Positions 1 through 64,000 of a stretch of 64,000 nt of DNA are shown piece after piece; positions within the stretch are counted from its first letter, which is position 1; every line of letters begins with the position of its first letter. The DNA is from Tragulus kanchil (lineage: Eukaryota > Chordata > Mammalia > Artiodactyla > Tragulidae): NCBI GenBank assembly GCA_022376925.1, contig JAIOJX010000004.1, positions 180,449,501-180,513,500 on the forward strand. The letters run 5' to 3'. The notes under the pieces are model-generated. The model saw nothing but the letters and a program-made list of their open reading frames with translations, was not told the DNA's origin and did no database searches. A program made the translations under genes and the position numbers.

Positions 1-95
1 CCCCATCACGTCTCTTTTTAAAAATTCTTATAGTTCTTTTCATCCATCTTTCTTTTTACTTTTTAAATATTTTTTGCCTCTAAGTCATCAGTTAT

Positions 96-323
96 TTTTT
101 CATCCATCTTTGTTCTTCTGCCTTTGTGGGCCTCCCATCGCAGTGGCCTCTCTTCTTGCAGAGCACCAGCTCTGGGCACATGTGCTCCAGAGCGCTGGCT
201 CATAAATGGACACACCGGTCCAGCTGCTCCACAGTACGTGGAATCTTCCCAGGCCACGGATTGAACAGGTGCCCCTTGCACTGCAAGGCGGACTCTCTAC
301 CCACTGGACCACCAGGGAAGCCC
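96..323 (-). mobile_element. CHR-related SINE (family A), copy at 1264-1491
   Basis: tRNA-like head (GGGCTTCCC-type end at right) and the family-A body with CTCTGGGCACATGTGCTCC, reading on the minus strand. Repeated in the duplicated block at 1264-1491. Confidence 0.75.
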
Positions 324-529
324 CTGCTGAATGTTTGTAAGAGATGAGGCCGCTGCGGGGGTGAGGATGGACTGGAGGGGTCTGGCAGACACAGAAGACC
401 TGCAGAAGCCTCTGCCAGTGACCCCTGGTTTGGTCATGGAGCAGTGGTGGAGACATACTGGGGCTGTGTTTTGGAGGTGCTGACCAGGACTGCTTCTGAT
501 TGGATATAAAGGGTGACAAGGGACTTCCC

Positions 530-690
530 TGGTCCAGTGGCTAAGCCTCCAAGCTCCCAAGGCAGGGGGCCAAGGTTCAATCCCTGGTCAGGGAACTGGA
601 TCCCATATGCTGCAACTAAAGGATCCTGCATGCAGCAATGGAGACTGACGATCCCGTGTGTCGCAAGGCCCAGCACAGTCAAGGAAAAGA
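530..690 (+). mobile_element. CHR-type SINE, copy at 1698-1858
   Basis: Begins GGGACTTCCCTGG, has a tRNA B-box-like GGTTCAATCCC and a GGGAACTGGATCCC segment. It is an older, diverged element. Confidence 0.7.
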
Positions 691-716
691 TGTCATGGCA
701 GTTCACCTCTCAGTGT

Positions 717-895
717 GAGTCACTCGGTCAGGTCTGACTTTCTGGGACCCCATGGACTGTAGCCTGACAAGCTCCCCTGTCCATGGAATTCCCCAGGCAA
801 GAATACTGGCGTGGGTAGCCATTCCTTTCTCCAGGGGATCTTCCCAACCCAGGGATCGAACCCTGGTCTCCTGCATGGCAGGCAGATTCTTTACC
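717..895 (-). mobile_element. Bov-tA SINE (truncated); complete copy at 1885-2084
   Basis: Minus-strand Bov-tA: BovA body (GAATACTGGCGTGGGTAGCC) followed by the tRNA-derived head GGGATCGAACCCTGG. In the first copy the head is cut at 897; in the second it is complete to CCACCAGGGAAG. Confidence 0.85.
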
Positions 896-2834
896 ATGCA
901 CGTGGCCTCCTGCTGCAGTTGGGGAACCTGCCACCAGGTGGACGGCAGTGACTGCCTTTGATCAGGCAGGCCACAGAGCCAGGGTTCGCCTCACCTCACG
1001 ACCCTGTCGTTAAGAGCAAGAAAGCAGCTATTTAGTACAAAATCCCACCACCTATCAGGGCCGTTCACACTGGGGAGCCACTTTGTCCCGCATGCCCTCT
1101 CCCCAGGGCCTCACGGGGCAGGGCAGCGGGGGTGGGGTGCTGAGGAGATCTGCTGAACGTTTGCTTTTTTCCCCATCACGTCTCTTTTTAAAAATTCTTA
1201 TAGTTCTTTTCATCCATCTTTCTTTTACTTTTAAATATTTTTTGCCTCTAAGTCATCAGTTATTTTTTCATCCATCTTTGTTCTTCTGCCTTTGTGGGCC
1301 TCCCATCGCAGTGGCCTCTCTTCTTGCAGAGCACCAGCTCTGGGCACATGTGCTCCAGAGCGCTGGCTCATAAATGGACACACCGGTCCAGCTGCTCCAC
1401 AGTACGTGGAATCTTCCCAGGCCACGGATTGAACAGGTGCCCCTTGCACTGCAAGGCGGACTCTCTACCCACTGGACCACCAGGGAAGCCCCTGCTGAAT
1501 GTTTGTAAGAGATGAGGCCGCTGCGGGGGTGAGGATGGACTGGAGGGGTCTGGCAGACACAGAAGACCTGCAGAAGCCTCTGCCAGTGACCCCTGGTTTG
1601 GTCATGGAGCAGTGGTGGAGACATACTGGGGCTGTGTTTTGGAGGTGCTGACCAGGACTGCTTCTGATTGGATATAAAGGGTGACAAGGGACTTCCCTGG
1701 TCCAGTGGCTAAGCCTCCAAGCTCCCAAGGCAGGGGGCCAAGGTTCAATCCCTGGTCAGGGAACTGGATCCCATATGCTGCAACTAAAGGATCCTGCATG
1801 CAGCAATGGAGACTGACGATCCCGTGTGTCGCAAGGCCCAGCACAGTCAAGGAAAAGATGTCATGGCAGTTCACCTCTCAGTGTGAGTCACTCGGTCAGG
1901 TCTGACTTTCTGGGACCCCATGGACTGTAGCCTGACAAGCTCCCCTGTCCATGGAATTCCCCAGGCAAGAATACTGGCGTGGGTAGCCATTCCTTTCTCC
2001 AGGGGATCTTCCCAACCCAGGGATCGAACCCTGGTCTCCTGCATGGCAGGCAGATTCTTTACCATCTGAGCCACCAGGGAAGACCTCCCACAGGCACCTC
2101 CTACGAGTGAGGGCAGTCTCCTTCCGTGACCACACTCAGGAAGCACGGCGTGGGTACCCCACACACCGTCCATATTGAAACTGCCCCACTGCCCTGATAG
2201 CTTTCATAGCTCTGTGCTTTCCTGTCCTGGACCTGAGCCCGGATACAAACCGCAATTTGCTTCCCTATCTCTGTAGCCCCTTTTGTTCAAGAACAGCTCC
2301 CCAGCCCCTTTTGGTCTTTCATGAAAAGTCCGGTCCGTAACTTCGTAGAATGTCCCTCAGTTTGAGTTTGTCTCCACAGGCAATAGATTTTTCAGCAGCA
2401 AGACTAGGAAAGGACGCCGTGTCCCTCCCCGTGCACCACGCGGGGGCAGCCAGCCAGCGTGCCCCGCGCTAGGACGCCAAGCGGCCACTTGGAGAAGGTA
2501 CTGTCTGCTAGATCTCCCATCCTAAGGGTGCCTTTCCCTCTGTAATCGACGTGTAATCTGAGGGGGGATACTTTGAGACCGTGCGAATATCCTGTTCCCT
2601 GACAACCCTTCACGCGGGAATTGAGCATCGGCTGGTGATTCGTGCCTCAACCAGCTATTTCCACCCTGGCTGCGACAGTTTCTTTCACTGGTTTCTCACC
2701 CTGCAGCCTCGCCCTGCTCCCATTTACCCTTCACATCCTTGCCCTAGTGAAACTCTAAAGGCACAAAACCGATTGCATCACGTCCCTTCTCAAAACCCTT
2801 CTGTGGTCCCCTACGACTCCTAGAAGAAAGTCCA

Positions 2835-3080
2835 GGGACTTCCCTGGTGGTCCTGTGGTCAAAGATCTGCCTTGCAATACAGGAGGTGCGGGGTCGATCC
2901 CTAGTCGGGCAACTAATGCCCAACACGCCTCGGAGCAAGTAAGCCTGGAAGCCACCACGACTGAGCCTACAACGCCACAACGAGAGAGTCCGTGAGCCAC
3001 AAGGAAAGATCCTGCAATGACAACCCGACAAAGACCCCACGACCACAACCAAGACCCGACGCAGCCAGATAAATAATAAA
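2835..3080 (+). mobile_element. CHR-type SINE
   Basis: GGGACTTCCCTGGTGGTCC head, B-box-like GGTCGATCCC, and an AAATAATAAA tail just before the next element. Confidence 0.75.
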
Positions 3081-3084
3081 GAAA

Positions 3085-3356
3085 GGGGCTTCCCTGGTGG
3101 TCCAGTGGGTAAGGACACCGCCTTGCAGTGCAAGGGGTACCAGTTCAATCCCTGGCCTGGGAGGATCCCGCGTGCTGCGGAGCAGCTGGACAGATGTGTC
3201 CAACTACCCAGCCAAGCTCTGGAGCACATGCGCCCAGAGCCGGTGCTCTGTAACGAGAGAGGCCACTGCAATGGGAGGCCCACACAGGCCAAAGAACAAA
3301 GATAAATAAATGAAAGACCAATAGAAGTAGCCAAAATAATAATAATAATAATAAAG
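3085..3356 (+). mobile_element. CHR-related SINE (family A) with AAT tail
   Basis: Full-length family-A element: head GGGGCTTCCCTGG, body GAGCACATGCGCCCAGAGCC, 3' part TGAAAGACCAATAGAAGTAG and an (AAT)n tail at 3335-3355. Confidence 0.85.
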
Positions 3357-3608
3357 AAGGACATGGAGAAACTTGATAAAAGAAAGAAGGAAAATCCCCG
3401 GCTGGACTCTTGAGGCCACGCATGCTTTGGCCAGCTCACAGCCCCATCTTCACTGAGGCTGTACATTCCAGGATACTCCCTTGTCACCCTCAAAGCCTTT
3501 ACTCAGCAGTTTCCTCAGCTGGAGTGCCACGTCCAGAAGGCGTTTCTCCGGGTCCTCCCCTGGCTGGAAGGCAGCTCCTTTTCCTCCGGCCCAGGCCCCG
3601 CCCCCACC

Positions 3609-5845
3609 CCCACCGCCAGCCCCTGCACAGCTGTGTCTGCTCCTCCTCCAACCCGGACTGCGGTTCCTCATCTCCCGTGTGTCTGCTTTCCTGGCCGATG
3701 AGCTCTCCAGGACAGGGACCATGCCTATCTCCTCCTGAACACCCAAGGCGTCTAGCATAAGGTCTTCCACACGGTTAGGGCTCTCGTGTCTGATGTCGGA
3801 ATACTACAGGAGTCATGGGAAACCAAGACTGCCCCGTGGGGTGCGGACGTGGATGCCCCGCCCCACATCTCCAAGTCCTGGTGCGACTGAAGTCATAGGC
3901 CAGGAGGCAACATAGTACTTTGGCCCAGACTTTGGGGCCCAGCATCCTGGGTCCACATACGAGCGAGATGCTGACCCGTGTCACAAGCATCTGTGGGGCT
4001 GGCCAGACCAGTGCCTTTTGTCTTTCTCTGGAAATATCACCTTGACTTCCTCTGGGCCGTCTCCTCTCCCCGACTCTCAGACCATGAGGTTTGCACAGGG
4101 GGCTGATCCCGTCCCTGGTCAGCAGGCTGGGACTTCATCTATAGGGCAGACTGCGCCCTCACACCGTGGGGTTGAAAATGAGGTCACTCCCATAGCCTGC
4201 CACTGCCGCTGCTCATCACGTCCCCGTCAGGGGAGGGTCTGGCTGAGGATGACGTCAACACCAAAGAAAGCAGAACAGAGACCAGATGCTGATGCCATTT
4301 GAACACCTGGATCCAGCCATGCCTGAACTCATGCCCCTGGACGTATACTCAGCCAGTTTCTGTCCCTTGCAGCCTAAGGCTGTGACCCACCAGAGCCAGG
4401 ATGACACAGTGAAAGCAGGTTGCCTAGCACCTTGTGTTCGCGCCATCCTTCTATGCGAACTGTTCCTGTTATTGACTCAAGCTGTCGAAGTAAGCTGTTC
4501 CCAGGGGCCCACGTGGCCAGAGAAATGGCTATCTGGTTCCCAGGTTCCTGGCCATCACCACACCTGCACTCACAGGGACCAAAGGGGCCTGGTAGAAGGC
4601 ACTTACCCTCCTTTTTCTGGCCTGCCATGTCTCCTCCTCCCACAGGGGATCGGGTGAGGAGAGGAGCAGCCTTGCGGGCACTGTCGGCCCGTGGCCCCTC
4701 CTGCGACTTCGGGATCATCACGGTGCCCACCGCCAGCCCCTGCACAGCTGTGTCTGCTCCTCCTCCAACCCGGACTGCGGTTCCTCATCTCCCGTGTGTC
4801 TGCTTTCCTGGCCGATGAGCTCTCCAGGACAGGGACCATGCCTATCTCCTCCTGAACACCCAAGGCGTCTAGCATAAGGTCTTCCACACGGTTAGGGCTC
4901 TCGTGTCTGATGTCGGAATACTACAGGAGTCATGGGAAACCAAGACTGCCCCGTGGGGTGCGGACGTGGATGCCCCGCCCCACATCTCCAAGTCCTGGTG
5001 CGACTGAAGTCATAGGCCAGGAGGCAACATAGTACTTTGGCCCAGACTTTGGGGCCCAGCATCCTGGGTCCACATACGAGCGAGATGCTGACCCGTGTCA
5101 CAAGCATCTGTGGGGCTGGCCAGACCAGTGCCTTTTGTCTTTCTCTGGAAATATCACCTTGACTTCCTCTGGGCCGTCTCCTCTCCCCGACTCTCAGACC
5201 ATGAGGTTTGCACAGGGGGCTGATCCCGTCCCTGGTCAGCAGGCTGGGACTTCATCTATAGGGCAGACTGCGCCCTCACACCGTGGGGTTGAAAATGAGG
5301 TCACTCCCATAGCCTGCCACTGCCGCTGCTCATCACGTCCCCGTCAGGGGAGGGTCTGGCTGAGGATGACGTCAACACCAAAGAAAGCAGAACAGAGACC
5401 AGATGCTGATGCCATTTGAACACCTGGATCCAGCCATGCCTGAACTCATGCCCCTGGACGTATACTCAGCCAGTTTCTGTCCCTTGCAGCCTAAGGCTGT
5501 GACCCACCAGAGCCAGGATGACACAGTGAAAGCAGGTTGCCTAGCACCTTGTGTTCGCGCCATCCTTCTATGCGAACTGTTCCTGTTATTGACTCAAGCT
5601 GTCGAAGTAAGCTGTTCCCAGGGGCCCACGTGGCCAGAGAAATGGCTATCTGGTTCCCAGGTTCCTGGCCATCACCACACCTGCACTCACAGGGACCAAA
5701 GGGGCCTGGTAGAAGGCACTTACCCTCCTTTTTCTGGCCTGCCATGTCTCCTCCTCCCACAGGGGATCGGGTGAGGAGAGGAGCAGCCTTGCGGGCACTG
5801 TCGGCCCGTGGCCCCTCCTGCGACTTCCGCGGGATCATCACGGTG
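3609..5845 (+). repeat. Tandem duplication 2 (3609-4725, 4726-5845)
   Basis: Copies abut exactly, offset 1117 (1120 at the end because copy A lacks CGC in TRIOBP exon 4). The junction is within TRIOBP exon 4. Confidence 0.95.
4607..4725 (-). pseudogene. Partial second copy of TRIOBP exon 4
   Basis: The 3' part of TRIOBP exon 4 (from the codon for V in VMIP to the GTAAGT donor) repeated inside the left copy of the 3609-5845 duplication. It lacks the acceptor and the DWDTIERQ codons, because at 4725 the sequence jumps back to the start of the repeated unit. It also lacks three bases (one Arg codon) found in the complete exon. It cannot be spliced as an internal exon and is most likely an assembly product. 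Confidence 0.75.
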
Positions 5846-5895
5846 AACTTGTCCCCGCTGGGGGCCTCCTCCTGCCTCTCAATAGTGTCCCAGTC
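5724..5895 (-). CDS. TRIOBP: TRIOBP coding exon 4
   Basis: A 172-base exon with acceptor TTCCTGGCAG and donor GTAAGT. It begins [17 protein letters not shown], runs through [20 protein letters not shown] and ends AGQKKEG plus one base, colinear with human TRIOBP. It is the last TRIOBP exon visible. The next exon, the huge one encoding the actin-binding repeats, is not present between here and the left edge, so it lies outside the window. The 3' two thirds of this exon also occur at 4607-4725, and the duplication breakpoint cuts through the exon. Confidence 0.93.
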
Positions 5896-6968
5896 CTGCC
5901 AGGAAGGAGAGGAGAGAGTCTGTTGGGAGAGCAAGAAGAGAGAGCCCAGGGCCTGCCCTCCCAGTGTGAGATGGGTCGATGGAAGGGAAAGGAACTGACA
6001 TTGAAAAAGCGCCCACTGTATACTCAGGACTGTCCTGGGCTCTTTGCAGGTGTGAGCTCCGCAGACCTTTCATCAACCCTGTGCGGCAGATGCCTCCATT
6101 GGCACTAAGACCTTGCCCACAGTCACATGCTGGGAAACAGTTTATAGAGGAGGAGGGGGACTGACACCCAGGGCAGTCGGACATTGTGTGGCAGGAGGGC
6201 CTGGGCAAAGGAGTCCCACTGCAGAGACACCCCAGGATCCAGAGAGGAGCAGACGCACTCGAACCCTAGGCCTGCCACTTCCCCGACGTGAGGCCTCTTG
6301 TGAGCTGCTTCTCTTCTCAGAGCCTCAGATTTCTTGCCCCAGAACAGGACATAGAAGTCTCTGCCTCAGAGTGGGGTGGCGACGCCTCCCAAGCCCTGTT
6401 CTGAGTATTATCACTTCCGCTCGGGGGCTCACGGAGAGCTCTGCCCCTTGCGCCCCAGGACAGCCCTTTGCGGTGGAACATCCTAGGAAGTTCCCCAAGT
6501 CTCCTCCTGGCCTGGCTCAATGCTGTCTCAAGCACCCACCCCCACCCTTTCCAGGCCCCCGGGCTGCTCCCTTCCCTCTGACCGTCAGAGACCTAGGCCA
6601 GGGCTGGTCACGGGGCTGAGCAGCGCGTGACCAGGGCGGGGCTCGGCACCAATCCCACTCTGGCTCTGGTACCGAACCCCACACCCCGGCCTTTGGGAAC
6701 TGCGTTTTTGGCAGTTGGAGCTGGTGATTCCCAGGGAGCTCCCTGCCAACGGAAACGTCTGCTGCCGTCTTTTCATGGCCAGACCCTCAGCCCCCGGGCC
6801 GGCCCTGCAGACCCCGCCCCTCCGCGGGCAGCCCCACATGCTGGCTAAGTCTGCAGAGGACCTGGGCTCCATTCCCTACTGGGAGAGGCTCAGCCCTGCC
6901 CGGAGGCCTGTGGGGGGGGGACCCCAGGTGGACACCTGCGCTGGGCCTGGCCTCCCGCCCCGTCTCAC
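5896..6968. other. TRIOBP intron between coding exons 3 and 4
   Basis: About 1.07 kb of GC-rich unique sequence with no SINE. The duplicated block 6658-8892 starts within it. No other feature is seen. Confidence 0.5.
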
Positions 6969-7158
6969 CACCAATGACGAGTCGCTGGTCTCATCGGGGG
7001 CTTCGCAGGCAGGGCTGGAGCTCGTGCCGGAGTCAGGGCTCTCGCTGAAGCTGCCGCACGGGGAGGGGGCCAGGCCCTCCAGATAGGGTGCTGCCTTGGG
7101 CTCCCGGCTCCTGGAGGCGGCTGTGAAGCCCTCTGCCAGGAGCCCTGCTGGCGGGCCC
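6969..7158 (-). CDS. TRIOBP: TRIOBP coding exon 3
   Basis: A 190-base exon with acceptor CTCTCCCAG and donor GTGAGA. Its first base completes the split codon from coding exon 2, and it then gives 63 codons ending in phase 0. The peptide includes RSREPKAAPYLEGLAPS and ends SDSSLV, which continues into DWDTIERQ of the next exon exactly as in human TRIOBP. The protein is acidic, serine-rich and probably disordered here. The sequence is present again at 8081-8270 within a 1.1 kb duplication. Confidence 0.92.
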
Positions 7159-7351
7159 CTGGGAGAGGAGACAGGCCCATGACGTTTTCCCTCAAAGTGA
7201 TGGGAGTTAGGAGGCACACCCCCCACCACGCAGGTACACACCGCCCCCCCGCCCCGTGTTTGAGTGGCAGAGGGAGCTAACACAGAGGCCTGTCTGTGCT
7301 CTAGCCTCCACATGGCCTGCCTCGTTTCACTCCAAGAGCATCCCTTTTAAG

Positions 7352-7440
7352 TGAGTGTAATGATTCCCATTTTACAGATGAGGAAAGTGAGGCCCAGAGA
7401 GGTCAAAGGACGGGACAAGGTCACAGAGCTAGCCAAAGGC
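7352..7440 (-). mobile_element. MIR fragment; copy at 8464-8552
   Basis: ATTTTACAGATGAGGAAAG followed by GGCCCAGAGAGG and AAGGTCACAGAGCTAG: MIR core in antisense. Confidence 0.75.
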
Positions 7441-8080
7441 AGAGAAACATTGTGACTCAGGGCTGTGGCTCCATGTCCCTGGAGCAGAAGAGAGACCCCC
7501 AACCTTGCTAAGACCGAGAAGACAGAATAGCGCTGGGCTAACAAGGGGGCTTTGGGACATAGCAGGGCTCCAGGGGCAGGGACAGGTCCCCCAGCCTGGA
7601 GACCAGGGTAGCGCACTGCAGCGAAAGCCCTGCTTTAAAGAAGCCAGTCGGGTAGTGCCGGCTATATCCCCAGTGACCCACAGATTCACCTATGAAATTG
7701 AAAAGGGTGAAGACCCTTGAAAGAGGCCTGTGGTCAAATAAGTTTGAGATCTGTTATATCCTTGTCCTACCTTCCTCACCTCTGGCTCTGGTACAACCCC
7801 ACCCCGGCTTTGGGAACTGCGTTTTGGCAGTTGAGCTGGTGATTCCCAGGAGCTCCTGCCAACGGAAACGCTGCTGCCGTCTTTTCATGGCCAGACCCTC
7901 AGCCCCCGGGCCGGCCCTGCAGACCCCGCCCCTCCGCGGGCAGCCCCACATGCTGGCTAAGTCTGCAGAGGACCTGGGCTCCATTCCCTACTGGGAGAGG
8001 CTCAGCCCTGCCCGGAGGCCTGTGGGGGGGGGACCCCAGGTGGACACCTGCGCTGGGCCTGGCCTCCCGCCCCGTCTCAC

Positions 8081-8270
8081 CACCAATGACGAGTCGCTGG
8101 TCTCATCGGGGGCTTCGCAGGCAGGGCTGGAGCTCGTGCCGGAGTCAGGGCTCTCGCTGAAGCTGCCGCACGGGGAGGGGGCCAGGCCCTCCAGATAGGG
8201 TGCTGCCTTGGGCTCCCGGCTCCTGGAGGCGGCTGTGAAGCCCTCTGCCAGGAGCCCTGCTGGCGGGCCC
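8081..8270 (-). CDS. TRIOBP: TRIOBP coding exon 3, second copy (in duplicated block)
   Basis: Copy of the exon at 6969-7158, shifted 1112 bases and identical in frame and splice sites. It belongs to the right half of the 6658-8892 tandem duplication. At 190 bases, using both copies would shift the frame, so both cannot be spliced into one functional TRIOBP mRNA. Confidence 0.7.
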
Positions 8271-9552
8271 CTGGGAGAGGAGACAGGCCCATGACGTTTT
8301 CCCTCAAAGTGATGGGAGTTAGGAGGCACACCCCCCACCACGCAGGTACACACCGCCCCCCCGCCCCGTGTTTGAGTGGCAGGGGGAGCTAACACAGAGG
8401 CCTGTCTGTGCTCTAGCCTCCACATGGCCTGCCTCGTTTCACTCCAAGAGCATCCCTTTTAAGTGAGTGTAATGATTCCCATTTTACAGATGAGGAAAGT
8501 GAGGCCCAGAGAGGTCAAAGGACGGGACAAGGTCACAGAGCTAGCCAAAGGCAGAGAAACATTGTGACTCAGGGCTGTGGCTCCATGTCCCTGGAGCAGA
8601 AGAGAGACCCCCAACCTTGCTAAGACCGAGAAGACAGAATAGCGCTGGGCTAACAAGGGGGCTTTGGGACATAGCAGGGCTCCAGGGGCAGGGACAGGTC
8701 CCCCAGCCTGGAGACCAGGGTAGCGCACTGCAGCGAAAGCCCTGCTTTAAAGAAGCCAGTCGGGTAGTGCCGGCTATATCCCCAGTGACCCACAGATTCA
8801 CCTATGAAATTGAAAAGGGTGAAGACCCTTGAAAGAGGCCTGTGGTCAAATAAGTTTGAGATCTGTTATATCCTTGTCCTACCTTCCTCACCTAAAAGCA
8901 AAACGCATGCTAGCAAACTAAAGCCTCTGACTAGTCCTGCAAAAAAAAAAAAAATTCAAATTTGTTTATCCCAGACTTTCTGAAACATATTTGATGAGAG
9001 TTATTTTGTTTTTAAATAATGTCCCCCTAGGACGAACACATAGTCCCAAAACAATGCTGATTTGATTCAATACTTCTTTAAAAAAAAAAAAAAGGGAGAC
9101 TGAGATATAAAAAGAGGCCAAAACTTAAGGTCCCACAGCCCATCAGGAAGGGAGATGAAACTGGAACTTGGGTTTCTAGACCCTCAGCTCTGCCCTCCTA
9201 AGGCACCATGGTCCCAAAGAGGGACTTTGGTAGCCAACTGAGGCCCCAGAGTGGAGTGAGCCTGCACCCCTCAGTGCGAGACTGTTTAATCTTTTAAAGC
9301 CAAAGGAACCAGGAAATGTGAGCGGGCTGTGGGCCATGCCCACGCAGGATGGGCGCATGGCTACTCCAACCCCCAAGCGAGGGCCCACGGCACATGCCCG
9401 CTGCGTCTGTGCCCAGGCCGAGTGGACAGGCCACGTGACCCACTCCAGCAGCCGTCCCAGGCCGAGGCTGCCATCATACAGGGGTGTAGGGTGGGATAGG
9501 GGAGGGCATGCTATCCAGGGTGCCCCTCCGCAGGCCCCAGAGTTGCACCCAC

Positions 9553-9692
9553 CTCTCAGACTCTGGTCCACGGCCTGAACCCACCACAGTCTGGCGACTG
9601 GAGGTCGGGGCGCTGAGCGGGTCCTCAGGGGCGGGCGGGCGGCGGGGCAGGTCGCAGTAGGGCGCCTCGGCAACGGGAGGGCTCCCAGGCTC
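9553..9692 (-). CDS. TRIOBP: TRIOBP coding exon 2
   Basis: A 140-base exon preceded by a pyrimidine-rich CTTAG acceptor and followed by a GTGGGT donor. It reads 46 codons plus two bases, so it joins coding exon 1 in phase 0 and the exon at 6969-7158 in phase 2. The peptide contains APYCDLPRRPPAPEDPLSA, nearly the same as human TRIOBP, which makes this exon the firmest anchor for the gene. It lies in GC-rich DNA with many CpGs. It is not duplicated. Overlapping long open frames on both strands here are shadows. Confidence 0.93.
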
Positions 9693-9859
9693 CTAAGACC
9701 GGGTTGGAGAGGCAGCTCATGGCCCACGTGGGGGCTCCCTCCCCCAGCGCCGCCCCTCCCCGCACCGGCGGTGTGGAAGTCTCCAGACAGCTCCTCAAGA
9801 CGGGATGTGCCCCTGGGGACCCAGGCTGGGGACTGGCGGAGGCGCAGGGCAAGTGCAGG

Positions 9860-10080
9860 CGTGCGTGTGTAGAGGTATGTGTTCCTCGACACTCCTGAAT
9901 GTGTGCAGGTGTTTGCATGTGTACACGTGTGTGCATGGCCTGCGGGTACGCTAGCGTGTCTGCTGACACAGCGCACGTACGTTTGTTTATATGCATTTAT
10001 AGACACGCTCATTAGCATATCCACTCGTGCACACAGGCAAGCACGTGTGTGTTGGCACAGATGCATGAGCGTGTGCCTGA
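9860..10080. repeat. Imperfect TG/CA-rich tract
   Basis: Many short GTGTG, CACAC and GCATG runs of alternating purine and pyrimidine without a fixed unit. It lies 0.2-0.4 kb upstream of TRIOBP coding exon 2 in its intron. Confidence 0.5.
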
Positions 10081-11264
10081 GGGTGGGAAGGCACAGAAGG
10101 ATCCCAAAGGCTCTTCTGTCACCGGGAGACTTGGATGCGGACCGAGGGAGAGGAGAGGGTCAAGCTGACCTGGAGAATGAAGGAAAGTGTCCGAAGGAGG
10201 AAGAGGGAGTCTGAGAGAGGAGAGGGAGAAAAGGAGAGACGTGCCCTCCAAAAGCGGAGCCCGGGGCTCCAGGGCTGGAAGGTCAAGGTCCCAGGAGTAG
10301 GGGTGGGGCCCCGGAGCCGCTTCTCTCTCCCTCCTGCGTTGAGCAGGGCCACACCTGCGAAGGCAGGTGCTGGGCTCACCCGGGGGGAACGGCTGCTTGT
10401 CTCCGGGAAGGCCCCCCCACTCTTCCCCACCTCCTGGGGTGGCAGAGCCCTCCCCCTGTAGGGGGACAGTGGCCACAGCACCCTGCACCCCGCCTCCTCT
10501 CGGGTTACCTGGGCAGCGGGCTCCGGCGGTGGCGGCTGTCGGCTGTCAGCACCTTCGTCCCCGGGGGGCTCCGGCTCAGGCCCCCATCCTGCCGCCCTCC
10601 CAGGCCCTAACTCGGGGCCGGCGGCAGCAGCCGAGGCAGCGGAAACCTTAGAGGGCCCGGCTGCGGGAGCAGGGGCCCCTCATTACTGTTTCATAAGCCA
10701 GGGCCCAGCCAAGAACAATGCAGGACATGAAACCGCAGGAACCTGATCCTGGAGGCTCACCTGAGAGCGGGGCCGGGCGGGGGCCTGGGCACGGGCTCCC
10801 CGGGGACTCTGGAGCCCAGAACCAGGGCGGAGGCCACAGCCCGGGCGCAGCCCCCAGTGGGCACCGAGACGCGGGGTTCCAGGCAGGCTGCCCCTCGGGG
10901 ACCTGGGCGCTGCCCAGGAGTGGGCTGGCGCATCTGCCGAGCCACTGGAGCAGAGGAGGCCCGTGTGGGTTCCGTTTCGCCCCCTGCCCCGAGCCTGATT
11001 CTGATCAGTGCCCAGGAGCGGGAGGTGTCATATCTGCAGCCCGGCCTGGAGCCTTGGCTGCCCTGGGGACCTCGCCACGTGAGGGAAGAGGGAGCGGACT
11101 TCTGGGCATCGTCAAGGGGTCCCAGCGCAGCTGAGCCCCACAGGACCCCCGTTTGTCACCGTACCGCTCCCTGCCTCCACCTCCAGCCCCATCACGACCT
11201 CCCACCCGCACGCGCAGGCCCAGCGCTAGTCTCCGGCTCTGATTTCCTGTCTGGCCGGTCAGCA

Positions 11265-11480
11265 CAGGCTCTGGCCTCAGACGGACGTCAGGCCCAATCC
11301 TGGCGCCTCCACTTCCCAGCCGAGTGACCTCAGCTCGTGGCTTCCTTCTCTGAGACTGGTGTGCTCATCTATAAAACGGGGGTGAGTAATGGACCCACCT
11401 CCTAAGGGTGTCATTAGAATTAAATGAGTTAATACGTGTAAGGGGCTTAGAACACTACCTGGTCTACATATATTAATTAC
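11265..11480 (+). mobile_element. MIR SINE
   Basis: Near full-length MIR: CTGGCCTCAGAC, then CATCTATAAAACGGGG, TTAAATGAGTTAATAC and GGCTTAGAACACTACCTGG follow the MIR consensus in order. It is ancient and diverged. Confidence 0.8.
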
Positions 11481-11814
11481 AATAAATACTGTAAAAACGT
11501 GCAATGGCATTTTATGAGCATTAAATCAATAATAGGTTAACTGCACTGAAAAGGATTGTGTGGGGTCCGGTGTACAGCAAGACCTTCCCACTAAGCCCCT
11601 CACCCCTCCGTCCAGAACCTGGGCATGACCTGGTCAAGACCGGGCGATCTGAGGTGCAGCCCCCCAGCACCTTCCAGCCCGGGAGAACCCGCTGACAGCC
11701 GAGCAGAGATGTGTCCGGAGCCCCGGACCCTCACGCAGCTGAAGCTGGTTTCTGGGAAACCGCGGTTCTGAGGCCTGGGGCCATTTCTGCATTTCATTTT
11801 TAGAATTCTCTATT

Positions 11815-11946
11815 TGATTTTATTTTATTATTTTTGGCCCTGACCCGTGGCACGATGGATCCTTAGCTCCCCAACCATGGATCAGACCCATACCCCGTGC
11901 ACTGGCAACGCGATGTCTTAACCACTGGACCACCGAAGAGAAGTCC
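11815..11946 (-). mobile_element. CHR-type SINE
   Basis: Minus-strand head with CTTAACCACTGGACCACC and a diverged body. Confidence 0.7.
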
Positions 11947-12101
11947 CTACGTTTTCTAACACAGGTGAAGCTGTCAGAACTGGCTGTAACCCCAGAGGAT
12001 ACATCAGACCCTCAGGGATGAGTTTGTGCCTGAGTGTAACTAAGGACCCAGCTGGGAAATGCACAGCTCCATCCAGGCTTGGGGGATGGGGGGGGCCCAG
12101 C

Positions 12102-12436
12102 TTTTTTTTTTTTTTAAAGATTTATTTATTTATTTATTTTTGGCGGGGGTCGGGTTGGGGAGGGAGGGGAGCGGGCGGGCCACTTCTATTGGTCTTTCAT
12201 TTCTCTATTTTCATCCGTCTTTGTTCTTTGGCTCCTGCGGGCCTCCCATCACGGTGGCGTCTGTTGTCGCAGAGCACCAGCTCTGGGCGCATGCGCTCCA
12301 GAGCTCCGGCTCAGTGATTGGACACATCGGTCCAGCCGCTCCGCGGCACGTGGGATCTTCCCAGCCCAGGGATCAAACTGGCGCCCCTTGCACTGGAAGG
12401 CGGTGTCCTTATCCACTGGACCACCAGGGGAAGCCC
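12102..12436 (-). mobile_element. CHR-related SINE (family A); copy at 13229-13563
   Basis: Full-length minus-strand element with a poly(T)/TTTATTTA tail at left and its head at right. Target-site duplication GGGCCCAGCTTTTTT flanks it (about 12091-12105 and 12436-12450), so it is an independent retroposition. Confidence 0.9.
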
Positions 12437-12494
12437 GGGCCCAGCTTTTTTAACCCACAGGCTTTATGACTTCATGTGTTTGAAACTGGGTTTT

Positions 12495-12820
12495 GGGCTT
12501 CCCTGGTGGCCCAGTGGGTGAGGACACCACCTTGCAGTGCAAGGGGCGCCAGTTTGATCCCTGGCCTGGGAAGATCCCATGTGCCGCGGAGCAGCTGGAC
12601 CCATGTGTCCAATTACCGAGCCAGAGCTCTGGAGCGCATGCGCCCAGAGCCAGTGCTCTGCAACAACAGAGGCCACCGCAATGGGAGGCCCACACGGGCC
12701 AAAGAACAAAAAGATGGATGAAAATAGACAAATGAAAGACCATTAGAAGTGGCCCGCCTGCTCCCCTCCTGCCCCACCAAAAATAAATAAATAAATCTTT
12801 AAAAAAAAAAAAGAAAAGAA
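12495..12820 (+). mobile_element. CHR-related SINE (family A); copy at 13622-13947
   Basis: Full-length plus-strand element with an AAATAAATAAATAAATC tail. Target-site duplication GAAACTGGGTTT flanks it. It is inserted just upstream of an older Bov-tA and opposes the element at 12102-12436. Confidence 0.9.
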
Positions 12821-12828
12821 ACTGGGTT

Positions 12829-13023
12829 TCCCTGGTGGCTCAGCGGTAAACAATCTGCCTTTCAAGGCAGGAGACGCAGGTTTGATCCCTGGATCAGGGA
12901 GACCCCTTGGAGAAGGGCATGGCAGCCCACTCCAGTATTCTTGCCTGGGAAAGCCCATGGACGGCGGAGCCTGGCGGGCTACAGTTCAGGGGTCTCAAAA
13001 GAGTCAGACACAACTTAACAGCA
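12829..13023 (+). mobile_element. Bov-tA SINE; copy at 13956-14150, tail again at 15241-15287
   Basis: Head TTTCCCTGGTGGCTCAGCGG, B-box-like GGTTTGATCCCTGG, and BovA body CACTCCAGTATTCTTGCC. Confidence 0.88.
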
Positions 13024-14107
13024 TTTTAAACTACTCATCCACGAGCAGGGCCAGATCCTGGTGGTGAGAAATCCCTCGTTTTCTAACACAGGTGAAGCTG
13101 TCAGAACTGGCTGTAACCCCAGAGGATACATCAGACCCTCAGGGATGAGTTTGTGCCTGAGTGTAACTAAGGACCCAGCTGGGAAATGCACAGCTCCATC
13201 CAGGCTTGGGGGATGGGGGGGGCCCAGCTTTTTTTTTTTTTTAAAGATTTATTTATTTATTTATTTTGGGCGGGGGTCGGGTTGGGGAGGGAGGGGGGGG
13301 GGGGGGCCACTTCTATTGGTCTTTCATTTCTCTATTTTCATCCGTCTTTGTTCTTTGGCTCCTGCGGGCCTCCCATCACGGTGGCGTCTGTTGTCGCAGA
13401 GCACCAGCTCTGGGCGCATGCGCTCCAGAGCTCCGGCTCAGTGATTGGACACATCGGTCCAGCCGCTCCGCGGCACGTGGGATCTTCCCAGCCCAGGGAT
13501 CAAACTGGCGCCCCTTGCACTGGAAGGCGGTGTCCTTATCCACTGGACCACCAGGGGAAGCCCGGGCCCAGCTTTTTTAACCCACAGGCTTTATGACTTC
13601 ATGTGTTTGAAACTGGGTTTTGGGCTTCCCTGGTGGCCCAGTGGGTGAGGACACCACCTTGCAGTGCAAGGGGCGCCAGTTTGATCCCTGGCCTGGGAAG
13701 ATCCCATGTGCCGCGGAGCAGCTGGACCCATGTGTCCAATTACCGAGCCAGAGCTCTGGAGCGCATGCGCCCAGAGCCAGTGCTCTGCAACAACAGAGGC
13801 CACCGCAATGGGAGGCCCACACGGGCCAAAGAACAAAAAGATGGATGAAAATAGACAAATGAAAGACCATTAGAAGTGGCCCGCCTGCTCCCCTCCTGCC
13901 CCACCAAAAATAAATAAATAAATCTTTAAAAAAAAAAAAGAAAAGAAACTGGGTTTCCCTGGTGGCTCAGCGGTAAACAATCTGCCTTTCAAGGCAGGAG
14001 ACGCAGGTTTGATCCCTGGATCAGGGAGACCCCTTGGAGAAGGGCATGGCAGCCCACTCCAGTATTCTTGCCTGGGAAAGCCCATGGACGGCGGAGCCTG
14101 GCGGGCT

Positions 14108-16348
14108 ACAGTTCAGGGGTCTCAAAAGAGTCAGACACAACTTAACAGCATGTTTGAAACTACTCATCCACGAGCAGGGCCAGATCCTGGTGGTGAGAAA
14201 GCTTCTCTCTCCTGCTGAGGTCTGGCTCCCGCGCTCCTCCTAGTAAATAAACTGCCCTCATCACCACTGAGTCCCCCAAGCACCTCGCAGTCATCCAAAC
14301 AAATCCAAACAGACCGCCTAGCCCAGGAACCCTGCCTCGGGGAATAATTAGCAGTCGGCCATGTTAGAGCCCCTCCACATTACCACTCAGTTAGTCCTGA
14401 AATGTGTCCATGTATCTCCATCCCCACGTCTCTGTCATCTCTGATACGAACAACTGCACCTTCTCCTCCTCGGTCACCTGGTTCACTCACACTCCCTGCT
14501 GTCCATGCTCCTGCAGCCAGAGTGACTTTTGAAAACGTAAATCTGATCGATTGCTCCCGTGTTTAAACTCTTGAGCGGTTCCCCATCCCTCTCAGGAGAA
14601 ATCCAAAGTCCCCAGCATGTCCACAGCTTCCCACAAGGCCGGTGAGACCTAGCCCCTGCCCCATTCTCCATCTCAGGCTTCTTTCCACCCTCAGGTGTGC
14701 CTCCTCCTTTCTGCCTTAGGGCCTTTGCACAGACTGTTCCCTTCCTCTCCTCTTCCCCCAGCCTCACTGGCCATGCCCTCGTGGCGCTCACCAAGCCGCT
14801 AAAAGAGCAGAAAAATTCCGCATGTCACATCATTTACCCTTATGCCACTTGCTGTTCCTTTATAACATTTATCACAACCATGATCAAACAATTGCTGGCA
14901 TGGTTACTCTCTTCATCTCCCTTTCTCTTGCTAGGCTAGAAACCTCTTGAACCAGGACCTGTGTCTATACATTTGAACACATGGGCTGGCCCCAGGTCCC
15001 CACCAGGAAGTCACGGGGCTGAGACCAGAACTGATCAAGTCCCTCCTTCTGTTCCAAGCTTGACATCTCCCCACCCACGGGGTAAAGGTCATCTGCAAGG
15101 GAGACGGACTCACAGGGCTTTCAGGCATCTGCTCCCTGAACCTGAGGGTGAGGACTACGGAGCTATTTAGGGCAGAATTGGGACAGGTAGAAAAGAATCT
15201 TCCAGGCTTAGTTTTCTCACTGTTGAAACTGGAGCTCACAGTTCAGGGGTCTCAAAAGAGTCAGACACAACTTAACAGCATGTTTGAAACTACTCATCCA
15301 CGAGCAGGGCCAGATCCTGGTGGTGAGAAAGCTTCTCTCTCCTGCTGAGGTCTGGCTCCCGCGCTCCTCCTAGTAAATAAACTGCCCTCATCACCACTGA
15401 GTCCCCCAAGCACCTCGCAGTCATCCAAACAAATCCAAACAGACCGCCTAGCCCAGGAACCCTGCCTCGGGGAATAATTAGCAGTCGGCCATGTTAGAGC
15501 CCCTCCACATTACCACTCAGTTAGTCCTGAAATGTGTCCATGTATCTCCATCCCCACGTCTCTGTCATCTCTGATACGAACAACTGCACCTTCTCCTCCT
15601 CGGTCACCTGGTTCACTCACACTCCCTGCTGTCCATGCTCCTGCAGCCAGAGTGACTTTTGAAAACGTAAATCTGATCGATTGCTCCCGTGTTTAAACTC
15701 TTGAGCGGTTCCCCATCCCTCTCAGGGAGAAATCCAAAGTCCCCAGCATGTCCACAGCTTCCCACAAGGCCGGTGAGACCTAGCCCCTGCCCCATTCTCC
15801 ATCTCAGGCTTCTTTCCACCCTCAGGTGTGCCTCCTCCTTTCTGCCTTAGGGCCTTTGCACAGACTGTTCCCTTCCTCTCCTCTTCCCCCAGCCTCACTG
15901 GCCATGCCCTCGTGGCGCTCACCAAGCCGCTAAAAGAGCAGAAAAATTCCGCATGTCACATCATTTACCCTTATGCCACTTGCTGTTCCTTTATAACATT
16001 TATCACAACCATGATCAAACAATTGCTGGCATGGTTACTCTCTTCATCTCCCTTTCTCTTGCTAGGCTAGAAACCTCTTGAACCAGGACCTGTGTCTATA
16101 CATTTGAACACATGGGCTGGCCCCAGGTCCCCACCAGGAAGTCACGGGGCTGAGACCAGAACTGATCAAGTCCCTCCTTCTGTTCCAAGCTTGACATCTC
16201 CCCACCCACGGGGTAAAGGTCATCTGCAAGGGAGACGGACTCACAGGGCTTTCAGGCATCTGCTCCCTGAACCTGAGGGTGAGGACTACGGAGCTATTTA
16301 GGGCAGAATTGGGACAGGTAGAAAAGAATCTTCCAGGCTTAGTTTTCT
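14108..16348 (+). repeat. Tandem duplication 5 (14108-15217, 15238-16348)
   Basis: Offset 1130-1131, with 20 unshared bases between the copies. The first 93 bases are also part of duplication 4, so that piece occurs three times (12980-13071, 14108-14200, 15238-15330). Confidence 0.95.
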
Positions 16349-16889
16349 AGTCAGGAAGAAAGTAAAAGACTGTGTACAGAGTTAGTCACATGGGAAAGCA
16401 GGGCTGGGTGCCCCGAGTGAAGGGATTTGTTGCCCCACTTTTCCCGTCAGGAGAGTGAAACCAGAGAGGTCAATGACCCAAGGTCACACAGCAGGTGAGT
16501 GCCAAGCCTAGGACTGGAACTCCGGGGTGCCTGGCTCCAAAGCTGAATAGCAACTCCCTTATCACAGCCACCTCTCAGAGCCTAACGCCTGCAGGGAGAG
16601 GCCACCAGGCTCAAGAGGGGCTTCAGGTCTCACTGGGCATGCCGGAGTCATTAGGGAGTTGAGGCCGAGCGCCCTTGAGGACTCACCAGCCCGTGCGTCT
16701 CACAGCCCTGGGCCCACACAGACCAGGGCTGAGCCTGAAACCTCATCCCTCGAGAAGTGAGAGAAGGGCTCCCCTTTTGCTTCTTCCACACCTTCAAGGA
16801 GAAGGTCTCCGGTGGGGTATCTGTAATGCCCAACACCTGCCAATCTCCCTTTCTAACACAGACAGCAGGACTCAGGCTCAAAACCCCTT

Positions 16890-17014
16890 AAAAAAAAAAA
16901 CTCTTCTTGGCCTCCCTACCTGGTATATGGGATCTTAGTTCCCCACCCGGGGATCGAACCAGTGCCCCTGCAGTGGAAGCAGAGAGTTGTAGTCACTAGA
17001 CCGCCAGGGAAGCC
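16890..17014 (-). mobile_element. CHR-type SINE
   Basis: Minus-strand element with GGGGATCGAACCAGTGCCCC and CACTAGACCGCCAGGGAAG. Confidence 0.75.
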
Positions 17015-17215
17015 TCAGGCTCAGAGTCTTGAGCTGACTGGACCACCTAGTTAGGATTTAATGACTTTTCTGACTTTTTCTTCTTTTTCCTTTCTTTCAG
17101 CTTTCCGTATGAAGGATATGATCCTAGTTTTCTATTTGTGATAGTGATATCAATTTTTGTTTTAGTGTAAGTCTTAAAAAGAGCACAGATTTAACACATC
17201 CTACAGCAAGTAATG

Positions 17216-17428
17216 AACTTCCCGGGTGGCTCTGGTGGTAAAGCGCCCACCTGCCAGCGCAGGAGACCTAAGAGACGCGGGTTCAATCCCTGGATCAGGA
17301 ACATGTCCTGGTGGAGGGCATGGCAACCCACTCCAGTATTCTTGCCTGGAGAATCCCATGGACAGAGGAGCCTGGTGGGCTCCAGTCCACAGGGTTGCAG
17401 AGCTGGACACGACTGAAGCAACTTAGTA
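17216..17428 (+). mobile_element. Bov-tA SINE; 3' part copied at 18430-18543
   Basis: Complete element, head CTTCCCGGGTGGCTCTGG to ACACGACTGAAGCAACTTAG. The second copy starts mid-element at the duplication junction. Confidence 0.88.
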
Positions 17429-17695
17429 CTAATGCACACACAGCAAGAAATAGGTTATATCAGACTTAGTAAAAAAAAAAAAAAAAATTGTAAGAGCAGG
17501 AGGAGAATGACCGATCTTTGGGAAGCACTAACCTGGTTCTATTGCCTCATTGCACAGACTGGGAAAACTGAGGTTCTGTCCACAGGAAGGTCAGTGTCTG
17601 AGTTCAGCCACAAGTTACTACCCCAGCCAAGCGCACCCCATCACAGACCCACCCCTGTCCCACACCACCCCAACCACGCAGGGAAGCCTACCCAC

Positions 17696-17809
17696 CTGCT
17701 GCCTTGCTCTGTGGGTCTCCCCAGGGCAGCGGGAGTTCTGACAGCAGCTCTGGGCAGGCACATCCACCTCGAAGTGTCCCCAGGGGGCATTTCCAGCCAC
17801 CGGCTCCAT
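17696..17809 (-). CDS. TRIOBP: TRIOBP coding exon 1 (start codon exon)
   Basis: TRIOBP is an actin-bundling, TRIO-binding scaffold; its long isoforms build stereocilia rootlets in hair cells and the short isoform (Tara) stabilises F-actin. This exon holds the ATG (complement of 17807-17809) and 38 codons, and ends in CAG before a GTGGGT donor. The peptide starts MEPVAGNAPWGHFEVDV and keeps the length, HFE and CQN elements and RAR-Q end of the human N-terminus as I know it, though only about half of the residues agree. The phase (0) fits the next exon at 9553-9692. A second copy lies at 18811-18924 inside a 1.1 kb duplication. The upstream noncoding exon is uncertain. The ortholog assignment rests on four exons in the right order next to NOL12. 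Confidence 0.85.
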
Positions 17810-18810
17810 ACCAGTGGAGTCAGCCCCAGGCGGCTCCTTCAGTCCAACGGCGGGGCCTAGGAAGCATGGCGGGGGCAGGTGGGCAAAAACCAGCTGACCC
17901 AAACTCCAGCCCCAGCTGGACCCCAGCCAGCCAAGGAAATGAGGTTATCCATCAATTCTTTCATTCTTCCCTTCACTTATTCACTCAACAAACACTCCTT
18001 AAGCACCTCCCGAGCAGCAGGCACTCTGCCGAGCATCGGACGCATGATTTCTAGGCATGACTGCAGTGTTGGTGGCAGTGTATTTTGAGGACCCTGCATC
18101 AGGCTCAGCTGAGCTGCTCCTGAAATGCATCCTCCCAGTTCGTTCCCTGATCCACCCAGTCAGGACCTCTGGGGACGAGGCACTCACACAGGCATTTACA
18201 GGTCTGCTAGGTAGTTCCAGCACACCCCAGGGGTTCAGTGCCCTTGCACACGGTTACCTGCTTTGTGGATTAGATGAATGCTAATTTCAGATGAGGCAAC
18301 TACCTCTCACGTAGATTTCATAACTTGTTCAACGTCCCAGTGGCCGAAGTGGACTCAAACCCAGGCTGTGTGTCTCCCTGCCCTCTCGGGTGGGCACGAG
18401 GGGCGCTGGATCCCACCGTCCCCTCACACGGGCATGGCAACCCACTCCAGTCTTCTTGCCTGTAAAATCCCATGGACAGAGGAGCCTGGTGGGCTCCAGT
18501 CCACAGGGTTGCAGAGCTGGACACGACTGAAGCAACTTAGTACTAATGCACACACAGCAAGAAATAGGTTATATCAGACTTAGTAAAAAAAAAAAAAAAA
18601 AATTGTAAGAGCAGGAGGAGAATGACCGATCTTTGGGAAGCACTAACCTGGTTCTATTGCCTCATTGCACAGACTGGGAAAACTGAGGTTCTGTCCACAG
18701 GAAGGTCAGTGTCTGAGTTCAGCCACAAGTTACTACCCCAGCCAAGCGCACCCCATCACAGACCCACCCCTGTCCCACACCACCCCAACCACGCAGGGAA
18801 GCCTACCCAC

Positions 18811-18924
18811 CTGCTGCCTTGCTCTGTGGGTCTCCCCAGGGCAGCGGGAGTTCTGACAGCAGCTCTGGGCAGGCACATCCACCTCGAAGTGTCCCCAGGG
18901 GGCATTTCCAGCCACCGGCTCCAT
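18811..18924 (-). CDS. TRIOBP: TRIOBP coding exon 1, second copy (in duplicated block)
   Basis: Same 38-codon exon as at 17696-17809, shifted by 1115 bases, with the same ATG and donor. It sits in the right-hand copy of the 17316-19547 tandem duplication. Only one of the two is likely to exist in the genome. If both were real, the transcript would have two alternative start exons encoding the same peptide. Confidence 0.7.
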
Positions 18925-19832
18925 ACCAGTGGAGTCAGCCCCAGGCGGCTCCTTCAGTCCAACGGCGGGGCCTAGGAAGCATGGCGGGGGCAGGTGGGCA
19001 AAAACCAGCTGACCCAAACTCCAGCCCCAGCTGGACCCCAGCCAGCCAAGGAAATGAGGTTATCCATCAATTCTTTCATTCTTCCCTTCACTTATTCACT
19101 CAACAAACACTCCTTAAGCACCTCCCGAGCAGCAGGCACTCTGCCGAGCATCGGACGCATGATTTCTAGGCATGACTGCAGTGTTGGTGGCAGTGTATTT
19201 TGAGGACCCTGCATCAGGCTCAGCTGAGCTGCTCCTGAAATGCATCCTCCCAGTTCGTTCCCTGATCCACCCAGTCAGGACCTCTGGGGACGAGGCACTC
19301 ACACAGGCATTTACAGGTCTGCTAGGTAGTTCCAGCACACCCCAGGGGTTCAGTGCCCTTGCACACGGTTACCTGCTTTGTGGATTAGATGAATGCTAAT
19401 TTCAGATGAGGCAACTACCTCTCACGTAGATTTCATAACTTGTTCAACGTCCCAGTGGCCGAAGTGGACTCAAACCCAGGCTGTGTGTCTCCCTGCCCTC
19501 TCGGGTGGGCACGAGGGGCGCTGGATCCCACCGTCCCCTCACACGGGTCCCTTGGGAAACCCTGGGAGTGAGGCAAGTGGCCAGCCATGTACTTTCAGAG
19601 TTGAGGACAAGATCACAGATGAACGTGAACAACATGAGGTCACACCGCAAGCCTGGCAGAGCTCATCAAAGAGAAAATCCTCTGGGAGCTTCTAAGGGCT
19701 CCAGCCCCCTGAAGAGTGACTTGGACATGCTCTCCTCGTCCCTATCATGGGAGTGGGTGAGGGTAATCCATATCCCCAAACACACACGCACCTCGCCAGG
19801 CCCCCAGGCCAGCTGCTCATACCTGCTCTTAC

Positions 19833-20110
19833 CTGAGTTTCCTCCAAAGCGTGCCAGGAAATCCGGCCTTAGTTGCCAATCTCGGCCGCCGAGAGCTGGG
19901 GGATTTCACCTTCTCCTCTGGGGCAACCAGGGAGAAGATTCCTGGCTCCTTCACCATTAGACCTGGGGAAGCGGACCGGCACAGAGCGGGACGCAGGGCA
20001 CCCGCTAGCCCTTCGGTAGCCCCGGGGTCTCTAATGCTCCCGGTTCCGTTATCTCCCTGCGTCCTTCCCTGCGCGCAGTGACGGAGTGGGGACGCATCGG
20101 TTTTGCCCAG
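19833..20110 (-). promoter_or_regulatory. Candidate TRIOBP 5' noncoding exon and CpG-rich promoter
   Basis: On the minus strand a strong donor (CTCAG/GTAAGAGC) sits with its last exonic base at 19833. It is preceded by a CpG-rich stretch (about 19860-20110) without repeats, about 2 kb upstream of the TRIOBP start codon exon. This fits a noncoding first exon spliced to 17.8 kb (or 18.9 kb). The exon start is not defined by sequence; 20110 is only where CpG density falls. It is an inference from splice consensus, composition and position. Confidence 0.35.
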
Positions 20111-20639
20111 CCTGGGCGGTTCCTCCCCGATCCCTCCACATAAAGGAGCATGCCTCAGACGGAGAACGCCGCTTATTTCCCCAGGGGCGAGTGTGGGGTG
20201 CTCAACTACACGTGTCCTTCACCGCTCCCGCTTCCTCCTCCCACTCCCAACCAATTAGCAGAATCCTTCTCTAAAATTACTTAGGTGGGGATGTAACAGT
20301 GAAAAACCTTCAGCGGACATGCATGCCCCACCCGGAGAATGGACCCCTGCACCTCTCTCAGTCCAGCTAGTCAGTCTCTCCCCGTGCCCCTCACTTCCCT
20401 GCATTTCCCCACTAGCGTCCTTCCCTCCCATCCTTTCTGCCCGCGGTACTAACCTCGGCTCGGGTTTCCACACACAAGGGGTGCGGGGGTGGGGTGCCAA
20501 GGGTCACAGCCTCTCTATTTTAACAATGAATCAGAACGTTGCCCGGGAGGTGGACGAAGACCACGCCCCTGCAGCGCTCGCATAGGCTCTCCCTAGATGC
20601 TTCATTTACATGAAGGATGTGGGATTGGACCACCCAAGG

Positions 20640-20700
20640 ACAAGGGGCGGGGCGGGGCGGGGCGGGTCGGGGCAGGGCGGAGGAGGGCGGAGCCCAGAGG
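20640..20700. promoter_or_regulatory. GC-box array (Sp1-type sites), first copy
   Basis: Consecutive GGGGCGGGG boxes follow a CCAAT motif (ATTGG on the plus strand, at 20624). This is a housekeeping-type promoter signature about 0.5 kb upstream of the candidate TRIOBP first exon. The array is repeated at about 21800-21850 in the duplicated block, where the spacing of the G runs differs by several single-base insertions. Function is inferred from motif only. Confidence 0.4.
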
Positions 20701-20867
20701 ACTCCAGTGCAGGACCGGCTGCACGTTTAGCCTGAGCAGCAGCGCCGGGGTTCCCAGGGGGGCTCTTGAGGCGGCTGGCACTGGCGGGTCTGGTTGTTTC
20801 TAATCTCTTTCCCTTCGGTTCAGTCCCGCCACAGTCCCCCTAATCTCGCTTTAGCCCAGACCTTGGG

Positions 20868-20960
20868 CTAGAGACTTTAACCTCTCTGTGCCTCAATTTC
20901 CTAGTCTATAAAATAGAGGTAGTAGTACTAAGGACGAGGTGAAATGCCCAGGGCTTTTCA
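20868..20960 (+). mobile_element. MIR fragment; copy at 22028-22120
   Basis: CCTCTCTGTGCCTCAATTTC and CTATAAAATAGAGG follow the MIR core in sense orientation. Confidence 0.7.
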
Positions 20961-21799
20961 ACTACTTGCACATTCATTCCCACACTTCCACTGACGCAAA
21001 GCTCACTTACAAAATGGCCAGCTCCTCTTTTTTTCTTTTTTTAAATATGCTTCTTTTTTAAGCTGACATTCTGTGCCATGTGCCAGCTCATATTGCAAAA
21101 TTTTTACATCCAAGAGGACATAGAAGGATTGGATTAAGTACCAAGAGCCTCATTTCACAGTGACTAGGATCAGAGCAATTGACGAACTCATCAGCGTCAC
21201 CCAGCTAGTCAGTGGCAGAGCTAAGACTAAAACCCTGGGGTGTCTGGACTCTACCGGCCACTACAGAGCACTGGCAGTCACTAATTCTCCCAGACACTCA
21301 GAGGACACTTGGTACATGCCAGGCCTGTGCTGGCACCAGGGAGATGATAACATGAACAAAGCGTGGCTTCTTCTGCGAGGGCGCATCCACTGACTGGTGG
21401 GGAGGCGGACCTCTGAACAGGTCATCCTGGCTCAAGATGGAGTGGGCAAAAACACATCTCATAACAAGGATCATGATCTTCCGGCTTAGCCCCAAGGACT
21501 GTAAGCAAAGCAGGGAGTAGTGGGCCTCTAGCACATCTTGGCTGTGTGATCTTGAGACAGTCCCTTGACCTCTCTGAGCTGTAGGGTGGGAGGGTGCCTG
21601 GTCTGCATCTGAAGCTCAGGGGATGGCCACTGCCTTCTAGCCTCCATAGTAAGATAAGGGTCACAGCCTCTCTATTTTAACAATGAATCAGAACGTTGCC
21701 CGGGAGGTGGACAAAGACCACGCCCCTGCAGCGCTCGCATAGGCTCTCCCTAGATGCTTCATTTACATGAAGGATGTGGGATTGGACCACCCAAGGACA

Positions 21800-21850
21800 A
21801 GGGGCGGGGCGGGGGCGGGGCGGGTCGGGGGCGGGGCGGAGGAGGGCGGA
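21800..21850. promoter_or_regulatory. GC-box array, second copy
   Basis: Second occurrence of the GGGCGGGG cluster, in the right copy of the 20499-22816 duplication. The differences from 20640-20700 are extra G bases in the runs, typical of homopolymer length error. Confidence 0.35.
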
Positions 21851-24323
21851 GCCCAGAGGACTCCGAGTGCGGGACCGGCTGCACGTTTAGCCTGAGCAGC
21901 AGCGCCGGGGTTCCCAGGGGGGCTCTTGAGGCGGCTGGCACTGGCGGGTCTGGTTGTTTCTAATCTCTTTCCCTTCGGTTCAGTCCCGCCACAGTCCCCC
22001 TAATCTCGCTTTAGCCCAGACCTTGGGCTAGAGACTTTAACCTCTCTGTGCCTCAATTTCCTAGTCTATAAAATAGAGGTAGTAGTACTAAGGACGAGGT
22101 GAAATGCCCAGGGCTTTTCAACTACTTGCACATTCATTCCCACACTTCCACTGACGCAAAGCTCACTTACAAAATGGCCAGCTCCTCTTTTTTTCTTTTT
22201 TTAAATATGCTTCTTTTTTAAGCTGACATTCTGTGCCATGTGCCAGCTCATATTGCAAAATTTTTACATCCAAGAGGACATAGAAGGATTGGATTAAGTA
22301 CCAAGAGCCTCATTTCACAGTGACTAGGATCAGAGCAATTGACGAACTCATCAGCGTCACCCAGCTAGTCAGTGGCAGAGCTAAGACTAAAACCCTGGGG
22401 TGTCTGGACTCTACCGGCCACTACAGAGCACTGGCAGTCACTAATTCTCCCAGACACTCAGAGGACACTTGGTACATGCCAGGCCTGTGCTGGCACCAGG
22501 GAGATGATAACATGAACAAAGCGTGGCTTCTTCTGCGAGGGCGCATCCACTGACTGGTGGGAGAGACGGACCTCTGAACAGGTCATCCTGGCTCAAGATG
22601 GAGTGGGCAAAAACACATCTCATAACAAGGATCATGATCTTCCGGCTTAGCCCCAAGGACTGTAAGCAAAGCAGGGAGTAGTGGGCCTCTAGCACATCTT
22701 GGCTGTGTGATCTTGAGACAGTCCCTTGACCTCTCTGAGCTGTAGGGTGGGAGGGTGCCTGGTCTGCATCTGAAGCTCAGGGGATGGCCACTGCCTTCTA
22801 GCCTCCATAGTAAGATCTGGAACCAACTCAGGGCGGCACTGCTGACACTTCAGTTCATTCAGTCCTTGTGGGGCCCCTGCGTTGTCAGTTGTGCGTGCTG
22901 AGGACTTGTCAGCGAACAAGAGAGCAAATCTCCTGTTTTCATGGCACTTACATTCTAGTGGAGGCAGAAGATCTCAAACAAAATAAACAAGCCGTATATG
23001 GAGTATGTTGGCCGGTGGTGGTGCTGAGGAAAAAGGAAGCCCGGGTGGGGTGAGGGTGGAAGTGCCTGGCATGGGGAGGGCGTCCCTTTTGGGGGGAGAG
23101 GGATTTTTTTTTCCACTGGAGGATAAACTGCTTTAGAAAGTTGTTGTGCTGATTTCTGCCATTTGTCAACATGAATCAGCCTTAGTTACACGTGTCCCCT
23201 CCCTCCTGACCCTCCCTCCCAGGGTGTTACCTTTTAAATAAGCTGGTCTTGGAAGACCCCTCGGAGATAGCGACCTTTTAGCAAAGACCTGGAGAGGCTG
23301 AGGCAGTGAAACTGCAGGTCCCGGGTAAGAGCGTTTCAGGCTGAAGGGGCGAGGCGGGAGTGGAGAGCATGAGGGTGAGGAGGGGAATCCGTGGGCCGGG
23401 TGGGCGGGCTGTCCCGAGGGGCTCTGTAGCTCTGGACGCTGCCTGATTGCCCTTCCACGGCAGGGGAAAGAGCGGGTGGCGGACTGGGCAGCAGTCACGG
23501 TGCTGGAGGAGAGATGGTCGGAAGGAGGCAGGCGGAGGGGCTGGGCAGCCAAGGGCGCGGTGGGAGGGGTGAAGGCGGCTGCTGGAGGAAGCCCCGCCTG
23601 TGAGGGACAGCGGCAATTTCAGCCTCGATATATGAAGGCCGGTGACAGATGGGAACTCAGGCTGGGTTCCCCAGTGACCGTGCTCGGCCTGAACACCCAC
23701 TCTGAGCTCTGTGGGTGGCCTGGGCCGTCAGGCGGCAGCCAGGCAGCCTCGCCCCTCGTCGCCTTCGGCCCCAGCCTCCCATTCCTCGCTCTGCTCTTGA
23801 AAAGTCTGAGGCTCACCGCCACCTCTCTGCTCACCCCGCTCCCCTCGGCCCAGGTACCCCTCTGCAGAGATGTGGGGAAGCGAAACACTGAGGGACAGTT
23901 CTAACCCCACTGCACCCCCTGAGCCTTGGCCTCCTCACCAGTCCAGCGGGAATGGTCATCGCAGGCCTCTGCTCACAGGCCTGTTGGAGGATCACGCGGC
24001 CTGGCCAGGCTGGAGAGAGATCCAGGGGGCTGTGACCCAGCTGAGCCGGGGCAGGGAGGCAAGAAGCTCTGAGGGGTCATCAGGGCAGGCTCCAGCTCAA
24101 GGCTACCCGGGAAGTAACTGGTGATCCAAAGCCCCGGGCTTGTTTTTACGGGAGAACCTGGAAATCTGAAGTGTTATATGAAACCTCAAGCTTTTAAAAT
24201 ATGACTAAGTTAAATTGCTTTTAAGCTCTTTGTGAGTCACCAAACTAATCCTTAGGACTTCTCTTTTATGCAATGTTTCTGAAATGGTAAATTGCAGGTT
24301 GTTGTCTTTTGGTGATGACTTAG

Positions 24324-24543
24324 GGCTTCCCTAGGGGCTCAGTAGCTCCCTTGAATTAGTCGTCCTGGTTCAGGATGGAGTGGGCAGTTCAGGAGACATG
24401 GTTTCAATCCCTGGGTCAGGAAAATACTCTAGAGAAGGAAACGGCAACCCACTCCAGTGTTCTTGCCTGGGAAATCTCATGGACAGAGGAGCCTGGCGGG
24501 CTAAAGCCCATGAGGCTGCAAAAGAGCTGGACACAATTTAACA
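24324..24543 (+). mobile_element. Bov-tA SINE with altered head
   Basis: GGGCTTCCCTAGGGGCTCAG head and normal BovA body, but the stretch between A and B boxes is replaced by sequence that includes GTCCTGGTTCAGGATGGAG. Confidence 0.8.
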
Positions 24544-25269
24544 AGTGATGATGTAAATGCCACCCTTTCCCGGAAGCCCTCCCTGGCTGCCCCAGCCTTA
24601 AGGGGGAGCTCCCTCTGCTAGTATCCTGTGCTAGGATTCCCATTGTTCCTGGGGTGTCTTTCACATTGTCGACCTTGTGAGTGGCACCCCAGAGAGCCTG
24701 GATCTCTGCCTCCCATTTCTTTGGCCTTGTTCAGCTAGTCTGGCAGTGTTAGGGTGTGACTTATGTAAGGAAGAACCCATGGGCAGCATACTTACGTTCT
24801 GGGTCTTTCCCTGGAGATATACATGTGCCCAGCCAGAAACCACCCACAGCTTAAATCCCAGCTCCAACTGAGAGTCAGTGAGTAGTTAGAGCTCAGCTAC
24901 AACGATGTCCTGATGTACATCGACATGGGATGGGGTTACCTCAGTATGCCTCTCCTGCAAAATGGACTTACTGGAATTGCCTACCCTGGGGGATTACCAA
25001 TAAGAACTCAGTGAGTTAAATCAGGTAAAGAGGGAGGGTAAACAGTGAGCGCTCAATAAATGTTATTAATATTCTCTCTCCTCCAATGTCTCCTATCCAC
25101 CCCCTAGATACAGTTCAGGGAATGTTAAGTCCCTCAGTGCAAGGATCACTCTGTTCTGCTCAGTGCTTAAGCACCTAATACTGCTTCACTTCCCTACGGG
25201 GGCTCAGTAAACACGAGGTGAGACAGCAAGCGGCGTGTGCACAAAAGGAGGGCCCACCTCTCCCCTGGA

Positions 25270-25528
25270 TTTTTTTTTTTGGCCACTTCTATTGGTCTGT
25301 CATTTACCTATTTTCATCTGTCTTTGTTCTTTGGCCCGTGTGGGCCTCCCATTGCAGTGGCCTCTGTTGTTACAGAGCACCAGCTCTGGGCGCATGCACT
25401 GGCTCGGTAGTTGGACACATCAGTCCAGCCACTCCGCGGCACGTGGGATCCTCCCAGGCCAGGGATCGAACCGGCGCCCCTTGCACTGCAAGGCGGTGTC
25501 CTCACCCACTGGACCACCAGGGAAGCCC
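25270..25528 (-). mobile_element. CHR-related SINE (family A)
   Basis: Minus-strand element with poly(T) tail, flanked by the target-site duplication CTCCCCTGGATTTT. Confidence 0.9.
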
Positions 25529-25541
25529 CCTCCCCTGGATT

Positions 25542-25645
25542 TTATTTTTGGGGCTGTACTGCAAAGCTTGCGGGATCCTAGCTCCCGGACCAGGGGCTGA
25601 ACACAGTGGAAATGCACAGCCCTAACCACGGGCCGCCGGGATTAT
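25542..25645 (-). mobile_element. CHR-type SINE fragment
   Basis: GGATCCTAGCTCCCGGACCAG and a degraded head, directly after the family-A element. Confidence 0.6.
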
Positions 25646-26073
25646 TCCTGTAGAGTTGGAGCTTCCAGCATCCCCCTACCCACGGTGCACCCTCCATCAG
25701 GGCGACTCTGGCTCCCCAGGCTAAACCCCTCTGCCCCATTCAGGGCTCCTGCTGCCCACAGGATAAGGGCCCAGGCCCGCAGCTCAGCACCTGAGCCTCA
25801 TCAGGGTCTGGTCCCCGCAGCCCTCTGCGGAGCCTTCGTCTCCTCTGACCAGCCTCACCAGGGGCTCTCTGCTTGCCCGCCCATCCCCTCTGGCATCCGT
25901 CTGGCCAAGCCACCTTTCAAGACTCAGGTCGATGTCCCCTCTTGTCTGTTCTGTGCTCCACCCCTGGGCCTACAGTTTCTTGAACTCGGACCTCTAGGGT
26001 GAATTCCATGTGTCTGTCTCCCCATGAGACTGAAGGTCATGCCTCATTTGCTGAGACAGAGTAATTTTGGATG

Positions 26074-26180
26074 TACCTCAGTTTCCTCATCTGTCCAGTG
26101 GTGCCAGTGCCCATGTCACGGGGGTGTTGTGAGCTGATGATGTCACTGGCACACTGGAGGTGCTCGATAAATGTCCTATC
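26074..26180 (+). mobile_element. MIR fragment
   Basis: CCTCAGTTTCCTCATCTGTC, then GGTGTTGTGAGCTGATG and TGCTCGATAAATGT match the 3' half of MIR. Confidence 0.7.
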
Positions 26181-26366
26181 TTCTTTTGGTTCTTTAGTCA
26201 CTATGACTGGTGACTAAGAGGGAAAGGAGAGGGCAAAGGTCACTGGACAGGGAAGGTTTCAGCACAGCCCTGAGGGCGATGGTTATGGTGAGGAGGAGGA
26301 AAAACTACATTCAGAAACTTGTAGGCAGGCAAGCAAGGCAGGCAAGCAAGACTGGAAATGGGGAGG

Positions 26367-26475
26367 GGAGGGACTGGATGTCAAGAAAGCCTCAGCTTCC
26401 TTTTCCAAACCCCCCTTGACCCTGGGCCTTCCCTGGAGGACCAGGGGTTAAGACACCAGGCCCCAGCGCAGGGGC
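26367..26475 (+). repeat. Inverted duplication, left arm (SINE head plus flank)
   Basis: About 60 bases of flank (TCAGCTTCCTTTTCCAAAC) followed by a CHR head GGGCCTTCCCTGGAGGACC. The reverse complement of the same flank-plus-SINE arrangement lies at about 27113-27221. Confidence 0.8.
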
Positions 26476-27017
26476 TAAGAGGATTCTCAGAAAGCTTGTG
26501 TCAAGGGTCATATGGGAACACTGGCTGCAGGGGACTGAGCTTGGTGTAATTCAGCCAAGACTGGCTGAAAACCCAGCGATTCAGGTCCTGTGCCAGGAAC
26601 AGATACACAGAATGACCGTTACCGCTTCCCACTCTCCTCAGGGCCTGGCTGGGGAGAGAGGAGGGAAGCTGGTTCTAACATGTTCATTATCTAAAAGAAA
26701 CACAAAGTATGCCTGGAGCCCGGATGGAGAAAGGATTAATTCCCAGGGTTCAGGGAAGGCTTCCTGGAGCGGACAGCGAGAGTGGGAAAGGCTGAGGGCG
26801 GCCTGTGAGCACCTAACGGGCTTCTGCAGCGTCTGGAGGCAGGTGCCTGCTAAGAACAGGAGGACTTTGCTAAACAGACCTGCTCACAGAAGAGCCAGGA
26901 GTGAGCACGGGAAGCTCAGGATGAACTGGGACCCTCTTCCCAGAACCATCCACATAGCCAAAGGGACGGCAACAGCTCAAGTCTAGGGAACATCAAGGTC
27001 AAGGTGATTGTTTTCTT

Positions 27018-27165
27018 ACCTAGTTGGCTGCACTGGGTCTTAGGTGTGGCATGCAGGATCTCTTAGTCACAGCATGGGGGATCTAGTTCCCTGACCAGGA
27101 ATTGAACTGGGGTCCCTGCACTGAGGGCATGGAGTCTCAGCCACTGGACCTCCAGGGAAGGCCCA
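27018..27165 (-). mobile_element. CHR-type SINE, carrying the right arm of the inverted duplication
   Basis: Minus-strand element (CTGACCAGGAATTGAAC, CAGCCACTGGACCTCCAGG). The adjoining flank to 27221 is the inverse of 26367-26427. Confidence 0.75.
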
Positions 27166-28591
27166 GGGTCAAGGGGAGTTTGGAAAAGGAAGCTGAGCCT
27201 TTCTTGACATACAATCCCTCTCCTTAGTTCTAGACCCAGGGGCGGCTCCACCTGGCCTTCTCACCTCACCCCCCGGGGAGAATCAGGCCTCCCCAAAACA
27301 GATCCTACTGGGAGAGTTCTCTACTGAGCCCTGGCTGGCAACCATGGTCATTGCTCCCTGTTTTGCTAGCACAGGTCTGACCCATCAGGAAGTTCAGTGT
27401 GGTCACCGGAGCAGATAAGGGTCTGCTATAGGTTCCACAGTTCCACAGCTGGGATTCTCCCTTGAGTAACACAGCCCCCAAGTAGTGAGTACATTAGTGA
27501 GATCGTGGTCCCAGCCGCTAGAAGCTCCCTCTTAGTCCCGCCCTAAGCCTCTCCTGCCTCACAGCGCAAGCATCGTGGGCGTCTAAAAGGAGGGCCCTGA
27601 CCTTCGCTCCTCCCTCCTCTCTGTAGCTGAGAGGTAGTGAGGATGGCCGAGGCTCAGGCAGCCATTCTGGACCACGAGGCGGAACCTGTGTGTTGAAAAT
27701 GGCACATAAAGCTAAAAGCCCGCCCCCTCAGCTCCGGGCTCACTACCTTCCATTTCTGTCAACCTGAGAACTCTTGTCTTACATAAGCTAGTTGTTTAAA
27801 AGTCTTTTTTCATATTACATAGGTAGCTAACTCTAATCTTTCTTAAGCTCCTAAAGGCCTCAACCCACAGGGTCTCCGGGATGGAAAGTGACAGAAGAAT
27901 CCAGGAAGAACATGGAGAGAAAAGTTCTCCAGAGGGTTCCAACTCCACTCCTTTCAATCCTAGGACTGGCAAAAATCACCATGATCCAATTTGCCTGGTT
28001 TGATAGACAAAATGGGTACACGTGGGAGAAAATAGATGAGAATTTAATACGCGTAAACGTTACAAGCGTAGACTGTACACTGTGAGACCCTGTCACCGGG
28101 GATGGAGAGCAGGTCGGCGTCCGAGCAGCAGCTGCGCACACGGGAGGAGCACCCGCAGCCGGGAGCCTGGAAGTGGTTCACCCACGTGGTCTCACCCTAG
28201 CCTCCGGCAGGCCTGTGAGGTCAGTGTCTTATGACACCTTACGTGCAGAGCAAGTTCCAGGGAGGGCAGCACGGGGAGCTCACAGTGGGCCAGGCTCATC
28301 TCTGCTCCCGCTCCCACAGGCCTGAGGGGAGACTCACTGCCCTGCGTCCAGAACCAGAACCACTGGTATGGCCCCCAGCAGGCCCCGCTCGCTGCCCTGG
28401 ATGGGGGCAGCCAAGTGGGCGAGGGGCCCCCACCCCAGCCACCCAGGGAGGACCACAGGAAGGCAGCAGGGAGAGCAGGTGGAAGGAGCCGAGAAGGCAG
28501 GTCGCAGGGCTTCCCAGATGTAAGCCCCGAGCTTCATGTTCCCATGGCCAGTTTTGGCTTTCAGACCCACGCCAGCCAGTGCCAAATAATG

Positions 28592-28766
28592 GAATTATTT
28601 TGGCTGTGCTTGGTCTCCGTGGCTAACAAGCTTTTCTCTAGTTGTAGCAAGAAGACTCTAGAGCATGGGCTCGGTAGTTATGGCACACGGGCTTAGAACA
28701 GGGATCGAACCCATGTCCTCAGCATTAGCAGGTGGACGCTTTCCCACTGGACCACCAAGGAAGTTG
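28592..28766 (-). mobile_element. CHR-type SINE
   Basis: Minus-strand, TTTTGGCTGTGCTTGGTCTC body, GGGATCGAACCCATGTCC and CCACTGGACCACCAAGGAAG head. Confidence 0.75.
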
Positions 28767-30002
28767 CAGATGGTGGGTTTTGATGGCGACAGGAGAGCAC
28801 CTGCCCAACGCAGGGCCACGGCTGCTCCTGGCAGGCCCTCCAGGGCTGAGTGGAGGGGAAGGCCTGTCTGCAGACCCCAGACCCCTGCCCCTTTTCCTCC
28901 AGGAGCCTCCCGCCCCCAGGGCAGGGCAGAACCTGCATTCCCCTCACATGCGCTCACTAGTCCACCAGCTTCACTGGGGCCAAGAGCTCATCCTTCTCTC
29001 CTCTGCCGTCCTGTGAGAGGGCCTGGCAAAGCTCTCCTAGCTGAGGTGCAACCTGGAATTCCTAGGCCCTGGCCCACAATCGCAGCAACCAGTCAGTGCA
29101 AGTGGGTCTGCATGTCCAGAACAGGTGGTCCGGCTGCTCCCACCCATACCACAGCCACCTGCGGCAGGCGGACCTGGACCTGCCACCAGCCCCGCTCTGT
29201 CAGAAGAGGGGAGCAGGAGTGACGTGGGTCAAGGAAGGAGCAAGGCTGGGTTCATCGGCTCTGAAGCCCCGTCTGAAGGTCCACCGAGGTGTGAAGAATT
29301 GGCAGCCCTCATCGAGCACCTGCCGCCCCCTCTGAAAGGACCACCCTTTCAGGCGAGAGGAGACGTATCTTCTTTACAAAGGGCTAACCACTCTTGCTTT
29401 GTTGGGTTGTGGGGAGCTTCCACCAGCCTGGGGAAGCTGCCCGAGTCTGAAGGCGAGACTCCTCCAGGGTGCCCCATCTCCACCCCTTCTATTTCAGCGG
29501 AGGAGACCAGCAAGGCCGAGGAGAAGGCACAGGCCCAACGTCCCAGCCAGGAGCAGGCAGAGGCCAGGGCTGCTCGCCCACTGGCATTGGGCAGACTCTG
29601 ACTTCTACCAGGGGTGGCGCTGGTCTTCACTTCCATCAGGGGCCGGCTAGCCCACCTCTCCACACCCACAGGGGGACCTGCAGGAGCTTCCACCACCCCA
29701 GACATCTGACCGTGGGGTGTGGCATCAGGGCCATGGACAAGGCGACCACACGTGCGTTTGGTTTCACGAATCTGATGACGGTCTGGTGAGGGACACATAC
29801 GGAAGGACACCTCGAACTTGGCCCTGGAGGCTGTCTGAGGAGGCCTCCTCTCAGCCTCCTGCACCTTCTGGAGGCCAAGCCCCGGGCCAGAGCGGGGTGG
29901 CCTCGCGAGGCTGCGCGGCAGAGCCGCCGCCAGAGCTGTGGACAGCCAGCGGAGCCAGGCCAGGTCCCGCGGCCGAGGCGGAGGCGCAGCGGGGCCGGGG
30001 GC

Positions 30003-30168
30003 TCAGTCCCCGCCCAGCCGGGCCCTGCCTGTCAGCCGGCGGCGCTGGCTCTTGCTGGTACGTGTGGCGCTCGGGGGCTTCTTGGTGGCGTCCTGGGCCC
30101 GGCGGGGACGCTTCCTCTTGACCTTTTTGCGACTGTGCGCGTGCAGTGAGGCCGTGAGAGAGGAGATC
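30003..30168 (-). CDS. NOL12: NOL12 coding exon 6 (last, with stop)
   Basis: A 166-base final coding exon: 54 residues and TGA (complement of 30003-30005). It starts ISSLTASLHAHSRKKVKRKR and ends RRRLTGRARLGGD. The dense Lys/Arg clusters are the nucleolar localisation and RNA-binding tail of the family. No standard AATAAA is seen close downstream on the minus strand; an ATTAAA occurs near 28042-28047 but cannot be tied to this gene from sequence alone. Confidence 0.95.
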
Positions 30169-30476
30169 CTATGGGAAGGTGGAAGGCTGGTGAGGCTCAG
30201 GCCTTGGTGTACCCCTGGGAACAGGATACGGCTGAAAGGTTGGGTTGAGGGGTGCCTGACAGCCCGGCTCACGGACAGGAAGTCTAGACAGGCCCCAAAT
30301 GCCAAAGGCAACGTGCTCTGGCCCCAGAGGGCCTGCCAGCTCTTCAGCTCACAGTGAAAAGGGCTCTTAGCCCCAGTTCCTCCACCCCTCACCACCCACG
30401 ACGGGCCAGCGGGAGATGACTGTCCCAATGCCGGCCAGAGGAGCAGGCTCACAGGGCAGCAGAGGGCTGGGCTCAC

Positions 30477-30574
30477 CGCTGGGAGAGCAGAGGGTCTCTG
30501 GACTTCCTGGGTAAGGCTCTGGTCAGCTTCTCCATGGATGACGCCGCCTCCTCAGACCCGGGCCTGGCCCCTTG
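30477..30574 (-). CDS. NOL12: NOL12 coding exon 5
   Basis: A 98-base exon after a TGCTGCTTTAG acceptor, encoding QGARPGSEEAASSMEKLTRA and PRKSRDPLLSQ, ending in phase 2 before GTGAGC. I chose this acceptor because it alone keeps phase 0 from exon 4. The N-terminal half is more variable than the rest of NOL12, as in other mammals. Confidence 0.92.
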
Positions 30575-31791
30575 CTAAAGCAGCACAGGACAGGAAAGGC
30601 GGATCAGCAGGCCTGGGCGTCTGCACTCTGCGGCCTCCCATACCCGCCCAGGGCTCAGAGAAGGCCGTGGAGGGGAAGGCCACATGTCCTGAAGCCGGAT
30701 GACACAGGCACAGGTGGGTTCCGAAGCCCTTGACCGCCATGGCCTGCGGTGGACACACTCCAGCGCTCACGACCGGAAGAACGCTCACACGCGGATGAGG
30801 CCGGTCTGGGCGTCAGACTAGACAGAAGAGACCCAAGTTCGAGGCAAGGGTGAGCTCAAAAAGTAGGTGATAAAAGCGGCGGCTCTGGAACCAAAGGACA
30901 CTGTGACCCACGCGAGGGGACATGGCTGACCGGGTGCCTAACCACACACGCACACACACGCATAAATCCCGACACACTCAGACACACGCTTAGCTGAAAC
31001 AAACCTTTTAGAAGACAACATTTGCTGTGATGCTGATATTTTCAATGATATTCTGTTCCCTGTTTGTTTTGGGGTTTTTTGGCCACTTCTATTTGTCTTT
31101 CATTCATCTATTTTCATCCATCTTTTCTGTTCTTTGGCCTGTGTGGGCCTCCCATAGCAGTGGCCTCTCTCTTGTTGCAGAGCACCGGCTCTGGGCGCAT
31201 GCGCTCCAGAGCTCCGGCTCGGTAGTTGGACACATCGGTCCAGCCACTCCACGGCGCGTGGGATCTTCCCAGGCCAGGGATCGAACCGGCGCCCCATGGA
31301 CAGCAAGGTGGTGTCCTCACCCACTGGACCACCAGGAAAGCCCTCCCTGTTTATTTATTTATTTTTATTTAATTTTGTTTCTCCCTGTGTATTTTTAAGC
31401 GCTGGTTGAAACTTGCTATGACTCACCCCCCGGGTCGGAGCGCAGCTACAGGCTTGCAGGGGAGCGAGCCCAGCCAGCCGCTCTCGAGTGCCGCGGGTGA
31501 GCCCACCACCTCCATCCTCACAGCCACCGGACAGGCAGCTGCGAGCGTCAGCGCCCCCAGTGGACCGGGAAGGGAAGTGGGCGAGACAGAGAAACCTGCC
31601 TCCAGCTGGTGCCGGAGCCAGTCTCTGAAGCCCCAGGGTCCGAGACTTGGTCCTGACCGTGGAGCGTGACCCAGAGGAACGGGCCCCTCGTACTGGAATC
31701 CTCAGGACATGGACCAGTGCTCAGTGATCGCCCCCAACAAGGCAGGCTCACCCTGCATCCCTCCGTTCCCCAGACTGGGAGGGAGACCCAC
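30575..31791. other. NOL12 intron 4 with a SINE
   Basis: Between NOL12 exons 5 and 4. It contains a CA-rich tract (about 30945-30975), one CHR-related SINE (31064-31343) and the start of the duplicated block at 31104. No exon is seen. Confidence 0.55.
31064..31343 (-). mobile_element. CHR-related SINE (family A); truncated copy at 32195-32434
   Basis: Minus-strand element flanked by short CCCTGTTT repeats. It is in NOL12 intron 4. The duplicated copy starts inside the element. Confidence 0.85.
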
Positions 31792-31934
31792 CTCGGGTGG
31801 GGGCAGCCCAAGCAGCCGGGCTCCGGAGAGGTCCAGGTCGCTGATGGTCGTCACGGTGACCGTGTGGTTGGGGTGGTCGTACTGCACCGACTCCGTCTTT
31901 GCTGTCACCAGTCGGTCCAGTTCATCCGCCTCCT
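31792..31934 (-). CDS. NOL12: NOL12 coding exon 4, second copy (in duplicated block)
   Basis: Copy of the exon at 32883-33025, shifted 1091 bases, in the left half of the 31104-33288 tandem duplication. Its splice sites and reading frame are intact. It is most likely redundant assembly sequence. Confidence 0.7.
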
Positions 31935-32882
31935 CTGTGCAGAGCGGGCACAGGACCAGGCCTCAGCCCCGGGCACGGGAAAGAAGGCTCCAGCACCGCC
32001 CGCGGCCCCACTCCTGGAGTGCAATGACCCCTCTGCCTCCAGGGGGGCATCCAGGAGTCACCGGCTCCAGAGCCGGGCCTGCAGACAGATGCTGTCAATG
32101 ACCCAGCTCTTCCCTTCCTGCTCCAGGGACCCCTCAGGCCAACCGGTCCCTCCTGGACCCCAGGAGCCGCCGCCACGCCCAGCCCCTCCAGGTCTCATCT
32201 ATTTTCATCCATCTTTTCTGTTCTTTGGCCTGTGTGGGCCTCCCATAGCAGTGGCCTCTCTCTTGTTGCAGAGCACCGGCTCTGGGCGCATGCGCTCCAG
32301 AGCTCCGGCTCGGTAGTTGGACACATCGGTCCAGCCACTCCACGGCGCGTGGGATCTTCCCAGGCCAGGGATCGAACCGGCGCCCCATGGACAGCAAGGT
32401 GGTGTCCTCACCCACTGGACCACCAGGAAAGCCCTCCCTGTTTATTTATTTATTTTTATTTAATTTTGTTTCTCCCTGTGTATTTTTAAGCGCTGGTTGA
32501 AACTTGCTATGACTCACCCCCCGGGTCGGAGCGCAGCTACAGGCTTGCAGGGGAGCGAGCCCAGCCAGCCGCTCTCGAGTGCCGCGGGTGAGCCCACCAC
32601 CTCCATCCTCACAGCCACCGGACAGGCAGCTGCGAGCGTCAGCGCCCCCAGTGGACCGGGAAGGGAAGTGGGCGAGACAGAGAAACCTGCCTCCAGCTGG
32701 TGCCGGAGCCAGTCTCTGAAGCCCCAGGGTCCGAGACTTGGTCCTGACCGTGGAGCGTGACCCAGAGGAACGGGCCCCTCGTACTGGAATCCTCAGGACA
32801 TGGACCAGTGCTCAGTGATCGCCCCCAACAAGGCAGGCTCACCCTGCATCCCTCCGTTCCCCAGACTGGGAGGGAGACCCAC

Positions 32883-33025
32883 CTCGGGTGGGGGCAGCCC
32901 AAGCAGCCGGGCTCCGGAGAGGTCCAGGTCGCTGATGGTCGTCACGGTGACCGTGTGGTTGGGGTGGTCGTACTGCACCGACTCCGTCTTTGCTGTCACC
33001 AGTCGGTCCAGTTCATCCGCCTCCT
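32883..33025 (-). CDS. NOL12: NOL12 coding exon 4
   Basis: A 143-base exon that starts by completing the split Glu codon and encodes [20 protein letters not shown], then a [12 protein letters not shown] segment, ending PPPE before GTGGGT. It is almost the same as human NOL12. The exon also occurs at 31792-31934. Because 143 is not a multiple of three, using both would shift the frame. Confidence 0.95.
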
Positions 33026-33521
33026 CTGTGCAGAGCGGGCACAGGACCAGGCCTCAGCCCCGGGCACGGGAAAGAAGGCTCCAGCACCGCCCGCGGCCCC
33101 ACTCCTGGAGTGCAATGACCCCTCTGCCTCCAGGGGGGCATCCAGGAGTCACCGGCTCCAGAGCCGGGCCTGCAGACAGATGCTGTCAATGACCCAGCTC
33201 TTCCCTTCCTGCTCCAGGGACCCCTCAGGCCAACCGGTCCCTCCTGGACCCCAGGAGCCGCCGCCACGCCCAGCCCCTCCAGGTCTCAGAAACTGGGCTT
33301 TCTGCTCAGGCGCCGTCTACCAAGCGGTCTGTCTCCTCCTGGCCTCTGATCCACTAACGTTTAGAGGTCCCTGAGGACACCCCCGGCTCCAGGGTCACCG
33401 CCGAAACCCCTAAAGCGAGGGGTGTCAACCTCTCTGCAGCCTTCACGTCCTTCCTTCGCCTCCCATCCACCAGCGGGTATATAAACTCAACCTACTGGCT
33501 GTCCTCCAGGCCAGGACTTAC

Positions 33522-33570
33522 CCAGCGCCTCCTCCCGCTCGGCCAGCATCTTCAAGTACTCCTGGTGGCG
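33522..33570 (-). CDS. NOL12: NOL12 coding exon 3
   Basis: A short 49-base exon encoding RHQEYLKMLAEREEAL plus one base, with acceptor GGTCTCAG and donor GTAAGT. It continues the charged helix of exon 2 and matches human NOL12 residue for residue in this segment. It is too short to stand out as an open frame and was placed by homology and phase. Confidence 0.94.
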
Positions 33571-33839
33571 CTGAGACCAAAGGGAAGGGGACTCGGTAAG
33601 GATGGCCTCTCAGCCCCGCCTCAGGCAGAGGCACCGCCCACTTCCAGGACGCTTAGGCCACTGGCTTCCAGAGATCTCGCCCTAAACCCTCCCCAGACCT
33701 GGCCCGTGGCGTCTATCCACTGCTCCCCAGGCTGGCCCGCCCCTCCCCTTCGCCCTGCAGGTGCCCCTGTTCCAGCTGCGGGGTCCCGGCTGCGGGGTCC
33801 GGGGAGTCGGCGACACTCTCCTGCCCTCTCCCTCCGCAC

Positions 33840-33945
33840 CTCCTCCCGGAGCTTCTTCTGCTCCTCCTTGAGCCGCTGCTTGATCTCCTCAATGGCTGCC
33901 TTCTTCCGCTCCACCTTCCGCTTGTGGAAGCCTGTCAGGTACTCC
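33840..33945 (-). CDS. NOL12: NOL12 coding exon 2
   Basis: A 106-base exon, acceptor TTGTTGTAG and donor GTGCGG. It encodes [20 protein letters not shown] and then a Lys/Glu-rich helical stretch ending KKLREE. This is the best conserved part of the Nop25 family and probably forms a long charged helix. It joins exon 1 in phase 2 and leaves in phase 0. It is not duplicated. Confidence 0.96.
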
Positions 33946-35029
33946 CTACAACAAAGAGACAAGAGAGAAAAGTCAGGGCACAAGGAAAGAGGGGCTTGCT
34001 CCAGAAAGGGGGGCGGGGGAAGAAGGCTTATACTGCATGCCAGGCACCATTCCCAAACCGTGCAAATGTTAACTAGAGTCCTCTTAACAGCAACCTGCCT
34101 TCGGTACCCATGCCCCACGTACAGCTGGGAGACACTCAGGCACAGAGAGGCAAGGTTACTTGTCTAAAGTCACAGAGAGTGCAAGGCCAGGGAAGAAGAG
34201 GGAGGTGCTGCCTCTCTCCGCTCACTACCCTCCAGGCCTCTCAGCTGCCAGGTGGTGGGCACAGAAGAGCCTCTGAATCGAGAACACGTGAGGGTATCTT
34301 CTCTGGCAAACTCTACTACTCCGTGAAGTAGGCCTCGTCAAGTGGGGCTTTCAAGTCCACCTTCTCCCAGACCCCCGTAAACTCTCCCCTGGACCAACAC
34401 CCCATGTGCCCAGGGCTCTAGGTCTTGCCGATGTTTCCCCGAGATTCCTGACGTCGCCCAGCATTGCCCTCCCCGCCCTCCGTCTGAGCTCAGCTCCTCG
34501 TCTCCGTAAAGCTGGCTGCACCATTCCTATCTATTCTGGGCCCCACCACCGGACGTCTCGCGGACCCACCATCACTCCGCGTGGGGGTCATGGGATGGAC
34601 AGGACGCTAAGGCTCCCGGCCCCGACTCTCGAGAGCTGCTGGAGCGCATACCCCTAAGGAGTTAGTATTCGTTTGGTGAATAAAAGAACTTAAGGCACTC
34701 GTTTCTTTCCTGATCATCCAAAACAGCTTAGTCTACAGCGAGCGGGGCCGCGGGGCTGGGGAGGTCGACCTCACCGCTCAGAGACCCGAGGCGCGCACCG
34801 CAGCGCGGGGCGGAACATGGGGCAGAGAAGAAAAGCGAGGGCGGGGCGGGCGGTTCCATTCCTCCCGGCCGCGGACCCGAAGAAGCCGCTTCCAGCCGCC
34901 GCAGAGCCAACCCGCACCGCGCCGAGAAGGCGGGACCGGAAGGGCCCTCCGCGTGCGCGTGCGCCCGCCGGCCCGGCCTCGGCCTTGCCCCGCGGCCCGC
35001 AGGCGGTCCACTCCAGCCCTGGCACTCAC

Positions 35030-35109
35030 CGCCGCTTTTCCTCGTCGAAGCTCAGAATGAGCCGCTGCCGCCGGTCGTCGCCGTCTCGCTTCTTCTTGTT
35101 GCGGCCCAT
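35030..35109 (-). CDS. NOL12: NOL12 coding exon 1
   Basis: NOL12 (Nop25 family) is a nucleolar RNA-binding protein needed for pre-rRNA processing and nucleolar integrity. This exon starts at the ATG complementary to 35107-35109 and encodes MGRNKKKRDGDDRRQ followed by a conserved LSFDEEKR segment, ending in phase 2 before GTGAGT. The basic run after Met suits nuclear/nucleolar import. All six coding exons are present in the window with matching phases, and the spliced product is 213 residues, the human length. The exon lies in a CpG island that is duplicated as a whole (second copy at 36141-36220). Confidence 0.95.
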
Positions 35110-35150
35110 AGCGGTTACGCTTCGGCGGCGCGGCTCTCGCTCTATTAAGG

Positions 35151-35187
35151 CACTTCCGGGCGTAGTGGGGCCAGCCTACCGGAAGTG
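35151..35187. promoter_or_regulatory. Inverted pair of ETS-type motifs at the NOL12 promoter
   Basis: CACTTCCGG at 35151-35159 and its exact reverse complement CCGGAAGTG at 35179-35187 lie about 40-80 bases upstream of the NOL12 ATG in a TATA-less CpG island. CCGGAAGTG is the consensus for GABPA/ELK-type ETS factors, common at core promoters of ribosome-biogenesis genes. The pair recurs at 36262-36298 in the duplicated block. Binding is inferred. Confidence 0.6.
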
Positions 35188-36140
35188 CTCCTCAGGGGCT
35201 CGTTGAAGTTCCGCTGGCCAGGCCCCGCCTTTTAAAGAGGCCGTCCTGCCGGTCTCCCAGTCCGTCTCTTGCATGTTAACTGACAAGATCTCCGCCCCGA
35301 CCCCCCTGCTCCCCACCCCTCGCAACTCCCAACCCCACTCCCTCCCTTAGATTAGCAACAGTGAGAGCGAGGCCCCTAGGTCACAGCACCTAGCAGGATG
35401 CCTTGCATACAGTAGATGTTCAATACAGAGTTATTAGTGAATGGCCAAAGATTGCTGATCCTTTTTTGACATGCTTTTCCTTTTAAAAATCATTTATTTA
35501 TTTGGCTCCCTGGGTCTTAGCTGCGGCATTTGAGATCTAGTTCCTGACCAGGGTTCAAACCCCGCGTCGCCCAGCATTGCCCTCCCGCCCCCCTTTGAGC
35601 TCAGCTCCTCGTCTCCGTAAAGCTGGCTGCACCATTCCTATCTATTCTGGGCCCCACCACCGGACGTCTCGCGGACCCACCATCACTCCGCGTGGGGGTC
35701 ATGGGATGGACAGGACGCTAAGGCTCCCGGCCCCGACTCTCGAGAGCTGCTGGAGCGCATACCCCTAAGGAGTTAGTATTCGTTTGGTGAATAAAAGAAC
35801 TTAAGGCACTCGTTTCTTTCCTGATCATCCAAAACAGCTTAGTCTACAGCGAGCGGGGCCGCGGGGCTGGGGAGGTCGACCTCACCGCTCAGAGACCCGA
35901 GGCGCGCACCGCAGCGCGGGGCGGAACATGGGGCAGAGAAGAAAAGCGAGGGCGGGGCGGGCGGTTCCATTCCTCCCGGCCGCGGACCCGAAGAAGCCGC
36001 TTCCAGCCGCCGCAGAGCCAACCCGCACCGCGCCGAGAAGGCGGGACCGGAAGGGCCCTCCGCGTGCGCGTGCGCCCGCCGGCCCGGCCTCGGCCTTGCC
36101 CCGCGGCCCGCAGGCGGTCCACTCCAGCCCTGGCACTCAC

Positions 36141-36220
36141 CGCCGCTTTTCCTCGTCGAAGCTCAGAATGAGCCGCTGCCGCCGGTCGTCGCCGTCTCGC
36201 TTCTTCTTGTTGCGGCCCAT
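36141..36220 (-). CDS. NOL12: NOL12 coding exon 1, upstream copy
   Basis: Same 80-base start exon as at 35030-35109, shifted 1111 bases, in the right-hand copy of the 34452-36676 duplication with the full CpG island. Because transcription runs leftward, this is the 5'-most copy. Only one is expected to be genuine. Confidence 0.7.
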
Positions 36221-36607
36221 AGCGGTTACGCTTCGGCGGCGCGGCTCTCGCTCTATTAAGGCACTTCCGGGCGTAGTGGGGCCAGCCTACCGGAAGTGCT
36301 CCTCAGGGGCTCGTTGAAGTTCCGCTGGCCAGGCCCCGCCTTTTAAAGAGGCCGTCCTGCCGGTCTCCCAGTCCGTCTCTTGCATGTTAACTGACAAGAT
36401 CTCCGCCCCGACCCCCCTGCTCCCCACCCCTCGCAACTCCCAACCCCACTCCCTCCCTTAGATTAGCAACAGTGAGAGCGAGGCCCCTAGGTCACAGCAC
36501 CTAGCAGGATGCCTTGCATACAGTAGATGTTCAATACAGAGTTATTAGTGAATGGCCAAAGATTGCTGATCCTTTTTTGACATGCTTTTCTTTTTTAAAA
36601 ATCATTT

Positions 36608-36732
36608 ATTTATTTGGCTCCCCTGGGTCTTAGCTGCGGCATTTGAGATCTAGTTCCCTGACCAGGGTTCAAACCCAGGCCCCCTGCATTGGGAACGCAG
36701 AGTCTTAACCACTGGATCACCAGGGAAATTCC
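36608..36732 (-). mobile_element. CHR-type SINE; truncated copy at 35497-35562
   Basis: Minus-strand, CTTAGCTGCGGCATTTGAG body and CTTAACCACTGGATCACC head. The left copy is cut at the duplication junction. Confidence 0.75.
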
Positions 36733-36929
36733 CTGATCCATCTTTTGATTTGGATGTTAACTCCGTGGTGACATGTTTCTGGAGACAAACCAGCTGGATT
36801 AGAATCCCGGTACCCTAGTTACAGCTGGACAAATTGCTGTCCTTGTGCCTCAACTACCCGATTTGTAAGATGGGAATAGTGACTTGGTAGAGCTCTTGCA
36901 AGGCAGTGGTTTTGTTTGTTTCCTTTCTT

Positions 36930-37093
36930 TTCTTTTTCTTTTTTGGCTCCAAGACTCTATAACACAGGTTCCATAGTTGTGGATCACAGGCTCAGTTGCT
37001 CTGCAGCATGTGGGATCTTCCTGGATCAGGGATCGAATCCATGTCTCCTGCATCGGCAGGCGAGCTCCTTACCACTGAGCTATCAGGGAAGCC
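36930..37093 (-). mobile_element. CHR-type SINE
   Basis: GGCTCCAAGACTCTATAACA body and TACCACTGAGCTATCAGGGA head, minus strand. Confidence 0.75.
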
Positions 37094-37109
37094 CAAGGCA
37101 GCGGTTTTT

Positions 37110-37390
37110 TGGTTTTGACCTTTTTTTTTTGTTGGCCACTTCTATTGGTCTTTCATTTATTTATTTTCATCCATCTTTGTCCTTTGGCCTGTGTGGGCCT
37201 TCCATTGCAGTGGCCTGTCTTGTTGCAGAGCACCGGCTCTGGGTGCATGCGCTCCAGAGCGCTGGCTCGGTAGTTGGACACATCGGTCCAGCCGCTCCGC
37301 GGCACATGGGATCTTCCCAGGCCAGGAATTGAACCGGCGCCCCTTGCACTGCAAGTCGGTGGCCTTACCCACTGGACCACCAGGGAAGCC
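37110..37390 (-). mobile_element. CHR-related SINE (family A)
   Basis: Full-length minus-strand element with target-site duplication CAAGGCAGCGGTTTTT on both sides (37094-37109 and 37391-37406), inserted beside an older SINE head. Confidence 0.92.
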
Positions 37391-37984
37391 CAAGGCAGCG
37401 GTTTTTAAATGTTGTAGTGCATCAGAATCCCTGGAGGGTTTGACGAAACCCAGGTCAGTTGAGCCCACCCTAGAGTTTCTGATTCAGCCCTTCTGAAGGG
37501 AGCCCCAGACTCTGCATTTCAGGCAAGTTCTCAGGTGATGCTGATGTTGGTGGTCCAAGGAACAAACTTTGAGAGCCCCGTTTGTGAGGAGTAAGTGAGT
37601 TACATAGCGTGTATGTATTATATAATACATGCCACACATGTGTTTGTTACACAAGCCATCTCCCCTCTCTATGCTTTGGTTTCCCCAGGTATGGAATTGA
37701 GAATTGGGTGAACACATCCTTGGCTAAAAATAAAGGCATAAACATTTTTAGTAGCTGGGATCGTACACCTGAATCATTCTTACCTTAGCTGTGCTGGATA
37801 CTGCCAACAACCTGCGCCCTTGCCTTTGAGGACTTGCATGTCCACAAGGTCAGTGACTGTTACAGTCCAGGGGATGACACGTCTGCTGCGAGACGAGCAG
37901 GAAGGTGGAGGAGCTCCGGGTTGACTCTGCCAGTGCAGAGGACTTCCTAGAGGAGGTGTCCCAGAACAGTTCAAGAGTGAGGAG

Positions 37985-40246
37985 AGCAGACTTGTAGGAA
38001 ACGATGCTTTTCTCAGACAAATGATTGGCGCCCAGAGGGCAAGTAAGCATGCATATATTGGTTGCCTACTGTGTGCCCCGCACACAGAGAAGGCAACTGT
38101 TATCTCAGAGAGGGGAAGTGAGTTGTCCAGGGTTACACTGCCGATCTTTGGTAAAGCTGGGCTTGACCTAGGTCCCTGGCCTCACGACCCAGCATCCTGG
38201 GCCGCTGCTAAAGGATCACTCATACTCCCTCGGGAGGACAAGATGCAGACTCTGACCATGAGTGTTGAAGGGAGCCTGGCCCACAGTAGGTACATCTCTC
38301 CATAGATGTTGAACCCCTTCCACAAGGTCCTCCAGCTGGGAAATTCCTTGCTGGGGACTGAGAGGAAGTCATCCTCCAAGGAGGCCGCAGAGAGGCTGCC
38401 TGGATGGTGGGGATGCAGGGAGGGAGATGAACTGTCCCTCTGACCCTGCACTGCCCCCTAGTGGGCATGCCCCAGACCATCCTTGACACCCTCCTCCTGG
38501 CTAGAAGCATTGTGTGGGCAGCCGTGGGGGCCCCGCCTCAGCCCCACCAAGACGTCCAGAGAGCCGCCTTCTGTGGAGGCTCAGAGAGGGAAAGTAACGT
38601 AAAGTCACGTCGCTCTTCAGTGGTGTGCTGCAGCATCCCCGATATGCTGCCCTGTGTGGAGTGGTCCGGTCTCTCCTGGCGCGTCTGGTCAGGTGCAGCA
38701 GCTGGAGCCGAATAAGGAGATAGCTGCTTGTGCAGGACCTTGTGGGGGAACTCTGCAGGCGGCCCTCACCGCCCACCCAGCCCGAGCGCCAGCCCACGAG
38801 GGCTCAGAGAGGCCACACCTGTGAACGCTCCCAGTGACGCCCACCACCTCGGGCAGCCGCTGTGGTTCCCGACGCTTCCCAGGTGTTCCAGGTCCCCTTT
38901 ACTCCAGGAAACCAGATGCAGGACTGGCAGCCCCACTCCGATTCCAAAAGCTTGAGAGCCCTATGGCGGCTCACAGTCTAATACACTTCCCTTCTGAGTC
39001 CGTTTCTCCTCGAAATTATGTTTATCAAGCACCTACTGTGTGCCAGGCATAGCAAGAGATGGTACATTTTCTTAACAGAGATGCTGATGAAGGTGATGAG
39101 GCAAAAGAATAATAAGCAGACTTGTAGGAAACGATGCTTTTCTCAGACAAATGATTGGCGCCCAGAGGGCAAGTAAGCATGCATATATTGGTTGCCTACT
39201 GTGTGCCCCGCACACAGAGAAGGCAACTGTTATCTCAGAGAGGGGAAGTGAGTTGTCCAGGGTTACACTGCCGATCTTTGGTAAAGCTGGGCTTGACCTA
39301 GGTCCCTGGCCTCACGACCCAGCATCCTGGGCCGCTGCTAAAGGATCACTCATACTCCCTCGGGAGGACAAGATGCAGACTCTGACCATGAGTGTTGAAG
39401 GGAGCCTGGCCCACAGTAGGTACATCTCTCCATAGATGTTGAACCCCTTCCACAAGGTCCTCCAGCTGGGAAATTCCTTGCTGGGGACTGAGAGGAAGTC
39501 ATCCTCCAAGGAGGCCGCAGAGAGGCTGCCTGGATGGTGGGGATGCAGGGAGGGAGATGAACTGTCCCTCTGACCCTGCACTGCCCCCTAGTGGGCATGC
39601 CCCAGACCATCCTTGACACCCTCCTCCTGGCTAGAAGCATTGTGTGGGCAGCCGTGGGGGCCCCGCCTCAGCCCCACCAAGACGTCCAGAGAGCCGCCTT
39701 CTGTGGAGGCTCAGAGAGGGAAAGTAACGTAAAGTCACGTCGCTCTTCAGTGGTGTGCTGCAGCATCCCCGATATGCTGCCCTGTGTGGAGTGGTCCGGT
39801 CTCTCCTGGCGCGTCTGGTCAGGTGCAGCAGCTGGAGCCGAATAAGGAGATAGCTGCTTGTGCAGGACCTTGTGGGGGAACTCTGCAGGCGGCCCTCACC
39901 GCCCACCCAGCCCGAGCGCCAGCCCACGAGGGCTCAGAGAGGCCACACCTGTGAACGCTCCCAGTGACGCCCACCACCTCGGGCAGCCGCTGTGGTTCCC
40001 GACGCTTCCCCAGGTGTTCCAGGTCCCCTTTACTCCAGGAAACCAGATGCAGGACTGGCAGCCCCACTCCGATTCCAAAAGCTTGAGAGCCCTATGGCGG
40101 CTCACAGTCTAATACACTTCCCTTCTGAGTCCGTTTCTCCTCGAAATTATGTTTATCAAGCACCTACTGTGTGCCAGGCATAGCAAGAGATGGTACATTT
40201 TCTTAACAGAGATGCTGATGAAGGTGATGAGGCAAAAGAATAATAA
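37985..40246 (+). repeat. Tandem duplication 10 (37985-39114, 39115-40246)
   Basis: Copies abut, offset 1130-1131, one extra C near 40012. Intergenic. Its right end overlaps the start of duplication 11. Confidence 0.95.
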
Positions 40247-40276
40247 CAACTGCCTTTTGTTTAGTTCTTTGCACGA

Positions 40277-40395
40277 TTTCTTTTTTTTTTTAGCGGCGCC
40301 GTGCAGCCTGTGGGATCTTTCGTCTCCCAACCAAGATGGAACCCAGGCCCCCTGCAGTGAAAGCCTGTAGTCTTAACCACTGGAGAACCACAGCC
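40277..40395 (-). mobile_element. CHR-type SINE; copy at 41388-41505
   Basis: AGCGGCGCCGTGCAGCCTGT body and CTTAACCACTGGAGAACC head, minus strand. The copy differs by CGCCGCGC for CGCCGTGC. Confidence 0.7.
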
Positions 40396-40474
40396 TCTAC
40401 ATGATTATCTCCCATCCAAGTACTAACCAGGCCAGACCCTCTACATGATTATCTTTCGTGAGACAGGAGTCCCA

Positions 40475-40590
40475 TTTTAATGAGGCTCAGAGACATGTGG
40501 TCACTCACCCAAGGTCACACAGACAGGAAGAGCAGGTTCTGAGGGTGAAGGCCCATAGTCTAAGGACAGGACTCTACTTATTGTTTCTCT
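40475..40590 (-). mobile_element. MIR-like fragment; copy at about 41582-41697
   Basis: TTTTAATGAGGCTCAGAGAC followed by CACCCAAGGTCACACAG, a diverged antisense MIR core. Confidence 0.6.
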
Positions 40591-41007
40591 AGACCCAGTT
40601 TCGTAGGCTCTTGGGACACATGGAGTCTTAAGAGAGATGAAAGGGACCAATATGTGCAGAGCCCCCACTATGTGCTAGGCTCCACACAGCTCTCCCCGCT
40701 ACCTCAGCTCATCCTTGAAACAGTCACACAAGGTGGATCCTAGGAGTAAGGCAACATGATAGGTGAGGCAACAGGTTCATAGAGGTTGAGTAACTGGTCC
40801 AAGGGCACACAGTGATGGAACTGGGGTTTAAAAACAGGTGTGTCTGACTCCAAGCCCAGGCTTATCCTCCACAGTCAGTGACCTCACTCCTCACCTGCCC
40901 CAGGGGCTTTCCTCTGCCTGGTTTAGTCCCAGTTCTGGTGTATTTTCAGTGTTCAGCCCGTGTAAGGGGAGAATAAACAGGACCAGGAAAAAAGGTCGTC
41001 AAGAAGG

Positions 41008-41130
41008 GCTTCCCTGGTAGCTCAGTGGTAAAGAGTTCACCTGCCAGTGCTGGAGACACGGGTTCAATCCCTGATCTGGGAAGATCCCACATGCTGCAGA
41101 GCCCCTAAGCTTGTGAGCCACAACTATGGA
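41008..41130 (+). mobile_element. CHR-type SINE (5' part); copy at 42115-42240
   Basis: GGCTTCCCTGGTAGCTCAG head, GGTTCAATCCCTGATCTGG, then CTGCAGAGCCCCTAAGCTTG. The same variant occurs full length at 49810. Confidence 0.8.
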
Positions 41131-43590
41131 GCCTGTGAAGAAAACATTTTCTCTAATATCCAGCAGAGGGCGCCCCATCCACAGCCTTGCGTGTGTGCGC
41201 ACGCGCACGCACTCTGTCTGTCTGACTCTTTGTCTCTCTCTCTCATGGCCCACGTGGGTGCCCCAGGAGACCCTGGAGATGGGTGTGACTAGTCGGTAAT
41301 AAAACATTTTCTTAACAGAGAAGCTGATGAAGGTGATGAGGCAACAGGATAATAGCAACTGCCTATTGTTTAGTTCTTTGCACGATCTCTTTTTTTTTGT
41401 AGCGGCGCCGCGCAGCCTGTGGGATCTTCGTCTCCCAACCAAGATGGAACCCAGGCCCCCTGCAGTGAAAGCCTGTAGTCTTAACCACTGGAGAACCACA
41501 GCCTCTACATGATTATCTCCCATCCAAGTACTAACCAGGCCAGACCCTCTACATGATTATCTTTCGTGAGACAGGAGTCCCATTTTAATGAGGCTCAGAG
41601 ACATGTGGTCACTCACCCAAGGTCACACAGACAGGAAGAGCAGGTTCTGAGGGTGAAGGCCCATAGTCTAAGGACAGGACTCTACTTATTGTTTCTCTAG
41701 ACCCAGTTTCGTAGGCTCTTGGGACACATGGAGTCTTAAGAAAATGAAAGGGACCAATATGTGCAGAGCCCCCACTATGTGCTAGGCTCCACACAGCTCT
41801 CCCCGCTACCTCAGCTCATCCTTGAAACAGTCACACAAGGTGGATCCTAGGAGTAAGGCAACATGATAGGTGAGGCAACAGGTTCATAGAGGTTGAGTAA
41901 CTGGTCCAAGGGCACACAGTGATGGAACTGGGGTTTAAAAACAGGTGTGTCTGACTCCAAGCCCAGGCTTATCCTCCACAGTCAGTGACCTCACTCCTCA
42001 CCTGCCCCAGGGGCTTTCCTCTGCCTGGTTTAGTCCCAGTTCTGGTGTATTTTCAGTGTTCAGCCCGTGTAAGGGGAGAATAAACAGGACCAGGAAAAAA
42101 GGTCGTCAAGAAGGGCTTCCCTGGTAGCTCAGTGGTAAAGAGTTCACCTGCCAGTGCTGGAGACACGGGTTCAATCCCTGATCTGGGAAGATCCCACATG
42201 CTGCAGAGCCCCTAAGCTTGTGAGCCACAACTATGGAGCCTGTGAAGAAAACATTTTCTCTAATATCCAGCAGAGGGCGCCCCATCCACAGCCTTGCGTG
42301 TGTGCGCACGCGCACGCACTCTGTCTGTCTGTCTCTGTCTCTTTGTCTCTCTCTCTCTCAGTGGCCCACGTGGGTGCCCCAGGAGACCCTGGAGATGGGT
42401 GTGACTCAAGGCAGCTCTCAGCCTGTGCACTCCATCCTCCTTGGCCCCACAGAGATGTATCCTGCAGCGACCCATTGAGATGGGAACCATCCACCCAGAA
42501 GGGAGGTAAGGCCCTCCAGCAGGGAGCAGAAAGGAAAAGGCAGGGGGGCTGGGGGGTGGGGAGGTGAGTGTGCAGGGTTGCCTAGCGATCAGCTCGCGTC
42601 CCATCACTTATGACAGGTGGGTGTGAGGGGCTGGGTGACGCCTTGCCGTCCCAGGTAACAGCCCGGTTGGCCTTCCACGTTCCAGCAGAGGAGGGACTCA
42701 TGGAGGCCTCATCTCAGGCCGTGCGAGTCCCCCGCACCCTCGGCTCTGCAGGGAAGAGGCTGGGTGCAGCAGGAGGCCCACGTGGCTCTACTTCTAGGCT
42801 CTGCAGGGACTGGCACCCCGCCCCCATTTCTCCTGCACAGAGACAGGCCAGCAGGTGGGGCCGGGGCCGGGGCCCAAGCCCATCCTCCCATGGTAGATCA
42901 AGGGTCCCGAGAGCTTCCACACGAGCACCCTGTTGCCCTTTCCCTCCAGCATTGAGGGATGCGGCCTGGTGCCACAAAACCGGGATGCCTGGGGAGCCCA
43001 GGAGGCTCAGCCAGGCCTGGTACAGACCAGGGAGTCATTACCCAGGGCCTGTTTGCTCCCCTTCAGATTCGGGGGATAAGGCAGCGGGCAGGGCCGGAAG
43101 CACTCTCCACTGCGTGTGTGCCATGTGCCAGCCCTACGCTCGCCCTCCCTCACACACCCCATTCCACCTCAACTGCAGGCCCATGAGAGGCCCCGTGCTC
43201 TCATCCCTTCACAGAAATGAATACAGTGAAGCTCAGAGAGATTAAGGCCCAGAGGGGCACGCAGCTGGATTCCCTGCACTATTTGAAGCAGCTCGTTTTC
43301 CAGCTCATGAGAACAATCGAGGGGCCCCCGGTGTTCTGCCCTCCTCCTTCCTCTGTGCAGCTCCAGATGCCATGCATGACGCAGCCGGTCCTTGCCTCTC
43401 TCCCTGTTTTCATTTCTCCACCATCTTCTGAGCATCTGCTGTGTGCTGGGGCCCACTGAGGCGGAAGCTGTGTGAGGGCAGTGGCGAGGGCCTTTTGAGT
43501 AGTGACCCCCCTACTGCGTAGCAAGCTCTCCGTTCAGCCGAGGGGACCAGGGGGAGAAGATGACACGGCACCTGAGAGGGACGCGTGTGT

Positions 43591-43692
43591 ACCAAGTCAC
43601 TTCAGTCATGCCTAAGTCTTCGCCATCCCATGGACTGTCGCTTGCCAGGCTCCTCGGTCCGTGGGATTCTCCGGACAAGAATCCAGGAGTGG
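43591..43692 (-). mobile_element. BovA fragment
   Basis: Minus-strand fragment with CCATGGACTGTCGCTTGCC and a short 5' end. Confidence 0.65.
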
Positions 43693-43723
43693 GTCGGAAG
43701 CCCACTTGAGAGGTAGACATCCG

Positions 43724-43855
43724 GGGAATTCCCCGGCGGGTCCAGTCATTAGAACTCAGGGCTTCCGCTGCCATGGGTTCGATCCCTGTTCGGGGAATGG
43801 AGCTTCCACCAGCCACAAAGTGCAGCCCCACCCCCCCAAAGGTCGCCTCAAGGTA
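43724..43855 (+). mobile_element. CHR-type SINE
   Basis: GGAATTCCCCGGCGGGTCCAG head and GGTTCGATCCCTGTTCGG. Confidence 0.7.
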
Positions 43856-43969
43856 GGAAGTGGACGTGAAAGCCAGGGCAGAGGCAGGACGTGGGGCCGC
43901 TGACAGGACCCTCCTCGTCCACACCCACGCACACAGGAGGCTGGGTCAGGGCCCGCGGAGGCAGCTGCC

Positions 43970-43975
43970 TTTATT
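43970..43975 (-). terminator. Poly(A) signal AATAAA of the LGALS1-locus gene
   Basis: AATAAA (complement of TTTATT) lies 22 bases after the stop codon, in a context (CAGCCAGCCCA then CCCCCAATAAAGGCAGCTG) that matches the very short 3' UTR of human LGALS1 almost base for base. This is strong evidence that the gene is the LGALS1 ortholog by descent even though its coding exon 3 has diverged. Confidence 0.85.
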
Positions 43976-43997
43976 GGGGGCTGTGGGCTGGCTGGCT

Positions 43998-44144
43998 TCA
44001 GTCAAAGGCCACGACCTTGACCTTGATGTCGCCACACGTGGACAGGTGGTTGATGACTCCCAGGTTGAGGTGGTTGGGGAACTTTAACTCAACCCCCTCA
44101 GGCAGACAGAGGGTTAGGGCCGTCGGATGGAAGAAGATGCGCAC
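43998..44144 (-). CDS. LGALS1: LGALS1-locus galectin, coding exon 4 (last)
   Basis: A 147-base exon after a CCCACCCCCAG-type acceptor: 48 residues and TGA. It encodes VRIFFHPTALTLCLPEG, then ELKFPNHLNL and the end KVKVVAFD. Galectin-1 has LPDGYEFKFPNRLNL and ends KCVAFD/E, so the fold and C-terminus are recognisable, with Arg to His in FPNRL. It joins exon 3 in phase 0. The open frame is intact. Confidence 0.88.
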   Translation of the reverse strand: MRIFFHPTALTLCLPEGVELKFPNHLNLGVINHLSTCGDIKVKVVAFD

Positions 44145-44440
44145 CTGGGGGTGGAGAAGGACAGTGAGCCTGTGGGGCCCACGGGGGAGGCGCAGCCTGC
44201 AGTCCCGGGCGCCCCGGAGCCCGCTCCTCACGAGCCCTGACAACGGTCCAGCTTCGAGGGGAGGCCCTGAGGTTGGGAGAAGCGAGGGTGCTCGCCCAGG
44301 ACCGCACAGAGGGGAGCGAGGGCGGGGAGACCGGGAGGGAGGGGAACGGGAACTGGGTGGACCGAGGCCTCTAGCGACTCCACCCAGCTCGGCCCCAGCC
44401 CACCCAGGGCCCCGATCCCCCGCGCCGGGCCTCAGCCCAC

Positions 44441-44614
44441 CTCCACAATCGTTCCCGGCTTGAAGGGGAAGGTAGTTCCCCACTGCTCGGTCCCCCAGGT
44501 CCCGCTGTTCTTGCTGTTACACACGATGGCGTTGCCGGCCCCACACGAGTCAAAGAGCGCGCTGAAGTGCAGGCACAGGTTTTGCTCGTCATGAGGGGAC
44601 AGGTGACCTTGAGG
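44441..44614 (-). CDS. LGALS1: LGALS1-locus galectin, coding exon 3 (diverged, out of phase)
   Basis: Carries the carbohydrate-recognition core: DEQNLCLHFSALFDSCG, IVCNSKNSGTWGTEQW and FPFKPGTIVE before GTGGGC. In galectin-1 the sugar contacts are H-N-R of HFNPRF, N of IVCNSK, and W-E-R of WGxEQR. Here His, the second Asn, Trp and Glu remain, but HFNPRF is HFSALF (Asn and Arg lost) and the last Arg is Trp. From the GCAG acceptor at 44614 the exon is 174 bases, one base short of keeping frame with exon 2 (which leaves two bases). A frame-keeping but weak acceptor exists at 44636/44637. It may be a decaying gene, a changed lectin, or a consensus error. A copy lies at 45549-45722. Confidence 0.75.
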
Positions 44615-44734
44615 CTGCTCTGCAGGCAGCAGCCCCCTCAAGACCCACCCGTCTGTCCCACCCGGTCCCTGTGAATGCGCCTTGCTGAGGAAACTTGCTG
44701 AGCCGAGAGGCCGGAAACCCAGATTCTAGCTGTC

Positions 44735-44820
44735 TACAGAAACCTCCTCCCTGCTGTGCGACCTTGAGCCAGCCGCTGCCCCTCTCTGGGTCTCAGCATC
44801 CGTATCTACACAGCTGCACA
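44735..44820 (+). mobile_element. MIR fragment; copy at about 45843-45928
   Basis: TGCTGTGCGACCTTGAGCC then CCTCTCTGGGTCTCAGCATC, MIR core in sense, within LGALS1 intron 3-side sequence. Confidence 0.65.
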
Positions 44821-45548
44821 GCAAGGATCTCTTAAGGGATCTTGCTGGGCTGCCAGCCGGGACCCTGGGAGACATGAATTTGTGTCCCAGCCTCTTTGGT
44901 CCAGGTCAAGGACTCCCTCCAGATGGTGACCTCTAGGAGGGCAGGTGTCCTATCGTGTCTGTCTCCCGCCCTGGTGCCCAGAGTCACGCCTCACATACAG
45001 TAGGCAGGCGCTCATACCTGCCGGGCGAGTGGATAACTAGCACACCGGCTGAGTGGAGCTCACGGCAACGCCTGCCTCTGAGGCTTTGGAAAGAATGACC
45101 CAGGCGGTGCGTGTGCGGCTTCTCTGATCCTGTCCGCTGGTCCTCACTGGCAGCGAGAGGCAGCCTCTCCCCATACAACCACCTCCCCTCTCCACTATCT
45201 GATTAACAAATGACGCTCAAGGCGGCTGGCTGACGGTGTCCAAGGTCACAAGACTGCGGAGACACTAGGCCAGCTGGCCTAATGGATGACGAGTTAAGGA
45301 AGCAGTGAAAAGTCGAGAAAGCGAATAGCGCAGGAAGAAACGGACCTCTAAGGGCAAGCAGCCAGGGTGACGTCCTTTCGTTCCCTCCTCCCGCCCCCCT
45401 CCCAGCCTCGGGTCCCGCCCACAGCGGCACCAAGTCTACCAGAGTCCCAGCTGGCAGCCCAGCAAGACCCCTTGAGAGCCCAGGGTCCCCTGGGCAGCCC
45501 GCACTGTGTAGATACGGATGCTGAGACCCGATCCGGGCCTCAGCCCAC

Positions 45549-45722
45549 CTCCACAATCGTTCCCGGCTTGAAGGGGAAGGTAGTTCCCCACTGCTCGGTC
45601 CCCCAGGTCCCGCTGTTCTTGCTGTTACACACGATGGCGTTGCCGGCCCCACACGAGTCAAAGAGCGCGCTGAAGTGCAGGCACAGGTTTTGCTCGTCAT
45701 GAGGGGACAGGTGACCTTGAGG
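45549..45722 (-). CDS. LGALS1: LGALS1-locus galectin, coding exon 3, second copy
   Basis: Same sequence as 44441-44614, shifted 1108 bases, with the same altered binding residues and the same phase problem. It lies in the right half of the 44411-46637 duplication, so it is not independent evidence for the frame break. Confidence 0.65.
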
Positions 45723-46917
45723 CTGCTCTGCAGGCAGCAGCCCCCTCAAGACCCACCCGTCTGTCCCACCCGGTCCCTGTGAATGCGCCTTGCTGAGGAA
45801 ACTTGCTGAGCCGAGAGGCCGGAAACCCAGATTCTAGCTGTCTACAGAAACCTCCTCCCTGCTGTGCGACCTTGAGCCAGCCGCTGCCCCTCTCTGGGTC
45901 TCAGCATCCGTATCTACACAGCTGCACAGCAAGGATCTCTTAAGGGATCTTGCTGGGCTGCCAGCCGGGACCCTGGGAGACATGAATTTGTGTCCCAGCC
46001 TCTTTGGTCCAGGTCAAGGACTCCCTCCAGATGGTGACCTCTAGGAGGGCAGGTGTCCTATCGTGTCTGTCTCCCGCCCTGGTGCCCAGAGTCACGCCTC
46101 ACATACAGTAGGCAGGCGCTCATACCTGCCGGGCGAGTGGATAACTAGCACACCGGCTGAGTGGAGCTCACGGCAACGCCTGCCTCTGAGGCTTTGGAAA
46201 GAATGACCCAGGCGGTGCGTGTGCGGCTTCTCTGATCCTGTCCGCTGGTCCTCACTGGCAGCGAGAGGCAGCCTCTCCCCATACAACCACCTCCCCTCTC
46301 CACTATCTGATTAACAAATGACGCTCAAGGCGGCTGGCTGACGGTGTCCAAGGTCACAAGACTGCGGAGACACTAGGCCAGCTGGCCTAATGGATGACGA
46401 GTTAAGGAAGCAGTGAAAAGTCGAGAAAGCGAATAGCGCAGGAAGAAACGGACCTCTAAGGGCAAGCAGCCAGGGTGACGTCCTTTCGTTCCCTCCTCCC
46501 GCCCCCCTCCCAGCCTCGGGTCCCGCCCACAGCGGCACCAAGTCTACCAGAGTCCCAGCTGGCAGCCCAGCAAGACCCCTTGAGAGCCCAGGGTCCCCTG
46601 GGCAGCCCGCACTGTGTAGATACGGATGCTGAGACCCAGAGAGGGGCAGGGGCTGGCTCAGGGTCACACAGCAAGGAGAAGGCAGGGAGCAGCCGAAGTA
46701 GATGACGAGGCCGCAGCTGGTCCGATTTAAGGGGGCGACCCTGGTGGGGGCGTCCAGACCCCGCGGAGGAAGTGGCGCAACCAGAAGACGTAGCCTCAGC
46801 GACCGCAGACCTGAAGACCGCCCCTCCCGGAGGGAGGAGCCGAGCCGGCCAGCCACGCCCCTGCCTGGTCGGCTCCTCCCCCGAGCTCAGCCCCCGCCCC
46901 CGCCGTCGACCCCTCAC

Positions 46918-46997
46918 CTCTTGGCGTCTGCGGGCACCTCGCCCCGCACTCTGAGGCATTCTCCAGGTTTGAAATTCAAGTTGTGGATGGTCAGACC
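46918..46997 (-). CDS. LGALS1: LGALS1-locus galectin, coding exon 2
   Basis: An 80-base exon, the same length as in human LGALS1, with acceptor CTGCGCAG and donor GTGAGG. It encodes GLTIHNLNFKPGECLRVRGE then VPADAK plus two bases. The beta-strand pattern, KPGEC and LRVRGEV are galectin-1 hallmarks; the LVAS of galectin-1 is replaced by LTIH. This exon is the best preserved part of the protein and is not duplicated. Confidence 0.88.
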
Positions 46998-48248
46998 CTG
47001 CGCAGACGAGACCCCGCCCAGCCGGGTTAGAGGATGCAGGATCGGGGTGGGGGGTGCTGGGGGGGTGGGAGGGTAGGGTCGGGGTGAAGGGATAAGGTCT
47101 TCCCGCTCTGGGTGCTCTGACCAGGGAGACCTGAAGCCTGAGAAACTCGGCAGCAAGTCCTAGACTCTCCTTTGGGTGGTCCCGGGCAAGTCCCTACTCC
47201 CAGCTGGGTCAGTTTCTCGTCTGTAACAGGACTGAGGGTCGAGAAGACAGGACCTAGAGGTTTCTGTGGTTTAGCCTGGGGATTTTAGAGGCAGAGTAGC
47301 CTACTAAGTGGAGTGCCGTGGTTCATCGCCTGCCTCACTGAACAGATGCATAGAGCTAGGCTCCACAAGGGTCGCTGCGAACTGGGGGCAAAGGAAGGTA
47401 AGTGAGGCATCTGTCCCTCTGCTGGAGAGGAAGAGGTCCCGGGGCTGGGCTGTGCCCACCATCCCCTTCCAGCATCTTTGTGGAGAGAGGGCCAGGGGTT
47501 GGAGGCCCCTAAGGTTCCCGGCTAGATCTCAGATTCTCAGGCCCTTAAGGTTCACAGCTAAAGTGCAAAGCTTAACTAGTCTGTTTCCTACTCGCCTGAA
47601 ACTTGAGTCCTCCCGGCCTGCAGAAGTTTCTTGCATCCTCCTAGATCCCTTATCCTACACACACAACCCTCCCAGCCTGGAGGAATGGGTGATCTTGAAC
47701 TCCCGCAGCGGGCATCTGACCAGCCCGGACAGAAGTACCCGCTGCTGCCGGCTAACCTACGTGGGCTTCCCCGGGGCAGCCTGTCTCAGATCCTGGCGAC
47801 TTTTCAGAGCTCTCTGCAGCACAGGGTGATGCTGCCCCGGCCCAGGAACTGGGGACAGCTGCAGGAAGGAGGGGACAGGAGGTTCTTTGGGGGTGGAGGA
47901 GCGGTAAGGGACAGTGGCCAGGGCACTGTGAAAGTGCCCCCCCCAGGTCCAGTCGGCCACACCCTTTCCACTCCCACTTCTGAGAGACCTGCAGAATGTC
48001 AGAGCTTAGCAAAAATAATTGTGCTGTCAGACCCTGGAGGAATCTATAAAATTCTTAGGCCCAAGAAGGCTTTGGGGGACTGTGGCACCCACACCCATTT
48101 TACAGACACAGCCACTGAGGCCCAGGAAAGACACCTGTTCAAGGCCACACCACGGGAACTAGAACCCAGATCCTGATCTGCCCTCGCTCTCCCCGGCTGA
48201 GCCCCAAGGCCGTCTCTAGCCCTTGGGGTAGGGGGTCCCCATACTCAC

Positions 48249-48257
48249 ACAAGCCAT
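48249..48257 (-). CDS. LGALS1: LGALS1-locus galectin, coding exon 1 (start)
   Basis: Galectin-1 is a secreted and cytosolic homodimeric lectin for beta-galactosides, with roles in immune regulation and cell adhesion. Its first coding exon is only nine bases, ATGGCTTGT (Met-Ala-Cys), followed by the GTGAGT donor, exactly as seen here on the minus strand. A TATA-like TTAAAAGGG (complement of about 48342-48350) lies about 90 bases upstream, as in human LGALS1. Position between PDXP and NOL12 also says LGALS1. The downstream exons are, however, strongly diverged. A second copy is at 49339-49347. Confidence 0.85.
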
Positions 48258-49338
48258 GACTGAAGACAGGAAGATGTTCCTGGAACTTCAGCACCAGTCC
48301 GACGACTGTCGGAGAGATGCGGTTCTCCCCGATCGCTCCCACCCTTTTAACTGGACCAGACCCCTGTGAGTCCCGCCCCCTGGATGCTGAGCCAATTGTC
48401 AGCTCAGGAAGGGGATGGGGGGCCACAGGAGGCGGAGTTAATTGAAGCCCGTTCTGGAGCAGAGATAGCCAGAGTGAAGAGGCCCTGCCCTGTTCCTTCT
48501 TAGCCCCCGCCACCCGCAAGGAGAGGAAGAGGTCCCGGGGCTGGGCTGTGCCCACCATCCCCTTCCAGCATCTTTGTGGAGAGGGCCAGGGGTTGGAGGC
48601 CCCTAAGGTTCCCGCTAGATCTCAGATTCTCAGGCCCTTAAGGTTCACAGCTAAAGTGCAAAGCTTAACTAGTCTGTTTCCTACTCGCCTGAAACTTGAG
48701 TCCTCCCGGCCTGCAGAAGTTTCTTGCATCCTCCTAGATCCCTTATCCTACACACACAACCCTCCCAGCCTGGAGGAATGGGTGATCTTGAACTCCAGCG
48801 GGCATCTGACCAGCCCGGACAGAAGTACCCGCTGCTGCCGGCTAACCTACGTGGGCTTCCCCGGGGCAGCCTGTCTCAGATCCTGGCGACTTTTCAGAGC
48901 TCTCTGCAGCACAGGGTGATGCTGCCCCGGCCCAGGAACTGGGGACAGCTGCAGGAAGGAGGGGACAGGAGGTTCTTTGGGGGTGGAGGAGCGGTAAGGG
49001 ACAGTGGCCAGGGCACTGTGAAAGTGCCCCCCCCAGGTCCAGTCGGCCACACCCTTTCCACTCCCACTTCTGAGAGACCTGCAGAATGTCAGAGCTTAGC
49101 AAAAATAATTGTGCTGTCAGACCCTGGAGGAATCTATAAAATTCTTAGGCCCAAGAAGGCTTTGGGGGACTGTGGCACCCACACCCATTTTACAGACACA
49201 GCCACTGAGGCCCAGGAAAGACACCTGTTCAAGGCCACACCACGGGAACTAGAACCCAGATCCTGATCTGCCCTCGCTCTCCCCGGCTGAGCCCCAAGGC
49301 CGTCTCTAGCCCTTGGGGTAGGGGGTCCCCATACTCAC

Positions 49339-49347
49339 ACAAGCCAT
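49339..49347 (-). CDS. LGALS1: LGALS1-locus galectin, coding exon 1, second copy
   Basis: Identical nine-base start exon with its TATA-like element (complement of about 49432-49440), 1090 bases to the right, inside the 47424-49611 duplication. It is most likely redundant with 48249-48257. Confidence 0.65.
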
Positions 49348-49809
49348 GACTGAAGACAGGAAGATGTTCCTGGAACTTCAGCACCAGTCCGACGACTGTC
49401 GGAGAGATGCGGTTCTCCCCGATCGCTCCCACCCTTTTAACTGGACCAGACCCCTGTGAGTCCCGCCCCCTGGATGCTGAGCCAATTGTCAGCTCAGGAA
49501 GGGGATGGGGGGCCACAGGAGGCGGAGTTAATTGAAGCCCGTTCTGGAGCAGAGATAGCCAGAGTGAAGAGGCCCTGCCCTGTTCCTTCTTAGCCCCCGC
49601 CACCCGCAAGGTTCAAGTGCCACCTCCCATTCTCCTACCTACCCATTCCCAAAACTGTGCAATGGTAAGCAGTGGGAGAAGCCAGTGGAAAATAGTGTAA
49701 GGATGAGTAGATCCAAGAATTGGTGGGAAGTGAGTTGGGGCTAGCTGGCTGAGATCTGGAGGGTACCCAGAGAAGGCGCTCAGAGGCCTTCAAGAGTTAG
49801 AGTTGGGGG

Positions 49810-50170
49810 GCTTCCCTGGTAGCTCAGTGGTAAAGAGTTCACCTGCCAGTGCTGGAGACACGGGTTCAATCCCTGATCTGGGAAGATCCCACATGCTGCA
49901 GAGCCCCTAAGCTTGTGAGCCACAACTATGGAGCCTGGGCTCTAGAGCCTCGGAGCTGCAACTATGGAGCCCGTGTGCTGCAACTACTGAAGCCCGTGTG
50001 CTCTAGAGCCCAAGTTCCACAACAAGAGAAGTCACTGCAACAAGAAGCCTGCTCACCTCCACTAGAGAGTAGCCCCCTCTCCCTGCAACTAGAGAAGAGC
50101 CTGTGGCAGCAGTGAAAACCCAGAATAGCCCAAAATAAGTAAATAAATAAACTTAAAAAATTTTTTTTTC
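49810..50170 (+). mobile_element. CHR-type SINE, near full length
   Basis: Head GGCTTCCCTGGTAGCTCAG, then the repetitive body (GTGTGCTGCAACTACTGAAG, CAACAAGAGAAGTCACTGC, GAGAGTAGCCCCC) and an AAATAAATAAA tail. It is the longest classical CHR element in the window. Confidence 0.9.
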
Positions 50171-50792
50171 TAAAAAGAGTTAGAGCTGGAGTTCGTGAGG
50201 CTGCTCCCTGGCAGGAGCCAGGCGTGGCCCGCTGTGGGCGCCTCCGCAGAGGGCCCAGGACCCATTAACCACAAAGCCCTGGCTCTGCCAGGGCCTCCCC
50301 CGGCAGCAGGGATTAGCTGCGGCTGCGGCTCTTCCCTAGAGCTAACTGGCTGGACGGGCGCCAAGCTGCGGCTGCCGCCCAGACTCCTGAGCGGCCTGCT
50401 GGGGATCCTTCAGGAGCCCCTGCTTACGAGCCTCTGGCTGGCCAAGAGGGTCAGGTCTGGAAGGAAACCCAGGGTGAGCCAGGCCACAAGGGGTTGGGGT
50501 CTCAGGTCTGTGCAGCCCCTCCACTCTCCTCACATTTCCCCCTCCGACCCTGGGCACAGCGTTGCCTTTCCTCATCCGTTTAGCAGGTGTTCTAGCCAGC
50601 ACCTGTTACGTGCGTGGCCCTGAGCTGGCCTCAGAGGATTCAGAGATGGAGTCCTCAGGGCCTGCTCTCAAGTCGCGCCCTGTGGGGGCCGAATCTGGCC
50701 GTGCACCTAAGTTAAGCAGTAGCGCCATACTGGCTCTGAGGGAAGTCCTGAGCAAGCACTGTGGTGGGTTGGTCTGGAATGAGGAGGTGGGT

Positions 50793-50915
50793 CGTCTTTC
50801 TTTTGGGCCATGCCACATGGCATGCGGGGCCTTCGTTTCCTGACCAGGGATCGAACCTGTGCCCCCTGCAGGGGAAGAGCAGAGTTGTAACCACTGGGCT
50901 GCCAGGGAAGTCCCA
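50793..50915 (-). mobile_element. CHR-type SINE
   Basis: Minus-strand, GGGATCGAACCTGTGCCCCC and AACCACTGGGCTGCCAGGGA. Confidence 0.75.
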
Positions 50916-53542
50916 ACAGATGGGTCTTGAAGGACGGGTGAAGAAGCGAGGACAGGCATCCCAGCATGAACAAAGAAATAAGAAAGCATGGGTCTCACAA
51001 AATTAAAAGAAACAAAAAAAAAAATAATAAAGAAAAAAAACCAAACAAACAGAAAGCACAGGTCTGGGGCACAGTGAGCATCTAGGCATGGCTGGAGTGT
51101 AGGGGACGCCGGGGCAAGATGAGGCGTGAGACCGGGAGGCCAGTGGCTCCTAGGCCAGGAGGGGCCTCATGAAGGGTTTGGGCGATTTTTTATCTGAGAG
51201 TGCTAGGGAGCCATAGAAGGTTATGTGAAGAGTCAGGAGTGAGGCCAGGCTTAGACTGCAGGGAAGATCATGGTCGCTACAGTGTTGCTTAGAAACCAAG
51301 GAGAGAGAAGCATGGGGAGCTGTGGGGGAGGCAGAGGGCTTGCTCAGAGAGTGACCAACAGGACCTCCTTCACATCACTGTCCCCCTTCTGAGCTCACCA
51401 GCACTGAAGAGGGAAGACATGGACCAGGGGTGACTCACATCTGGAGGCCCAGCCCTGCGGTGCCTCGCCACCCCGCACCTTCCTCCAGAGATGGAGGCCC
51501 ATGCTGGCACGGGGCAGGGGGCACGGGGCTGAGAGGCGGGCCCAGAGGGACGGGGTGGCGCCCCTTGTAAGTCGCTCATCCCTCCGCCTAGACTCTCAGC
51601 TGCCTCAGATACTAACCGCAGCGCTTCAGGTTTTCCCCCAGGGTCTCCCCAAACCTCCGCATTAGGGAGAGGTGGGTGGTGCCCAGCTCCCCTGCTTTTC
51701 TTCTGCGCTTCCCCTCGAGGACCCAGACACCCTCTCTGCCTGGCCGAGGACGGAGGGTATTTCAGGAGGTGCTTCGGGCGCAGTCCCTGCTGTGATTTCC
51801 ATCAGCGGGGCCTGACTGGCCACTCCCCACCTGTGGGGCTCTCAGGGCCTCGGGAGCTGCGCTTCCATTCTCCCCACATCCTGGAAGACAGGTACGGCAC
51901 CAGGAAGTGTTGGCTGTCGGGCGGGGACTACTTTTCTCCTCTGTGGCATTTGGCCAGTCAGGGGCTGGTAGGGAGCTGGGGTGAGAGGTGGCATGGTGTG
52001 GGGGCCCCTGGAAAGGCCCCTTTGGGAGTCTGGAGGCTCAGGTTCTAGCGCTAGCCCTTCCAGGCCCTCCCAGGGCATCCTGGCTTACCTCAGTCTTCCT
52101 GTCTGTGACTTGGGGATGGGCAGCCCTGCTCCCCTGCACAAGGTTAGTACAAGGCCGTGTTCAGGTCTAGAAGGTTCTGCCTTCTTCTTGTCTCTTCTCC
52201 CAGGCTGAGTTCACCTTCGTGAGTGAACACTCAGGGAGGCCTCTCCTTCACCCCTACCTTGTTCTCAGGTAGTCCCCTCCTGCCTGGGCTGTGGTGGGGC
52301 GTCTGCAGAGTCCAAGGTCCCCTACAGCAGAAACCACGGTTTTCCGGGGTTAGAGGGCAGCGGAAAGATGCCTTATACCCCCTACCCCCAGTCTCAGGGA
52401 CTCCTCTTGGTGGCGCATCAGGCCCTGTGCCGGCGCCTCGCGTTCAAACATGACCTCCTCTCACCCTTGCCTCCCTCCCGAGCCAGCCCCCGGATCAGAC
52501 TTCTGCGTGAGGAACCTGCTCTGGGCCCTGAAGGGAAGCTGGCATTAGAATCCGAGAAAGAGAGGCTTCGACTTGGGGTCTACCAGGCCGTGACTCAAGG
52601 TCCCAGTCCTCCCTGACCCTGCATCCAGGCTTGGAAAGTGGAAATGACCCCCGTCTGCCTGGAGGGTTACTGGAGCGCGGGGGACAGGGCTGCAGGTGCG
52701 CGCCCCTGCGCACTCCCCGAGGCCAGCCCGCTCCCAGGGCTCTCCTCCCCACGGGTCTGGAGTTCAGGCTGCCAGGATGGAATTCTCCACCCTGCGGGCT
52801 GGTCCTGCAGGCTGGCCCTTGGCTGCTGCTGTGAGAAATGCGCTGAGCGTGTCCAGACAGACCAGCATGGCCCTTCCCAGCCTGCCGGCCCCCTCCCAGC
52901 CCCCAGGAAGGCTGCGTCTCCTCCTCATGGCTGTGGTGCGGAGGGCAGCCAGACCCACTGAGATGTCCTTCGCATCCCCAGGCAGCCTGGCCAGTCCAGC
53001 TGGGGCAGCTGGGGGTGGTCAGAGCAGCTCCAGAGCTCCTTCACTGAAGGACGCAGAGGCCACCCAGAGAGGCCTGCCACTGGGCCGGGGTCACACAGGA
53101 GCTCGGGCGGCAGGGCTTTCCCCTGCCGAGCCAAGCAACGCACGCCTGAGTCCTGGAGTCTCTGGGCTCAGCAACGGTCTCTCCCTCCTGTTGCACGCAG
53201 GGCAGAAGGAGGCATGGGGATGCGCCCACCCGCAGCGCTGGCGCCCGCCTGCCTCCCCGGTCACCATCCGTTCTCACCTCCCTGTCTTGACTCGTGTTGC
53301 TCCATGTGCTCAGCCAGCCACCTCCCCAAACACAGCGGGCTCTGTCCCCGTGCCTTCCCACCTGGGGTTCGTCCCCCTCTGAGCACGGGCCCCAGCTCGC
53401 TGTTGGAGAACAGCCCCTCCTCTCGTAAGAGGTCCGGGTGGCGTTCAGACCGTCCTTCACTACCCTCCAGGGTTTAAGCTTGAGTCTCTTCATGTGTGTG
53501 TATGTGAAACACAGAGATGGAGTCTTTTATTTTCATGGTTCC

Positions 53543-53567
53543 GTGTGTGTGTGTGTGTGTGTGTGTG
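53543..53567 (+). repeat. TG microsatellite
   Basis: Uninterrupted GT dinucleotides, about 12 units. Likely polymorphic. Confidence 0.95.
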
Positions 53568-53869
53568 ACATAATGATAGACTCAAAGGCAGCTAAGAGCT
53601 TTGTAAAAGCTTAGAAAATATTTGAAACTTGAAGGAAAAAAGTGCATTGGCCCCAAAATACTCAGACTACAGAGCTGATGTAGTCTGATGTTTATTCTTC
53701 TCAAACCTAAGCCTTGGGAGTCATGAACACTGTAGTCCCTTTGAAAACAGTTTTGTGGCTTGAATTTTCTTCAAAAGCGTCCCCAAGTCTTTCTAGAAAT
53801 TGGTCACTCCTAAATTAGATCCCCATGGCCAAATAGTGTCTAAAATGAAAGTATAAATATCCTTGGAGA

Positions 53870-54188
53870 GGGCTTCCCTGGTGGTCCAGTGGGTAAGGAT
53901 ACCGCCTTGCAGTGCAAGGGGGGCCGGTTCGATCCCTGGCCTGGGAAGATCCCACGTGCCACGGAGCGGCTGGACCCATGTGTCCAATGACCGAGTCGGA
54001 GCTCTGGAGCGCATGCGCCCAGAGCCAGTGCTCTGGGACAACAGATGCCACCGCAATGGGAGGCCCACACGGGCCAAAGAACAAAAAGATGGATGAAACT
54101 AGACAAATGAAGGACCACTGGAAGTGGCCCGCCCACCCCCCTCCGTCCCCACCCCTGCCTAAATAAATAAATAAATTAAAAAATAACA
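53870..54188 (+). mobile_element. CHR-related SINE (family A)
   Basis: Full-length plus-strand copy with GCGCATGCGCCCAGAGCC, ACTGGAAGTGGCCCGCCCAC and an AAATAAATAAATAAATT tail. Confidence 0.9.
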
Positions 54189-54726
54189 ATCCTCAGAGAA
54201 ATGGAGAGCAACTCCCCCTGTGAATAGATTTACTAGGGGCTGTGGGTATCATGTTTTCTAAGTGCTCGGAACCAGTGAATCAGGACAGCCTGGGGCTGCA
54301 CGGAACAGAAAACTCAATGAAAACTGCTTTACCATTCAGAAAAATTCACATACCAAGCAGTCTGGACCTAGGAGGTTTCCATGACAGGTGAAGTCATTGG
54401 CTCAGTGAAATCATAAAGGTCTGGGTTCCTGTGTGATCGCGGATTCTGGCCATGTAGACAGTGCTCCCTCTTCTGCACAACCACAATCCACAGCTAGTCC
54501 CTGCTCCTAGGACAGACAAGGGGAAGGATTTGGGATGCACTGTCTTCACACTTGTGACATACCCTTGAATGAGTCGGCTTAAAGCCTCTGTCTCTCATAT
54601 ATGTACACACAGAACACTGAGGCAAATCAGACAAATATAAACAACCGGGACTCAAGATGAAGGGCATGTGCCTGTTCATTGTGCCGTTCTTCTATCTCTT
54701 CTGTGGGTTTGAAACTTTTCTAAATT

Positions 54727-54912
54727 AGGAACTTTCCTGGTGATCCAGTGACTAAGATGGAGTCCCCAGTGCAGGGAGCCTGGGTTCAATCCCTGGTCAG
54801 GGAACTAGATCCCCATGTTGCAACTAAGCGTTCCCATGCTGCAGCTAAAGATTCTGCATACCGCAAGGAATACCTGGTGCAGCCAGAAAAAAAAAAAAAC
54901 AAAAACAAAACA
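54727..54912 (+). mobile_element. CHR-type SINE with A-rich tail
   Basis: AACTTTCCTGGTGATCCAG head, GGTTCAATCCCTGGTCAGG, then AACTAAGCGTTCCCATGC and an A-rich tail. Confidence 0.75.
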
Positions 54913-55860
54913 CGCCTTATTAGGGCGTGTGACCTAATAAGAAAAGTACTAAATCCCGTGGAAAGTATTGGGTGATCGGAGCATCTTTTGTTCTGATGAG
55001 GTGACTTTTGGTGGACACCAAGATGGGGGCTGGTCACCAGAAAGACCAGGGACCAGAAGCTTGGAACTCTCGATTCCGCCACCCAGTTTCCAAGAAAAGA
55101 GGGCCTAGAGACTGATGGTCCATCCTGCCAACAAGACGAACCCCCTCCAGAAGAATCCCCAGGCCACACAGCTTGGAGAGCTTCAGGGCGGGTGAACACG
55201 TCCACGTGCCAGGAGGGTGGCACACCCTAAGCCCCGCCCCCGGACCACTGCTCCTAGCTCTGTACTTTCCAGGACCTCGCCCAGCGTTGGCCTTCACCTC
55301 GCGGTTCACCGGTATGCTTTACCATGTCCTTTATTATATCATAAATCCGTAATCAGAGGGCGTCCCTGAGTTTTGCAAACTCTCGTCACAAATGGTCAAT
55401 CCGAGAAAGGGGTTGTGGGACCCTCCGATTTATAGCCAGTTGGTCAGAGCACAGGTGACAGTCTGGCATTTGTGACCGGCACTGAGGCGAGGGAGCCTTG
55501 GGGGTACTGAGCCCTTACCCTGTGGGGTCTGCACGAACTAGCCAGGTAGTGTCAAAACTGACTGAGTTTGTAGGACATCCATTTGGTGTCCATGGAAAAC
55601 TGGAGGATTGCTTGATGTTGAAACAGGCACATTGTGGTGTCAGAAGTCCTGTATCCTATGCGTAGAGGAAACCGGCTTCCCTTTCCGCTGGTGTCAGAGA
55701 AGTGAGGTTTGCTGTAGAGGCCTGGCTCATAGAAACATGTGGTCTGGGAAGAGAAAGTACGAGAGGATGGTGGCGAGGAACCTTTGATTCCAAGGTGATT
55801 CCTGGCCAGCCATGGTCTGAGCAGCAGACGGACTACGTTGCCTCTAAAAGTAAACCTGGT

Positions 55861-56120
55861 GGGCTTCCCTGGTGGTCCAGTGGGTAAGGATACCGCCTTG
55901 CAGTGCAAGGGGCGCCAGTTCGATCCCTGGCCTGGGAAGATCCCACGTGCCGCGGAGCAGCTGGACCCATGTGTCCAATTACCAAGCCAGAGCTCTGGAG
56001 CTCAAAGGACAAAGATGGATGAAACTAGACAAACGAAAGACCACTGGAAGTGGCCCGCCCACCGTCTCCCTCCCCACCCCTGCCAAAATAAATAAATAAA
56101 TAAATGTTAAAAATAAAAAT
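55861..56120 (+). mobile_element. CHR-related SINE (family A), internally deleted
   Basis: Flanked by the near-perfect target-site duplication AAAGTAAACCTGG / AAAGGTAAACCTGG. About 65 bases of the body (between GAGCTCTGGAG and AAAGGACAAAG) are missing. Confidence 0.9.
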
Positions 56121-56136
56121 AAAGGTAAACCTGGGA

Positions 56137-56295
56137 GAATTCTCTGGTGGTCCAGTGGTTAGGACTTCTGTACAGGGCCTGGGTTCAGTCCCTGGTTGGG
56201 TAACTAAGGTCCTGTAAGCCACACAGGTTGGCAAAAAAAGGAAAGAAAAAAGATTATGTCAATTAAAAAAATTTTTAATAAATAAAGGTGAATGT
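56137..56295 (+). mobile_element. CHR-type SINE
   Basis: AATTCTCTGGTGGTCCAGTGG head, GGTTCAGTCCCTGGTTGGG and an A-rich tail. Confidence 0.7.
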
Positions 56296-56379
56296 TACCC
56301 ATGGAATTTAGACATGGCTCCAAATCCTGAGGAGTTGGCTTAATGCATGCATGAGGAATTGTGAAAAAAGTCAAACTTA

Positions 56380-56445
56380 TAGCCACTACCATGGGAGGCC
56401 CACACATGCCGAAGAATAAAAAGATGGATGAAAATAAACATAAAG
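56380..56445 (+). mobile_element. 3' fragment of a family-A SINE
   Basis: Only the 3' part is present: CATGGGAGGCCCACACATGC then AAAAAGATGGATGAAAATAAA. A 5'-truncated insertion or remnant. Confidence 0.65.
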
Positions 56446-57617
56446 AAAAGAGGCATGATGGGGAAAAGAAAAAAAAAAGTAAAATTTATGGTCCTGTAGT
56501 GATGGTAACCTCTGTAATAGCTGAAGTGAAGTCAACAGGAAGTGTGGGTGGCCTGTCTCAGCCAAGCTCAGATTTCAGCGGGTCTGAGCTTTGCGGTCTC
56601 AAAGCCGCCCAGAGAGAAGAACGATGGCGGGGACAACAGAAGACCCCTCTCGCCAAGACATTGGTTGACAGCGAGGGGCGGAGGGCGGAAACGACCACAA
56701 CCAGGGGGTATAATATGAAGCTGTCTCTTTTGGCCAGTGGCGCCAACAGCTGCCTGAAATTTTAGCCCGGAATCTAGGAGAAGGCCATATGGTATTCACG
56801 GTGCCGTTCTTGACTTTTTCTGTTGGTTGCTACCTTTAAGAGGTCTCGGGGAAAGACCCCCAGCAAGTTCTTCCCAGTTTTCTGAGGCAGAGTCCCGGAT
56901 CAGAGAAGTCCCCCAGGGCCAGGCCTTGTGATCACAAGGTGGCCGCAACCGCCTCCCCACAGAGCCCAGAAGAGGGAGTATGAGAGGAATGCACTGCCAT
57001 GCTGCTGGCTGACGTCACGGGGCAGCCACTAACCCCGCACGTGTGGCCAGGCGGAGCCACGTCTGTCTCAGCCAGAGGTCTCCCTCCGCCTCCCGAGGCA
57101 GCGAGCCTCTGCCAAGCACTCCCTCTTCCCAAGAATCACACCAAAGAGAACTTTCCAGGCCTTTAAGCCCCGTCTCTCGCTTTACAGATGAGGAAACAGG
57201 CTGAGCGGGAAGGGGCTTGCACGAGCTGGAGCGACAGGTGCAGCAGTGACCGTTAGGTCCGAGCAGTCTCGGGCTCTCCCAGCCCGTCTCCGGCCGGCCG
57301 CTGCTCCGCGGGAGCCCCTGGGGATGCTCGGGGCGGAGCCACACCGCAGCCCGGGCGTGAAGGATGCCTGACATCCTGTGAAGGGGTGTGCGCTGCATCC
57401 GACCGGCTCCTGTCTCTGCGCTCGGTCTCGACAAAGAGGGGCTGCGGCCTCCCGGAGTGGGCAGCTCAAGTTCCGATCCCACTCAGGTGACCACGCTTTC
57501 TAGGTGTGTGCCCTTGTGTAAGTTCCCGTGGCCTTTCTGATCCTCACTCCCCAAAGAGTAAGGCAAGCTTGCGGGGCTTTCTCAAAGACAGGAACATACT
57601 GGTGTATCAAGATTCAG

Positions 57618-57745
57618 GGAGGGGACCTTTTCTGGTGGTCCAGTGGTCAAGACTGCGCCTCCAGACCAGCGGGGCGAGGTTCGACCCCTGGTCGGGAAAC
57701 TAGATCCTACAAGCCATATGACGCGGTCAAAAAAGAAAAAAAAAG
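57618..57745 (+). mobile_element. CHR-type SINE
   Basis: GGACCTTTTCTGGTGGTCC head, GGTTCGACCCCTGGTCGGG and an A-rich tail. Confidence 0.7.
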
Positions 57746-57914
57746 ATGCAGTGAGACATACAGTGCTACTGAGCTAAGGGACCAGGGCACACTGAGAATA
57801 CTCTGGAACCGGGGCGGGTCATTCCGCTGAGGGGCTGGCTCAGTCCCATAACTCTCCCACCAACCTCCCGCCCCACCCACAGACTTGAACCCACACAGAG
57901 GCTCCCCCTCGCAC

Positions 57915-58873
57915 TTTATTAAGTACCAGAGGAATGGGTACAACGGGGGAGGGGGCGGGAAGGCCCAGCCTCCCCCCGTCACTGGCGCAGACAATAAACA
58001 AACAGCTGGGGTGGGCGCAGGGGGCGCGGCACAGCAGAGGCGAACAGCACGGTGGGGCACACGCGCCCCTCCGCAGCAGCGGCCGCCGCCAACACGGGTC
58101 TGAGACCGTGATCCGGGAGGGGCAGGGCCTCCACTCCAGAGCCCAGAGCCACTAGGGGCCCCCTTGGTGGAGGAGGGCTGTCTTCAGCACTTGGACCCTT
58201 ATGTATGAACAGAAACCTGGACCCCTGGCTGGTCCGGTCGGACCAAAATTGTCAAGAGGCCACTCTCTCGCAGACCGCTGGATTGTTCTATTCATGATCC
58301 AAGACTTTAATGGCTCATGACCACCTGGGGTCCTGATGGGTCTACCCAAGACCTAGGCCATGAGAGGGTCAGGGTCACGGAGGCTCCCAGCTGGTCCACG
58401 GAGGACCCCGCAGCAATGCCTGTCTGTCACGCAGCCTTCTGATGGGTCCACCCATAGCTCAGGACAATGATGACGCCTGGTCACCCAGGCCTCTGGTCGA
58501 CAGGAACCCAGGGCCGGGACGAGCTCTGGAGGACTCGGGGCAGAGGTGGGGATCTGGTGCTCAGGGCCGAGGAAATCTTCACGAGGCAGCAGGGCCCAGA
58601 CTGAAACACGGGGAGGTCCCAGGGCGAGATGGAAGGCCACCTGCCTGGGTCAGGCCGGAGTGAAATAGTGGGACGGGGGGCAGCTTCCGGCCAAGAGGGC
58701 CCAGCCACTGCCTGGAGCGGGTGGGGGGCCCTGACGTCTTCCCTGGATTCCAGCCCCGCCCGGGTAGACACCGGGACGCAGGAGCCGGCTGCCCCTCACG
58801 CGGCTCCCGCCCTGACCTCCACCTAGGGTACAGAGTACGGGAGGGCTGCGGCCGCGCTCGCCGGTCTGGGGGC
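57915..58873 (-). other. PDXP: PDXP 3' UTR with poly(A) signal
   Basis: Unique, GC-rich, SINE-free sequence following the PDXP stop codon. AATAAA (complement of 57915-57920) is followed by GTGCGAGG, a plausible cleavage region, giving a 3' UTR of about 0.95 kb. The end is inferred from the signal only. Confidence 0.6.
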
Positions 58874-59190
58874 TCAGGCCTCCAAGCCCTCCATCAAGTC
58901 TGCGATGCTGTCCACGTAGTAGTGGGGCACCAGGTCGTGCTGGCCGGCTGCCAAGTAGGCCTGGGCCTCCTCCAGGCGGGAGACGCCCGTGAGCGTGAGC
59001 ACGGTGGTCATGCCACAGCGGTGGCCGAAGAGGATGTCCGTTTCCAGCCGGTCGCCCACCATCAGCGTGCGGCCGGGGTCCACGCGGAAGTGCTCTGTGA
59101 TGCACTCGAACATGTAGGGGCTGGGCTTGCCCACCACCAGGGCCTGGCGGCCCGAGGCTGTCTCCACGGCGGCGGCCAGGCTCCCAGTGC
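58874..59190 (-). CDS. PDXP: PDXP (chronophin) last coding exon
   Basis: PDXP is a HAD-family phosphatase that dephosphorylates pyridoxal 5'-phosphate and also cofilin phospho-Ser3. This exon (acceptor GTGTCCCCGCAG) encodes the C-terminal 104 residues after a split Gly codon: SLAAAVETASGRQALVVGKP, then the HAD motif IV segment MVGDRLETDILFG with the Mg-binding acidic residues, and the end DLMEGLEA and stop. It is almost the same as human PDXP and of the same length. PDXP has two coding exons; the first, with the nucleophile Asp, is not found up to 64000, so it lies outside. The long 58650-59399 minus frame is a shadow. Confidence 0.96.
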
Positions 59191-60104
59191 CTGCGGGGAC
59201 ACGGAGACTCGGTCAGTGCAGGCGGCAGCGGAGAAGGCATCAGGCCTGGTAATGAAGTCTCATAGGGGGAGACTCGTCTCTGAAACGTGTCAAAGGCTGC
59301 TTGCTTCCCAGTCTTAGAGGGAGGGCTAAGAACACAGACGCTGTGACCAGCTGCCTGCACTGCCACCCCATCCCCACTTTTCTTGGGCAGGCTGTTCATC
59401 TCTTTGTGCCTCTACTTTCCCATCTCTAATATGGGGGTGTTGACAGCACTCTGTCATGCGGTTGCTCTAAGGCCCGGCTGAGCCACCCCATAGGACCCGG
59501 CCTGCCCAGTCACTCCGGCCTGTGGCCATTTTCCCCCGGCCGCCACACAGTTCTGGGCAAGCCAACCTCTCTCGAGTTCCCTTGGGCTCACTGTAAAGGG
59601 GGGATCCAAGCGACGTCAACCTGCAGAGAGGTGCTGTGGGCGCCACCAGGACAAGTGCTTTGGAAATGGAAAAGCACTTAACCAACAGTGGCTGCGGTTA
59701 TTGCTACAAGAACGGGCCCTCCGGGCATTGGAAACTGGCCCAGCCCCTCTGGAACACAGCAGGGCAGAGAAACGTTCGCACCTCTGACCCAGTCCGCCCC
59801 CTTTGGGAAAGGGATCACAAGGCAAGAACTCAGACTGGGACGGAAAGCTACATGCTTGTAGATGTCCGCGGCCGCAGTAACTATAAACAGCAGAGCTGTG
59901 GAACGCACCCAAGTACTGAACAATAGGAGACTGTTGATCACGGAGGGCTCTGATTCCCAGCCCAGACCCTCCTGCTCCATACAATGAGTCTACTGTGCTT
60001 GTCCCAGCGGGACATCTCCGTGCCAGAATGTTCTATCTTCACACTAATGTCCCCGAACAAATGAGGATGATAATCACAATTGACTAAGACATTCTAATGT
60101 GCGG

Positions 60105-60235
60105 GAGCTCGTAAAATGGGAGTGCACCCATTTTACAGATGAGAACGCTGATAGTGTCATTAAGTAACTTGTCCAGGGTTGCACAGATTAATCAGTGGCC
60201 GAGAAAGGCTATGCATTCAGGTGGGTCTGACCCTG
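60105..60235 (-). mobile_element. MIR fragment
   Basis: CCATTTTACAGATGAGAACG, AAGTAACTTGTCCAGGGTTG and CACAGATTAATCAGTGG: antisense MIR core. Confidence 0.75.
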
Positions 60236-60375
60236 GCCTCGAGTTCCCTTGGGCTCACTGGAAAGAGGCACAAGAGAGCCAGCGTGTACTGGCTCCGGAG
60301 TGCTGAGTGTTTCATTTTCAGGAATTCTGTGAGCTGGTGGTTAGACAAAGCCACTATGAAAAGTCAACTTACATG

Positions 60376-62662
60376 AACTTAATCAAATATGTTTAAGACA
60401 AAGATAATAAATTATCAAATTTCATCACTTTCTAATTATTTGACCGTCAACTATGCTCTTGACGTTATTTACTTTTGTAAGTGTGGAAATATTACAGAAT
60501 GGTGTGTACACTGATTTTCCCAACGCCAGGATGGGAAGTGACGTCACACTGGTCGGCTGACATCGGCCACCAGGGGGAGCACTTACATTACAGAAATTGG
60601 CAAAAGTAGAAATCAGGGTCTTCCCGTTACTAAAGACTTACCCGTACTCCACTGCTCTGATCCCAGCTGGGCCTCCTATCCCTCTCCTCACAGTGCATGA
60701 CCCTCAAGTCGATTAAGCCAAAGGTGCAGAAGGTGCACAAACGGGAAGAGTCCTCAGCCCTGCGGCCCCACGGGAGCAAGAGGCACTCCCCTGGGATCCG
60801 GCAGAGCCGGCCCAGAGCCACCCTGCTGAGCACGTCTCCCTGACCTCTGACCTATAACTTGCCCCCTTGTTTTCCAAACAACTGGATCAGGAAGAAAACT
60901 CATTTACCCTTTGGCTTGAAATTCCCTCCAGGATGGGAAGGGCTCAACTGAGTCGTGCCAGTGGGATTTTCGCGGCTGAAGAACGGAGGCTCCGTTAGCA
61001 CCTTCTTTCCTATGAGGTCTGAGCCGGTCACTCTCGACCCTGGTGTCCCACCTCATTCACTCAGCCAGCATCTCTGAGGCCCAACTATGGGCCAGGCTCC
61101 GGGGTCAGAGCAGTGACTGCGGGAGGGAGCGTCCCAGTAGGGGAGTCGGAAGTCACTCGGCCCTCGGACCACCCCATCCCGCTCTTCGGAACATCCTGTC
61201 AGTCCAGGCTGCCGTGTATCTTGCTGGTGACGTATTCCTAAGTCAGCAGGTCTTTCTATTCGCCAGCTCAAGTGCCTGCCATGTGATTAACGAGCCGAGC
61301 ACACAATTAAAAGATCCACAGGGACAGGGGTGGGGGCTCTGGGGTGAGATTCACATTATTTCAGATTTTATACCCATGGGGGCCTTTATTTAAAATGTGG
61401 CTCCATTTACAAAGCAGCGGGATGCAGTGGTGCTCACACAGCACAGCAGCGCTCTATTTGCTGAGCTCTGTCTCCCCCTCGTGGCTGTGGGGATGACCAG
61501 CAGGGCTGGCGGGGCCAGGGCTCTAACTTAATCAAATATGTTTAAGACAAAGATAATAAATTATCAAATTTCATCACTTTCTAATTATTTGACCGTCAAC
61601 TATGCTCTTGACGTTATTTACTTTTGTAAGTGTGGAAATATTACAGAATGGTGTGTACACTGATTTTCCCAACGCCAGGATGGGAAGTGACGTCACACTG
61701 GTCGGCTGACATCGGCCACCAGGGGGAGCACTTACATTACAGAAATTGGCAAAAGTAGAAATCAGGGTCTTCCCGTTACTAAAGACTTACCCGTACTCCA
61801 CTGCTCTGATCCCAGCTGGGCCTCCTATCCCTCTCCTCACAGTGCATGACCCTCAAGTCGATTAAGCCAAAGGTGCAGAAGGTGCACAAACGGGAAGAGT
61901 CCTCAGCCCTGCGGCCCCACGGGAGCAAGAGGCACTCCCCTGGGATCCGGCAGAGCCGGCCCAGAGCCACCCTGCTGAGCACGTCTCCCTGACCTCTGAC
62001 CTATAACTTGCCCCCTTGTTTTCCAAACAACTGGATCAGGAAGAAAACTCATTTACCCTTTGGCTTGAAATTCCCTCCAGGATGGGAAGGGCTCAACTGA
62101 GTCGTGCCAGTGGGATTTTCGCGGCTGAAGAACGGAGGCTCCGTTAGCACCTTCTTTCCTATGAGGTCTGAGCCGGTCACTCTCGACCCTGGTGTCCCAC
62201 CTCATTCACTCAGCCAGCATCTCTGAGGCCCAACTATGGGCCAGGCTCCGGGGTCAGAGCAGTGACTGCGGGAGGGAGCGTCCCAGTAGGGGAGTCGGAA
62301 GTCACTCGGCCCTCGGACCACCCCATCCCGCTCTTCGGAACATCCTGTCAGTCCAGGCTGCCGTGTATCTTGCTGGTGACGTATTCCTAAGTCAGCAGGT
62401 CTTTCTATTCGCCAGCTCAAGTGCCTGCCATGTGATTAACGAGCCGAGCACACAATTAAAAGATCCACAGGGACAGGGGTGGGGGCTCTGGGGTGAGATT
62501 CACATTATTTCAGATTTTATACCCATGGGGGCCTTTATTTAAAATGTGGCTCCATTTACAAAGCAGCGGGATGCAGTGGTGCTCACACAGCACAGCAGCG
62601 CTCTATTTGCTGAGCTCTGTCTCCCCCTCGTGGCTGTGGGGATGACCAGCAGGGCTGGCGGG
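60376..62662 (+). repeat. Tandem duplication 14 (60376-61513, 61525-62662)
   Basis: Offset 1149, 11 unshared bases between copies, no length differences noticed. It lies in PDXP intron 1. Confidence 0.95.
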
Positions 62663-64000
62663 CACAGCCAGGTGGGCTCTGAGACTTAAGGGGCCAGGGC
62701 CTAGCCGTCCCCCAGCTCCTCCACACCATCCCTCCTGAGGCCCTGGCCCTTTAAGGCCACTAAAGAAACACTCCTAACAGCACGAGTAGGCAGGAGCTGC
62801 AGCTGCAACAGGAAACCCTGACCAGCACCCTCCCCTTGGATTTATGGGGAAAGTGAAGTGGTCATCAGTAAGTAGGTCTGCAGCAGCACCAAGACAGGCC
62901 TAGAACTTTAAAATTCCCAGCTTTGAACTGGTTCTGCCACGGCCCAAGCCCTGTTCCATTCCCTAAGGCCTTGCCCTGCAAGATGCCTCCTCCAGGAAGC
63001 CTTCCCAGATCTCAGCAGCTCTAGGCCCTCCCTGCCACCCATCATATTACTGTGTCTGCTCCCCCGTCCACTTCACCCTGCCCTCCAAGGATTTGATATC
63101 AATCAAGTCAGTGGCCAGCAGGGAGGGAGTGACGGAGATTTGTCCCTGCCTCATCCTGACTGCTTGCCCACACACCACACACGGCTGTCAATAAGCCTCG
63201 GCTTCCCTCTGCCTAACACGACCCTTCTGAGATGTAGGAGCCTCAAGCGCTCCTGCCTCCTCTGCAGATCGGAATTCCAGGTGGCAGCGGTGAAGCGTGC
63301 CCTGGATGGCAGGGCTGGGGTTCAGAGACTGTGGTAAGAGCCAATTTCAGGTTCTCTTGCGCTTGGGCAGGTCACTTTCTCTTAGCTTCAGTTTCTTTAA
63401 CTGGGAAATGGGACAATAGCTCCATCGCCAGAGTCATTCTGCAACTACATAACAGACACCCAGGTACTTCTTAAAGCTCTGTAACAGGAGAAGATTCAGA
63501 TACAGCTGAGGCCATCTGAGCGCCTCCTGCACAGGAAGCACTCAGTGCAGGGGCTCTGGCTCTCCTCAGTGCAAGTGACATGCTGAGTATTGCCATTTTA
63601 CACTCAGGAGGGAGATGCTCCAATGTTATGTAATTTAACGAGATTACAGAGCCCTGAAGCTGGAACTGGGACTCATTCAGGTCAAACTCCATCCACCGCC
63701 TGCGCTCCCCGCACACCTGCCTTCTATCTGCCGCCAGAAACGTCTGTCCCAGCCCTCCAACGGCCGGGGGGGGGGGCTTGTCCTTCCAGGCTCTGCCCCC
63801 AACTCTCCCACCTCGCCTTTACGGCGGGTGCAAAACACGACCGGAGTCCTTGAGGGAGTCGGGGCGCTGGATTCCGCCCGCCACGGTGGGCCTCGGCTTC
63901 CTCATCTGTCAAACCGGACCCCACGCCTGCCCCTCACAGGGCGGCAGCTGGATAAAAGACCAAATGCGGCCACGAAGGCATCCTGGGCTGTTGCTGGGTG

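Follow-up and report, generated by a model that had tools for sequence, protein, structure and literature searches.

The question raised by this locus is whether the direct duplications that fill it are extra copies carried by the animal or were introduced during assembly. The whole stretch of DNA analyzed, referred to here as the window, is 64 kb long, and second copies contribute ~15.5 kb of extra sequence to it. Judged from sequence patterns, the duplications would almost certainly be false, arising from adjacent, overlapping consensus pieces that were concatenated without merging rather than from additional copies in the animal.

Number, length and junctions of the duplicated units

A preliminary description had listed 14 duplications at offsets of 1.09-1.17 kb. 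All 14 were found again by self-BLAST of the window as direct, near-abutting duplications at offsets of 1,091-1,170 bp, with an identity of 98.0-100% in every adjacent pair of copies (Table 1). The unit length was 1,120 +/- 18 bp (descriptive SD, n = 13 complete units; range 1,092-1,161 bp), and the A and B copies of units 8 and 14 were identical, with no differences. Other direct repeats (at least 50 bp, at least 90% identity) with an offset near 1.1 kb were absent from the window among the 30 rows checked. The start positions given earlier agreed overall, except that unit 4 begins at 11938 rather than 11941 and unit 12 at 44419 rather than 44411. Unit 1 had been described as starting from position 1; the copy is present, but its copy A is cut by the window start and would begin before base 1, in a full unit of probably ~1,168 bp.

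Table 1. Positions in the window of the duplicated units (copies A and B) and of the doubled exons.
Feature	Extent	Copy A	Copy B	Strand	Offset (bp)	Remarks
Unit 1	1-2065	1-897	probably from ~898; matched part 1171-2065	.	1170	A cut by window start; 99.8%
Unit 2	3609-5845	3609-4725	4726-5845	.	1117	A lacks 3 bases near end
Unit 3	6658-8893	6658-7781	7780-8893	.	1122	B lacks 10 bases in first 101 columns
Unit 4	11938-14200	11938-13071	13066-14200	.	1128	A end lacks 2 bases present in both other copies
Unit 5	14108-16348	14108-15217	15238-16348	.	1130	First ~92 bp also unit 4 end
Unit 6	17316-19547	17316-18432	18430-19547	.	1114	SINE runs into A, truncated at B start
Unit 7	20499-22816	20499-21655	21656-22816	.	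1157	
Unit 8	31104-33288	31104-32197	32195-33288	.	1091	100%; doubles NOL12 exon 4
Unit 9	34452-36691	34452-35579	35565-36691	.	1113	Doubles NOL12 exon 1; unit end inside tRNA-like sequence
Unit 10	37985-40246	37985-39115	39115-40246	.	1130	
Unit 11	40195-42406	40195-41290	41304-42406	.	1109	First ~51 bp also unit 10 end; B start outvoted by two other copies
Unit 12	44419-46637	44419-45529	45527-46637	.	1108	Doubles galectin-1-like exon 3
Unit 13	47424-49611	47424-48521	48520-49611	.	1096	B lacks 6 bases in first 282 columns
Unit 14	60376-62662	60376-61513	61525-62662	.	1149	100%
NOL12 exon 4, unit 8 A	31792-31934			-		143 bp; splice sites read from sequence
NOL12 exon 4, unit 8 B	32883-33025			-		Identical to unit 8 A copy
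NOL12 exon 1 match, unit 9 A	35029-35109			-		With start codon
NOL12 exon 1 match, unit 9 B	36140-36220			-		With start codon
Galectin-1-like exon 3 match, unit 12 A	44438-44590			-		
Galectin-1-like exon 3 match, unit 12 B	45546-45698			-		

Most junctions had been reported to share 0-8 bases. This held for nine of the 13 complete pairs, which abut or share 1-6 bases, but not for unit 9, which shares 15, nor for units 5, 11, and 14, where 20, 13, and 11 extra bases, respectively, lie between A and B. The 11-20 junction bases of the latter three units have no visible source in either flank and were counted against an artefact. The window contains no N, so the copies are joined without a gap. 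Across the 13 complete units, a search of starts, ends, and junctions detected no common boundary motif (p 0.75-0.94), and the units showed no GC bias (0.567, against 0.576 in single-copy DNA).

The segments had also been described as sharing nothing beyond SINEs, a statement that requires amendment for two pairs of units. Units 4 and 5, whose starts are 1,042 bp apart on collapsed coordinates, overlap by ~92 bp, and units 10 and 11, with collapsed starts 1,080 bp apart, overlap by ~51 bp; hence, the overlapped stretches are present three times.

Differences between the copies

The differences were not spread along the copies as point mutations after a biological tandem duplication should be: of the 80 differing columns, 58 were located within the outer 130 + 130 columns, which correspond to the outer 23% of the unit. 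The other 22 lay away from the unit ends and were counted against an artefact. Within the first 130 columns, 17 bases were missing from B and none from A, while within the last 130 columns 17 were missing from A and two from B. The missing bases thus sit on the junction-proximal copy at both unit starts and unit ends. Fisher's test of this asymmetry gave p = 2e-8 under the assumption of independent columns, which is violated since 10 of the 17 start losses come from unit 3 and nine of the 17 end losses from unit 11. When counted by unit end, a net loss on the junction copy was observed at all nine ends with indels (p = 0.004).

The stretches present three times allowed a vote between versions, and in both of them the third copy outvoted a piece-end version. 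Together with the base losses, these votes indicate from the sequence itself that consensus quality is unequal between the copies. Scored against SINE relatives in the window, the interior version did better at the unit 9 end and in unit 4, and marginally so at unit 6; relatives at units 1 and 7 tied or were uninformative, which was counted against an artefact. At the end of unit 11, the sole relative in the window belongs to the junction copy; this match is weak (33.7 bits) and was counted against an artefact.

The duplications also extend into genes. In NOL12, exons 1 and 4 are double and the remaining matched exons are single, and in a galectin-1-like gene only exon 3 is double among the matched exons. 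A transcript with both copies of NOL12 exon 4 spliced in would be predicted to undergo a frameshift leading to a stop. A Pfam scan of 137 open reading frames (ORFs) of at least 60 aa, taken from one copy per unit, returned one galectin match, with the family member left unnamed. A match to a viral glycoprotein family in the same set (E 0.0096) was weak and was taken as chance. The ORFs of at least 58 aa not wholly inside units numbered 182 on the minus strand and 186 on the plus strand, and another scan, which covered 82 of the minus-strand set, returned one Nop25 match.

Origin of the duplicated units

What was observed directly is the presence of the copies, the near-constancy of their length, the loss of bases at piece ends, and the doubling of exons. 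The assembly fault proposed in the preliminary description is supported by the piece-end losses, the third-copy votes, the doubled exons of conserved genes, one of which breaks the frame, and the motif-free boundaries. Under such a fault, the contig would have been built from successive consensus pieces in which neighbors overlap by a single segment whose length hardly varies (~1.12 kb, or possibly ~1.04 kb with ragged ends added). The two renderings of this segment would have gone unrecognized as the same sequence at 14 joins, and both would have been written end to end as A and B. The merge probably failed through ragged, thinly covered piece ends, presumably no read carries both copies, and the program was potentially a node-overlap assembler.

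Real tandem duplications would imply a biological process in a ruminant that copied sequence-independent units of ~1.12 kb many times at one locus, for which the sole support is the presence of the copies in the sequence as given. While the units resemble segmental or tandem gene duplications in being direct copies of high identity, they differ in their near-constant length, the lack of a boundary motif, and the frame-breaking copy of a NOL12 exon. Their base losses, moreover, track the internal junctions, and their piece ends are outvoted by third copies, leaving this origin with a very small probability. Heterozygous haplotype segments set side by side are also very unlikely. Such heterotype errors are known from vertebrate assemblies (excerpts of PMC8081667), and for a psyllid, a mixture of individuals is the inferred source of false tandem duplications (PMC11659978), but allelic differences should spread along the unit without preferring base loss at junctions, two pairs are identical, and a constant unit length would not be expected.

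False duplications at piece boundaries with unequal consensus quality are known in vertebrate assemblies, according to excerpts of the Vertebrate Genomes Project paper (PMC8081667). The false homotype duplication described there is alike in that a locus is written twice in tandem at a piece boundary, with copies of unequal quality. However, the copies of the published boundary type approximate a (corrected) read in length and are separated by a gap after scaffolding, whereas those in the window are near-constant at ~1.12 kb and have no gap. As the window contains no N, the duplications would not belong to the sub-type at scaffolded contig boundaries but rather to a join within a contig. The gap expected by that sub-type (PMC8081667, in part) is absent here, which was counted against an artefact. 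In the portions of the literature searched (PMC8228171, PMC11259980, PMC8081667, PMC8434745, PMC7247394, PMC11659978, PMC8152183, and PMC9448747), a published description of a constant ~1-kb tandem artefact was not found.

Ruminant contamination was also sought as a second assembly with a PDXP exon, where none of 46 candidate stretches in viral_contigs was confirmed. The same exon had at least three confirmed loci (L001-L003) among 593 candidates in genome_contigs, which carried bacterial titles, were 37-52% identical, and were set aside.

The duplications are almost certainly not a biological feature and are useful for curation only. An automatic annotation would list exon duplications that do not exist and present genes such as NOL12 and the galectin-1-like gene as broken, and the false copies would enter the counts of any scan for young tandem duplications. 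The near-constant ~1.1-kb offset, the lack of a gap, and the junction-proximal base losses provide a simple sequence-only test for the fault in any assembly.

Candidate programs behind the proposed fault

The preliminary description had attributed the fault to a fuzzy-Bruijn-graph assembler with ~1-kb nodes, an attribution that proved only suggestive. In wtdbg2 with wtpoa-cns, nodes of ~1,024 bp are built from 256-bp bins, a consensus is made per edge, and edges are joined through a shared node. Consecutive consensus pieces would thereby have ~1-kb segments in common, as in the window, and failed joins would write the shared node twice. Given an artefact, the odds that this program made the fault appear about even. 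The unit length is close to 1,024 bp, though above it in every complete unit. Of the 13 collapsed start-to-start intervals, six fell on a grid of 1,040-bp multiples to within 5% of the period, which was chosen post hoc, while seven missed this grid. The fit to a grid of 950-1180 bp was matched by 16, 42, and 29 of 1000 jittered controls for unit starts, ends, and mid-points, respectively. In contrast, a grid of 230-300 bp, as expected from the 256-bp bin, received no support, with 646, 312, and 418 of 1000 controls as good. The spacings and overlaps of units 4/5 and 10/11 fit back-to-back ragged nodes.

Excerpts of published work describe the use of wtdbg2 on ruminants, including goat (in a trial) and yaks with Nanopore reads (PMC9448747), but part of a snail-genome paper credits it with fewer false duplications than other assemblers (PMC8152183). 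A possible but less probable source, again given an artefact, is a polishing, gap-filling, or contig-stitching step whose overlapping ~1-kb windows were concatenated untrimmed. Such a step would yield an identical junction anatomy and the same piece-end errors, yet fixed windows should produce constant spacing, whereas the collapsed start-to-start intervals ranged from 1,042 to 11,856 bp. For wtdbg2, nodes taken from different reads could blur a 256-bp grid, and ragged ends could explain the excess of the unit length over a ~1,024-bp node.

Number and extent of the duplications

The fourteen direct duplications of a unit of approximately 1.1 kb, claimed in the preliminary description, were all recovered by a self-BLAST of the window, with offsets of 1,091-1,170 bp and identities of 98.0-100%. 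Self-matches of at least 50 bp and at least 90% identity amounted to 30 rows: the 14 units, two short matches that arise because neighboring units overlap, and 14 others that appear to sit in SINEs. The 13 complete units measured 1,092-1,161 bp (mean 1,120, SD 18); unit 1 was truncated by the window start, and its full length may be about 1,168 bp. The 14 offsets sum to 15,734 bp, and the spurious extra sequence within the window is about 15.5 kb rather than this sum because unit 1 partly precedes the window. Stretches free of duplication were found at 22817-31103 (8.3 kb) and 49612-60375 (10.8 kb).

The starts, ends, and junctions of the 13 complete units carried no more motif information than random positions (p = 0.75-0.94). 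The GC content of the units (0.567) was similar to that of their surroundings (0.576), the window contained no N's, and unplaced extra bases were present at the joins of units 5 (20 bases), 11 (13 bases), and 14 (11 bases). Judged by sequence, the duplications are of the kind termed false homotype duplication in the Vertebrate Genomes Project report (PMC8081667), in a gap-free form of near-constant length.

Differences between the copies

Global alignment of each pair of first (A) and second (B) copies gave 80 differing columns over the 14 pairs; 34 of them fell in the first 130 columns and 24 in the last 130, which left 22 for the interior. Copy B lacked 17 bases and copy A none in the first 130 columns, while copy A lacked 17 and copy B two in the last 130, these two at unit 9, whose 15-bp junction is ambiguous. 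Hence, the loss sits on whichever copy adjoins the internal junction: A where it ends, B where it starts. Since the missing-base columns were clustered (10 of the 17 at starts came from unit 3, and nine of the 17 at ends from unit 11, partly in a CT-rich run), a p of 2e-8 for junction-directed loss is overstated. Counted by unit end, a net loss on the junction copy was observed in all five starts and all four ends having indels (p = 0.004). Such loss is what one expects of thinly supported consensus at the end of one assembled piece and the start of the next; in an old duplication the differences should scatter, and a systematic deficit of either copy at the junction would not be expected.

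The overlap is about 92 bp between units 4 and 5 and about 51 bp between units 10 and 11, so that each of these stretches has three copies: one closes a piece, one lies inside the piece that follows, and one opens a third piece. The deviating copy was the piece-end one in the former overlap (2 bases) and the piece-start one in the latter (3 bases), the other two agreeing in each case. SINE relatives elsewhere in the window served as a further arbiter, through their bit scores against each version. The interior copy had the better scores at the unit 9 end (63.5 vs 34.6 and 49.1 vs 34.6 bits) and at columns 203 and 232-238 of unit 4 (91.5 vs 86.9 and 117 vs 106 bits). For unit 6 the best relative tied and the second best, a sequence that unit 4 duplicates, favored the interior copy by 4.5 bits. 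Relatives tied or matched one copy weakly for units 1 and 7, and contrary to the interior-copy pattern, only the junction copy was matched, weakly (33.7 bits), at the end of unit 11. The SINE of unit 6 extends across the beginning of copy A and is truncated where copy B begins; its peptide there deviates from the SINE consensus in three places. The SINE peptides in the window are Bov-tA-like, which suggests a ruminant source.

ARAGORN identified tRNA-Gly-like sequences at 36653-36726 and 2008-2081 (both on the minus strand), within which the copy B ends of units 9 and 1 fall, respectively. The former also passed Rfam, and both are probably SINE-derived. Additionally, a 130-bp SINE-like fragment at 41006-41135, which unit 11 repeats at 42113-42242, was 100% identical to 49808-49937, 8.8 kb off and with other flanks. 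Local copying in the recent past, gene conversion, or a further assembly fault may account for this identity.

Mechanism and candidate software

The simplest account of the duplications is an unmerged overlap of consensus pieces: neighboring pieces would have one overlap of near-constant length in common, and at 14 joins both versions would have been output in full. With each pair counted once, start-to-start intervals ranged from 1,042 to 11,856 bp, and because they vary so widely, overlapping fixed-size polishing windows fit less well as the cause than a graph of fixed-length nodes. The intervals followed a grid of roughly 1,060 bp more closely than did 958-984 of 1000 jittered sets, and six of the 13 intervals, including four consecutive ones (4158, 1042, 2078, and 2069), deviated from a multiple of 1,040 by no more than 5% of that period, which was picked after the data had been seen. 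An obvious suspect is wtdbg2: a goat paper (PMC8434745) describes its two steps, in which a layout carrying edge sequences is followed by the consensus, and yaks have been assembled with it (PMC9448747). A bin-sized grid of 230-300 bp was not distinct, as 646, 312, and 418 of 1000 controls were equally good. Given an artefact, the chances that wtdbg2 produced it appear evenly balanced.

Genes affected

Genes were located by sequence queries, and all were on the minus strand. Mammals carry PDXP, LGALS1, and NOL12 in this order, which the window reproduces with a galectin-1-like gene in the middle position.

Exons located in the window and their copies
Feature	Copies	Position	Strand	Evidence
PDXP (presumed) last exon		58877-59212	-	Pfam: HAD-type hydrolase
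Galectin-1-like exon 2	once	47003-46920	-	match to query
Galectin-1-like exon 3	twice	45698-45546 and 44590-44438	-	match to query
Galectin-1-like exon 4	once	44147-44001	-	match to query; PDB galectin-1 match
NOL12 exon 1	twice	36220-36140 and 35109-35029	-	match to query
NOL12 exon 2	once	33947-33828	-	match to query
NOL12 exon 3	once	33582-33523	-	match to query
NOL12 exon 4	twice	33026-32877 and 31935-31786	-	match to query
NOL12 later exons	once	near 30571 and 30176	-	match to query

The doubled exons thus place hits on two genes in three places, as content-blind errors would do. Pfam matches were found for galectin in one of 137 ORFs and for Nop25 in one of 82. By the splice sites read from the sequence, NOL12 exon 4 has 143 bp, which is not divisible by three, and a predicted transcript including both copies would meet a stop nine codons past the start of the second; in the collapsed sequence, the NOL12 exon series is normal and in order.

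The galectin-1-like gene (44001-47003, minus strand), between PDXP and NOL12, shares 57-79% identity per exon with bovine galectin-1. No other galectin-1 match in the window was better than E 0.65. In this gene, HFSAL stands in place of the HFNPR motif, and the initial part of exon 3 has no match. It would be either an additional copy in decay, in which case the true gene is absent from the window or lies beyond it, or a gene of unusual divergence.
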